From the NCBI RefSeq assembly GCF_964204865.1, contig NC_135260.1, positions 1,922,001 through 1,986,000 of the forward strand: a stretch of 64,000 nucleotides of DNA, written 5' to 3'. This document shows positions 1-64,000 of the stretch, in pieces; the stretch's first letter is position 1, and each line of letters opens with the position of its first letter. The DNA comes from Styela clava (taxonomy: Eukaryota; Chordata; Ascidiacea; Stolidobranchia; Styelidae). The translations under genes were made by a program, and so were the position numbers. The notes under the pieces were generated by a model. The model saw only the letters and a list, made by a program, of their open reading frames with translations. It had not been told where the DNA came from and ran no database searches.

Positions 1-280
1 TCGCCCGGTTATCAGTCAAGGCTAGTTATTTCATTTCGGAAGCAAGCACTTAATGGTAGCGGAAGCCGTAACTTACCTGCAGTAACATGGACTACCTTAC
101 GACGACGAAGGGTTCTAGCTATATCTAGTATTACATAGTGAGATCTACGTCAATTCAGTACTTTAGCGCAGGTTCAAAGCCTTCATTTTGCATCCCTAGT
201 AGATATCTCATTAAATTTAGTTAGACTGACTGACTATTAACGTTGATACATTTTTATTGAACCGGACTTAATCGAAAAAT

Positions 281-337
281 TAAACTCTCGCCAAGTTACG
301 GGCGATCACCGAAGTGCCACGCGCTTGTGAGAGTTTA
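281..337 (+). other. conserved inverted repeat in every spacer, possible structured RNA or DNA
   Basis: TAAACTCTC at 281-289 and GAGAGTTTA at 329-337 are a perfect 9-bp inverted repeat around a 39-nt interior, which has its own short stem (tcgcc...ggcga). It lies about 510 bp upstream of the next 5S gene and recurs at the same place in every unit, including decayed edge units. Units that follow S-type junctions carry gttacggccgatc, which breaks the inner stem but not the outer one. No recognisable pol III promoter or RNA family is seen; function unknown. Confidence 0.5.
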
Positions 338-747
338 TATATAACTTTTGATACTGTGTGAGTGCACGTCACCTAGCTTTGAGCACATATAATAAAAAAC
401 AAGCTTATAAGAAGGGCAACTTTCATATATACTGTCGAACTATCTGGGTTATGTGCAATACAATGGGCATCCGCTTATCGAAAAGCTTTGTCAATAACAC
501 GTCAGGCCTCAATAAAAAACAAGCGAGTTATATCAGCGACTCGATGCTTGCGTTAAGCCATACACCAGAGATAAAATACCTATGAGGAAAAACATGCAAT
601 CAATAAATTAACGCATATAATCAATAATAACAAAATTTGACACTGGTAGAAAATGTCGGCGGTAAGCCACTGAGCGAAACACCGACTGCCTGAGTTTCAT
701 TGTTTGTGACTCTACAAACGAAACAGTTGCGCTTCGCTTCTCTCTCA

Positions 748-762
748 TTAGGCGTTGCCTAA
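748..762 (+). promoter_or_regulatory. hyphenated palindrome upstream of 5S TATA-like box
   Basis: TTAGGC-GTT-GCCTAA is a 6-bp inverted repeat with a 3-nt centre, ending where the TATA-like box begins (about -47 to -33 from the 5S start). It is preserved before nearly all 36 genes (the gene at 9666 has ttgggc in the left arm). The 5S relic of L units keeps a related ggcgttaggcct at the same relative place. It is a plausible upstream element for 5S transcription; that role is inferred. Confidence 0.5.
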
Positions 763-770
763 ATATAAAT
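761..770 (+). promoter_or_regulatory. TATA-like box of 5S gene (repeated at all copies)
   Basis: AAATATAAAT lies at -34 to -25 from the 5S start. It is present at the same spacing upstream of all 36 5S genes, followed by three flank variants: aacc in the left block, accc after L spacers and gacc after S spacers. TATA-like elements near -30 are known for many invertebrate 5S genes and act with the internal A, IE and C boxes. Confidence 0.7.
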
Positions 771-794
771 AACCGAATATGTCTCGTCGATATC

Positions 795-914
795 GCCTAC
801 GACCATACCACGTTGAATACACCCGATCTCGTTCGATCTCGGAAGTTAAGCAACGTCGGGCTCGGTTAGTACTTGCATGGGTGACCGGCTGGGAATACCG
901 GGTGCCGTAGGCTT
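795..914 (+). rRNA. 5S ribosomal RNA, 120-nt form (copy 1)
   Basis: Full-length 5S rRNA, with 5' gcctac pairing with 3' gtaggc (helix I). It keeps the doubled cgatctcg-tt-cgatctcg that contains loop C. The internal control region includes ttagtacttgcatgggtg and gggaataccgggtg. A T4 run at 913-916 is the pol III terminator. Next 5S start is 1,198 bp on. Confidence 0.97.
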
Positions 915-916
915 TT
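913..916 (+). terminator. pol III T-run terminator of 5S (repeated at all copies)
   Basis: TTTT directly follows the gtaggc end of the 5S gene, and a second T run (cgctttta) follows within 10 bp. The arrangement is the same after all 36 copies; copies at 21885, 34122 and 41867 have lost one T of the second run. Confidence 0.8.
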
Positions 917-1992
917 CGCTTTTATCAAAAATAAAAGGAATGCTGTCTGAACAAAACATAATTTAAAATGAATATGTTATAAAATATTTCAGATTGTCGA
1001 GGACTGAATAATAACTAACAGGGGCGAAACGCAACTTTACGAATAGGCACTGAAACCCGTCATCGATATTTCGAATGCGTCTTAATAGGTATAGGCCTAC
1101 TATGTATGGCAGAATAATCGGTGCTACTGTGGAGTGAGTTAGGATATGGGAAATCGAGATAAGACGACTTAATTAATCATATGACGGATCACGGCCAATC
1201 GCCCGGTTATCAGTCAAGGCTAGTTATTTCATTTCGGAAGCAAGCACTTAATGGTAGCGGAAGCCGTAACTTACCTGCGGTAACATGGACTACCTTACGA
1301 CGACGAAGGGTTCTAGCTATATCTAGTATTACATAGTGAGATCTACGTCAATTCAGTACTTTAGCGCAGGTTCAAAGCCTTCATTTTGCATCCCTAGTAG
1401 ATATCTCATTAAATTTAGTTAGACTGACTGACTATTAACGTTGATACATTTTTATTGAACCGGACTTAATCGAAAAATTAAACTCTCGCCAAGTTACGGG
1501 CGATCACCGAAGTGCCACGCGCTTGTGAGAGTTTATATATAACTTTTGATACTGTGTGAGTGCACGTCACCTAGCTTTGAGCACATATAATAAAAAACAA
1601 GCTTATAAGAAGGGCAACTTTCATATATACTGTCGAACTATCTGGGTTATGTGCAATACAATGGGCATCCGCTTATCGAAAAGCTTTGTCAATAACACGT
1701 CAGGCCTCAATAAAAAACAAGCGAGTTATATCAGCGACTCGATGCTTGCGTTAAGCCATACACCAGAGATAAAATACCTATGAGGAAAAACATGCAATCA
1801 ATAAATTAACGCATATAATCAATAATAACAAAATTTGACACTGGTAGAAAATGTCGGCGGTAAGCCACTGAGCGAAACACCGACTGCCTGAGTTTCATTG
1901 TTTGTGACTCTACAAACGAAACAGTTGCGCTTCGCTTCTCTCTCATTAGGCGTTGCCTAAATATAAATAACCGGATATGTCTCGTCGATATC

Positions 1993-2102
1993 GCCTACGA
2001 CCATACCACGTTGAATACACCCGATCTCGTAAGTTAAGCAACGTCGGGCTCGGTTAGTACTTGCATGGGTGACCGGCTGGGAATACCGGGTGCCGTAGGC
2101 TT
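1993..2102 (+). rRNA. 5S rRNA variant, 110 nt, loop C deleted, T subtype (copy 2)
   Basis: Otherwise normal 5S with ccgatctcgtaagtt in place of ccgatctcgttcgatctcggaagtt split across the loop C region, a 10-nt loss. T subtype, meaning T rather than G before aagtt. Ends and internal boxes are intact, so it may be transcribed, but it is probably not a working 5S. Downstream spacer is the first with the tRNA-like segment. Confidence 0.9.
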
Positions 2103-2502
2103 TTCGCTTTTATCAAAAATAAAAGGAATGCTGTCTGAACAAAACATAATTTGAAATGAATATGTTATAAAATATTTCAGATTGTCGAGGACTGAATAAT
2201 AACTAACAGGGGCGAAACGCAACTTTACGAATAGTCACTGAGACCCGTCATCGATATTTCGAATGCGTCTTAATAGGTATAGGCCTACTATATATGGCAG
2301 AATAATCGGTGCTACTATGGAGTGAGTTAGGATATGGGAAATCGAGATAAGACGACTTAATTAATCATATGACGGATTACGGCCAATCGCCCGGTTATCA
2401 GTCAAGGCCAGTTATTTCATTTCGGAAGCAAGCACTTAATGGTAGCGGAAGCCGTAACTTACCTGCGGTAACATGGACTACCTTACGACGACGAAGGGTT
2501 CT

Positions 2503-2632
2503 GAAAACTATCCCTTAATGGAATTCGAACCCACGCAGAGTAATCAGAGGTGTGGTAACGAGCGTATATCTGACACTTAGCACGATGCGCCACACGGTTG
2601 AGCACGAGTTCTACCATAGCTTGAAATCTACC
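2503..2632 (-). repeat. tRNA-like segment, probable fossil SINE head, in every later spacer
   Basis: On the minus strand this reads as an A-box-like tggcgcatcgtg (2592-2581) and a B-box-like ggttcgaattc (2531-2521), about 60 bp apart, followed by a body running towards 2424 (cggaagc end). The layout resembles a tRNA-derived SINE whose tRNA part is too degenerate to fold. It recurs in all spacers after this one, with the B-box-like motif about 505-535 bp 3' of each 5S start (for example 4095, 5676, 7000, 10190, 11480, 13380, 16608, 22418). It is missing from the first two spacers. SINE origin is inferred from the boxes alone. Confidence 0.5.
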
Positions 2633-3307
2633 TATATCTAGTATTACATAGTGAGATCTACGTCAATTCAGTAATTTAGCGCAGGTTCAAAGCCTTCATT
2701 TGCATCCCTAGGAGATATCTCATTAAATTTAGTTAGACTGACTGACTATTAACGTTGATACATTTTTATTGAACCGGACTTAATCGAAAAATTAAACTCT
2801 CGCCAAGTTACGGGCGATCACCGAAGTGCCACGCGCTTGTGAGAGTTTATATATAACTTTTGATACTGTGTGAGTGCACGTAACCTAGCTTTGAGCACAT
2901 ATAAAAAAAAAACAAGCTTATAAGAAGGGCAACTTTCATATATACTGTCGAACTATCTGGGTTATGTGCAATACAATGGGCATCCGCTTATCAAAAAGCT
3001 TTGTCAATAACACGTCAGGCCTCAATAACAAACAAGCAAGTTATATCAGCGACTCGATGCTTGCGTTAAGCCATACACCAGAGATAAAATACCTACGAGG
3101 AAAAACATGCAATCAATAAATTAACGCATGTAATCAATATTAACAAAATTTGACACTGGTAGAAAATGTCGGCGGTAAGCCACTGAGCGAAACAGCGACT
3201 GCCTGAGTTTCATTGTTTGTGACTCTACAAACGAAACAGTTGCGCTTCGCTTCTCTCTCATTAGGCGTTGCCTAAATATAAATAACCGAATATGTCTCGT
3301 CGATATC

Positions 3308-3417
3308 GCCTACGACCATACCACGTTGAATACACCCGATCTCGTAAGTTAAGCAACGTCGGGCTCGGTTAGTACTTGCATGGGTGACCGGCTGGGAATA
3401 CCGGGTGCCGTAGGCTT
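3308..3417 (+). rRNA. 5S rRNA variant, 110 nt, loop C deleted, T subtype (copy 3)
   Basis: Same 10-nt deletion and ctcgtaagtt junction as the copy at 1993. Followed by the spacer with the first retroposon-like insertion, so the next 5S is 1,570 bp on. Confidence 0.9.
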
Positions 3418-3740
3418 TTCGCCTTTATCAAAAATAAAAGAAATGCTGTCTGAACAAAACATAATTTAAAATGAATATGTTATAAAATATTTCAGATTGT
3501 CGAGGACTGAATAATAACTAACAGGGGCGAAACGCAACTTTACGAATAGTCACTGAGACCCGTCATCGATATTTCGAATGCGTCTTAATAGGTATAGGCC
3601 TACTATATATGGCAGAATAATCGTTGCTACTATGGAGTGAGTTAGGATATGGGAAATCGAGATAAGACGACTTAATTAATCATATGACGGATCACGGCCA
3701 ATCGCCCGGTTATCAGTCAAGGCCAGGTATTTCAATTCGG

Positions 3741-3984
3741 CTTCTCAAACCTCTTGTATATAAAACGCCCAGTTGCCGGCGTAAAACCTCAACTCAGTAA
3801 ATACCATCTCACATATAGCGGATGTGATGACAGGAAGCCCACCACTCTACGTGGTATACAAAATGGTGATCTCTATTACAAAGAGAATTGATCCATAAAC
3901 TTCCGTCGGCATAGTCTGGGTATGAAGGCATTTGGGCTGGATTCCAGACTTGTCGTTCTGATCCGTAATAGAAAATAAAAAAAA
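3741..3984 (+). mobile_element. retroposon-like insertion, A-rich tail, target duplication (first copy)
   Basis: A 244-bp block unique to two adjacent spacers. It is flanked by near-identical 12-bp repeats, atttcaattcgg (3729-3740) and atttcatttcgg (3985-3996). Only the second of these occurs at this point in uninserted units, so the pair is a target site duplication. The insert ends in an A-rich tail (aaaataaaaaaaaa), typical of LINE-mobilised sequences. A B-box-like ggctggattcc lies at 3935-3945 and a loose A-box-like tagcggatgtg at 3816-3826, over 100 bp apart. I do not recognise the family; it may be a SINE or a retroposed transcript. A 65-codon minus-strand ORF across it starts in the tail and is not convincing. 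Confidence 0.65.
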
Positions 3985-4877
3985 ATTTCATTTCGGAAGC
4001 AAGCACTTAATGGTAGCGGAAGCCGTAACTTACCTGCGATAACATGGACTACCTTACGACGACGAAGGGTTCTGAAAACTATCCCTTAATGGAATTCGAA
4101 CCCACGCAGAGTAATCAGAGGTGTGGTAACGAGCGTATATCTGACACTTAGCACGATGCGCCACACGGTTGAGCACGAGTTTTACCATAGCTTGAAATCT
4201 ACCTATATCTAGTATTACATAGTGAGATCTACGTCAATTCAGTAATTTAGCGCAGGTTCAAAGCCTTCATTTGCATCCCTAGGAGATATCTCATTAAATT
4301 TAGTTAGACTGACTGACTATTAACGTTGATACATTTTTATTGAACCGGACTTAATCGAAAAATTAAACTCTCGCCAAGTTACGGGCGATCACCGAAGTGC
4401 CACGCGCTTGTGAGAGTTTATATATAACTTTTGATACTGTGTGAGTGCACGTAACCTAGCTTTGAGCACATATAAAAAAAAACAAGCTTATAAGAAGGGC
4501 AACTTTCATATATACTGTCGAACTATCTGGGTTATGTGCAATACAATGGGCATCCGCTTATCAAAAAGCTTTGTCAATAACACGTCAGGCCTCAATAACA
4601 AACAAGCAAGTTATATCAGCGACTCGATGCTTGCGTTAAGCCATACACCAGAGATAAAATACCTACGAGGAAAAACATGCAATCAATAAATTAACGCATG
4701 TAATCAATATTAACAAAATTTGACACTGGTAGAAAATGTCGGCGGTAAGCCACTGAGCGAAACAGCGACTGCCTGAGTTTCATTGTTTGTGACTCTACAA
4801 ACGAAACAGTTGCGCTTCGCTTCTCTCTCATTAGGCGTTGCCTAAATATAAATAACCGAATATGTCTCGTCGATATC

Positions 4878-4987
4878 GCCTACGACCATACCACGTTGAA
4901 TACACCCGATCTCGTAAGTTAAGCAACGTCGGGCTCGGTTAGTACTTGCATGGGTGACCGGCTGGGAATACCGGGTGCCGTAGGCTT
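4878..4987 (+). rRNA. 5S rRNA variant, 110 nt, loop C deleted, T subtype (copy 4)
   Basis: Third and last T-subtype copy (ctcgtaagtt). All three are adjacent units, so the subtype spread locally. Downstream spacer carries the second copy of the retroposon-like insertion; next 5S is 1,581 bp on. Confidence 0.9.
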
Positions 4988-5310
4988 TTCGCTTTTATCA
5001 AAAATAAAAGAAATGCTGTCTGAACAAAACATAATTTAAAATGAATATGTTATAGAATATTTCAGATTGTCGAGGACTGAATAATAACTAACAGGGGCGA
5101 AACGCAACTTTACGAATAGTTACTGAGACCCGTCATCGATATTTCGAATGCGTCTTAATAGGTATAGGCCTACTATATATGGCAGAATAATCGTTGCTAC
5201 TATGGAGTGAGTTAGGATATGGGAAATCGAGATAAGACGACTTAATTAATCATATGACGGATCACGGCCAATCGCCCGGTTATCAGTCAAGGCCAGGTAT
5301 TTCAATTCGG

Positions 5311-5565
5311 CTTCTCAAACTTCTTGTATATAAAACTCCCAGTTGCCGGCGTAAAACCTCAACTCAGTAAATACCATCTCACATATAGCGGATGTGATGA
5401 CAGGAAGCCCACCACTCTACGTGGTATACAAAATGGTGATCTCTATTACAAAGAGAATTGATCCATAAACTTCCGTCGGCATAGTCTGGGTATGAAGGCA
5501 TTTGGGCTGGATTCCAGACTTGTCGTTCTGATCCGTAATAGAAAATAAAAAAAAAAATAAAAAAA
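5311..5565 (+). mobile_element. retroposon-like insertion, A-rich tail (second copy)
   Basis: The same insertion as 3741-3984, at the identical site and with the same flanking duplication (5299-5310 and 5566-5577). A few substitutions and an A tail about 11 bp longer distinguish it. Identical insertion site means it was copied with the unit by unequal exchange, not inserted twice. Confidence 0.65.
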
Positions 5566-6458
5566 ATTTCATTTCGGAAGCAAGCACTTAATGGTAGCGG
5601 AAGCCGTAACTTACCTGCGATAACATGGACTACCTTACGACGACGAAGGGTTCTGAAAACTATCCCTTAATGGAATTCGAACCCACGCAGAGTAATCAGA
5701 GGTGTGGTAACGAGCGTATATCTGACACTTAGCACGATGCGCCACACGGTTGAGCACGAGTTTTACCATAGCTTGAAATCTACCTATATCTAGTATTACA
5801 TAGTGAGATCTACGTCAATTCAGTAATTTAGCGCAGGTTCAAAGCCTTCATTTGCATCCCTAGGAGATATCTCATTAAATTTAGTTAGACTGACTGACTA
5901 TTAACGTTGATACATTTTTATTGAACCGGACTTAATCGAAAAATTAAACTCTCGCCAAGTTACGGGCGATCACCGAAGTGCCACGCGCTTGTGAGAGTTT
6001 ATATATAACTTTTGATACTGTGTGAGTGCACGTAACCTAGCTTTGAGCACATATAATAAAAAACAAGCTTATAAGAAGGGCAACTTTCATATATACTGTC
6101 GAACTATCTGGGTTATGTGCAATACAATGGGCATCCGCTTATCAAAAAGCTCTGTCAATAACACGTCAGGCCTCAATAACAAACAAGCGAGTTATATCAG
6201 CGACTCGATGCTTGCGTTAAGCCATACACCAGAGATAAAATACCTATGAGGAAAAACATGCAATCAATAAATTAACGCATGTAATCAATAATAACAAAAT
6301 TTGACACTGGTAGAAAATGTCGGCGGTAAGCCACTGAGCGAAACAGCGACTGCCTGAGTTTCATTGTTTGTGACTCTACAAACGAAACAGTTGCGCTTCG
6401 CTTCTCTCTCATTAGGCGTTGCCTAAATATAAATAACCGAATATGTCTCGTCGATATC

Positions 6459-6578
6459 GCCTACGACCATACCACGTTGAATACACCCGATCTCGTTCGA
6501 TCTCGGAAGTTAAGCAACGTCGGGCTCGGTTAGTACTTGCATGGGTGACCGGCTGGGAATACCGGGTGCCGTAGGCTT
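6459..6578 (+). rRNA. 5S ribosomal RNA, 120-nt form (copy 5)
   Basis: Full-length, loop C region present, helix I intact (gcctac/gtaggc). Spacer downstream has the tRNA-like segment and no retroposon insert; next 5S is 1,324 bp on. Confidence 0.97.
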
Positions 6579-7782
6579 TTCGCTTTTATCAAAAATAAAA
6601 GGAATGCTGTCTGAACAAAACATAATTTAAAATGAATATGTTATAAAATATTTCAGATTGTCGAGGACTGAATAATAACTAACAGGGGCGAAACGCAACT
6701 TTACGAATAGTCACTGAGACCCGTCATCGATATTTCGAATGCGTCTTAATAGGTATAGGCCTACTATATATGGCAGAATAATCGGTGCTACTATGGAGTG
6801 AGTTAGGATATGGGAAATCGAGATAAGACGACTTAATTAATCATATGACGGATCACGGCCAATCGCCCGGTTATCAGTCAAGGCCAGTTATTTCATTTCG
6901 GAAGCAAGCACTTAATGGTAGCGGAAGCCGTAACTTACCTGCGGTAACATGGACTACCTTACGACGACGAAGAGTTCTGAAAACTATCCCTTAATGGAAT
7001 TCGAACCCACGCAGAGTAATCAGAGGTGTGGTAACGAGCGTATATCTGACACTTAGCACGATGCGCCACACGGTTGAGCACGAGTTTTACCATAGCTTGA
7101 AATCTACCTATATCTAGTATTACATAGTGAGATCTACGTCAATTCAGTAATTTAGCGCAGGTTCAAAGCCTTCATTTGCATCCCTAGGAGATATCTCATT
7201 AAATTTAGTTAGACTGACTGACTATTAACGTTGATACATTTTTATTGAACCGGACTTAATCGAAAAATTAAACTCTCGCCAAGTTACGGGCGATCACCGA
7301 AGTGCCACGCGCTTGTGAGAGTTTATATATAACTTTTGATACAGTGTGAGTGCACGTAACCTAGCTTTGAGCACATATAATAAAAAACAAGCTTATAAGA
7401 AGGGCAACTTTCATATATACTGTCGAACTATCTGGGTTATGTGCAATACAATGGGCATCCGCTTATCAAAAAGCTCTGTCAATAACACGTCAGGCCTCAA
7501 TAACAAACAAGCGAGTTATATCAGCGACTCGATGCTTGCGTTAAGCCATACACCAGAGATAAAATACCTATGAGGAAAAACATGCAATCAATAAATTAAC
7601 GCATGTAATCAATAATAACAAAATTTGACACTGGTAGAAAATGTCGGCGGTAAGCCACTGAGCGAAACAGCGACTGCCTGAGTTTCATTGTTTGTGACTC
7701 TACAAACGAAACAGTTGCGCTTCGCTTCTCTCTCATTAGGCGTTGCCTAAATATAAATAACCGAATATGTCTCGTCGATATC

Positions 7783-7892
7783 GCCTACGACCATACCACG
7801 TTGAATACACCCGATCTCGGAAGTTAAGCAACGTCGGGCTCGGTTAGTACTTGCATGGGTGACCGGCTGGGAATACCGGGTGCCGTAGGCTT
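7783..7892 (+). rRNA. 5S rRNA variant, 110 nt, loop C deleted, G subtype (copy 6)
   Basis: First G-subtype copy: one cgatctcg repeat and the tt between are gone, leaving ccgatctcggaagtt. Keeps gaccat. Followed by the linked spacer markers gctatctaaac and acgacatcg, and by the first L spacer, so the next 5S is 1,883 bp on. Confidence 0.9.
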
Positions 7893-8499
7893 TTCGCTTT
7901 TATCAAAAATAAAAGGAATGCTATCTAAACAAAACATAATTTGAAATAAATATGTTATAAAATATTTCAGATTGTCGAGGACTGAATAATTACTAACAGG
8001 GGCGAAAGGCAACTTTACGACATCGATATTTCGAATGCGTCTTAATAGGTATACTATACATGGCAGAATAATCGGTGCTACTATAGAGTGAGTTAGAATA
8101 TGGGAAATCGAGATAAGACGGCTTAATTAATCACATGACGGATCACGGCCAATCGCTCGGTTATCAGTCAAGGCGAGTTATTTCATTTCGGAAGCATGGA
8201 TTTAATGGTAGCGGAAGCCGTAACTTACCTGCGGTAACATGGACTACCTTACGACGACGAAGGGTCTAAAAACTATCCCTTAATGAAATTCGAACTCACG
8301 CAGAGTAATCAGAGATGTGGTAACGAGCGTAAATCTAACACTTAGCACGATGCGCCACACGGTTGAGCATGAATTTTACCATAGCTTGAAATCTACCTAT
8401 ATATAGTATTACATAGTGAGATCTACGTCAATTCAGTACTTTAGCGCAGGTTCAAAGCCTTCATTTTGCATCCATAGTAGATATCTCATTAAATTTAGT

Positions 8500-9090
8500 T
8501 ATAAAACATCATTAAAATTGTAAATATCCCAGGATTGGAGTTGGTAACTATTTGAACACCTGAGACAGTATATGAGTAAGCGAAATATGGCGTTAGGCCT
8601 CACGCTATAGTTGTACCAGAAATGTCGGGCTTGCAATATAATGTTGAATACGCCCGATCAAGAAATATCAACAACATAGGTCCAATTAGTACTTGAATAA
8701 TTAGTGATCAACGTGTAACATAAAGTGCCCCAGTTACGACTTTAACAAGTCATGGCGAGAACCACTAACAAGAGATCAAATTTGGCAATATTGCATTATC
8801 ACTGTGGTCACCGTCACCCCAACCTGTTGTGTCTGGAGTCGTTTTCTTCCATTAACACCGGACACCGGAATATCGGGTTGCTTAATATGTCTCAAAGTCC
8901 GGCTTTTGTTAGTATTTCATGTTTAACTTTTTTCTTAGTATGATGTAATGTAAGACTCACTCCCTCAAAAGTGACGCTGCTCGATATTATTCACTGGTTT
9001 ATCGTGTCTCCATTCACACTGAAATGCATTTTTTATCTTTTACAATTATATTTGTCCGATGTGTACTTTCAGTTTGTGATAAAATAAACT
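8500..9090 (+). repeat. L-unit-specific segment of about 590 bp (first of 15)
   Basis: From attataaaacatc to aaataaactaca this segment is present in L units and absent in S units, where taaatttagtta joins gactgactgactatt directly. It contains a decayed 5S gene (8632-8737) and a 63-codon ORF (8752-8943) that is preserved only because the array is homogenised; it is broken in the copies starting at 49262, 54377 and 56271. Related sequence in the inverted edge fragment suggests the L form is ancestral and the S form a deletion. Confidence 0.75.
8632..8737 (+). pseudogene. decayed 5S rRNA gene in L unit (relic 1)
   Basis: Clear but degenerate 5S match: tgttgaatacgcccgatc corresponds to cgttgaatacacccgatc, then caacata-ggtcc, then an exact ttagtacttg, then aataattagtgatc for catgggtgacc, and taaagtgccc at the 3' end. 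The stretch between gatc and ttagtacttg is 26 nt, as in the 110-nt variants (27) and not the 120-nt form (37), so the relic lacks loop C too. Upstream ggcgttaggcct resembles the palindrome before live copies. Helix I is gone and no T4 run follows directly, so it is a pseudogene. Confidence 0.8.
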
Positions 9091-9665
9091 ACAGACTGGC
9101 TGACTATTAACGTTGATACATTTTTATTGAACCGGACTTAATCGAAAAATTAAACTCTCGCCAAGTTACGGGCGATCACCGAAGTGCCACGCGCTTGTGA
9201 GAGTTTATATATAACTTTTGATACTGTGTGAGTGCACGCAACCTAGCTTTGAGCACATTATAATAAAAACAAGCTTATAAGTAGGGCAACTTTCATATAT
9301 ACTGTCGAACTATCTGGGTTATATGTAATACAATGGGCATCCGCTTATCAAAAAAGCTTTGTCAATAACACGTCAGGCCTCAATAACAAACAAGCGAGTT
9401 ATATCAGCGACTCGATGCTTGCGTTAAGCCATACACCAGAGATAAAATACCTATGAGGAAAAACATGCAATCAATAAATTAACGCATGTAACCAATAATA
9501 ACAAAATTTGTCACTGGTAGAAAATGTCGGCGGTAAGCCACTGAGCGAAACAGCGACTGCCTGAGTTTCATTGTTTGTGACTCTACAAACGAAACGGTTG
9601 CGCTTCGCTTCTCTCTCTTTGGGCGTTGCCTAAATATAAATACCCGAATATGTCTCGTCGATATC

Positions 9666-9775
9666 GCCTACGACCATACCACGTTGAATACACCCGATCT
9701 CGGAAGTTAAGCAACGTCGGGCTCGGTTAGTACTTGCATGGGTGACCGGCTGGGAATACCGGGTGCCGTAGGCTT
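9666..9775 (+). rRNA. 5S rRNA variant, 110 nt, G subtype with 120-type spacer (copy 7)
   Basis: G-subtype deletion, but followed by the spacer markers normally linked to the 120-nt form (gctgtctgaac, gaatagtcactgag). It is a recombinant between gene and spacer; compare the opposite combination at 55293. Confidence 0.9.
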
Positions 9776-10973
9776 TTCGCTTTTATCAAAAATAAAAGGA
9801 ATGCTGTCTGAACAAAACATAATTTAAAATAAATATGTTATAAAATATTTCAGATTGTCGAGGACTGAATAATAACTAACAGGGGCGAAACGCAACTTTA
9901 CGAATAGTCACTGAGACCCGTCATCGATATTTCGAATGCGTCTTAATAGGTATACTATATATGGCAGAATAATCGGTGCCACTATAGAGTGAGTTAGGAT
10001 ATGGGAAATCGAGATAAGACGGCTTAATTAATCACATGACGGATCACGGCCAATCGCCCGGTTATCAGTCAAGGCGAGTTATTTCATTTCGGAAGCATGG
10101 AATTAATGGTAGCGGAAGCCGTAACTTACCTGCGGTAACATGGACTACCTTACGACGACGAAGGGTCTAAAAACTATCCCTTAATGGAATTCGAACCCAC
10201 GCAGAGTAATCAGAGGTGTGGTAACGAGCGTAAATCTAACACTTAGCACGATGCGCCACACGGTTGAGCATGAGTTTTACCATAGCTTGAAATCTACCTA
10301 TATCTAGTATTACATAGTGCGATCTACGTCAATTCAGTACTTTAGCGCAGGTTCAAAGCCTTCATTTTGCATCCCTAGTAGATATCTCATTAAATTTATT
10401 TAGACTGACTGACTATTAACGTTGATACATTTTTATTAAACCGGACTTAATCGAAAAATTAAACTCTCGCCAAGTTACGGCCGATCACCGAAGTGCCACG
10501 CGCTTGTGAGAGTTTAAATATAACTTTCGATACTGTGTGAGTGCACGTAACCTAGCTTTGAGCACATATAATAAAAACAAGCTTATAAGAAGGACAACTT
10601 TCATATATACTGTCGAACTATCTGGGTTATGTGCAATACAATGGGCATCCGCTTATCAAAAAGCTTTGTCAATAACACGTCAGACCTCAATAACAAACAA
10701 GCGAGTTATATCAGCGACTCGATGCTTGCGTTAAGCCATACACCAGAGATAAAATATCTATGAGGAAAAACATGCAATCAATAAATTACGCATGTAACCA
10801 ATAATAACAAAATTTGACACTGGTAGAAAATGTCGGCGGTAAGCCACTGAGCGAAACAGCGACTGCCTGAGTTTCATTGTTTGTGACTCTACAAACGAAA
10901 CAGTTGCGCTTCGCTTCTCTCTCTCATTAGGCGTTGCCTAAATATAAATGACCGAATATGTCTCGTCGATATC

Positions 10974-11083
10974 GCCTACGATCATACCACGTTGAATACA
11001 CCCGATCTCGGAAGTTAAGCAACGTCGGGCTCGGTTAGTACTTGCATGGGTGACCGGCTGGGAATACCGGGTGCCGTAGGCTT
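10974..11083 (+). rRNA. 5S rRNA variant, 110 nt, G subtype (copy 8)
   Basis: Loop C region deleted; also carries gatcat for gaccat near the 5' end, a C-to-T shared by most G-subtype copies. Followed by linked markers gctatctaaac and acgacatcg, then an L spacer. Confidence 0.9.
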
Positions 11084-11821
11084 TTCGCTTTTATCAAAAA
11101 TAAAAGGAATGCTATCTAAACAAAACATAATTTAAAATAAATATGTTATAAAATATTTCAGATTGTCGAGGACTGAATAATTACTAACAGGGGCGAAACG
11201 CAACTTTACGACATCGATATTTCGAATGCGTCTTAATAGGTATACTATATATGGCAGAATAATCGGTGCTACTATAGAGTGAGTTAGAATATGGGAAATC
11301 GGAATAAGACGGCTTAATTTATCACATGACGGATCACGGCCAATCGCCCGGTTATCAGTCAAGGCGAGTTATTTCATTTCGGAAGCATGGACTTAATGGT
11401 AGCGGAAGCCGTAACTTACCTGCGGTAACATGGACTACCTTACGACGACGAAGGGTCTAAAAACTATCCCTTAATGGAATTCGAACCCACGCAGAGTAAT
11501 CAGAGGTGTGGTAACGAGCGTAAATCTAACACTTAGCACGATGCGCCACACGGTTGAGCATGAGTTTTACCATAGCTTGAAATCTACCTATATCTAGTAT
11601 TACATAGTGCGATCTAGGTCAATTCAGTACTTTAGCGCAGGTTCAAAGCCTTCATTTTGCATCCATAGTAGATATCTCATTAAATTTAGTTATAAAACAT
11701 CATTAAATTGTAAATATCCCAGGATTGGAGTTGGTAACTATTTGAACACCTGAGACAGTATATGAGTAAGCGGAATATGGCGTTAAGCCTCACGCTATAG
11801 TTGTACCAGAAATGTCGGGCT

Positions 11822-11927
11822 TGCAATATAATGTTGAATACGCCCGATCAAGAAATATCAACAACATAGGTCCAATTAGTACTTGAATAATTAGTGATCA
11901 ACGTGTAACATAAAGTGCCCCAGTTAC
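11822..11927 (+). pseudogene. decayed 5S rRNA gene in L unit (relic 2)
   Basis: Same degenerate 5S as at 8632-8737, with only scattered differences, embedded in the L-specific segment. Confidence 0.78.
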
Positions 11928-12855
11928 GACTTTAACAAGTCATGGCGAGAACCACTAACAAGAAATCAAATTTGGCAATATTGCATTATCACTGTTGTCA
12001 CCGTTACCTCAACCTGTTGTGTCTGGAGTCGTTTTCTTCCATTAACACCGGACACCGGAATATCGGGTTGCTTAATATGTCTCAAAGTCCGGCTTTTGTT
12101 AGTATTTCATGTTTAACTTTTTTCTTAGTATGATGTAATGTAAGACTCACACCCTCAAAAGTGACGCTGCTCGATATTATTCACTGGTTTATCGTGTCTT
12201 CATTCACACTGAAATGCATTTTTTATCTTTTACAATTATATTTGTCCGATGTGTACTTTCGGTTTGTGATAAAATAAACTACAGACTGGCTGACTATTAA
12301 CGTTGATACATTTTTATTGAACCGGACTTAATCGAAAAATTAAACTCTCGCCAAGTTACGGGCGATCACCGAAGTGCCACGCGCTTGTGAGAGTTTATAT
12401 ATAACTTTTGATACTGTGTGAGTGCACGCAACCTAGCTTTGAGCACATTATAATGAAAACAAGCTTATAAGAAGGGCAACTTTCATATATACTGTCGAAC
12501 TATCTGGGTTATATGTAATACAATGGGCATCCGCTTATCAAAAAAGCTTTGTCAATAACACGTCAGGCCTCAATAACAAACAAGCGAGTTATATCAGCGA
12601 CTCGATGCTTGCGTTAAGCCATACACCAGAGATAAAATACCTATGAGGAAAAACATGCAATCAATAAATTAACGCATGTAACCAATAATAACAAAATTTG
12701 ACACTGGTAGAAAATGTCGGCGGTAAGCCACTGAGCGAAACAGCGACTGCCTGAGTTTCATTGTTTGTGACTCTACAAACGAAACGGTTGCGCTTCGCTT
12801 CTCTCTCTTTAGGCGTTGCCTAAATATAAATACCCGAATATGGCTCGTCGATATC

Positions 12856-12975
12856 GCCTACGACCATACCACGTTGAATACACCCGATCTCGTTCGATCT
12901 CGGAAGTTAAGCAACGTCGGGCTCGGTTAGTACTTGCATGGGTGACCGGCTGGGAATACCGGGTGCCGTAAGCTT
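12856..12975 (+). rRNA. 5S rRNA, 120 nt, helix I mismatch (copy 9)
   Basis: Full-length, but the 3' end reads gtaagc instead of gtaggc. This replaces a C-G pair of helix I with C-A. First of five copies with this change (also 20566, 28311, 32803, 40548). Confidence 0.93.
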
Positions 12976-14164
12976 TTCGCTTTTATCAAAAATAAAAGGA
13001 ATGCTGTCTGAACAAAACATAATTTAAAATAAATATGTTATAAAATATTTCAGATTGTCGAGGACTGAATAATAACTAACAGGGGCGAAACGCAACTTTA
13101 CGAATAGTCACTGAGACCCGTCATCGATATTTCGAATGCGTCTTAATAGGTATACTATATATGGCAGAATAATCGGTGCCACTATAGAGTGAGTTAGGAT
13201 ATGGGAAATCGAGATAAGACGGCTTAATTAATCACATGACGGATCACGGCCAATCGCCCGGTTATCAGTCATTTCATTTCGGAAGCATGGAATTAATGGT
13301 AGCGGAAGCCGTAACTTACCTGCGGTAACATGGACTACCTTACGACGACGAAGGGTCTAAAAACTATCCTTTAATGGAATTCGAACCCACGCAGAGTAAT
13401 CAGAGGTGTGGTAACGAGCGTAAATCTAACACTTAGCACGATGCGCCACACGGTTGAGCATGAGTTTTACCATAGCTTGAAATCTACCTATATCTAGTAT
13501 TACATAGTGCGATCTACGTCAATTCAGTACTTTAGCGCAGGTTCAAAGCCTTCATTTTGCATCCCTAGTAGATATCTCATTAAATTTAGTTAGACTGACT
13601 GACTATTAACGTTGATACATTTTTATTAAACCGGACTTAATCGAAAAATTAAACTCTCGCCAAGTTACGGCCGATCACCGAAGTGCCACGCGCTTGTGAG
13701 AGTTTATATATAACTTTCGATACTGTGTGAGTGCACGTAACCTAGCTTTGAGCACATATAATAAAAAAAAGCTTATAAGAAGGGCAACTTTCATATATAC
13801 TGTCGAACTATCTGGGTTATGTGCAATACAATGGGCATCCGCTTATCAAAAAGCTTTGTCAATAACACGTCAGACCTCAATAACAAACAAGCGAGTTATA
13901 TCAGCGACTCGATGCTTGCGTTAAGCCATACACCAGAGATAAAATATCTATGAGGAAAAACATGCAATCAATAAATTAACGCATGTAACCAATAATAACA
14001 AAATTTGACACTGGTAGAAAATGTCGGCGGTAAGCCACTGAGCGAAACAGCGACTGCCTGAGTTTCATTGTTTGTGACTCTACAAACGAAACAGTTGCGC
14101 TTCGCTTCTCTCTCTCATTAGGCGTTGCCTAAATATAAATGACCGAATATGTCTCGTCGATATC

Positions 14165-14284
14165 GCCTACGACCATACCACGTTGAATACACCCGATCTC
14201 GTTCGATCTCGGAAGTTAAGCAACGTCGGGCTCGGTTAGTACTTGCATGGGTGACCGGCTGGGAATACCGGGTGCCGTAGGCTT
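14165..14284 (+). rRNA. 5S ribosomal RNA, 120-nt form (copy 10)
   Basis: Full-length with intact helix I and loop C region. Its TATA-like box is followed by gacc, the S-junction flank type. An L spacer follows (1,909 bp). Confidence 0.97.
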
Positions 14285-15040
14285 TTCGCTTTTATCAAAA
14301 ATAAAAGGAATGCTGTCTGAACAAAACATAATTTAAAATAAATATGTTATAAAATATTTCAGATTGTCGAGGACTGAATAATAACTAACAGGGGCGAAAC
14401 GCAACTTTACGAATAGTCACTGAGACCCGTCATCGATATTTCGAATGCGTCTTAATAGGTATACTATATATGGCAGAATAATCGGTGCCACTATAGAGTG
14501 AGTTAGAATATGGGAAATCGGAATAAGACGGCTTAATTAATCACATGACGGATCACGGCCAATCGCCCGGTTATCAGTCAAGGCCAGTTATTTCATTTCG
14601 GAAGCATGGACTTAATGGTAGCGGAAGCCGTAACTTACCTGCGGTAACATGGACTACATTACGACGACGAAGGGTCTAAAAACTATCCCTTAATGGAATT
14701 CGAACCCACGCAGAGTAATCAGAGGTGTGGTAACGAGCGTAAATCTAACACTTAGCACGATGCGCCACACGGTTGAGCATGAGTTTTACCATAGCTTGAA
14801 ATCTACCTATATCTAGTATTACATAGTGCGATCTAGGTCAATTCAGTACTTTAGCGCAGGTTCAAAGCCTTCATTTTGCATCCATAGTAGATATCTCATT
14901 AAATTTATTTATAAAACATCATTAAATTGTAAATATCCCAGGATTGGAGTTGGTAACTATTTGAACACCTGAGACAGTATATGAGTAAGCGAAATATGGC
15001 GTTAGGCCTCACGCTATAGTTGTACCAGAAATGTCGGGCT

Positions 15041-15146
15041 TGCAATATAATGTTGAATACGCCCGATCAAGAAATATCAACAACATAGGTCCAATTAGTA
15101 CTTGAATAATTAGTGATCAACGTGTAACATAAAGTGCCCCAGTTAC
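15041..15146 (+). pseudogene. decayed 5S rRNA gene in L unit (relic 3)
   Basis: Same relic as at 8632-8737; retains the exact ttagtacttg core and the cgcccgatc block, lacks the loop C stretch. Confidence 0.78.
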
Positions 15147-16073
15147 GACTTTAACAAGTCATGGCGAGAACCACTAACAAGAGATCAAATTTGGCAATAT
15201 TGCATTATCACTGTTGTCACCGTTACCTCAACCTGTTGTGTCTGGAGTCGTTTTCTTCCATTAACACCGGACACCGGAATATCGGGTTGCTTAATATGTC
15301 TCAAAGTCCGGCTTTTGTTAGTATTTCATGTTTAACTTTTTTCTTAGTATGATGTAATGTGAGACTCACTCCCTCAAAAGTGACGCTGCTCGATATTATT
15401 CACTGGTTTATCGTGTCTTCATTCACACTGAAATGCATTTTTTATCTTTTACAATTATATTTGTCCGATGTGTACTTTCGGTTTGTGATAAAATAAACTA
15501 CAGACTGGCTGACTATTAACGTTGATACATTTTTATTGAACCGGACTTAATCGAAAAATTAAACTCTCGCCAAGTTACGGGCGATCACCGAAGTGCCACG
15601 CGCTTGTGAGAGTTTATATATAACTTTTGATACTGTGTGAGTGCACGCAACCTAGCTTTGAGCACATTATAATAAAAACAAGCTTATAAGAAGGGCAACT
15701 TTCATATATACTGTCGAACTATCTGGGTTATATGTAATACAATGGGCATCCGCTTATCAAAAAAGCTTTGTCAATAACACGTCAGGCCTCAATAACAAAC
15801 AAGCGAGTCATATCAGCGACTCATGCTTGCGTTAAGCCATACACCAGAGATAAAATACCTATGAGGAAAAACATGCAATCAATAAATTAACGCATGTAAC
15901 CAATAATAACAAAATTTGACACTGGTAGAAAATGTCGGCGGTAAGCCACTGAGCGAAACAGCGACTGCCTGAGTTTCATTGTTTGTGACTCTACAAACGA
16001 AACGGTTGCGCTTCGCTTCTCTCTCTTTAGGCGTTGCCTAAATATAAATACCCGAATATGGCTCGTCGATATC

Positions 16074-16193
16074 GCCTACGACCATACCACGTTGAATACA
16101 CCCGATCTCGTTCGATCTCGGAAGTTAAGCAACGTCGGGCTCGGTTAGTACTTGCATGGGTGACCGGCTGGGAATACCGGGTGCCGTAGGCTT
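16074..16193 (+). rRNA. 5S ribosomal RNA, 120-nt form (copy 11)
   Basis: Full-length with normal gtaggc end. The matching gene one higher-order repeat later (28311) has gtaagc, so the exact 12,237-bp repeat begins after this gene. S spacer follows (1,319 bp). Confidence 0.97.
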
Positions 16194-17392
16194 TTCGCTT
16201 TTATCAAAAATAAAAGGAATGCTGTCTGAACAAAACATAATTTAAAATAAATATGTTATAAAATATTTCAGATTGTTGAGGACTGAATAATAACTAACAG
16301 GGGCGAAACGCAACTTTACGAATAGTCACTGAGACCCGTCATCGATATTTCGAATGCGTCTTAATAGGTATACTATATATGGCAGAATAATCGGTGCCAC
16401 TATAGAGTGAGTTAGGATATGGGAAATCGAGATAAGACGGCTTAATTAATCACATGACGGATCACGGCCAATCGCCCGGTTATCAGTCAAGACGAGTTAT
16501 TTCATTTCGGAAGCATGGAATTAATGGTAGCGGAAGCCGTAACTTACCTGCGGTAACATGGACTACCTTACGACGACGAAGGGTCTAAAAACTATCCCTT
16601 AATGGAATTCGAACCCACGCAGAGTAATCAGAGGTGTGGTAACGAGCGTAAATCTAACACTTAGCACGATGCGCCACACGGTTGAGCATGAGTTTTACCA
16701 TAGCTTGAAATCTACCTATATCTAGTATTACATAGTGCGATCTACGTCAATTCAGTACTTTAGCGCAGGTTCAAAGCCTTCATTTTGCATCCCTAGTAGA
16801 TATCTCATTAAATTTATTTAGACTGACTGACTATTAACGTTGATACATTTTTATTAAACCGGACTTAATCGAAAAATTAAACTCTCGCCAAGTTACGGCC
16901 GATCACCGAAGTGCCACGCGCTTGTGAGAGTTTAAATATAACTTTCGATACTGTGTGAGTGCACGTAACCTAGCTTTGAGCACATATAATAAAAACAAGC
17001 TTATAAGAAGGGCAACTTTCATATATACTGTCGAACTATCTGGGTTATGTGCAATACAATGGGCATCCGCTTATCAAAAAGCTTTGTCAATAACACGTCA
17101 GACCTCAATAACAAACAAGCGAGTTATATCAGCGACTCGATGCTTGCGTTAAGCCATACACCAGAGATAAAATATCTATGAGGAAAAACATGCAATCAAT
17201 AAATTAACGCATGTAACCAATAATAACAAAATTTGACACTGGTAGAAAATGTCGGCGGTAAGCCACTGAGCGAAACAGCGACTGCCTGAGTTTCATTGTT
17301 TGTGACTCTACAAACGAAACAGTTGCGCTTCGCTTCTCTCTCTCATTAGGCGTTGCCTAAATATAAATGACCGAATATGTCTCGTCGATATC

Positions 17393-17502
17393 GCCTACGA
17401 TCATACCACGTTGAATACACCCGATCTCGGAAGTTAAGCAACGTCGGGCTCGGTTAGTACTTGCATGGGTGACCGGCTGGGAATACCGGGTGCCGTAGGC
17501 TT
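17393..17502 (+). rRNA. 5S rRNA variant, 110 nt, G subtype (copy 12)
   Basis: Loop C region deleted, gatcat change present, followed by linked spacer markers and gcgaagcgc for gcgaaacgc. S spacer of the short 1,291-bp class follows. Confidence 0.9.
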
Positions 17503-18683
17503 TTCGCTTTTATCAAAAATAAAAGGAATGCTATCTAAACAAAACATAATTTAAAATAAATATGTTATAAAATATTTCAGATTGTCGAGGACTGAATAAT
17601 TACTAACAGGGGCGAAGCGCAACTTTACGACATCGATATTTCGAATGCGTCTTAATAGGTATACTATATATGGCAGAATAATCGGTGCTACTATAGAGTG
17701 AGTTAGAATATGGGAAATCGGAATAAGACGGCTTAATTAATCACATGACGGATCACGGCCAATCGCCCGGTTATCAGTCAAGGCGAGTTATTTCATTTCG
17801 GAAGCATGGACTTAATGGTAGCGGAAGCCGTAACTTACCTGCGGTAACATGGACTACCTTACGACGACGAAGGGTCTAAAAACTATCCCTTAATGGAATT
17901 CGAACCCACGCAGAGTAATCAGAGGTGTGGTAACGAGCGTAAATCTAACACTTAGCACGATGCGCCACACGGTTGAGCATGAGTTTTACCATAGCTTGAA
18001 ATCTACCTATATCTAGTATTACATAGTGCGATCTACGTCAATTCAGTACTTTAGCGCAGGTTCAAAGCCTTCATTTTGCATCCCTAGTAGATATCTCATT
18101 AAATTTAGTTAGACTGACTGACTATTAACGTTGATACATTTTTATTAAACCGGACTTAATCGAAAAATTAAACTCTCGCCAAGTTACGGCCGATCACCGA
18201 AGTGCCACGCGCTTGTGAGAGTTTATATATAACTTTCGATACTGTGTGAGTGCACGTAACCTAGCTTTGAGCACATATAATAAAAAAAAGCTTATAAGAA
18301 GGGCAACTTTCATATATACTGTCGAACTATCTGGGTTATGTGCAATACAATGGGCATCCGCTTATCAAAAAGCTTTGTCAATAACACGTCAGACCTCAAT
18401 AACAAACAAGCGAGTTATATCAGCGACTCGATGCTTGCGTTAAGCCATACACCAGAGATAAAATATCTATGAGGAAAAACATGCAATCAATAAATTAACG
18501 CATGTAACCAATAATAACAAAATTTGACACTGGTAGAAAATGTCGGCGGTAAGCCACTGAGCGAAACAGCGACTGCCTGAGTTTCATTGTTTGTGACTCT
18601 ACAAACGAAACAGTTGCGCTTCGCTTCTCTCTCTCATTAGGCGTTGCCTAAATATAAATGACCGAATATGTCTCGTCGATATC

Positions 18684-18793
18684 GCCTACGATCATACCAC
18701 GTTGAATACACCCGATCTCGGAAGTTAAGCAACGTCGGGCTCGGTTAGTACTTGCATGGGTGACCGGCTGGGAATACCGGGTGCCGTAGGCTT
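18684..18793 (+). rRNA. 5S rRNA variant, 110 nt, G subtype (copy 13)
   Basis: Same allele as the preceding copy; two successive G-subtype genes here and at 29630/30921 are a signature of the 12.2-kb repeat. L spacer follows (1,882 bp). Confidence 0.9.
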
Positions 18794-19531
18794 TTCGCTT
18801 TTATCAAAAATAAAAGGAATGCTATCTAAACAAAACATAATTTAAAATAAATATGTTATAAAATATTTCAGATTGTCGAGGACTGAATAATTACTAACAG
18901 GGGCGAAGCGCAACTTTACGACATCGATATTTCGAATGCGTCTTAATAGGTATACTATATATGGCAGAATAATCGGTGCTACTATAGAGTGAGTTAGAAT
19001 ATGGGAAATCGGAATAAGACGGCTTAATTAATCACATGACGGATCACGGCCAATCGCCCGGTTATCAGTCAAGGCGAGTTATTTCATTTCGGAAGCATGG
19101 ACTTAATGGTAGCGGAAGCCGTAACTTACCTGCGGTAACATGGACTACCTTACGACGACGAAGGGTCTAAAAACTATCCCTTAATGGAATTCGAACCCAC
19201 GCAGAGTAATCAGAGGTGTGGTAACGAGCGTAAATCTAACACTTAGCACGATGCGCCACACGGTTGAGCATGAGTTTTACCATAGCTTGAAATCTACCTA
19301 TATCTAGTATTACATAGTGCGATCTAGGTCAATTCAGTACTTTAGCGCAGGTTCAAAGTCTTCATTTTGCATCCATAGTAGATATCTCATTAAATTTAGT
19401 TATAAAACATCATTAAATTGTAAATATCCCAGGATTGGAGTTGGTAACTATTTGAACACCTGAGACAGTATATGAGTAAGCGAAATATGGCGTTAGGCCT
19501 CACGCTATAGTTGTACCAGAAATGTCGGGCT

Positions 19532-19637
19532 TGCAATATAATGTTGAATACGCCCGATCAAGAAATATCAACAACATAGGTCCAATTAGTACTTGAATAA
19601 TTAGTGATCAACGTGTAACATAAAGTGCCCCAGTTAC
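19532..19637 (+). pseudogene. decayed 5S rRNA gene in L unit (relic 4)
   Basis: Same relic; its L segment carries private changes (agaccaaat downstream) shared only with the relic at 31769. Confidence 0.78.
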
Positions 19638-20565
19638 GACTTTAACAAGTCATGGCGAGAACCACTAACAAGAGACCAAATTTGGCAATATTGCATTATC
19701 ACTGTTGTCACCGTTACCTCAACCTGTTGTGTCTGGAGTCGTTTTCTTCCATTAACACCGGACACCGGAATATCGGGTTGCTTAATATGTCTCAAAGTCC
19801 GGCTTTTGTTAGTATTTCATGTTTAACTTTTTTCTCAGTATGATGTAATGTAAGACTCACTCCCTCAAAAGTGACGCTGCTCGATATTATTCACTGGTTT
19901 ATCGTGTCTTCATTCACACTGAAATGCGTTTTTTATCTTTTACAATTATATTTGTCCGATGTGTACTTTCGGTTTGTGATAAAATAAACTACAGACTGGC
20001 TGACTATTAACGTTGATACATTTTTATTGAACCGGACTTAATCGAAAAATTAAACTCTCGCCAAGTTACGGGCGATCACCGAAGTGCCACGCGCTTGTGA
20101 GAGTTTATATATAACTTTTGATACTGTGTGAGTGCACGCAACCTAGCTTTGAGCACATTATAATAAAAACAAGCTTATAAGAAGGGCAACTTTCATATAT
20201 ACTGTCGAACTATCTGGGTTATATGTAATACAATGGGCATCCGCTTATCAAAAAAGCTTTGTCAATAACACGTCAGGCCTCAATAACAAACAAGCGAGTT
20301 ATATCAGCGACTCGATGCTTGCGTTAAGCCATACACCAGAGATAAAATACCTATGAGGAAAAACATGCAATCAATAAATTAACGCATGTAACCAATAATA
20401 ACAAAATTTGACACTGGTAGAATATGTCGGCGGTAAGCCACTGAGCGAAACAGCGACTGCCTGAGTTTCATTGTTTGTGACTCTACAAACGAAACGGTTG
20501 CGCTTCGCTTCTCTCTCTTTAGGCGTTGCCTAAATATAAATACCCGAATATGGCTCGTCGATATC

Positions 20566-20685
20566 GCCTACGACCATACCACGTTGAATACACCCGATCT
20601 CGTTCGATCTCGGAAGTTAAGCAACGTCGGGCTCGGTTAGTACTTGCATGGGTGACCGGCTGGGAATACCGGGTGCCGTAAGCTT
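20566..20685 (+). rRNA. 5S rRNA, 120 nt, helix I mismatch (copy 14)
   Basis: Full-length with gtaagc 3' end (C-A mismatch in helix I). S spacer follows (1,319 bp). Confidence 0.93.
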
Positions 20686-21884
20686 TTCGCTTTTATCAAA
20701 AATAAAAGGAATGCTGTCTGAACAAAACATAATTTAAAATAAATATGTTATAAAATATTTCAGATTGTCGAGGACTGAATAATAACTAACAGGGGCGAAA
20801 CGCAACTTTACGAATAGTCACTGAGACCCGTCATCGATATTTCGAATGCGTCTTAATAGGTATACTATATATGGCAGAATAATCGGTGCCACTATAGAGT
20901 GAGTTAGGATATGGGAAATCGAGATAAGACGGCTTAATTAATCACATGACGGATCACGGCCAATCGCCCGGTTATCAGTCAAGGCGAGTTATTTCATTTC
21001 GGAAGCATGGAATTAATGGTAGCGGAAGCCGTAACTTACCTGCGGTAACATGGACTACCTTACGACGACGAAGGGTCTAAAAACTATCCTTTAATGGAAT
21101 TCGAACCCACGCAGAGTAATCAGAGGTGTGGTAACGAGCGTAAATCTAACACTTAGCACGATGCGCCACACGGTTGAGCATGAGTTTTACCATAGCTTGA
21201 AATCTACCTATATCTAGTATTACATAGTGCGATCTACGTCAATTCAGTACTTTAGCGCAGGTTCAAAGCCTTCATTTTGCATCCCTAGTAGATATCTCAT
21301 TAAATTTAGTTAGACTGACTGACTATTAACGTTGATACATTTTTATTAAACCGGACTTAATCGAAAAATTAAACTCTCGCCAAGTTACGGCCGATCACCG
21401 AAGTGCCACGCGCTTGTGAGAGTTTATATATAACTTTCGATACTGTGTGAGTGCACGTAACCTAGCTTTGAGCACATATAATAAAAAAAAGCTTATAAGA
21501 AGGGCAACTTTCATATATACTGTCGAACTATCTGGGTTATGTGCAATACAATGGGCATCCGCTTATCAAAAAGCTTTGTCAATAACACGTCAGACCTCAA
21601 TAACAAACAAGCGAGTTATATCAGCGACTCGATGCTTGCTTTAAGCCATACACCAGAGATAGAATATCTATGAGGAAAAACATGCAATCAATAAATTAAC
21701 GCATGTAACCAATAATAACAAAATTTGACACTGGTAGAAAATGTCGGCGGTAAGCCACTGAGCGAAACAGCGACTGCCTGAGTTTCATTGTTTGTGACTC
21801 TACAAACGAAACAGTTGCGCTTCGCTTCTCTCTCTCATTAGGCGTTGCCTAAATATAAATGACCGAATATGTCTCGTCGATATC

Positions 21885-22004
21885 GCCTACGACCATACCA
21901 CGTTGAATACACCCGATCTCGTTCGATCTCGGAAGTTAAGCAACGTCGGGCTCGGTTAGTACTTGCATGGGTGACCGGCTGGGAATACCGGGTGCCGTAG
22001 GCTT
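21885..22004 (+). rRNA. 5S ribosomal RNA, 120-nt form (copy 15)
   Basis: Full-length and intact. The second downstream T run has lost one T (cgctttatc), a mark shared with copies at 34122 and 41867. L spacer follows (1,908 bp). Confidence 0.97.
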
Positions 22005-22759
22005 TTCGCTTTATCAAAAATAAAAGGAATGCTGTCTGAACAAAACATAATTTAAAATAAATATGTTATAAAATATTTCAGATTGTCGAGGACTGAATAA
22101 TAACTAACAGGGGCGAAACGCAACTTTACGAATAGTCACTGAGACCCGTCATCGATATTTCGAATGCGTCTTAATAGGTATACTATATATGGCAGAATAA
22201 TCGGTGCCACTATAGAGTGAGTTAGAATATGGGAAATCGGAATAAGACGGCTTAATTAATCACATGACGGATCACGGCCAATCGCCCGGTTATCAGTCAA
22301 GGCCAGTTATTTCATTTCGGAAGCATGGACTTAATGGTAGCGGAAGCCGTAACTTACCTGCGGTAACATGGACTACCTTACGACGACGAAGGGTCTAAAA
22401 ACTATCCCTTAATGGAATTCGAACCCACGCAGAGTAATCAGAGGTGTGGTAACGAGCGTAAATCTAACACTTAGCACGATGCGCCACACGGTTGAGCATG
22501 AGTTTTACCATAGCTTGAAATCTACCTATATCTAGTATTACATAGTGCGATCTAGGTCAATTCAGTACTTTAGCGCAGGTTCAAAGCCTTCATTTTGCAT
22601 CCATAGTAGATATCTCATTAAATTTAGTTATAAAACATCATTAAATTGTAAATATCCCAGGATTGGAGTTGGTAACTATTTGAACACCTGAGACAGTATA
22701 TGAGTAAGCGAAATATGGCGTTAGGCCTCACGCTATAGTTGTACCAGAAATGTCGGGCT

Positions 22760-22865
22760 TGCAATATAATGTTGAATACGCCCGATCAAGAAATATCAAC
22801 AACATAGGTCCAATTAGTACTTGAATAATTAGTGATCAACGTGTAACATAAAGTGCCCCAGTTAC
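22760..22865 (+). pseudogene. decayed 5S rRNA gene in L unit (relic 5)
   Basis: Same relic as at 8632-8737, within the L segment between the genes at 21885 and 23793. Confidence 0.78.
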
Positions 22866-23792
22866 GACTTTAACAAGTCATGGCGAGAACCACTAACAAG
22901 AGATCAAATTTGGCAATATTGCATTATCACTGTTGTCACCGTTACCTCAACCTGTTGTGTCTGGAGTCGTTTTCTTCCATTAACACCGGACACCGGAATA
23001 TCGGGTTGCTTAATATGTCTCAAAGTCCGGCTTTTGTTAGTATTTCATGTTTAACTTTTTTCTTAGTATGATGTAATGTGAGACTCACTCCCTCAAAAGT
23101 GACGCTGCTCGATATTATTCACTGGTTTATCGTGTCTTCATTCACACTGAAATGCATTTTTTATCTTTTACAATTATATTTGTCCGATGTGTACTTTCGG
23201 TTTGTGATAAAATAAACTACAGACTGGCTGACTATTAACGTTGATACATTTTTATTGAACCGGACTTAATCGAAAAATTAAACTCTCGCCAAGTTACGGG
23301 CGATCACCGAAGTGCCACGCGCTTGTGAGAGTTTATATATAACTTTTGATACTGTGTGAGTGCACGCAACCTAGCTTTGAGCACATTATAATAAAAACAA
23401 GCTTATAAGAAGGGCAACTTTCATATATACTGTCGAACTATCTGGGTTATATGTAATACAATGGGCATCCGCTTATCAAAAAAGCTTTGTCAATAACACG
23501 TCAGGCCTCAATAACAAACAAGCGAGTTATATCAGCGACTCATGCTTGCGTTAAGCCATACACCAGAGATAAAATACCTATGAGGAAAAACATGCAATCA
23601 ATAAATTAACGCATGTAACCAATAATAACAAAATTTGACACTGGTAGAAAATGTCGGCGGTAAGCCACTGAGCGAAACAGCGACTGCCTGAGTTTCATTG
23701 TTTGTGACTCTACAAACGAAACGGTTGCGCTTCGCTTCTCTCTCTTTAGGCGTTGCCTAAATATAAATACCCGAATATGGCTCGTCGATATC

Positions 23793-23912
23793 GCCTACGA
23801 CCATACCACGTTGAATACACCCGATCTCGTTCGATCTCGGAAGTTAAGCAACGTCGGGCTCGGTTAGTACTTGCATGGGTGACCGGCTGGGAATACCGGG
23901 TGCCGTAGGCTT
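23793..23912 (+). rRNA. 5S ribosomal RNA, 120-nt form (copy 16)
   Basis: Full-length, intact helix I. Downstream spacer has gattgttgagg and taacttagctgcgg, marks of one sub-lineage (also after 25110, 36030, 37347, 43775). S spacer, 1,317 bp. Confidence 0.97.
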
Positions 23913-25109
23913 TTCGCTTTTATCAAAAATAAAAGGAATGCTGTCTGAACAAAACATAATTTAAAATAAATATGTTATAAAATATTTCAGATTGTTGAGG
24001 ACTGAATAATAACTAACAGGGGCGAAACGCAACTTTACGAATAGTCACTGAGACCCGTCATCGATATTTCGAATGCGTCTTAATAGGTATACTATATATG
24101 GCAGAATAATCGGTGCCACTATAGAGTGAGTTAGGATATGGGAAATCGAGATAAGACGGCTTAATTAATCACATGACGGATCACGGCCAATCGCCCGGTT
24201 ATCAGTCAAGGCGAGTTATTTCATTTCGGAAGCATGGAATTAATGGTAGCGGAAGCCGTAACTTAGCTGCGGTAACATGGACTACCTTACGACGACGAAG
24301 GGTCTAAAAACTATCTCTTAATGGAATTCGAACCCACGCAGAGTAATCAGAGGTGTGGTAACGAGCGTAAATCTAACACTTAGCACGATGCGCCACACGG
24401 TTGAGCATGAGTTTTACCATAGCTTGAAATCTACCTATATCTAGTATTACATAGTGCGATCTACGTCAATTCAGTACTTTAGCGCAGGTTCAAAGCCTTC
24501 ATTTTGCATCCCTAGTAGATATCTCATTAAATTTATTTAGACTGACTGACTATTAACGTTGATACATTTTTATTAAACCGGACTTAATCGAAAAATTAAA
24601 CTCTCGCCAAGTTACGGCCGATCACCGAAGTGCCACGCGCTTGTGAGAGTTTAAATATAACTTTCGATACTGTGTGAGTGCACGTAACCTAGCTTTGAGC
24701 ACATATAATAAAAACAAGCTTATAAGAAGGGCAACTTTCATATATACTGTCGAACTATCTGGGTTATGTGCAATACAATGGGCATCCGCTTATCAAAAAG
24801 CTTTGTCAATAACACGTCAGACCTCAATAACAAACAAGCGAGTTATATCAGCGACTCGATGCTTGCGTTAAGCCATACACCAGAGATAAAATATCTATGA
24901 GGAAAAACATGCAATCAATAAATTAACGCATGTAACCAATAATAACAAAATTTGACACTGGTAGAAAATGTCGGCGGTAAGCCACTGAGCGAAACAGCGA
25001 CTGCCTGAGTTTCATTGTTTGTGACTCTACAAACGAAACGGTTGCGCTTCGCTTCTCTCTCTTTAGGCGTTGCCTAAATATAAATACCCGAATATGGCTC
25101 GTCGATATC

Positions 25110-25229
25110 GCCTACGACCATACCACGTTGAATACACCCGATCTCGTTCGATCTCGGAAGTTAAGCAACGTCGGGCTCGGTTAGTACTTGCATGGGTGAC
25201 CGGCTGGGAATACCGGGTGCCGTAGGCTT
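25110..25229 (+). rRNA. 5S ribosomal RNA, 120-nt form (copy 17)
   Basis: Full-length. Its whole unit closely matches the preceding one, including the L-type upstream flank (taaataccc) although the spacer before it is S type. That fits a recent local duplication of a single unit. Confidence 0.97.
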
Positions 25230-26428
25230 TTCGCTTTTATCAAAAATAAAAGGAATGCTGTCTGAACAAAACATAATTTAAAATAAATATGTTATAAAAT
25301 ATTTCAGATTGTTGAGGACTGAATAATAACTAACAGGGGCGAAACGCAACTTTACGAATAGTCACTGAGACCCGTCATCGATATTTCGAATGCGTCTTAA
25401 TAGGTATACTATATATGGCAGAATAATCGGTGCCACTATAGAGTGAGTTAGGATATGGGAAATCGAGATAAGACGGCTTAATTAATCACATGACGGATCA
25501 CGGCCAATCGCCCGGTTATCAGTCAAGGCGAGTTATTTCATTTCGGAAGCATGGAATTAATGGTAGCGGAAGCCGTAACTTAGCTGCGGTAACATGGACT
25601 ACCTTACGACGACGAAGGGTCTAAAAACTATCTCTTAATGGAATTCGAACCCACGCAGAGTAATCAGAGGTGTGGTAACGAGCGTAAATCTAACACTTAG
25701 CACGATGCGCCACACGGTTGAGCATGAGTTTTACCATAGCTTGAAATCTACCTATATCTAGTATTACATAGTGCGATCTACGTCAATTCAGTACTTTAGC
25801 GCAGGTTCAAAGCCTTCATTTTGCATCCCTAGTAGATATCTCATTAAATTTATTTAGACTGACTGACTATTAACGTTGATACATTTTTATTAAACCGGAC
25901 TTAATCGAAAAATTAAACTCTCGCCAAGTTACGGCCGATCACCGAAGTGCCACGCGCTTGTGAGAGTTTAAATATAACTTTCGATACTGTGTGAGTGCAC
26001 GTAACCTAGCTTTGAGCACATATAATAAAAACAAGCTTATAAGAAGGGCAACTTTCATATATACTGTCGAACTATCTGGGTTATGTGCAATACAATGGGC
26101 ATCCGCTTATCAAAAAGCTTTGTCAATAACACGTCAGACCTCAATAACAAACAAGCGAGTTATATCAGCGACTCGATGCTTGCGTTAAGCCATACACCAG
26201 AGATAAAATATCTATGAGGAAAAACATGCAATCAATAAATTAACGCATGTAACCAATAATAACAAAATTTGACACTGGTAGAAAATGTCGGCGGTAAGCC
26301 ACTGAGCGAAACAGCGACTGCCTGAGTTTCATTGTTTGTGACTCTACAAACGAAACAGTTGCGCTTCGCTTCTCTCTCTCATTAGGCGTTGCCTAAATAT
26401 AAATGACCGAATATGTCTCGTCGATATC

Positions 26429-26538
26429 GCCTACGATCATACCACGTTGAATACACCCGATCTCGGAAGTTAAGCAACGTCGGGCTCGGTTAGTACTTGC
26501 ATGGGTGACCGGCTGGGAATACCGGGTGCCGTAGGCTT
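26429..26538 (+). rRNA. 5S rRNA variant, 110 nt, G subtype (copy 18)
   Basis: Loop C region deleted, gatcat change, linked spacer markers present. L spacer follows (1,882 bp). Confidence 0.9.
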
Positions 26539-27276
26539 TTCGCTTTTATCAAAAATAAAAGGAATGCTATCTAAACAAAACATAATTTAAAATAAATATG
26601 TTATAAAATATTTCAGATTGTCGAGGACTGAATAATTACTAACAGGGGCGAAACGCAACTTTACGACATCGATATTTCGAATGCGTCTTAATAGGTATAC
26701 TATATATGGCAGAATAATCGGTGCTACTATAGAGTGAGTTAGAATATGGGAAATCGGAATAAGACGGCTTAATTAATCACATGACGGATCACGGCCAATC
26801 GCCCGGTTATCAGTCAAGGCGAGTTATTTCATTTCGGAAGCATGGACTTAATGGTAGCGGAAGCCGTAACTTACCTGCGGTAACATGGACTACCTTACGA
26901 CGACGAAGGGTCTAAAAACTATCCCTTAATGGAATTCGAACCCACGCAGAGTAATCAGAGGTGTGGTAACGAGCGTAAATCTAACACTTAGCACGATGCG
27001 CCACACGGTTGAGCATGAGTTTTACCATAGCTTGAAATCTACCTATATCTAGTATTACATAGTGCGATCTAGGTCAATTCAGTACTTTAGCGCAGGTTCA
27101 AAGCCTTCATTTTGCATCCATAGTAGATATCTCATTAAATTTATTTATAAAACATCATTAAATTGTAAATATCCCAGGATTGGAGTTGGTAACTATTTGA
27201 ACACCTGAGACAGTATATGAGTAAGCGAAATATGGCGTTAGGCCTCACGCTATAGTTGTACCAGAAATGTCGGGCT

Positions 27277-27382
27277 TGCAATATAATGTTGAATACGCCC
27301 GATCAAGAAATATCAACAACATAGGTCCAATTAGTACTTGAATAATTAGTGATCAACGTGTAACATAAAGTGCCCCAGTTAC
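27277..27382 (+). pseudogene. decayed 5S rRNA gene in L unit (relic 6)
   Basis: Same relic; the L segment here starts after taaatttattta, a G-to-T variant of the usual ttagtta junction. Confidence 0.78.
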
Positions 27383-28310
27383 GACTTTAACAAGTCATGG
27401 CGAGAACCACTAACAAGAGATCAAATTTGGCAATATTGCATTATCACTGTTGTCACCGTTACCTCAACCTGTTGTGTCTGGAGTCGTTTTCTTCCATTAA
27501 CACCGGACACCGGAATATCGGGTTGCTTAATATGTCTCAAAGTCCGGCTTTTGTTAGTATTTCATGTTTAACTTTTTTCTTAGTATGATGTAATGTAAGA
27601 CTCACTCCCTCAAAAGTGACGCTGCTCGATATTATTCACTGGTTTATCGTGTCTTCATTCACACTGAAATGCATTTTTTATCTTTTACAATTATATTTGT
27701 CCGATGTGTACTTTCGGTTTGTGATAAAATAAACTACAGACTGGCTGACTATTAACGTTGATACATTTTTATTGAACCGGACTTAATCGAAAAATTAAAC
27801 TCTCGCCAAGTTACGGGCGATCACCGAAGTGCCACGCGCTTGTGAGAGTTTATATATAACTTTTGATACTGTGTGAGTGCACGCAACCTAGCTTTGAGCA
27901 CATTATAATAAAAACAAGCTTATAAGAAGGGCAACTTTCATATATACTGTCGAACTATCTGGGTTATATGTAATACAATGGGCATCCGCTTATCAAAAAA
28001 GCTTTGTCAATAACACGTCAGGCCTCAATAACAAACAAGCGAGTTATATCAGCGACTCGATGCTTGCGTTAAGCCATACACCAGAGATAAAATACCTATG
28101 AGGAAAAACATGCAATCAATAAATTAACGCATGTAACCAATAATAACAAAATTTGACACTGGTAGAATATGTCGGCGGTAAGCCACTGAGCGAAACAGCG
28201 ACTGCCTGAGTTTCATTGTTTGTGACTCTACAAACGAAACGGTTGCGCTTCGCTTCTCTCTCTTTAGGCGTTGCCTAAATATAAATACCCGAATATGGCT
28301 CGTCGATATC

Positions 28311-28430
28311 GCCTACGACCATACCACGTTGAATACACCCGATCTCGTTCGATCTCGGAAGTTAAGCAACGTCGGGCTCGGTTAGTACTTGCATGGGTGA
28401 CCGGCTGGGAATACCGGGTGCCGTAAGCTT
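28311..28430 (+). rRNA. 5S rRNA, 120 nt, helix I mismatch (copy 19)
   Basis: Full-length with gtaagc 3' end. Its spacer carries the private aagacgag mark of the 12.2-kb repeat boundary. S spacer, 1,319 bp. Confidence 0.93.
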
Positions 28431-29629
28431 TTCGCTTTTATCAAAAATAAAAGGAATGCTGTCTGAACAAAACATAATTTAAAATAAATATGTTATAAAA
28501 TATTTCAGATTGTCGAGGACTGAATAATAACTAACAGGGGCGAAACGCAACTTTACGAATAGTCACTGAGACCCGTCATCGATATTTCGAATGCGTCTTA
28601 ATAGGTATACTATATATGGCAGAATAATCGGTGCCACTATAGAGTGAGTTAGGATATGGGAAATCGAGATAAGACGGCTTAATTAATCACATGACGGATC
28701 ACGGCCAATCGCCCGGTTATCAGTCAAGACGAGTTATTTCATTTCGGAAGCATGGAATTAATGGTAGCGGAAGCCGTAACTTACCTGCGGTAACATGGAC
28801 TACCTTACGACGACGAAGGGTCTAAAAACTATCCCTTAATGGAATTCGAACCCACGCAGAGTAATCAGAGGTGTGGTAACGAGCGTAAATCTAACACTTA
28901 GCACGATGCGCCACACGGTTGAGCATGAGTTTTACCATAGCTTGAAATCTACCTATATCTAGTATTACATAGTGCGATCTACGTCAATTCAGTACTTTAG
29001 CGCAGGTTCAAAGCCTTCATTTTGCATCCCTAGTAGATATCTCATTAAATTTATTTAGACTGACTGACTATTAACGTTGATACATTTTTATTAAACCGGA
29101 CTTAATCGAAAAATTAAACTCTCGCCAAGTTACGGCCGATCACCGAAGTGCCACGCGCTTGTGAGAGTTTAAATATAACTTTCGATACTGTGTGAGTGCA
29201 CGTAACCTAGCTTTGAGCACATATAATAAAAACAAGCTTATAAGAAGGGCAACTTTCATATATACTGTCGAACTATCTGGGTTATGTGCAATACAATGGG
29301 CATCCGCTTATCAAAAAGCTTTGTCAATAACACGTCAGACCTCAATAACAAACAAGCGAGTTATATCAGCGACTCGATGCTTGCGTTAAGCCATACACCA
29401 GAGATAAAATATCTATGAGGAAAAACATGCAATCAATAAATTAACGCATGTAACCAATAATAACAAAATTTGACACTGGTAGAAAATGTCGGCGGTAAGC
29501 CACTGAGCGAAACAGCGACTGCCTGAGTTTCATTGTTTGTGACTCTACAAACGAAACAGTTGCGCTTCGCTTCTCTCTCTCATTAGGCGTTGCCTAAATA
29601 TAAATGACCGAATATGTCTCGTCGATATC

Positions 29630-29739
29630 GCCTACGATCATACCACGTTGAATACACCCGATCTCGGAAGTTAAGCAACGTCGGGCTCGGTTAGTACTTG
29701 CATGGGTGACCGGCTGGGAATACCGGGTGCCGTAGGCTT
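29630..29739 (+). rRNA. 5S rRNA variant, 110 nt, G subtype (copy 20)
   Basis: Higher-order counterpart of the copy at 17393: same deletion, same gatcat, same gcgaagcgc in the spacer. S spacer, 1,291 bp. Confidence 0.9.
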
Positions 29740-30920
29740 TTCGCTTTTATCAAAAATAAAAGGAATGCTATCTAAACAAAACATAATTTAAAATAAATAT
29801 GTTATAAAATATTTCAGATTGTCGAGGACTGAATAATTACTAACAGGGGCGAAGCGCAACTTTACGACATCGATATTTCGAATGCGTCTTAATAGGTATA
29901 CTATATATGGCAGAATAATCGGTGCTACTATAGAGTGAGTTAGAATATGGGAAATCGGAATAAGACGGCTTAATTAATCACATGACGGATCACGGCCAAT
30001 CGCCCGGTTATCAGTCAAGGCGAGTTATTTCATTTCGGAAGCATGGACTTAATGGTAGCGGAAGCCGTAACTTACCTGCGGTAACATGGACTACCTTACG
30101 ACGACGAAGGGTCTAAAAACTATCCCTTAATGGAATTCGAACCCACGCAGAGTAATCAGAGGTGTGGTAACGAGCGTAAATCTAACACTTAGCACGATGC
30201 GCCACACGGTTGAGCATGAGTTTTACCATAGCTTGAAATCTACCTATATCTAGTATTACATAGTGCGATCTACGTCAATTCAGTACTTTAGCGCAGGTTC
30301 AAAGCCTTCATTTTGCATCCCTAGTAGATATCTCATTAAATTTAGTTAGACTGACTGACTATTAACGTTGATACATTTTTATTAAACCGGACTTAATCGA
30401 AAAATTAAACTCTCGCCAAGTTACGGCCGATCACCGAAGTGCCACGCGCTTGTGAGAGTTTATATATAACTTTCGATACTGTGTGAGTGCACGTAACCTA
30501 GCTTTGAGCACATATAATAAAAAAAAGCTTATAAGAAGGGCAACTTTCATATATACTGTCGAACTATCTGGGTTATGTGCAATACAATGGGCATCCGCTT
30601 ATCAAAAAGCTTTGTCAATAACACGTCAGACCTCAATAACAAACAAGCGAGTTATATCAGCGACTCGATGCTTGCGTTAAGCCATACACCAGAGATAAAA
30701 TATCTATGAGGAAAAACATGCAATCAATAAATTAACGCATGTAACCAATAATAACAAAATTTGACACTGGTAGAAAATGTCGGCGGTAAGCCACTGAGCG
30801 AAACAGCGACTGCCTGAGTTTCATTGTTTGTGACTCTACAAACGAAACAGTTGCGCTTCGCTTCTCTCTCTCATTAGGCGTTGCCTAAATATAAATGACC
30901 GAATATGTCTCGTCGATATC

Positions 30921-31030
30921 GCCTACGATCATACCACGTTGAATACACCCGATCTCGGAAGTTAAGCAACGTCGGGCTCGGTTAGTACTTGCATGGGTGA
31001 CCGGCTGGGAATACCGGGTGCCGTAGGCTT
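30921..31030 (+). rRNA. 5S rRNA variant, 110 nt, G subtype (copy 21)
   Basis: Counterpart of the copy at 18684. L spacer follows (1,882 bp). Confidence 0.9.
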
Positions 31031-31768
31031 TTCGCTTTTATCAAAAATAAAAGGAATGCTATCTAAACAAAACATAATTTAAAATAAATATGTTATAAAA
31101 TATTTCAGATTGTCGAGGACTGAATAATTACTAACAGGGGCGAAGCGCAACTTTACGACATCGATATTTCGAATGCGTCTTAATAGGTATACTATATATG
31201 GCAGAATAATCGGTGCTACTATAGAGTGAGTTAGAATATGGGAAATCGGAATAAGACGGCTTAATTAATCACATGACGGATCACGGCCAATCGCCCGGTT
31301 ATCAGTCAAGGCGAGTTATTTCATTTCGGAAGCATGGACTTAATGGTAGCGGAAGCCGTAACTTACCTGCGGTAACATGGACTACCTTACGACGACGAAG
31401 GGTCTAAAAACTATCCCTTAATGGAATTCGAACCCACGCAGAGTAATCAGAGGTGTGGTAACGAGCGTAAATCTAACACTTAGCACGATGCGCCACACGG
31501 TTGAGCATGAGTTTTACCATAGCTTGAAATCTACCTATATCTAGTATTACATAGTGCGATCTAGGTCAATTCAGTACTTTAGCGCAGGTTCAAAGTCTTC
31601 ATTTTGCATCCATAGTAGATATCTCATTAAATTTAGTTATAAAACATCATTAAATTGTAAATATCCCAGGATTGGAGTTGGTAACTATTTGAACACCTGA
31701 GACAGTATATGAGTAAGCGAAATATGGCGTTAGGCCTCACGCTATAGTTGTACCAGAAATGTCGGGCT

Positions 31769-31874
31769 TGCAATATAATGTTGAATACGCCCGATCAAGA
31801 AATATCAACAACATAGGTCCAATTAGTACTTGAATAATTAGTGATCAACGTGTAACATAAAGTGCCCCAGTTAC
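31769..31874 (+). pseudogene. decayed 5S rRNA gene in L unit (relic 7)
   Basis: Counterpart of the relic at 19532, sharing its private downstream accaaat change. Confidence 0.78.
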
Positions 31875-32802
31875 GACTTTAACAAGTCATGGCGAGAACC
31901 ACTAACAAGAGACCAAATTTGGCAATATTGCATTATCACTGTTGTCACCGTTACCTCAACCTGTTGTGTCTGGAGTCGTTTTCTTCCATTAACACCGGAC
32001 ACCGGAATATCGGGTTGCTTAATATGTCTCAAAGTCCGGCTTTTGTTAGTATTTCATGTTTAACTTTTTTCTCAGTATGATGTAATGTAAGACTCACTCC
32101 CTCAAAAGTGACGCTGCTCGATATTATTCACTGGTTTATCGTGTCTTCATTCACACTGAAATGCGTTTTTTATCTTTTACAATTATATTTGTCCGATGTG
32201 TACTTTCGGTTTGTGATAAAATAAACTACAGACTGGCTGACTATTAACGTTGATACATTTTTATTGAACCGGACTTAATCGAAAAATTAAACTCTCGCCA
32301 AGTTACGGGCGATCACCGAAGTGCCACGCGCTTGTGAGAGTTTATATATAACTTTTGATACTGTGTGAGTGCACGCAACCTAGCTTTGAGCACATTATAA
32401 TAAAAACAAGCTTATAAGAAGGGCAACTTTCATATATACTGTCGAACTATCTGGGTTATATGTAATACAATGGGCATCCGCTTATCAAAAAAGCTTTGTC
32501 AATAACACGTCAGGCCTCAATAACAAACAAGCGAGTTATATCAGCGACTCGATGCTTGCGTTAAGCCATACACCAGAGATAAAATACCTATGAGGAAAAA
32601 CATGCAATCAATAAATTAACGCATGTAACCAATAATAACAAAATTTGACACTGGTAGAATATGTCGGCGGTAAGCCACTGAGCGAAACAGCGACTGCCTG
32701 AGTTTCATTGTTTGTGACTCTACAAACGAAACGGTTGCGCTTCGCTTCTCTCTCTTTAGGCGTTGCCTAAATATAAATACCCGAATATGGCTCGTCGATA
32801 TC

Positions 32803-32922
32803 GCCTACGACCATACCACGTTGAATACACCCGATCTCGTTCGATCTCGGAAGTTAAGCAACGTCGGGCTCGGTTAGTACTTGCATGGGTGACCGGCTGG
32901 GAATACCGGGTGCCGTAAGCTT
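32803..32922 (+). rRNA. 5S rRNA, 120 nt, helix I mismatch (copy 22)
   Basis: Counterpart of the copy at 20566, with gtaagc at the 3' end. Confidence 0.93.
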
Positions 32923-34121
32923 TTCGCTTTTATCAAAAATAAAAGGAATGCTGTCTGAACAAAACATAATTTAAAATAAATATGTTATAAAATATTTCAG
33001 ATTGTCGAGGACTGAATAATAACTAACAGGGGCGAAACGCAACTTTACGAATAGTCACTGAGACCCGTCATCGATATTTCGAATGCGTCTTAATAGGTAT
33101 ACTATATATGGCAGAATAATCGGTGCCACTATAGAGTGAGTTAGGATATGGGAAATCGAGATAAGACGGCTTAATTAATCACATGACGGATCACGGCCAA
33201 TCGCCCGGTTATCAGTCAAGGCGAGTTATTTCATTTCGGAAGCATGGAATTAATGGTAGCGGAAGCCGTAACTTACCTGCGGTAACATGGACTACCTTAC
33301 GACGACGAAGGGTCTAAAAACTATCCTTTAATGGAATTCGAACCCACGCAGAGTAATCAGAGGTGTGGTAACGAGCGTAAATCTAACACTTAGCACGATG
33401 CGCCACACGGTTGAGCATGAGTTTTACCATAGCTTGAAATCTACCTATATCTAGTATTACATAGTGCGATCTACGTCAATTCAGTACTTTAGCGCAGGTT
33501 CAAAGCCTTCATTTTGCATCCCTAGTAGATATCTCATTAAATTTAGTTAGACTGACTGACTATTAACGTTGATACATTTTTATTAAACCGGACTTAATCG
33601 AAAAATTAAACTCTCGCCAAGTTACGGCCGATCACCGAAGTGCCACGCGCTTGTGAGAGTTTATATATAACTTTCGATACTGTGTGAGTGCACGTAACCT
33701 AGCTTTGAGCACATATAATAAAAAAAAGCTTATAAGAAGGGCAACTTTCATATATACTGTCGAACTATCTGGGTTATGTGCAATACAATGGGCATCCGCT
33801 TATCAAAAAGCTTTGTCAATAACACGTCAGACCTCAATAACAAACAAGCGAGTTATATCAGCGACTCGATGCTTGCTTTAAGCCATACACCAGAGATAGA
33901 ATATCTATGAGGAAAAACATGCAATCAATAAATTAACGCATGTAACCAATAATAACAAAATTTGACACTGGTAGAAAATGTCGGCGGTAAGCCACTGAGC
34001 GAAACAGCGACTGCCTGAGTTTCATTGTTTGTGACTCTACAAACGAAACAGTTGCGCTTCGCTTCTCTCTCTCATTAGGCGTTGCCTAAATATAAATGAC
34101 CGAATATGTCTCGTCGATATC

Positions 34122-34241
34122 GCCTACGACCATACCACGTTGAATACACCCGATCTCGTTCGATCTCGGAAGTTAAGCAACGTCGGGCTCGGTTAGTACT
34201 TGCATGGGTGACCGGCTGGGAATACCGGGTGCCGTAGGCTT
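34122..34241 (+). rRNA. 5S ribosomal RNA, 120-nt form (copy 23)
   Basis: Full-length, counterpart of 21885 including the one-T loss downstream. L spacer, 1,908 bp. Confidence 0.97.
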
Positions 34242-34996
34242 TTCGCTTTATCAAAAATAAAAGGAATGCTGTCTGAACAAAACATAATTTAAAATAAATA
34301 TGTTATAAAATATTTCAGATTGTCGAGGACTGAATAATAACTAACAGGGGCGAAACGCAACTTTACGAATAGTCACTGAGACCCGTCATCGATATTTCGA
34401 ATGCGTCTTAATAGGTATACTATATATGGCAGAATAATCGGTGCCACTATAGAGTGAGTTAGAATATGGGAAATCGGAATAAGACGGCTTAATTAATCAC
34501 ATGACGGATCACGGCCAATCGCCCGGTTATCAGTCAAGGCCAGTTATTTCATTTCGGAAGCATGGACTTAATGGTAGCGGAAGCCGTAACTTACCTGCGG
34601 TAACATGGACTACCTTACGACGACGAAGGGTCTAAAAACTATCCCTTAATGGAATTCGAACCCACGCAGAGTAATCAGAGGTGTGGTAACGAGCGTAAAT
34701 CTAACACTTAGCACGATGCGCCACACGGTTGAGCATGAGTTTTACCATAGCTTGAAATCTACCTATATCTAGTATTACATAGTGCGATCTAGGTCAATTC
34801 AGTACTTTAGCGCAGGTTCAAAGCCTTCATTTTGCATCCATAGTAGATATCTCATTAAATTTAGTTATAAAACATCATTAAATTGTAAATATCCCAGGAT
34901 TGGAGTTGGTAACTATTTGAACACCTGAGACAGTATATGAGTAAGCGAAATATGGCGTTAGGCCTCACGCTATAGTTGTACCAGAAATGTCGGGCT

Positions 34997-35102
34997 TGCA
35001 ATATAATGTTGAATACGCCCGATCAAGAAATATCAACAACATAGGTCCAATTAGTACTTGAATAATTAGTGATCAACGTGTAACATAAAGTGCCCCAGTT
35101 AC
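34997..35102 (+). pseudogene. decayed 5S rRNA gene in L unit (relic 8)
   Basis: Counterpart of the relic at 22760. Confidence 0.78.
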
Positions 35103-36029
35103 GACTTTAACAAGTCATGGCGAGAACCACTAACAAGAGATCAAATTTGGCAATATTGCATTATCACTGTTGTCACCGTTACCTCAACCTGTTGTGTCTG
35201 GAGTCGTTTTCTTCCATTAACACCGGACACCGGAATATCGGGTTGCTTAATATGTCTCAAAGTCCGGCTTTTGTTAGTATTTCATGTTTAACTTTTTTCT
35301 TAGTATGATGTAATGTGAGACTCACTCCCTCAAAAGTGACGCTGCTCGATATTATTCACTGGTTTATCGTGTCTTCATTCACACTGAAATGCATTTTTTA
35401 TCTTTTACAATTATATTTGTCCGATGTGTACTTTCGGTTTGTGATAAAATAAACTACAGACTGGCTGACTATTAACGTTGATACATTTTTATTGAACCGG
35501 ACTTAATCGAAAAATTAAACTCTCGCCAAGTTACGGGCGATCACCGAAGTGCCACGCGCTTGTGAGAGTTTATATATAACTTTTGATACTGTGTGAGTGC
35601 ACGCAACCTAGCTTTGAGCACATTATAATAAAAACAAGCTTATAAGAAGGGCAACTTTCATATATACTGTCGAACTATCTGGGTTATATGTAATACAATG
35701 GGCATCCGCTTATCAAAAAAGCTTTGTCAATAACACGTCAGGCCTCAATAACAAACAAGCGAGTTATATCAGCGACTCATGCTTGCGTTAAGCCATACAC
35801 CAGAGATAAAATACCTATGAGGAAAAACATGCAATCAATAAATTAACGCATGTAACCAATAATAACAAAATTTGACACTGGTAGAAAATGTCGGCGGTAA
35901 GCCACTGAGCGAAACAGCGACTGCCTGAGTTTCATTGTTTGTGACTCTACAAACGAAACGGTTGCGCTTCGCTTCTCTCTCTTTAGGCGTTGCCTAAATA
36001 TAAATACCCGAATATGGCTCGTCGATATC

Positions 36030-36149
36030 GCCTACGACCATACCACGTTGAATACACCCGATCTCGTTCGATCTCGGAAGTTAAGCAACGTCGGGCTCGG
36101 TTAGTACTTGCATGGGTGACCGGCTGGGAATACCGGGTGCCGTAGGCTT
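36030..36149 (+). rRNA. 5S ribosomal RNA, 120-nt form (copy 24)
   Basis: Full-length, counterpart of 23793; spacer with gattgttgagg and cttagctgcgg marks. Confidence 0.97.
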
Positions 36150-37346
36150 TTCGCTTTTATCAAAAATAAAAGGAATGCTGTCTGAACAAAACATAATTTA
36201 AAATAAATATGTTATAAAATATTTCAGATTGTTGAGGACTGAATAATAACTAACAGGGGCGAAACGCAACTTTACGAATAGTCACTGAGACCCGTCATCG
36301 ATATTTCGAATGCGTCTTAATAGGTATACTATATATGGCAGAATAATCGGTGCCACTATAGAGTGAGTTAGGATATGGGAAATCGAGATAAGACGGCTTA
36401 ATTAATCACATGACGGATCACGGCCAATCGCCCGGTTATCAGTCAAGGCGAGTTATTTCATTTCGGAAGCATGGAATTAATGGTAGCGGAAGCCGTAACT
36501 TAGCTGCGGTAACATGGACTACCTTACGACGACGAAGGGTCTAAAAACTATCTCTTAATGGAATTCGAACCCACGCAGAGTAATCAGAGGTGTGGTAACG
36601 AGCGTAAATCTAACACTTAGCACGATGCGCCACACGGTTGAGCATGAGTTTTACCATAGCTTGAAATCTACCTATATCTAGTATTACATAGTGCGATCTA
36701 CGTCAATTCAGTACTTTAGCGCAGGTTCAAAGCCTTCATTTTGCATCCCTAGTAGATATCTCATTAAATTTATTTAGACTGACTGACTATTAACGTTGAT
36801 ACATTTTTATTAAACCGGACTTAATCGAAAAATTAAACTCTCGCCAAGTTACGGCCGATCACCGAAGTGCCACGCGCTTGTGAGAGTTTAAATATAACTT
36901 TCGATACTGTGTGAGTGCACGTAACCTAGCTTTGAGCACATATAATAAAAACAAGCTTATAAGAAGGGCAACTTTCATATATACTGTCGAACTATCTGGG
37001 TTATGTGCAATACAATGGGCATCCGCTTATCAAAAAGCTTTGTCAATAACACGTCAGACCTCAATAACAAACAAGCGAGTTATATCAGCGACTCGATGCT
37101 TGCGTTAAGCCATACACCAGAGATAAAATATCTATGAGGAAAAACATGCAATCAATAAATTAACGCATGTAACCAATAATAACAAAATTTGACACTGGTA
37201 GAAAATGTCGGCGGTAAGCCACTGAGCGAAACAGCGACTGCCTGAGTTTCATTGTTTGTGACTCTACAAACGAAACGGTTGCGCTTCGCTTCTCTCTCTT
37301 TAGGCGTTGCCTAAATATAAATACCCGAATATGGCTCGTCGATATC

Positions 37347-37466
37347 GCCTACGACCATACCACGTTGAATACACCCGATCTCGTTCGATCTCGGAAGTTA
37401 AGCAACGTCGGGCTCGGTTAGTACTTGCATGGGTGACCGGCTGGGAATACCGGGTGCCGTAGGCTT
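37347..37466 (+). rRNA. 5S ribosomal RNA, 120-nt form (copy 25)
   Basis: Full-length, counterpart of 25110; the duplicated single unit is therefore older than the 12.2-kb duplication. Confidence 0.97.
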
Positions 37467-38665
37467 TTCGCTTTTATCAAAAATAAAAGGAATGCTGTCT
37501 GAACAAAACATAATTTAAAATAAATATGTTATAAAATATTTCAGATTGTTGAGGACTGAATAATAACTAACAGGGGCGAAACGCAACTTTACGAATAGTC
37601 ACTGAGACCCGTCATCGATATTTCGAATGCGTCTTAATAGGTATACTATATATGGCAGAATAATCGGTGCCACTATAGAGTGAGTTAGGATATGGGAAAT
37701 CGAGATAAGACGGCTTAATTAATCACATGACGGATCACGGCCAATCGCCCGGTTATCAGTCAAGGCGAGTTATTTCATTTCGGAAGCATGGAATTAATGG
37801 TAGCGGAAGCCGTAACTTAGCTGCGGTAACATGGACTACCTTACGACGACGAAGGGTCTAAAAACTATCTCTTAATGGAATTCGAACCCACGCAGAGTAA
37901 TCAGAGGTGTGGTAACGAGCGTAAATCTAACACTTAGCACGATGCGCCACACGGTTGAGCATGAGTTTTACCATAGCTTGAAATCTACCTATATCTAGTA
38001 TTACATAGTGCGATCTACGTCAATTCAGTACTTTAGCGCAGGTTCAAAGCCTTCATTTTGCATCCCTAGTAGATATCTCATTAAATTTATTTAGACTGAC
38101 TGACTATTAACGTTGATACATTTTTATTAAACCGGACTTAATCGAAAAATTAAACTCTCGCCAAGTTACGGCCGATCACCGAAGTGCCACGCGCTTGTGA
38201 GAGTTTAAATATAACTTTCGATACTGTGTGAGTGCACGTAACCTAGCTTTGAGCACATATAATAAAAACAAGCTTATAAGAAGGGCAACTTTCATATATA
38301 CTGTCGAACTATCTGGGTTATGTGCAATACAATGGGCATCCGCTTATCAAAAAGCTTTGTCAATAACACGTCAGACCTCAATAACAAACAAGCGAGTTAT
38401 ATCAGCGACTCGATGCTTGCGTTAAGCCATACACCAGAGATAAAATATCTATGAGGAAAAACATGCAATCAATAAATTAACGCATGTAACCAATAATAAC
38501 AAAATTTGACACTGGTAGAAAATGTCGGCGGTAAGCCACTGAGCGAAACAGCGACTGCCTGAGTTTCATTGTTTGTGACTCTACAAACGAAACAGTTGCG
38601 CTTCGCTTCTCTCTCTCATTAGGCGTTGCCTAAATATAAATGACCGAATATGTCTCGTCGATATC

Positions 38666-38775
38666 GCCTACGATCATACCACGTTGAATACACCCGATCT
38701 CGGAAGTTAAGCAACGTCGGGCTCGGTTAGTACTTGCATGGGTGACCGGCTGGGAATACCGGGTGCCGTAGGCTT
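38666..38775 (+). rRNA. 5S rRNA variant, 110 nt, G subtype (copy 26)
   Basis: Counterpart of 26429; loop C region deleted, linked spacer markers. L spacer follows. Confidence 0.9.
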
Positions 38776-39513
38776 TTCGCTTTTATCAAAAATAAAAGGA
38801 ATGCTATCTAAACAAAACATAATTTAAAATAAATATGTTATAAAATATTTCAGATTGTCGAGGACTGAATAATTACTAACAGGGGCGAAACGCAACTTTA
38901 CGACATCGATATTTCGAATGCGTCTTAATAGGTATACTATATATGGCAGAATAATCGGTGCTACTATAGAGTGAGTTAGAATATGGGAAATCGGAATAAG
39001 ACGGCTTAATTAATCACATGACGGATCACGGCCAATCGCCCGGTTATCAGTCAAGGCGAGTTATTTCATTTCGGAAGCATGGACTTAATGGTAGCGGAAG
39101 CCGTAACTTACCTGCGGTAACATGGACTACCTTACGACGACGAAGGGTCTAAAAACTATCCCTTAATGGAATTCGAACCCACGCAGAGTAATCAGAGGTG
39201 TGGTAACGAGCGTAAATCTAACACTTAGCACGATGCGCCACACGGTTGAGCATGAGTTTTACCATAGCTTGAAATCTACCTATATCTAGTATTACATAGT
39301 GCGATCTAGGTCAATTCAGTACTTTAGCGCAGGTTCAAAGCCTTCATTTTGCATCCATAGTAGATATCTCATTAAATTTATTTATAAAACATCATTAAAT
39401 TGTAAATATCCCAGGATTGGAGTTGGTAACTATTTGAACACCTGAGACAGTATATGAGTAAGCGAAATATGGCGTTAGGCCTCACGCTATAGTTGTACCA
39501 GAAATGTCGGGCT

Positions 39514-39619
39514 TGCAATATAATGTTGAATACGCCCGATCAAGAAATATCAACAACATAGGTCCAATTAGTACTTGAATAATTAGTGATCAACGTGTAA
39601 CATAAAGTGCCCCAGTTAC
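39514..39619 (+). pseudogene. decayed 5S rRNA gene in L unit (relic 9)
   Basis: Counterpart of the relic at 27277. Confidence 0.78.
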
Positions 39620-40547
39620 GACTTTAACAAGTCATGGCGAGAACCACTAACAAGAGATCAAATTTGGCAATATTGCATTATCACTGTTGTCACCGTTACC
39701 TCAACCTGTTGTGTCTGGAGTCGTTTTCTTCCATTAACACCGGACACCGGAATATCGGGTTGCTTAATATGTCTCAAAGTCCGGCTTTTGTTAGTATTTC
39801 ATGTTTAACTTTTTTCTTAGTATGATGTAATGTAAGACTCACTCCCTCAAAAGTGACGCTGCTCGATATTATTCACTGGTTTATCGTGTCTTCATTCACA
39901 CTGAAATGCATTTTTTATCTTTTACAATTATATTTGTCCGATGTGTACTTTCGGTTTGTGATAAAATAAACTACAGACTGGCTGACTATTAACGTTGATA
40001 CATTTTTATTGAACCGGACTTAATCGAAAAATTAAACTCTCGCCAAGTTACGGGCGATCACCGAAGTGCCACGCGCTTGTGAGAGTTTATATATAACTTT
40101 TGATACTGTGTGAGTGCACGCAACCTAGCTTTGAGCACATTATAATAAAAACAAGCTTATAAGAAGGGCAACTTTCATATATACTGTCGAACTATCTGGG
40201 TTATATGTAATACAATGGGCATCCGCTTATCAAAAAAGCTTTGTCAATAACACGTCAGGCCTCAATAACAAACAAGCGAGTTATATCAGCGACTCGATGC
40301 TTGCGTTAAGCCATACACCAGAGATAAAATACCTATGAGGAAAAACATGCAATCAATAAATTAACGCATGTAACCAATAATAACAAAATTTGACACTGGT
40401 AGAATATGTCGGCGGTAAGCCACTGAGCGAAACAGCGACTGCCTGAGTTTCATTGTTTGTGACTCTACAAACGAAACGGTTGCGCTTCGCTTCTCTCTCT
40501 TTAGGCGTTGCCTAAATATAAATACCCGAATATGGCTCGTCGATATC

Positions 40548-40667
40548 GCCTACGACCATACCACGTTGAATACACCCGATCTCGTTCGATCTCGGAAGTT
40601 AAGCAACGTCGGGCTCGGTTAGTACTTGCATGGGTGACCGGCTGGGAATACCGGGTGCCGTAAGCTT
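40548..40667 (+). rRNA. 5S rRNA, 120 nt, helix I mismatch (copy 27)
   Basis: Last of five copies with gtaagc at the 3' end; it marks the right end of the second 12.2-kb block. S spacer, 1,319 bp. Confidence 0.93.
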
Positions 40668-41866
40668 TTCGCTTTTATCAAAAATAAAAGGAATGCTGTC
40701 TGAACAAAACATAATTTAAAATAAATATGTTATAAAATATTTCAGATTGTCGAGGACTGAATAATAACTAACAGGGGCGAAACGCAACTTTACGAATAGT
40801 CACTGAGACCCGTCATCGATATTTCGAATGCGTCTTAATAGGTATACTATATATGGCAGAATAATCGGTGCCACTATAGAGTGAGTTAGGATATGGGAAA
40901 TCGAGATAAGACGGCTTAATTAATCACATGACGGATCAAGGCCAATCGCCCGGTTATCAGTCAAGGCGAGTTATTTCATTTCGGAAGCATGGAATTAATG
41001 GTAGCGGAAGCCGTAACTTACCTGCGGTAACATGGACTACCTTACGACGACGAAGGGTCTAAAAACTATCCTTTAATGGAATTCGAACCCACGCAGAGTA
41101 ATCAGAGGTGTGGTAACGAGCGTAAATCTAACACTTAGCACGATGCGCCACACGGTTGAGCATGAGTTTTACCATAGCTTGAAATCTACCTATATCTAGT
41201 ATTACATAGTGCGATCTACGTCAATTCAGTACTTTAGCGCAGGTTCAAAGCCTTCATTTTGCATCCCTAGTAGATATCTCATTAAATTTAGTTAGACTGA
41301 CTGACTATTAACGTTGATACATTTTTATTAAACCGGACTTAATCGAAAAATTAAACTCTCGCCAAGTTACGGCCGATCACCGAAGTGCCACGCGCTTGTG
41401 AGAGTTTATATATAACTTTCGATACTGTGTGAGTGCACGTAACCTAGCTTTGAGCACATATAATAAAAAAAAGCTTATAAGAAGGGCAACTTTCATATAT
41501 ACTGTCGAACTATCTGGGTTATGTGCAATACAATGGGCATCCGCTTATCAAAAAGCTTTGTCAATAACACGTCAGACCTCAATAACAAACAAGCGAGTTA
41601 TATCAGCGACTCGATGCTTGCGTTAAGCCATACACCAGAGATAAAATATCTATGAGGAAAAACATGCAATCAATAAATTAACGCATGTAACCAATAATAA
41701 CAAAATTTGACACTGGTAGAAAATGTCGGCGGTAAGCCACTGAGCGAAACAGCGACTGCCTGAGTTTCATTGTTTGTGACTCTACAAACGAAACAGTTGC
41801 GCTTCGCTTCTCTCTCTCATTAGGCGTTGCCTAAATATAAATGACCGAATATGTCTCGTCGATATC

Positions 41867-41986
41867 GCCTACGACCATACCACGTTGAATACACCCGATC
41901 TCGTTCGATCTCGGAAGTTAAGCAACGTCGGGCTCGGTTAGTACTTGCATGGGTGACCGGCTGGGAATACCGGGTGCCGTAGGCTT
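41867..41986 (+). rRNA. 5S ribosomal RNA, 120-nt form (copy 28)
   Basis: Full-length, with the one-T loss in the second T run shared with 21885 and 34122. L spacer, 1,908 bp. Confidence 0.97.
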
Positions 41987-42741
41987 TTCGCTTTATCAAA
42001 AATAAAAGGAATGCTGTCTGAACAAAACATAATTTAAAATAAATATGTTATAAAATATTTCAGATTGTCGAGGACTGAATAATAACTAACAGGGGCGAAA
42101 CGCAACTTTACGAATAGTCACTGAGACCCGTCATCGATATTTCGAATGCGTCTTAATAGGTATACTATATATGGCAGAATAATCGGTGCCACTATAGAGT
42201 GAGTTAGAATATGGGAAATCGGAATAAGACGGCTTAATTAATCACATGACGGATCACGGCCAATCGCCCGGTTATCAGTCAAGGCCAGTTATTTCATTTC
42301 GGAAGCATGGACTTAATGGTAGCGGAAGCCGTAACTTACCTGCGGTAACATGGACTACCTTACGACGACGAAGGGTCTAAAAACTATCCCTTAATGGAAT
42401 TCGAACCCACGCAGAGTAATCAGAGGTGTGGTAACGAGCGTAAATCTAACACTTAGCACGATGCGCCACACGGTTGAGCATGAGTTTTACCATAGCTTGA
42501 AATCTACCTATATCTAGTATTACATAGTGCGATCTAGGTCAATTCAGTACTTTAGCGCAGGTTCAAAGCCTTCATTTTGCATCCATAGTAGATATCTCAT
42601 TAAATTTAGTTATAAAACATCATTAAATTGTAAATATCCCAGGATTGGAGTTGGTAACTATTTGAACACCTGAGACAGTATATGAGTAAGCGAAATATGG
42701 CGTTAGGCCTCACGCTATAGTTGTACCAGAAATGTCGGGCT

Positions 42742-42847
42742 TGCAATATAATGTTGAATACGCCCGATCAAGAAATATCAACAACATAGGTCCAATTAGT
42801 ACTTGAATAATTAGTGATCAACGTGTAACATAAAGTGCCCCAGTTAC
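42742..42847 (+). pseudogene. decayed 5S rRNA gene in L unit (relic 10)
   Basis: Same relic, in the L segment between the genes at 41867 and 43775. Confidence 0.78.
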
Positions 42848-43774
42848 GACTTTAACAAGTCATGGCGAGAACCACTAACAAGAGATCAAATTTGGCAATA
42901 TTGCATTATCACTGTTGTCACCGTTACCTCAACCTGTTGTGTCTGGAGTCGTTTTCTTCCATTAACACCGGACACCGGAATATCGGGTTGCTTAATATGT
43001 CTCAAAGTCCGGCTTTTGTTAGTATTTCATGTTTAACTTTTTTCTTAGTATGATGTAATGTGAGACTCACTCCCTCAAAAGTGACGCTGCTCGATATTAT
43101 TCACTGGTTTATCGTGTCTTCATTCACACTGAAATGCATTTTTTATCTTTTACAATTATATTTGTCCGATGTGTACTTTCGGTTTGTGATAAAATAAACT
43201 ACAGACTGGCTGACTATTAACGTTGATACATTTTTATTGAACCGGACTTAATCGAAAAATTAAACTCTCGCCAAGTTACGGGCGATCACCGAAGTGCCAC
43301 GCGCTTGTGAGAGTTTATATATAACTTTTGATACTGTGTGAGTGCACGCAACCTAGCTTTGAGCACATTATAATAAAAACAAGCTTATAAGAAGGGCAAC
43401 TTTCATATATACTGTCGAACTATCTGGGTTATATGTAATACAATGGGCATCCGCTTATCAAAAAAGCTTTGTCAATAACACGTCAGGCCTCAATAACAAA
43501 CAAGCGAGCTATATCAGCGACTCATGCTTGCGTTAAGCCATACACCAGAGATAAAATACCTATGAGGAAAAACATGCAATCAATAAATTAACGCATGTAA
43601 CCAATAATAACAAAATTTGACACTGGTAGAAAATGTCGGCGGTAAGCCACTGAGCGAAACAGCGACTGCCTGAGTTTCATTGTTTGTGACTCTACAAACG
43701 AAACGGTTGCGCTTCGCTTCTCTCTCTTTAGGCGTTGCCTAAATATAAATACCCGAATATGGCTCGTCGATATC

Positions 43775-43894
43775 GCCTACGACCATACCACGTTGAATAC
43801 ACCCGATCTCGTTCGATCTCGGAAGTTAAGCAACGTCGGGCTCGGTTAGTACTTGCATGGGTGACCGGCTGGGAATACCGGGTGCCGTAGGCTT
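43775..43894 (+). rRNA. 5S ribosomal RNA, 120-nt form (copy 29)
   Basis: Full-length, spacer with gattgttgagg and cttagctgcgg marks; S spacer, 1,319 bp. Confidence 0.97.
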
Positions 43895-45093
43895 TTCGCT
43901 TTTATCAAAAATAAAAGGAATGCTGTCTGAACAAAACATAATTTAAAATAAATATGTTATAAAATATTTCAGATTGTTGAGGACTGAATAATAACTAACA
44001 GGGGCGAAACGCAACTTTACGAATAGTCACTGAGACCCGTCATCGATATTTCGAATGCGTCTTAATAGGTATACTATATATGGCAGAATAATCGGTGCCA
44101 CTATAGAGTGAGTTAGGATATGGGAAATCGAGATAAGACGGCTTAATTAATCACATGACGGATCACGGCCAATCGCCCGGTTATCAGTCAAGGCGAGTTA
44201 TTTCATTTCGGAAGAATGGAATTAATGGTAGCGGAAGCCGTAACTTAGCTGCGGTAACATGGACTACCTTACGACGACGAAGGGTCTAAAAACTATCTCT
44301 TAATGGAATTCGAACCCACGCAGAGTAATCAGAGGTGTGGTAACGAGCGTAAATCTAACACTTAGCACGATGCGCCACACGGTTGAGCATGAGTTTTACC
44401 ATAGCTTGAAATCTACCTATATCTAGTATTACATAGTGCGATCTACGTCAATTCAGTACTTTAGCGCAGGTTCAAAGCCTTCATTTTGCATCCCTAGTAG
44501 ATATCTCATTAAATTTATTTAGACTGACTGACTATTAACGTTGATACATTTTTATTAAACCGGACTTAATCGAAAAATTAAACTCTCGCCAAGTTACGGC
44601 CGATCACCGAAGTGCCACGCGCTTGTGAGAGTTTAAATATAACTTTCGATACTGTGTGAGTGCACGTAACCTAGCTTTGAGCACATATAATAAAAACAAG
44701 CTTATAAGAAGGGCAACTTTCATATATACTGTCGAACTATCTGGGTTATGTGCAATACAATGGGCATCCGCTTATCAAAAAGCTTTGTCAATAACACGTC
44801 AGACCTCAATAACGAACAAGCGAGTTATATCAGCGACTCGATGCTTGCGTTAAGCCATACACCAGAGATAAAATATCTATGAGGAAAAACATGCAATCAA
44901 TAAATTAACGCATGTAACCAATAATAACAAAATTTGACACTAGTAGAAAATGTCGGCGGTAAGCCACTGAGCGAAACAGCGACTGCCTGAGTTTCATTGT
45001 TTGTGACTCTACAAACGAAACAGTTGCGCTTCGCTTCTCTCTCTCATTAGGCGTTGCCTAAATATAAATGACCGAATATGTCTCGTCGATATC

Positions 45094-45203
45094 GCCTACG
45101 ATCATACCACGTTGAATACACCCGATCTCGGAAGTTAAGCAACGTCGGGCTCGGTTAGTACTTGCATGGGTGACCGGCTGGGAATACCGGGTGCCGTAGG
45201 CTT
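45094..45203 (+). rRNA. 5S rRNA variant, 110 nt, G subtype (copy 30)
   Basis: Loop C region deleted, gatcat, linked spacer markers. L spacer follows (1,881 bp). Confidence 0.9.
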
Positions 45204-45941
45204 TTCGCTTTTATCAAAAATAAAAGGAATGCTATCTAAACAAAACATAATTTAAAATAAATATGTTATAAAATATTTCAGATTGTCGAGGACTGAATAA
45301 TTACTAACAGGGGCGAAACGCAACTTTACGACATCGATATTTCGAATGCGTCTTAATAGGTATACTATATATGGCAGAATAATCGGTGCTACTATAGAGT
45401 GAGTTAGAATATGGGAAATCGGAATAAGACGGCTTAATTAATCACATGACGGATCACGGCCAATCGCCCGGTTATCAGTCAAGGCGAGTTATTTCATTTC
45501 GGAAGCATGGACTTAATGGTAGCGGAAGCCGTAACTTACCTGCGGTAACATGGACTACCTTACGACGACGAAGGGTCTAAAAACTATCCCTTAATGGAAT
45601 TCGAACCCACGCAGAGTAATCAGAGGTGTGGTAACGAGCGTAAATCTAACACTTAGCACGATGCGCCACACGGTTGAGCATGAGTTTTACCATAGCTTGA
45701 AATCTACCTATATCTAGTATTACATAGTGCGATCTAGGTCAATTCAGTACTTTAGCGCAGGTTCAAAGCCTTCATTTTGCATCCGTAGTAGATATCTCAT
45801 TAAATTTATTTATAAAACATCATTAAATTGTAAATATCCCAGGATTGGAGTTGGTAACTATTTGAACACCTGAGACAGTATATGAGTAAGCGAAATATGG
45901 CGTTAGGCCTCACGCTATAGTTGTACCAGAAATGTCGGGCT

Positions 45942-46047
45942 TGCAATATAATGTTGAATACGCCCGATCAAGAAATATCAACAACATAGGTCCAATTAGT
46001 ACTTGAATAATTAGTGATCAACGTGTAACATAAAGTGCCCCAGTTAC
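45942..46047 (+). pseudogene. decayed 5S rRNA gene in L unit (relic 11)
   Basis: Same relic; the segment upstream has a private catccgtag for catccatag. Confidence 0.78.
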
Positions 46048-46974
46048 GACTTTAACAAGTCATGGCGAGAACCACTAACAAGAGATCAAATTTGGCAATA
46101 TTGCATTATCACTGTTGTCACCGTTACCTCAACCTGTTGTGTCTGGAGTCGTTTTCTTCCATTAACACCGGACACCGGAATATCGGGTTGCTTAATATGT
46201 CTCAAAGTCCGGCTTTTGTTAGTATTTCATGTTTAACTTTTTTCTTAGTATGATGTAATGTAAGACTCACTCCCTCAAAAGTGACGCTGCTCGATATTAT
46301 TCACTGGTTTATCGTGTCTTCATTCACACTGAAATGCATTTTTTATCTTTTACAATTATATTTGTCCGATGTGTACTTTCGGTTTGTGATAAAATAAACT
46401 ACAGACTGGCTGACTATTAACGTTGATACATTTTTATTGAACCGGACTTAATCGAAAAATTAAACTCTCGCCAAGTTACGGGCGATCACCGAAGTGCCAC
46501 GCGCTTGTGAGAGTTTATATATAACTTTTGATACAGTGTGAGTGCACGCAACCTAGCTTTGAGCACATTATAATAAAAACAAGCTTATAAGAAGGGCAAC
46601 TTTCATATATACTGTCGAACTATCTGGGTTATATGTAATACAATGGGCATCCGCTTATCAAAAAAGCTTTGTCAATAACACGTCAGGCCTCAATAACAAA
46701 CAAGCGAGTTATATCAGCGACTCATGCTTGCGTTAAGCCATACACCAGAGATAAAATACCTATGAGGAAAAACATGCAATCAATAAATTAACGCATGTAA
46801 CCAATAATAACAAAATTTGACACTGGTAGAAAATGTCGGCGGTAAGCCACTGAGCGAAACAGCGACTGCCTGAGTTTCATTGTTTGTGACTCTACAAACG
46901 AAACGGTTGCGCTTCGCTTCTCTCTCTTTAGGCGTTGCCTAAATATAAATACCCGAATATGGCTCGTCGATATC

Positions 46975-47094
46975 GCCTACGACCATACCACGTTGAATAC
47001 ACCCGATCTCGTTCGATCTCGGAAGTTAAGCAACGTCGGGCTCGGTTAGTACTTGCATGGGTGACCGGCTGGGAATACCGGGTGCCGTAGGCTT
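46975..47094 (+). rRNA. 5S ribosomal RNA, 120-nt form (copy 31)
   Basis: Full-length; spacer with gattgttgagg but with normal cttacctgcgg. S spacer, 1,319 bp. Confidence 0.97.
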
Positions 47095-48293
47095 TTCGCT
47101 TTTATCAAAAATAAAAGGAATGCTGTCTGAACAAAACATAATTTAAAATAAATATGTTATAAAATATTTCAGATTGTTGAGGACTGAATAATAACTAACA
47201 GGGGCGAAACGCAACTTTACGAATAGTCACTGAGACCCGTCATCGATATTTCGAATGCGTCTTAATAGGTATACTATATATGGCAGAATAATCGGTGCCA
47301 CTATAGAGTGAGTTAGGATATGGGAAATCGAGATAAGACGGCTTAATTAATCACATGACGGATCACGGCCAATCGCCCGGTTATCAGTCAAGGCGAGTTA
47401 TTTCATTTCGGAAGCATGGAATTAATGGTAGCGGAAGCCGTAACTTACCTGCGGTAACATGGACTACCTTACGACGACGAAGGGTCTAAAAACTATCCCT
47501 TAATGGAATTCGAACCCACGCAGAGTAATCAGAGGTGTGGTAACGAGCGTAAATCTAACACTTAGCACGATGCGCCACACGGTTGAGCATAAGTTTTACC
47601 ATAGCTTGAAATCTACCTATATCTAGTATTACATAGTGCGATCTACGTCAATTCAGTACTTTAGCGCAGGTTCAAAGCCTTCATTTTGCATCCCTAGTAG
47701 ATATCTCATTAAATTTATTTAGACTGACTGACTATTAACGTTGATACATTTTTATTAAACCGGACTTAATCGAAAAATTAAACTCTCGCCAAGTTACGGC
47801 CGATCACCGAAGTGCCACGCGCTTGTGAGAGTTTAAATATAACTTTCGATACTGTGTGAGTGCACGTAACCTAGCTTTGAGCACATATAATAAAAACAAG
47901 CTTATAAGAAGGGCAACTTTCATATATACTGTCGAACTATCTGGGTTATGTGCAATACAATGGGCATCCGCTTATCAAAAAGCTTTGTCAATAACACGTC
48001 AGACCTCAATAACAAACAAGCGAGTTATATCAGCGACTCGATGCTTGCGTTAAGCCATACACCAGAGATAAAATATCTATGAGGAAAAACATGCAATCAA
48101 TAAATTAACGCATGTAACCAATAATAACAAAATTTGACACTGGTAGAAAATGTCGGCGGTAAGCCACTGAGCGAAACAGCGACTGCCTGAGTTTCATTGT
48201 TTGTGACTCTACAAACGAGACAGTTGCGCTTCGCTTCTCTCTCTCATTAGGCGTTGCCTAAATATAAATGACCGAATATGTCTCGTCGATATC

Positions 48294-48403
48294 GCCTACG
48301 ATCATACCACGTTGAATACACCCGATCTCGGAAGTTAAGCAACGTCGGGCTCGGTTAGTACTTGCATGGGTGACCGGCTGGGAATACCGGGTGCCGTAGG
48401 CTT
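48294..48403 (+). rRNA. 5S rRNA variant, 110 nt, G subtype (copy 32)
   Basis: Loop C region deleted, gatcat, linked spacer markers. Upstream flank has the private acgagacagttg mark. L spacer, 1,884 bp. Confidence 0.9.
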
Positions 48404-49141
48404 TTCGCTTTTATCAAAAATAAAAGGAATGCTATCTAAACAAAACATAATTTAAAATAAATATGTTATAAAATATTTCAGATTGTCGAGGACTGAATAA
48501 TTACTAACAGGGGCGAAACGCAACTTTACGACATCGATATTTCGAATGCGTCTTAATAGGTATACTATATATGGCAGAATAATCGGTGCTACTATAGAGT
48601 GAGTTAGAATATGGGAAATCGGAATAAGACGGCTTAATTAATCACATGACGGATCACGGCCAATCGCCCGGTTATCAGTCAAGGCGAGTTATTTCATTTC
48701 GGAAGCATGGACTTAATGGTAGCGGAAGCCGTAACTTACCTGCGGTAACATGGACTACCTTACGACGACGAAGGGTCTAAAAACTATCCCTTAATGGAAT
48801 TCGAACCCACGCAGAGTAATCAGAGGTGTGGTAACGAGCGTAAATCTAAAACTTAGCACGATGCGCCACACGGTTGAGCATGAGTTTTACCATAGCTTGA
48901 AATCTACCTATATCTAGTATTACATAGTGCGATCTAGGTCAATTCAGTACTTTAGCGCAGGTTCAAAGCCTTCATTTTGCATCCATAGTAGATATCTCAT
49001 TAAATTTAGTTATAAAACATCATTAAATTGTAAATATCCCAGGATTGGAGTTGGTAACTATTTGAACACCTGAGACAGTATATGAGTAAGCGAAATATGG
49101 CGTTAGGCTTCACGCTATAGTTGTACCAGAAATGTCGGGCT

Positions 49142-49247
49142 TGCAATATAATGTTGAATACGCCCGATCAAGAAATATCAACAACATAGGTCCAATTAGT
49201 ACTTGAATAATTAGTGATCAACGTGTAACATAAAGTGCCCCAGTTAC
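49142..49247 (+). pseudogene. decayed 5S rRNA gene in L unit (relic 12)
   Basis: Same relic. The downstream ORF is broken here by ttaactagagtgacacc in place of ttaacaccggacacc, the variant also found after the relics at 54257 and 56151. Confidence 0.78.
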
Positions 49248-50177
49248 GACTTTAACAAGTCATGGCGAGATCCACTAACAAGAGATCAAATTTGGCAATA
49301 TTGCATTATCACTGTTGTCACCGTTACCCCAACCTGTTGTGTCTGGAGTCGTTTTCTTCCATTAACTAGAGTGACACCGGAATATCGGGTTGCTTAATAT
49401 GTCTCAAAGTCCGGCTTTTGTTAGTATTCCATGTTTAACTTTTTTCTTAGTATGATGTAATGTAAGACTCACTCCCTCAAAAGTGACGCTGCTCGATATT
49501 ATTCACTGGTTTATCGTGTCTCCATTCACACTGAAATGCATTTTTTATCTTTTACAATTATATTTGTCCGATGTGTACTTTCGGTTTGTGATAAAATAAA
49601 CTACAGACTGACTGAATATTAACGTTGATACATTTTTATTGAACCGGACTTAATCGAAAAATTAAACTCTCGCCAAGTTACGGGCGATCACCGAAGTGCC
49701 ACGCGCTTGTGAGAGTTTATATATAACTTTTGATACTGTGTGAGTGCACGCAACCTAGCTTTGAGCACATTATAATAAAAACAAGCTTATAAGAAGGGCA
49801 ACTTTCATATATACTGTCGAACTATCTGGGTTATATGTAATACAATGGGCATCCGCTTATCAAAAAAGCTTTGTCAATAACACGTCAGGCCTCAATAACA
49901 AACAAGCGAGTTATATCAGCGACTCGATGCTTGCGTTAAGCCATACACCAGAGATAAAATACCTATGAGGAAAAACATGCAATCAATAAATTAACGCATG
50001 TAACCAATAATAACAAAATTTGACACTGGTAGAAAATGTCGGCGGTAAGCCACTGAGCGAAACAGCGACTGCCTGAGTTTCATTGTTTGTGACTCTACAA
50101 ACGAAACGGTTGCGCTTCGCTTCTCTCTCTTTAGGCGTTGCCTAAATATAAATACCCGAATATGTCTCGTCGATATC

Positions 50178-50297
50178 GCCTACGACCATACCACGTTGAA
50201 TACACCCGATCTCGTTCGATCTCGGAAGTTAAGCAACGTCGGGCTCGGTTAGTACTTGCATGGGTGACCGGCTGGGAATACCGGGTGCCGTAGGCTT
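50178..50297 (+). rRNA. 5S ribosomal RNA, 120-nt form (copy 33)
   Basis: Full-length, with the left-block style gaatatgtctcgtcg flank. Followed by an L spacer (1,909 bp), so two L units are adjacent here. Confidence 0.97.
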
Positions 50298-51053
50298 TTC
50301 GCTTTTATCAAAAATAAAAGGAATGCTGTCTGAACAAAACATAATTTAAAATGAATATGTTATAAAATATTTCAGATTGTCGAGGACTGAATAATAACTA
50401 ACAGGGGCGAAACGCAACTTTACGAATAGTCACTGAGACCCGTCATCGATATTTCGAATGCGTCTTAATAGGTATACTATATATGGCAGAATAATCGGTG
50501 CCACTATAGAGTGAGTTAGAATATGGGAAATCGGAATAAGACGGCTTAATTAATCACATGACGGATCACGGCCAATCGCCCGGTTATCAGTCAAGGCCAG
50601 TTATTTCATTTCGGAAGCATGGACTTAATGGTAGCGGAAGCCTTAACTTACCTGCGGTAACATGGACTACCTTACGACGACGAAGGGTCTAAAAACTATC
50701 CCTTAATGGAATTCGAACCCACGCAGAGTAATCAGAGGTGTGGTAACGAGCGTAAATCTAACACTTAGCACGATGCGCCACACGGTTGAGCATGAGTTTT
50801 ACCATAGCTTGAAATCTACCTATATCTAGTATTACATAGTGCGATCTAGGTCAATTCAGTACTTTAGCGCAGGTTCAAAGCCTTCATTTTGCATCCATAG
50901 TAGATATCTCATTAAATTTAGTTATAAAACATCATTAAATTGTAAATATCCCAGGATTGGAGTTGGTAACTATTTGAACACCTGAGACAGTATATGAGTA
51001 AGCGAAATATGGCGTTAGGCCTCACGCTATAGTTGTACCAGAAATGTCGGGCT

Positions 51054-51159
51054 TGCAATATAATGTTGAATACGCCCGATCAAGAAATATCAACAACATA
51101 GGTCCAATTAGTACTTGAATAATTAGTGATCAACGTGTAACATAAAGTGCCCCAGTTAC
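51054..51159 (+). pseudogene. decayed 5S rRNA gene in L unit (relic 13)
   Basis: Same relic, in the second of two adjacent L units. Confidence 0.78.
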
Positions 51160-52086
51160 GACTTTAACAAGTCATGGCGAGAACCACTAACAAGAGATCA
51201 AATTTGGCAATATTGCATTATCACTGTTGTCACCGTTACCTCAACCTGTTGTGTCTGGAGTCGTTTTCTTCCATTAACACCGGACACCGGAATATCGGGT
51301 TGCTTAATATGTCTCAAAGTCCGGCTTTTGTTAGTATTTCATGTTTAACTTTTTTCTTAGTATGATGTAATGTGAGACTCACTCCCTCAAAAGTGACGCT
51401 GCTCGATATTATTCACTGGTTTATCGTGTCTTCATTCACACTGAAATGCATTTTTTATCTTTTACAATTATATTTGTCCGATGTGTACTTTCGGTTTGTG
51501 ATAAAATAAACTACAGACTGGCTGACTATTAACGTTGATACATTTTTATTGAACCGGACTTAATCGAAAAATTAAACTCTCGCCAAGTTACGGGCGATCA
51601 CCGAAGTGCCACGCGCTTGTGAGAGTTTATATATAACTTTTGATACTGTGTGAGTGCACGCAACCTAGCTTTGAGCACATTATAATAAAAACAAGCTTAT
51701 AAGAAGGGCAACTTTCATATATACTGTCGAACTATCTGGGTTATATGTAATACAATGGGCATCCGCTTATCAAAAAAGCTTTGTCAATAACACGTCAGGC
51801 CTCAATAACAAACAAGCGAGTTATATCAGCGACTCATGCTTGCGTTAAGCCATACACCAGAGATAAAATACCTATGAGGAAAAACATGCAATCAATAAAT
51901 TAACGCATGTAACCAATAATAACAAAATTTGACACTGGTAGAAAATGTCGGCGGTAAGCCACTGAGCGAAACAGCGACTGCCTGAGTTTCATTGTTTGTG
52001 ACTCTACAAACGAAACGGTTGCGCTTCGCTTCTCTCTCTTTAGGCGTTGCCTAAATATAAATACCCGAATATGGCTCGTCGATATC

Positions 52087-52206
52087 GCCTACGACCATAC
52101 CACGTTGAATACACCCGATCTCGTTCGATCTCGGAAGTTAAGCAACGTCGGGCTCGGTTAGTACTTGCATGGGTGACCGGCTGGGAATACCGGGTGCCGT
52201 AGGCTT
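52087..52206 (+). rRNA. 5S ribosomal RNA, 120-nt form (copy 34)
   Basis: Full-length; S spacer of 1,322 bp, 3 bp longer than usual because of ttcatagtc for tacgtc near 52,757. Confidence 0.97.
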
Positions 52207-53408
52207 TTCGCTTTTATCAAAAATAAAAGGAATGCTGTCTGAACAAAACATAATTTAAAATAAATATGTTATAAAATATTTCAGATTGTTGAGGACTGAA
52301 TAATAACTAACAGGGGCGAAACGCAACTTTACGAATAGTCACTGAGACCCGTCATCGATATTTCGAATGCGTCTTAATAGGTATACTATATACGGCAGAA
52401 TAATCGGTGCCACTATAGAGTGAGTTAGGATATGGGAAATCGAGATAAGACGGCTTAATTAATCACATGACGGATCACGGCCAATCGCCCGGTTATCAGT
52501 CAAGGCGAGTTATTTCATTTCGGAAGCATGGAATTAATGGTAGCGGAAGCCGTAACTTACCTGCGGTAACATGGACTACCTTACGACGACGAAGGGTCTA
52601 AAAACTATCCCTTAATGGAATTCGAACCCACGCAGAGTAATCAGAGGTGTGGTAACGAGCGTAAATCTAACACTTAGCACGATGCGCCACACGGTTGAGC
52701 ATAAGTTTTACCATAGCTTGAAATCTACCTATATCTAGTATTACATAGTGCGATCTTCATAGTCAATTCAGTACTTTAGCGCAGGTTCAAAGCCTTCATT
52801 TTGCATCCCTAGTAGATATCTCATTAAATTTATTTAGACTGACTGACTATTAACGTTGATACATTTTTATTAAACCGGACTTAATCGAAAAATTAAACTC
52901 TCGCCAAGTTACGGCCGATCACCGAAGTGCCACGCGCTTGTGAGAGTTTAAATATAACTTTCGATACTGTGTGAGTGCACGTAACCTAGCTTTGAGCACA
53001 TATAATAAAAACAAGCTTATAAGAAGGGCAACTTTCATATATACTGTCGAACTATCTGGGTTATGTGCAATACAATGGGCATCCGCTTATCAAAAAGCTT
53101 TGTCAATAACACGTCAGACCTCAATAACAAACAAGCGAGTTATATCAGCGACTCGATGCTTGCGTTAAGCCATACACCAGAGATAAAATATCTATGAGGA
53201 AAAACATGCAATCAATAAATTAACGCATGTAACCAATAATAACAAAATTTGACACTGGTAGAAAATGTCGGCGGTAAGCCACTGAGCGAAACAGCGACTG
53301 CCTGAGTTTCATTGTTTGTGACTCTACAAACGAGACAGTTGCGCTTCGCTTCTCTCTCTCATTAGGCGTTGCCTAAATATAAATGACCGAATATGTCTCG
53401 TCGATATC

Positions 53409-53518
53409 GCCTACGATCATACCACGTTGAATACACCCGATCTCGGAAGTTAAGCAACGTCGGGCTCGGTTAGTACTTGCATGGGTGACCGGCTGGGAAT
53501 ACCGGGTGCCGTAGGCTT
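53409..53518 (+). rRNA. 5S rRNA variant, 110 nt, G subtype (copy 35)
   Basis: Counterpart of 48294, the last 110-nt copy. L spacer follows (1,884 bp). Confidence 0.9.
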
Positions 53519-54256
53519 TTCGCTTTTATCAAAAATAAAAGGAATGCTATCTAAACAAAACATAATTTAAAATAAATATGTTATAAAATATTTCAGATTG
53601 TCGAGGACTGAATAATTACTAACAGGGGCGAAACGCAACTTTACGACATCGATATTTCGAATGCGTCTTAATAGGTATACTATATATGGCAGAATAATCG
53701 GTGCTACTATAGAGTGAGTTAGAATATGGGAAATCGGAATAAGACGGCTTAATTAATCACATGACGGATCACGGCCAATCGCCCGGTTATCAGTCAAGGC
53801 GAGTTATTTCATTTCGGAAGCATGGACTTAATGGTAGCGGAAGCCGTAACTTACCTGCGGTAACATGGACTACCTTACGACGACGAAGGGTCTAAAAACT
53901 ATCCCTTAATGGAATTCGAACCCACGCAGAGTAATCAGAGGTGTGGTAACGAGCGTAAATCTAACACTTAGCACGATGCGCCACACGGTTGAGCATGAGT
54001 TTTACCATAGCTTGAAATCTACCTATATCTAGTATTACATAGTGCGATCTAGGTCAATTCAGTACTTTAGCGCAGGTTCAAAGCCTTCATTTTGCATCCA
54101 TAGTAGATATCTCATTAAATTTAGTTATAAAACATCATTAAATTGTAAATATCCCAGGATTGGAGTTGGTAACTATTTGAACACCTGAGACAGTATATGA
54201 GTAAGCGAAATATGGCGTTAGGCTTCACGCTATAGTTGTACCAGAAATGTCGGGCT

Positions 54257-54362
54257 TGCAATATAATGTTGAATACGCCCGATCAAGAAATATCAACAAC
54301 ATAGGTCCAATTAGTACTTGAATAATTAGTGATCAACGTGTAACATAAAGTGCCCCAGTTAC
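54257..54362 (+). pseudogene. decayed 5S rRNA gene in L unit (relic 14)
   Basis: Counterpart of the relic at 49142, with gcgagatccac and ttaactagagtgacacc downstream. Confidence 0.78.
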
Positions 54363-55292
54363 GACTTTAACAAGTCATGGCGAGATCCACTAACAAGAGA
54401 TCAAATTTGGCAATATTGCATTATCACTGTTGTCACCGTTACCCCAACTTGTTGTGTCTGGAGTCGTTTTCTTCCATTAACTAGAGTGACACCGGAATAT
54501 CGGGTTGCTTAATATGTCTCAAAGTCCGGCTTTTGTTAGTATTCCATGTTTAACTTTTTTCTTAGTATGATGTAATGTAAGACTCACTCCCTCAAAAGTG
54601 ACGCTGCTCGATATTATTCACTGGTTTATCGTGTCTCCATTCACACTGAAATGCATTTTTTATCTTTTACAATTATATTTGTCCGATGTGTACTTTCGGT
54701 TTGTGATAAAATAAACTACAGACTGACTGAATATTAACGTTGATACATTTTTATTGAACCGGACTTAATCGAAAAATTAAACTCTCGCCAAGTTACGGGC
54801 GATCACCGAAGTGCCACGCGCTTGTGAGAGTTTATATATAACTTTTGATACTGTGTGAGTGCACGCAACCTAGCTTTGAGCACATTATAATAAAAACAAG
54901 CTTATAAGAAGGGCAACTTTCATATATACTGTCGAACTATCTGGGTTATATGTAATACAATGGGCATCCGCTTATCAAAAAAGCTTTGTCAATAACACGT
55001 CAGGCCTCAATAACAAACAAGCGAGTTATATCAGCGACTCGATGCTTGCGTTAAGCCATACACCAGAGATAAAATACCTATGAGGAAAAACATGCAATCA
55101 ATAAATTAACGCATGTAACCAATAATAACAAAATTTGACACTGGTAGAAAATGTCGGCGGTAAGCCACTGAGCGAAACAGCGACTGCCTGAGTTTCATTG
55201 TTTGTGACTCTACAAACGAAACGGTTGCGCTTCGCTTCTCTCTCTTTAGGCGTTGCCTAAATATAAATACCCGAATATGTCTCGTCGATATC

Positions 55293-55412
55293 GCCTACGA
55301 CCATACCACGTTGAATACACCCGATCTCGTTCGATCTCGGAAGTTAAGCAACGTCGGGCTCGGTTAGTACTTGCATGGGTGACCGGCTGGGAATACCGGG
55401 TGCCGTAGGCTT
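55293..55412 (+). rRNA. 5S ribosomal RNA, 120-nt form, last copy (copy 36)
   Basis: Full-length and intact, yet followed by the spacer markers of the 110-nt haplotype (gctatctaaac, acgacatcg). This is the mirror recombinant of the copy at 9666. No further 5S gene follows before the array ends. Confidence 0.97.
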
Positions 55413-57083
55413 TTCGCTTTTATCAAAAATAAAAGGAATGCTATCTAAACAAAACATAATTTAAAATAAATATGTTATAAAATATTTCGGATTGTCGAGG
55501 ACTGAATAATTACTAACAGGGGCGAAACGCAACTTTACGACATCGATATTTCGAATGCGTCTTAATAGGTATACTATATATGGCAGAATAATCGGTGCTA
55601 CTATAGAGTGAGTTAGAATATGGGAAATCGAGATAAGACGGCTTAATTAATCACATGACGGATCACGGCCAATCGCCCAGTTATCAGTCAAGGCGAGTTA
55701 TTTCATTTCGGAAGCATGGACTTAATGGTAGCGGAAGCCGTAACTTACCTGCGGTAACATGGACTACCTTACGACGACGAAGGGTCTAAAAACTATCCCT
55801 TAATGGAATTCGAACCCACGTAGAGTAATCAGAGGTGTGGTAACGAGCGTAAATCTAACACTTAGCACGATGCGCCACACGGTTGAGCATGAGTTTTACC
55901 ATAGCTTGAAATCTACCTATATCTAGTATTACATAGTGCGATCTACGTCAATTCAGTACTTTAGCGCAGGTTCAAAGCCTTCATTTTGCATCCATAGTAG
56001 ATATCTCATTAAATTTAGTTATAAAACATCATTAAATTGTAAATATCCCAGGATTGGAGTTGGTAACTATTTGAACACCTGAGCCAGTATATGAGTAAGC
56101 GGAATATGGCGTTAGGCCTCACGCTATAGTTGTACCAGAAATGTCGGGCTTGCAATATAATGTTGAATACGCCCGATCAAGAAATATCAACAACATAGGT
56201 CCAATTAGTACTTGAATAATTAGTGATCAACGTGTAACATAAAGTGCCCCAGTTACGACTTTAACAAGTCATGGCGAGAACCACTAACAAGAGATCAAAT
56301 TTGGCAATATTGCATTATCACTGTTGTCACCGTTACCCCAACCTGTTGTGTCTGGAGTCGTTTTCTTCCATTAACTAGAGTGACACCGGAATATCGGGTT
56401 GCTTAATATGTCTCAAAGTCCGGCTTTTGTTAGTATTTCATGTTTGACTTTTTTTTCTCAGTATGATTTAATGTAAGACTCACTCCCTCAAAAGTGACGC
56501 TGCTCGATATTATTCACTGGTTTATTGTGTCTCCCTTCACACTGAAATGCATTTTTTATCTTTTACAATTATATTTGTCCGATGTGTACTTTCGGTTTGT
56601 GATAAAATAAACTACAGACTGACTGACTATTAACGTTGATACATTTTTATTGAACCGGACTTGATCGAAAATTGAACTCTCGCCAAGTTACGGGCGATCA
56701 CTGTGCCACGCGCTTGTGAAAGTTTATATATAACTTTTGATCTTGTGTGAGTGCACATAACCTTGATTTGAGCACAATATATTAAAAACACGCCTACAAG
56801 AAGGGCAACTTCCATATATACTATCGAGCTAACTGGGTTATGTGCAATAAAATGGGCATCCGCTTATCAGAAAGCTTTGTCAATAACATGTCAGGAGTCT
56901 CAGGACTCAACAACAATCAAGCGAGTTATATCACCGACTTGATGCTTGCGTTAAGCCATACACCGGAGATAAAATACCTATGAGGAAAAACATGCAATCA
57001 ATAAACGCATGTAATCGATAATAACAAAATTTGACATTGGTAAAAAATGTCGGCGGTAAGCCACCAAACGAGACAACGACTGC
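55413..57083 (+). repeat. terminal, increasingly diverged L-type spacer
   Basis: L-type spacer with the fifteenth 5S relic. Substitutions and small indels climb after about 56,450 (an extended T run, ttattgtgtctccc, loss of cgaagt near 56,700, a duplicated caggagtctcagg near 56,895). It reaches gtcggcggtaagccacc and cgactgcc, then homology breaks about 110 bp before a 5S gene would be expected. The pattern fits loss of homogenisation at the array end. Confidence 0.8.
56151..56256 (+). pseudogene. decayed 5S rRNA gene in terminal L unit (relic 15)
   Basis: Same relic as the other L units, the last 5S-like sequence in the window. Confidence 0.76.
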
Positions 57084-57590
57084 CATGAGCGTGAGGCCTG
57101 CCCTCATATTCCGCTAACTCACATACTGTCGGGGGCTGCTCAATTATTACCTCCATTCCTAGGATATTTGCAATTTTAGTAATCGCTCTATTTAATGGAA
57201 TATATACAAGGAATTCAAAATGAAGCCGATGAATCTGTACTAAAGTGCTGGATTTACGTGGATTGCATTCTATAACACTAGGTATAGGCAGATTTCATGC
57301 TATGGTAAAACTCGAGCTCATTAGTGTGGCGCATCGTGCTATGCGTTAGATGTACGCTCGTCACCACACCTCTGATTACCCTGCGCAAGGATCGCAAGTT
57401 TGAATTCTATGCGGGGATAGTTTTGTGCGAAAGGATCGCTGGACTTCTCGTCGTCGTAGGGTGGTCCACGGTAACCGCAGATCCGTTATGGCTTCCTCCA
57501 CCATTAAAGTCCATGCTTCCGAAAACAAATAACTAGGTTTGACTGGTCTGGTAACCGGACGAGAGGCCATGGTCCGCCATATGATCAATT
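57084..57590 (-). repeat. inverted fragment of a 5S spacer unit at array edge
   Basis: Read on the minus strand, this matches the array spacer colinearly from catatgacggatcacgg-like sequence through ataaccggg, cggaagcatggac, the tRNA-like segment (its A-box-like motif is at 57327-57338 on +) and tttgcaaatatcc, up to ggcctcacgc before the 5S relic. Divergence is well above that inside the array. The flanks on both sides are array sequence in normal orientation (left cgactgcc, right caattatgtttgtcc), so this is a local inversion with loss of the expected 5S gene. Overlapping 70-codon ORFs on both strands here are not genes. Confidence 0.78.
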
Positions 57591-57715
57591 ATGTTTGTCC
57601 AATGTGTACTTTCGGTTTGTGATAAAATAAACTACTGATTGAATGTATCCCAAAATGGATCGCAATATTAAACTCTCGCCGAGTTACGGGCGATCACTGA
57701 TTAATTACCGATCAC
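57591..57715 (+). repeat. last array-derived sequence, forward orientation
   Basis: gtgtactttcggtttgtgataaaataaact continues the L-type sequence in pieces, then gatcgcaatattaaactctcgcc and gttacgggcgatcac match the start of the next unit's body. Homology ends near 57,715, so this is the right boundary of the array. Confidence 0.7.
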
Positions 57716-58116
57716 CGATTAATGTTGCAAACGGTTGAATGTTGTAATGCAACAGAAAACAGACGATGACTTTGACATGACGAAATGACACTAATCCATA
57801 CAAGGGTCTCGCTTCCCCATCTCTCCTTCGAACACACGCCGCCAAATAAAAGACCCCCTTTTTCCATTGTCCCTTTTTGTTTTTTCCACAGTGCTAAGAG
57901 AATTAGAAAGCTGTAATACTAGATGTTACCGGTACTTGTTGCAAATTACGTTCACGAAATCTATATATATTTATACTCAAAGGCTTCGCCCAAGGACGGC
58001 ACCTTACAGGTACAGGTCAACCAACTGCTATTTCGAACCAAAAAATAGTGGGCAGTCATGCTGATGAAATCAAGGGTACCGGTAGCCTATCATATGTCAG
58101 TACGGAAGAATTCGAA
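57716..58116. other. unique-looking flank, no gene recognised
   Basis: No coding, RNA or repeat signal that I can support. ORFs are under 70 codons and have no recognisable motif. It includes pyrimidine-rich stretches (cccctttttcc, tgttttttccacag). Confidence 0.5.
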
Positions 58117-58187
58117 GGCAAAAAGAGCCACATAAAACCGGCGCAAGAGCCGCACGCGGCTCGCGAGCCGCGGGTTGGCCACCCCTG
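58117..58187. mobile_element. hAT-like element terminus (right end)
   Basis: GC-rich, self-complementary sequence (ggctcgcgagcc core) ends in gggttggccacccctg, the mirror of the cagggg-tggccaa terminus common in animal hAT transposons. The matching left terminus is not visible upstream, so this is an isolated or truncated end. The 8 bp after it are gtataaag. Confidence 0.55.
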
Positions 58188-58210
58188 GTATAAAGTATTA
58201 TATTATAGAC

Positions 58211-58290
58211 CAGGGCTACTCAACCTAGCGGACGGCGGTCCGAATCCGGACCTTTCGAGTATTAAAATTGGACCGCGGCTGCTTCTTTAT
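58211..58290. mobile_element. second hAT-like element terminus (left end)
   Basis: Begins cagggctactcaacc and continues with gcggacggcggtccgaatccgg, again typical of hAT-type termini. No matching right end (ggttgagtagccctg) was found downstream. It lies 23 bp from the terminus before it. Extent past 58,290 is unclear. Confidence 0.5.
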
Positions 58291-58620
58291 TTGGAAAGCA
58301 TCTTTTTTTAGTTCATAACTGTGATGTAACGCATTTTTCGCTAAATCACTGAAAAAAATTGTGACATACCAATATTATGTATCTCCTTGCATTGGCTTAC
58401 TTGTTTACTTCCATAGCATTTCAGCAAGCTGTCGATGGTGGCGAAAAAACTGAAATTTAGCGACTACTCAAAGACTCTTTTTCACATTCATTATTGCATA
58501 CTTTTTCAGTACATCATTTGTAAGTGCTTGTTTTAAAACAAACAAAAAAAAGAATCGTTTTCACACATTTTTGGCATGGTGGTAAACAGTTTGTTTTTGT
58601 GGCTTTGCGTGCAAGTTTCA

Positions 58621-59043
58621 ACACAGAAAATTGGATGCAGCAATTCATATCAACATATACAATAATAATGATTTGCGATATAAATCCTTTAGATTGGATA
58701 AAATAATATAAATGCAAGTTTGGTTTAACATAGAAAATAGAATGCAGCAATTCATATCAACATATACAATAATCTTGATTTGAGACATATAAATGCAAGA
58801 TTGAACACAGAAAAAATAGGATTCAGCAATTTATATGGACATATACAATAATGAAGATTTGAGATATACCTCCTTTAGATTGGATTGATAATATAAATGC
58901 TAGTTTGGTTTAACATAGAGAATAGAATGCAGCAATTCATATCAACATATAGTCATATACAATAGTGATAATTTGAGATATTAACCCAAGTTTGGTTTAA
59001 CACAGATAATAGGATTCAGCAATTTATATCAACATACGATAAT
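58621..59043 (+). repeat. degenerate AT-rich tandem repeat, five copies
   Basis: Copies starting near 58621, 58728, 58805, 58913 and 59000 share acacagaaaat-like starts and gcagcaattcatatcaacat cores. Periods are about 107, 77, 108 and 87 bp: longer copies contain cctttagattggat, shorter ones lack it. Short ORFs on both strands here are by-products of the repeat. Confidence 0.7.
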
Positions 59044-59675
59044 GAACGCCTTCAACCTACAGCATAAATTGTTTAATTTTATAGGCCAGAATTAAAAAAT
59101 AAATTCATGAGAACAAGAGCCAATATACCGTACCTATTTTCATAAAGAACTAGTAACATATAAAGGGTAACTGTAAATATCGTGGCAGAGAAATGTCTGC
59201 ATGTCATTTAAGAAACAGTAATATACAATAATACATGAACAATTTTTACAATAATATATGAATAATAATGTACATAACTTGTGAGACAAATGCAATTCAA
59301 GTCAATATTTGATAAGCTAATATAGTGGAATTGCGAGAAATTGTGAACAATAGAAAAATTTCCACGACAAGTTTAGTAATAGTCTATATAAATAAAAATA
59401 ATGTAAACTCTAGACATGTGAACTCAAATAAAAGTTCAGTATGCTATACATTTATATATGAAGAACTACCATAGTCACATCAAAATGCAACAAAGAAAAC
59501 CTAATTACAGGTTACATATAATAGCAAAATTTCATCCAGATATCTGCTGAACTGAACAGATATTGAATTATGATATAATATACATACAATGTGATATAGT
59601 GGATTTCATTTTAAATTACAGTAGTACAATTTTAGATACCACCATTTACTATAAAACCACACATACTATTACTAG
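59044..59675. other. AT-rich flank, nothing recognised
   Basis: Low-complexity AT-rich DNA with scattered atacaataat motifs. No ORF longer than about 75 codons and no RNA gene or terminal repeat seen. Confidence 0.5.
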
Positions 59676-59683
59676 GTCTAGAT

Positions 59684-60868
59684 CAGTGGTCGGCAACCAC
59701 CGGGCCGCGGCCCATCGCCGGTCCGCGGAAAGGTTACTGCCGGTCCGCAGAGAGGTGACACAAAAACGGACAAGGTCGTGATAAAACCTCTACAATCTCA
59801 CCACAAACCCCACGTTTAAAAAACAGCACCCAACAGTAAAGCGGGGCGACGAGGGTCGAGCATTCCAAAGTGCTTGAACGAAAAAATATTTTCCTCTCTT
59901 ACGCATTCCAAAACCGGTTTACTCGATATGCCCTGTCAGCCATGCAGTTGTTAAGGGTTTCAATGTTGAACTCGTTACGAAACGATTCGTCGAAAATTCG
60001 ATCCCGAGGAACCCGAGACTGCGCCACAGCTCATCTGTTGGCCTTGAGCCGCTTTATCTAAAATGCATTACGCTTACCGTACTCAGATTGAATTTCGTAC
60101 TCGCTTGTCAGATCCTCATTTGGACGACAAGTTGCCATAAAAACATCATCTTTCACATTGATAATAATAAGTAAATAAAAACAATGTAATGTTGGATAAT
60201 ATATATAAAACGCCACATACACATCTCATTGGGACAGGCTTTCAACACAGCAACAGGAGGGCAGCAATGCGAATGCGCCATAATTTGAGGTTTAATTCAT
60301 GTAGCGATTATTCGACCGCGGCCCGCGCGCTACCCGAAATGTGTATATTTGGCCCACAAGTACATGAAGTTTGTCGACCACTGCACAACACTATTGAGCA
60401 GCATGTCTGACTCCATAAACAATTGCCATGTCAGTATGTCGCAATAATGCTGGGTCAATTGTTTTCTCTACGCCCGTATAAGAATGTCTCTCATCAGTCC
60501 GACTAAGATCTCCCCAACAAAATGATACAGGCATTGTTAACTTTCCCGAGATCTTATTAACATGAGGCCTGGTTTTCAATATTGATAACTACAAAAACGA
60601 AATATCGAAGTTGGCTGGATGTAAGAAACAGGTTACGTGTGTCAATGTCGACCATATCTCGAATATATATGGGAACAGGTAATGACCATCAAACAAATAC
60701 AGATATCGCATTAAATAGCATCACTGTCGTTTTTAGTATATTGTCAACATAAATTTCCTAATGCGTATAACTCATTGCATAGGATTAGTCCGTTTGTATA
60801 AATGTGGTCCGCCAAAATTTTGGTCAGGCTTTACCAGTCCGTCACTTGAAAAAGGTTGCCGACCACTG
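59684..60868. mobile_element. non-autonomous hAT element with perfect 8-bp target duplication
   Basis: Starts cagtggtcggcaacc and ends ggttgccgaccactg, a perfect 15-bp terminal inverted repeat. It is flanked by gtctagat at 59676-59683 and again at 60869-60876. An 8-bp duplication with a tctaga core is the hAT hallmark. At 1,185 bp it is too short to encode a transposase, and its ORFs are all under 75 codons. An internal hAT-like end at 60368-60384 suggests a composite structure. Confidence 0.88.
60368..60384. mobile_element. internal hAT-like terminus inside the hAT element
   Basis: aagtttgtcgaccactg, preceded by tttggcccacaagtacatg, is a diverged version of the element's own ggttgccgaccactg end. 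The stretch 59684-60384 could be an older, shorter element whose end decayed, or the site of a nested insertion. Confidence 0.45.
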
Positions 60869-60876
60869 GTCTAGAT

Positions 60877-61151
60877 GATTTCCACTGGACAAAATTACAT
60901 AAATTAGAATCAAGGATAATTGCATGAGATTCTTCATTATTGTTCAACCTCAAATTCAATTTCGTTTTGTTACCTTATGTGGGCAATCATCTCAATTCTA
61001 TAATAGAGGTTCACAGTGTAGCACCACTGTGCACAATAATGAGGACTCCACACATGCATACCAGACATTATACTACAAGAAAATATACAATTTTAAGTGC
61101 TGGCATTTTAGATCATGTTTTGGCTATAGAAGTATGATAACACACAATAGA
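60877..61151. other. flank between hAT and MITE, nothing recognised
   Basis: No supported feature. A 99-codon ORF (60924-61223) runs from here into the MITE at 61160, has no recognisable motif and overlaps another ORF, so I treat it as chance. Confidence 0.45.
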
Positions 61152-61159
61152 AAAATTTC

Positions 61160-61395
61160 GGGGCTCCCAAAGTATGCGAACCAAGATGGCGGACATCGGA
61201 ATGTAATATGTGTACTAGGTTAGGGTCAGGCCATAATTTTAGGTATAAATACTACGGGAGGCTCTTGGCTAGTCTTCGAACTGATAATAGGACTAAAATA
61301 AAGAAAATTGGAAAAAAATTATCGCCTAACCCTAACCTGTTACCCATGTTACGTTCCGATGTCCGCCATCTTGGTTCGCATACTTCGGGAGCACC
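61160..61395. mobile_element. fold-back MITE, 236 bp, with 8-bp target duplication
   Basis: The left arm begins ggggctcccaaagtatgcg and the right arm, reverse-complemented, begins ggtgctcccgaagtatgcg. The first 41 bp agree at all but two positions, and similarity continues to about 73 bp per arm, ending at ttagggtcaggc and ttagggttaggc. Flanks repeat aaaatttc (61152-61159 and 61396-61403). Arms this long make nearly the whole element a hairpin. The 8-bp duplication would suit hAT or a related superfamily; classification is not certain. Confidence 0.82.
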
Positions 61396-61403
61396 AAAAT
61401 TTC

Positions 61404-61778
61404 TAACTATTTACACTCAACATTTATTATGTATAATCAGAATATTTTCAGATCTGGGAACTGAGTTGTTAGTGAAAAAAATGCACTAATTTGAGCTTAC
61501 ATAGTTATAGATCAGAACAGATTAACTAAAGAACAGGGAACCTTGGAGATATGTAGATATGCTTAGTAAGTCAGTGGCATGGGTTGCACATTGTCAGTTC
61601 ATAAGTTTGCCTGCGTTTCAATAATCATTAGAGAAAAGAAACCCACAATACAATTGACAGAAAACGAGATAGAAATGAACTTTTGACCTCCAGTTCATAT
61701 CTGTCTAATTGGTAATACTACTGGTGTCAGGATTAATATTTAGAAATGATATATTTCATAAACTCAAATTTGAATTTT
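61404..61778. other. flank, nothing recognised
   Basis: AT-rich DNA with no supported gene. The part nearest 61,778 may be the 3' tail of the LINE remnant that follows on the minus strand. Confidence 0.45.
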
Positions 61779-62044
61779 TTATATGAATATGTTTTAAAAA
61801 TATCAGGTATATCATCCCAAATTTTTGGACCCGCAATTTTTATAGATTTTTAAGCAAATTTGAGATTTGTCCTGGAAATAAAAAAAAAGCTCCTTTAGAT
61901 GATGAGCATCGAAAGCCTGTGGTAACATGTTATTACCGAATTGGTACATTAGTTTTGCAACTTCGTGAATATACACATCATTAAGTTTTAAAAGATTCAT
62001 TCCCCTATAAATAGGGCTCATGCTATGATGCAGTGGGGTGTTAC
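61779..62044 (-). pseudogene. LINE reverse-transcriptase C-terminal remnant
   Basis: Minus-strand translation gives SPIYRGMNLLKLNDVY, then EVAKLMYQFGNNMLPQAF. This matches the family pattern PLFkkL.iLkl.DiY..qiakFMyk..n..LP..F of the region after the RT domain in RTE/CR1-like non-LTR retrotransposons. After a frameshift, a second frame reads IKIAGPKIWDDIPDIF and then a stop at 61779-61781; GPKIW is typical of the same region. It is a short, broken 3' fragment. Its 5' side is cut off by the hAT-like end starting at 62045. Confidence 0.75.
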
Positions 62045-62110
62045 CAGGGATGGCCAATTCGAATAATGTATTCGAATATCTCGTCATTCGAATATCGGAA
62101 TTCACGTTCA
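62045..62110. mobile_element. hAT-like terminus interrupting the LINE remnant
   Basis: cagggatggccaattcgaat followed by repeated attcgaata motifs is the kind of terminus seen in animal hAT elements that begin cagggatgggcaa. The matching inverted end was not found in the window. It lies exactly where the LINE-like reading stops, which supports an insertion there. Confidence 0.5.
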
Positions 62111-62850
62111 TAAGAATATCGGATATTTGTCTGACGTCACACATTTTCGACGCCGCTTTCTAGACGTTTCCGTTGAATGAAAACATTCTCGTTAGAAACT
62201 TGCGCGTGATTGTTTTCATCACTTATCAGCGTAACGTGTTATTTAGGCCCGTAAACGCCTTCACGATTGTGTTATTTTCTCTAAAACGAAAATTTTCAAC
62301 AAATTTGTTCCACGATAACGATAACATTTATTTTATTTTTGTACGCGCACGGAATTGTGAATCTGGTAAATACGTTCATCGGCGGCGAGTTTCTAAAGAC
62401 AACGCAACTTTTTGATTGAAAAGCGGCAATTTAAAATACTGAAAATAAAACCGTAAACAACATAAATTTTATTGAGGCCCGCGAAAATTTAAAAAACCAT
62501 TTTCTAGGCAGTGAAAATCGCAAAATTTCGTGTGCCTCTGGCACACATTATGTATGGTCGGCGTTTAGAAACATATCGTCACTAATTGAGGGCGGGATTT
62601 GCCTGATTATCCACTACTTTAAATTGCCGTCGAATATTTTCGTGTAAACACGATACAAGGTTTGAAACGCGACTTTTTCCCTGGTTGTGAGGTTGTATAT
62701 AATATAATTAATCTAAAGTATATTCATTCAATTTTATTGTGATGAAATAAATTTTACTCTGAGCATTTCGATCGAGCGGAGTCACTGTTAACAAGTACAT
62801 CTAAATAATTGCCGAATTCGCAAAATACGGATCTGAACATTATTTAATCG
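62111..62850. other. flank, possibly interior of the hAT-like element, no gene recognised
   Basis: An 80-codon ORF (62173-62415) has no recognisable motif. Runs such as gtgcctctggcacac are short palindromes. I cannot support a transposase or host gene here. Confidence 0.4.
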
Positions 62851-63082
62851 GGCAGTTTACCACACGTTTTTATTCCTATGATCGCAGACTGCAATGGTAT
62901 ATAAGAGTGGTGAGGATTTCATTTTGTCGACGCAACCGCAGGTTAAATTGAAGACCATTAAATAATAAGAGCAAGACATTTCAAATATGCCCGTGTCGGT
63001 CACGAATTCATTACTTTGCACAACAGAAAAATATATCCTAAGTGATTCAAGAGTCTTGCTGCACACTAACACAAATATATTT

Positions 63083-63131
63083 CTGTAACGTTTCGTCTGA
63101 CCAAGGTCAGACTTCTTCAGACATACATAAT
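63083..63131 (-). ncRNA. hammerhead-ribozyme-like core of a Penelope-like element
   Basis: On the minus strand: CTGAAGA (63120-63114) fits the conserved CUGANGA; then A; then a perfect 8-bp stem GTCTGACC-TT-GGTCAGAC (63112-63095); then GAAA (63094-63091) and CGTTACAG. This is the order of a type I hammerhead core: CUGANGA, stem II, GAAA, stem III. Stem III would be only AC/GU with no loop, and stem I pairing to the upstream tatgtatgt is imperfect. Very short stem III is known for hammerheads in Penelope-like elements. It lies about 365 bp 3' of the GIY-YIG ORF on the same strand. Activity not established. Confidence 0.6.
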
Positions 63132-63495
63132 TCAACTACAACACGAAAAGCAGTTACATGCATATTTAAACAATCATAGTAGAATTATAGGAGTCACGCA
63201 TGTTAAATAATCAATAAAATCTGTGAATTTCTTGATTAAATAACAGCGGGTGGCCGAAATAAGTGTCATTGATGAGATCTCTCTCTTTGTTTTATATTTA
63301 GCAATTGAAGTCCAAATTATACAATGGTGTTTTATTTCTCAGTATTGTATAATGCAGACCAGAAAAGTTGTCTGTGTGTCAAATGTAATATAGTGATATT
63401 TTGTCTGTTATTAGCATATCTGGCCATGCATGATCCAATTCTGAGAAAAAAATATATTAGGTACAAGAATTGATTAAAACAATGAATGAAAATAT
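63132..63495 (-). mobile_element. probable 3' untranslated part of the Penelope-like element
   Basis: AT-rich sequence between the GIY-YIG ORF stop and the hammerhead-like core, in the orientation expected for the element's 3' region. No ORF of note. The 3' limit of the element is not defined. Confidence 0.45.
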
Positions 63496-64000
63496 CTAAA
63501 CTTCCTTAATATTCATCCCTTGTGGCTCGTGTGTCCCGAAAAGATGAATGTAATGGGATTCCTTGTTCTTTCGATAAATGTGGTCATGAAATAGTTTTTC
63601 AATGCCAATGACACTCAAATCTTTAAGTGAATGTCCCGGTTGACTGAAATGGGCGCCAACAACCAGATCTTTGTTTTGGGTTTTTATACTTCTAATATGC
63701 TCAGTTATTCGGTATTTTAAATGTCTTCCCGTTTCTCCTATGTATTGCATGCCACACTTTTTGCAGCTTATCAGGTAGATTACATTTTCCGAGTTGCATG
63801 TAACTTTTTGACGAATCCTTATTTCTGCTGTCTTTTGTTTGTTTGTTGCAATTTTCCTTTCTTCGGAATATTGGCAGGTACTGCACGATTTTCTGCCACA
63901 TTTGAAAAAGCCTGGATTCTTTTTAACGGGAGTTTCTGGTTTCAATTTTGCTCTGACTAATTTGTCCCTTAGTGTGGGGCATTTACGATAGGCTAATCTT
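63496..64000 (-). CDS. Penelope-like retroelement polyprotein, C-terminal GIY-YIG endonuclease (partial)
   Basis: The minus-strand frame is open through the window edge, so the N-terminal part with the reverse transcriptase lies beyond 64,000. The visible end contains AYRKCPTLRDKLVRAKLKP, then a cysteine cluster KCGRKSCSTC, then the GIY-YIG endonuclease region (VIYLISC, CxxC, QYIGETGR, RITEH), then GAHF...GH and a GIEKL-like tail. In Penelope-like elements this domain nicks target DNA for target-primed reverse transcription. About 168 codons are visible, with no frameshift in view; the stop is at 63496-63498. A start codon within the window is not implied. It is a mobile-element gene, not a host gene; whether the full copy is intact cannot be judged. 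Confidence 0.85.
   Translation of the reverse strand, partial: RLAYRKCPTLRDKLVRAKLKPETPVKKNPGFFKCGRKSCSTCQYSEERKIATNKQKTAEIRIRQKVTCNSENVIYLISCKKCGMQYIGETGRHLKYRITEHIRSIKTQNKDLVVGAHFSQPGHSLKDLSVIGIEKLFHDHIYRKNKESHYIHLFGTHEPQGMNIKEV

What the first reader, a model, noticed from the sequence alone, without database searches (positions are those of the whole stretch)
1993..53518. Fifteen of 36 5S genes lack the same 10 bp, removing loop C
Copies at 1993, 3308, 4878, 7783, 9666, 10974, 17393, 18684, 26429, 29630, 30921, 38666, 45094, 48294 and 53409 are 110 nt. The intact form has two cgatctcg repeats separated by tt; the short form keeps one, as expected from slippage or end-joining between direct repeats. 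In the standard 5S fold the lost bases are loop C, next to helix III, a contact area for ribosomal proteins uL5/uL18. A defective allele at about 40 percent of the array, spread by conversion, is striking. These are either tolerated pseudogenes or a stable second 5S form. Promoter, internal boxes and terminator look intact.
Basis: partly seen in the sequence, partly recalled or inferred. Interest (0 to 1): 0.75.

Follow-up and report, generated by a model that had tools for sequence, protein, structure and literature searches.

The report
Recurrent 10-bp deletion in 5S genes
Many copies of one organism's 5S ribosomal RNA gene have lost the same ten bases, probably because a built-in repeat lets them slip out again and again, and these probably useless copies then multiply along with the rest of the gene array.

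Summary
All 36 5S genes are Rfam 5S; 15 lack 10 bp (108 nt against 118, not 110). They are not one allele: 12 have junction CTCG|GAAG, 3 have CTCG|TAAG. A 12.4-kb letter-identical repeat holds three of the short copies twice (recent duplication or assembly effect). The deletion takes loop C and the tip of helix III; in the 12 G-junction copies a 3-bp helix III with an AUCU loop is still predicted.

The genome changes the reading. In 314 kb of this array 50 of 186 full-length copies are short, very unevenly spread. A second 5S family (about 200-bp units, other contigs) has the same deletion in 27 of 94 copies in two stretches chosen for having it, always on its own marker bases. A decayed 5S relic in the spacers also fits the short form better. 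So the deletion recurs, or is old; it is not one allele spread by conversion.

Best explanation: repeat-mediated deletion at a 10-bp imperfect tandem repeat inside the gene, then amplification with its unit; the products are most likely pseudogene alleles. Expression is untested. A published fish 5S clone with a 10-bp deletion shrinking loop C is a precedent. New member of a known kind.

The parts
795..913 (+). 5S gene, 118 nt (I1)
1993..2101 (+). short 5S, T junction (dT)
3308..3416 (+). short 5S, T junction (dT)
4878..4986 (+). short 5S, T junction (dT)
6459..6577 (+). 5S gene, 118 nt (I1)
7783..7891 (+). short 5S, G junction (dG); left flank type U1, right flank type D3
9666..9774 (+). short 5S, G junction (dG); flanks U2 and D2
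10974..11082 (+). short 5S, G junction with C9T (dGt)
12856..12974 (+). 5S gene, 118 nt with G116A (I2)
14165..14283 (+). 5S gene, 118 nt (I1)
16074..16192 (+). 5S gene, 118 nt (I1)
17393..17501 (+). short 5S, dGt
18684..18792 (+). short 5S, dGt
20566..20684 (+). 5S gene, 118 nt with G116A (I2)
21885..22003 (+). 5S gene, 118 nt (I1)
23793..23911 (+). 5S gene, 118 nt (I1)
25110..25228 (+). 5S gene, 118 nt (I1)
26429..26537 (+). short 5S, dGt
28311..28429 (+). 5S gene, 118 nt with G116A (I2)
29630..29738 (+). short 5S, dGt, exact duplicate block of 17393
30921..31029 (+). short 5S, dGt, exact duplicate block of 18684
32803..32921 (+). 5S gene, 118 nt with G116A (I2)
34122..34240 (+). 5S gene, 118 nt (I1)
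36030..36148 (+). 5S gene, 118 nt (I1)
37347..37465 (+). 5S gene, 118 nt (I1)
38666..38774 (+). short 5S, dGt, exact duplicate block of 26429
40548..40666 (+). 5S gene, 118 nt with G116A (I2)
41867..41985 (+). 5S gene, 118 nt (I1)
43775..43893 (+). 5S gene, 118 nt (I1)
45094..45202 (+). short 5S, dGt
46975..47093 (+). 5S gene, 118 nt (I1)
48294..48402 (+). short 5S, dGt
50178..50296 (+). 5S gene, 118 nt (I1)
52087..52205 (+). 5S gene, 118 nt (I1)
53409..53517 (+). short 5S, dGt
55293..55411 (+). last 5S gene found in the window, 118 nt (I1); flanks U2 and D3
16278..28701 (.). 12,424-bp stretch repeated letter for letter at 28515-40938 (offset 12,237)
   Evidence: the only other exact repeat of 3 kb or more in 314 kb is 3,038 bp
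56155..56241 (+). decayed 5S relic inside a spacer insert of about 580 bp; fits the short form without the 10-nt gap. The same relic lies in 15 window spacers (core motif at 8643, 11833, 15052, 19543, 22771, 27288, 31780, 35008, 39525, 42753, 45953, 49153, 51065, 54268, 56162)

Best explanation
The 5S gene of this genome carries a 10-bp imperfect tandem repeat, CGATCTCGTT CGATCTCGGA, which spans the tip of helix III and loop C. Misalignment of the two units during replication or recombination deletes one unit: a switch inside the identical 8 bp gives the G junction, and a switch one base further on gives the T junction (mechanism inferred from the sequence). This has most likely happened repeatedly: there are different junctions and the deletion occurs in two 5S gene families. 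Copies with the deletion then multiplied mainly together with their flanks, by duplication or unequal crossing-over, with some exchange inside or near the gene. The RNA they could make keeps helices I, II, IV and V but loses loop C and most of helix III, the L5 (uL18) binding site, so the copies are most likely pseudogene alleles carried by redundancy (inferred; no expression data). Shown: the alleles, counts, positions, flank types and predicted folds. Inferred: slippage, the number of origins, loss of function. Not explained: why a central stretch of the array is poor in short copies.
For: 36 Rfam 5S genes, 15 short at the stated places; five alleles, two junctions. 314 kb of the same array: 186 full-length copies, 135 of 118 nt, 50 of 108 nt, 1 of 124 nt, two fragments left out; junction base G 26, T 23, A 1 of 50. 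One exact short-form pattern occurs at 203 places in the genome (89 plus, 114 minus strand; reversed-pattern control 0); the capped listing shows C1, C14, C17, C18 and C19. In 10 kb each of C18 and C19, chosen because short matches cluster there, a second 5S family with units near 200 bp has the deletion in 17 of 44 and 10 of 50 full-length copies, two fragments left out; all 27 short and all 54 118-nt copies there carry G25 and T60, which flank the deletion (the 117- and 99-nt copies were not checked). In the window 10 of 15 short copies have flank types U3-D3 and 3 have U1-D1, typed by eye from the table. Folds: 118-nt form -43.5, G junction -41.1 with helix III cut to CCG/CGG plus AUCU, T junction -36.8 with 2 bp left. 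L5 binding through loop C/stem III: passages of PMC3409183.
Against: The rest of the short gene is not visibly decaying: outside positions 29-48, 7 of 98 sites vary among 50 short copies against 21 of 120 downstream (Fisher p 0.026), while the 118-nt copies have 20 of 98 against 35 of 116 (p 0.12); a pseudogene class might have looked more relaxed. Recent origin and conversion could explain it. G-junction forms fold well (z -2.0 and -2.2). Recurrence is not proven: a polymorphism older than the two families, or conversion tracts under about 34 bp, would give the same pattern, and exchange near the gene has plainly occurred (all four combinations of deletion with D2/D3 flanks). A simple picture of defects piling up in messy array ends does not hold: the left stretch has 21 of 31 short copies although its flanks (median 1 substitution from consensus) and unit lengths (26 of 31 within 1300-1340 bp) are about as regular as those of the central stretch (medians 1.5 and 2; 104 of 109), where 10 of 109 are short; only the right end is diverged (median 7; 21 of 45), with 19 of 46 short.
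Confidence: 0.75

Rival explanations
1. A stable second 5S RNA: the short gene is transcribed and does something, in ribosomes or outside them, with a miniature helix III (3 bp, AUCU loop) in place of loop C.
For: Upstream element, internal control region and T-run present in 36 of 36 window copies; short gene bodies no less conserved than 118-nt ones; the G-junction fold keeps the other helices; present in two 5S families and many copies.
Against: Loop C/helix III is the L5 site (PMC3409183 passages). T-junction copies (23 of 50 short ones, 13 of them also with C29T and C30A) weaken or lose the residual stem in the predicted folds yet are amplified too, which is hard to square with selection on that structure. 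Absent from a run of 55 consecutive copies.
Confidence: 0.06
2. One deletion event, old, predating the split of the two 5S families or spread between them by short conversion tracts, with the T and A junctions made later by point mutation.
For: The decayed spacer relic fits the short length, and the 11 of 186 5S genes that its insert matches at E 0.001 are all short, so the short form has some age. Recombinant flanks around 7783, 9666 and 55293 show exchange near the gene.
Against: 27 of 27 short copies sampled in the second family carry its own bases on both sides of the deletion; A55G, close to the junction, occurs with both forms (34 of 135 long, 9 of 50 short); the T junction is exactly what a one-base-later switch gives.
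Confidence: 0.17
3. Assembly or consensus artefact: collapsed or wrongly duplicated units create or multiply the short form.
For: A 12,424-bp letter-identical tandem repeat in the window is a lone outlier; the next exact repeat in 314 kb is 3,038 bp.
Against: The deletion occurs with different flanks and three junction bases, in two families and on several contigs, which copying one error would not give. Removing the duplicate block leaves 12 of 28.
Confidence: 0.03

Closest known systems
Plectorhinchus mediterraneus 5S rDNA gamma-prime form (PMC3464664, passages seen)
   Same: A 10-bp deletion in the 5S coding region that makes loop C smaller; its authors wrote that it could be a non-functional gene.
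   Different: A deleted clone of one type there; here 50 of 186 genes in one array, 27 of 94 in two chosen stretches of a second family, several junctions, with flank context. The deleted letters of the fish clone were not compared.
Xenopus laevis 5S pseudogene (Jacq 1977; seen only as mentioned in an abstract in the listing, details recalled)
   Same: Defective 5S copies amplified inside a 5S array. The spacer relic here resembles it in layout: a decayed 5S beside the gene in a repeated unit.
   Different: The Xenopus pseudogene is an extra copy beside the gene in the unit; here the deletion is in the main gene of the unit.
5S variants under birth-and-death evolution (Pollicipes PMC3215682, passages; Esox PMC5437419, passages)
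   Same: Several 5S types or truncated copies in one genome (Pollicipes) and higher-order repeat structure (Esox).
   Different: [quoted passage not shown] Esox amplification was reported without significant pseudogenisation. The passages seen do not describe this deletion.
Reduced mitochondrial 5S rRNA of Polytomella (PMC9576764, passages)
   Same: Shows that a working ribosome can hold a 5S with a truncated domain beta (lacking H2 and H3).
   Different: Mitochondrial, also lacks domain alpha, held by uL18m, bL25m and mL40; here nuclear-type arrays with helices I and II kept.

Membership tests
5S rRNA gene (Rfam RF00001) | covariance-model score above gathering | tested here: met
   36 of 36 in the window; short copies 84.9-90.3 bits against a cut-off of 38
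Functional eukaryotic 5S rRNA gene | loop C and helix III (L5 binding site) | tested here: not met
   Short form: helix III predicted as 3 bp with AUCU loop (G junction) or 2 bp (T junction); loop C absent. Prediction only, no binding test
Functional eukaryotic 5S rRNA gene | upstream element, internal promoter region, T-run terminator | tested here: met
   36 of 36 each, by exact motif; the role of these motifs in this species is assumed
Functional eukaryotic 5S rRNA gene | transcribed and found in ribosomes | not testable with these tools
   No RNA data
5S pseudogene | lesion in a required part | tested here: met
   10-bp loss at helix III/loop C
5S pseudogene | relaxed constraint in the remaining sequence | tested here: inconclusive
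   Short 7 of 98 variable sites against 21 of 120 downstream; 118-nt form 20 of 98 against 35 of 116: no sign of relaxation, but origin may be recent
Repeat-mediated deletion | loss of one unit between direct repeats, one copy kept | tested here: met
   CGATCTCGTT/CGATCTCGGA; 26 of 50 exact one-unit product, 23 of 50 the product of a switch one base later, 1 of 50 with A

The most novel reading that the evidence does not exclude
The short 5S is a real second RNA class: in both 5S families the 10-bp repeat works as a switch that keeps producing a 5S without the L5/uL18 site, with its promoter and other helices kept. Such an RNA could still be made and bound by TFIIIA, yet be unable to enter the 5S RNP, and so act as a storage or decoy 5S.
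Probability: 0.05. Interest if true: 0.8.

Novelty: new member of a known kind. Interest (0 to 1): 0.4.

Why it matters
Defective 5S alleles are known, but here the same 10-bp loss turns up in two 5S families of one genome and makes up over a quarter of the copies read in a long array. That gives a countable natural test of how an array tolerates and spreads defective ribosomal genes, and of whether a 5S without loop C can be used at all. It also warns that 5S copy numbers from assemblies may overstate working genes.

Tried and rejected
Slippage between exact repeats as the single cause for all 15: rejected, since three copies have another junction. One allele spread by conversion: rejected as the main route, since 13 of 15 short copies lie on two flank-type combinations. 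Random order of short and long copies: not rejected in the window (19 runs, mean 18.5 in shuffles), rejected over 314 kb. Decay at array ends as the reason for that clustering: not borne out, since the left stretch is short-rich but as regular as the centre. Flank trees gave at least 16 (upstream) and 13 (downstream) changes between short and other states on 156 rows, 30 of them short; no shuffle control was run and recombination makes them unsafe as counts of origins. The left/centre/right boundaries were set, so that Fisher p (1e-10) is post hoc. The upstream flank was left out of the constraint comparison: among short copies it has 85 of 198 variable sites, 70 of them singletons (118-nt copies 59 of 200), probably swollen by two units whose upstream sequence is far from all others (1901676 and 1908729).

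A genome-wide count of the 118-nt form was never obtained, so no genome-wide ratio is given. Paper searches: (9 of 10 allowed); passages only were read of PMC3464664, PMC9576764, PMC3215682, PMC5437419 and PMC3409183; other papers were seen as listings only.
Full report
CHECK. Rfam finds 36 5S genes in the window, all on the + strand and all well above the gathering score. Fifteen, at exactly the listed starts, are 10 nt shorter. There are five alleles: 118 nt (I1) 16 copies; 118 nt with G116A (I2) 5 copies; 108 nt, G junction plus C9T (dGt) 10 copies; 108 nt, G junction (dG) 2 copies (7783, 9666); 108 nt, T junction (dT) 3 copies (1993, 3308, 4878).

THE REPEAT. The 118-nt gene reads CGATCTCGTT CGATCTCGGA AG: two 10-mers alike at 8 of 10 bases. 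Dropping one unit gives CGATCTCG followed by GAAG (12 of 15 copies); switching one base later gives CGATCTCGT followed by AAG (3 of 15). Both are 10-bp, in-register products; the dT form could also be dG plus a point change.

STRUCTURE. On the Rfam structure the lost bases are loop C and the distal part of helix III (read by eye). RNAfold gives -43.5 kcal/mol for I1, -36.9 for I2 (a helix I mismatch), -41.1 for both G-junction forms and -36.8 for the T form. In the G forms helix III survives as CCG/CGG closed by AUCU; in the T form 2 bp remain. The short G form is thus predicted more stable than the full-length I2 allele. L5 binds 5S through loop C/stem III (passages of PMC3409183), so a working short form would have to do without that site.

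SPREAD WITHIN THE WINDOW. Markers on either side, typed by eye, give upstream types U1-U3 and downstream types D1-D3. All ten dGt copies are U3-D3; all three dT are U1-D1; 7783 is U1-D3 and 9666 is U2-D2; the full-length 55293 is U2-D3. Most of the spread is therefore amplification together with the flanks, with a few exchanges in or near the gene. One 12,424-bp stretch is repeated letter for letter at an offset of 12,237; it supplies three short and five long copies twice. It stands out from the rest, where the next exact repeat is 3,038 bp, and may be a very recent duplication or an assembly effect.

THE WIDER ARRAY. The genome is held unnamed, 376.6 Mb in 379 contigs, with the window at C14:1922001-1986000. 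I read 250 kb more to the left, giving 314 kb in all. It holds 186 full-length 5S genes, plus two fragments left out of the counts: 135 of 118 nt, 50 of 108 nt, 1 of 124 nt. Junction bases of the 50 are G 26, T 23, A 1; 9 of the 50 carry A55G, as do 34 of the 135 long ones. Short copies are unevenly spread: 21 of 31 at the left (to 1,725 kb), 10 of 109 in the middle, 19 of 46 at the right (from 1,890 kb); 55 consecutive unshortened copies (the 124-nt one among them) form one run, not reached in 5000 shuffles. This is not simple decay at an array end: the left stretch is as regular in flanks and spacing as the middle, and the array goes on further left, to at least 1,610 kb, with 20 more exact short-form matches between 1,610 and 1,666 kb.

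A SECOND 5S FAMILY. An exact pattern for the short form occurs at 203 places in the genome, reversed-pattern control 0; it misses the A-junction, A55G and C29T/C30A forms. Ten kb each of C18 and C19, picked because matches cluster there, show another 5S family with units near 200 bp, again Rfam 5S (95 matches). Of 94 full-length genes there (two fragments left out), 54 are 118 nt, 27 are 108 nt, 12 are 117 nt and 1 is 99 nt; because of how the stretches were picked this is not a rate for the family. All 27 short ones have this family's G25 and T60, which flank the deletion, and their junctions are G 21, A 4, T 2. The deletion therefore arose again in this family, or is older than the split, or moved in by tracts shorter than about 34 bp. 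I think the first most likely.

A RELIC. Fifteen window spacers (17 inserts in 314 kb) carry an insert of about 580 bp that holds a decayed 5S. It aligns to the short gene at 43.5 against 30.0 for the 118-nt gene, with a maximum of 27.0 in 30 shuffles of the tail; by profile 12.5 bits against 7.0. Among simulated deletions of 0-20 nt the 15 best scores are all losses of 10 or 11 nt starting after base 29-44. The insert matches 11 of the 186 5S genes at E 0.001, weakly (2e-4 to 1e-3), and all 11 are short. The short form is therefore probably not brand new.

CONSTRAINT. Outside positions 29-48, 7 of 98 sites vary among 50 short copies against 21 of 120 downstream (p 0.026); for 135 long copies 20 of 98 against 35 of 116 (p 0.12). 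In the window alone the short copies have 1 of 99 variable sites against 59 of 828 in flanks (p 0.015), the long ones 1 of 99 against 50 of 825 (p 0.034), the G-junction copies alone 1 of 99 against 41 of 828 (p 0.076). The short genes are not visibly decaying. This fits recent origin and exchange with long copies, but it also keeps the functional rival alive. Against that rival, the T junction (23 of 50 short copies, 13 of them also with C29T/C30A) weakens or loses the residual stem and is amplified all the same.

VERDICT. A real, probably recurrent, repeat-mediated deletion that makes 5S alleles without loop C, amplified with their units; most likely pseudogenes. A fish 5S clone with a 10-bp deletion that shrinks loop C is in print (PMC3464664, passages). 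The scale, the two families and the relic are what seems new; I saw no report of that in the listings, which cover open-licence papers only.

Noticed in passing
12856, 20566, 28311, 32803, 40548: Five full-length 5S copies carry G116A, which breaks a helix I pair and lowers predicted stability to -36.9 kcal/mol, below the short G-junction form.
   Followed up: partly
L034 (C18:996001-1006000), L035 (C19:7502001-7512000): A second 5S family with units near 200 bp, five consensus differences by eye, many alleles (27 distinct of 44 and 24 of 50), including a 117-nt form and one 99-nt form with a larger loss in the same arm.
   Followed up: partly
window 16278-28701 and 28515-40938: Letter-identical 12.4-kb tandem repeat, an outlier in the array: a very recent duplication or an assembly effect.
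   Followed up: partly
G000:C14:1725000-1890000: A stretch of 109 copies with only 10 short ones, between short-rich stretches; the left neighbour is as regular in flanks and spacing, so the reason is open.
   Followed up: partly
window 3308-6458 units and spacers such as 2500-2630: Spacers hold a tRNA-like stretch on the minus strand (possibly SINE-derived, by eye; ARAGORN finds no tRNA), and the units at 3308 and 4878 hold a further insert of about 256 bp.
   Followed up: no
window 59684-60868: Element with terminal inverted repeats CAGTGGTCGGCAACC and an 8-bp target duplication GTCTAGAT, resembling a hAT transposon (family name recalled).
   Followed up: partly
window 63496-63999 (-): Open frame with a GIY-YIG domain (Pfam PF01541, E 1.6e-05), perhaps the end of a Penelope-like element (recalled).
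   Followed up: partly
G000:C14:1773723: One 5S copy of 124 nt with a 6-bp insertion in the 5' part, the only lengthened copy among 186.
   Followed up: no
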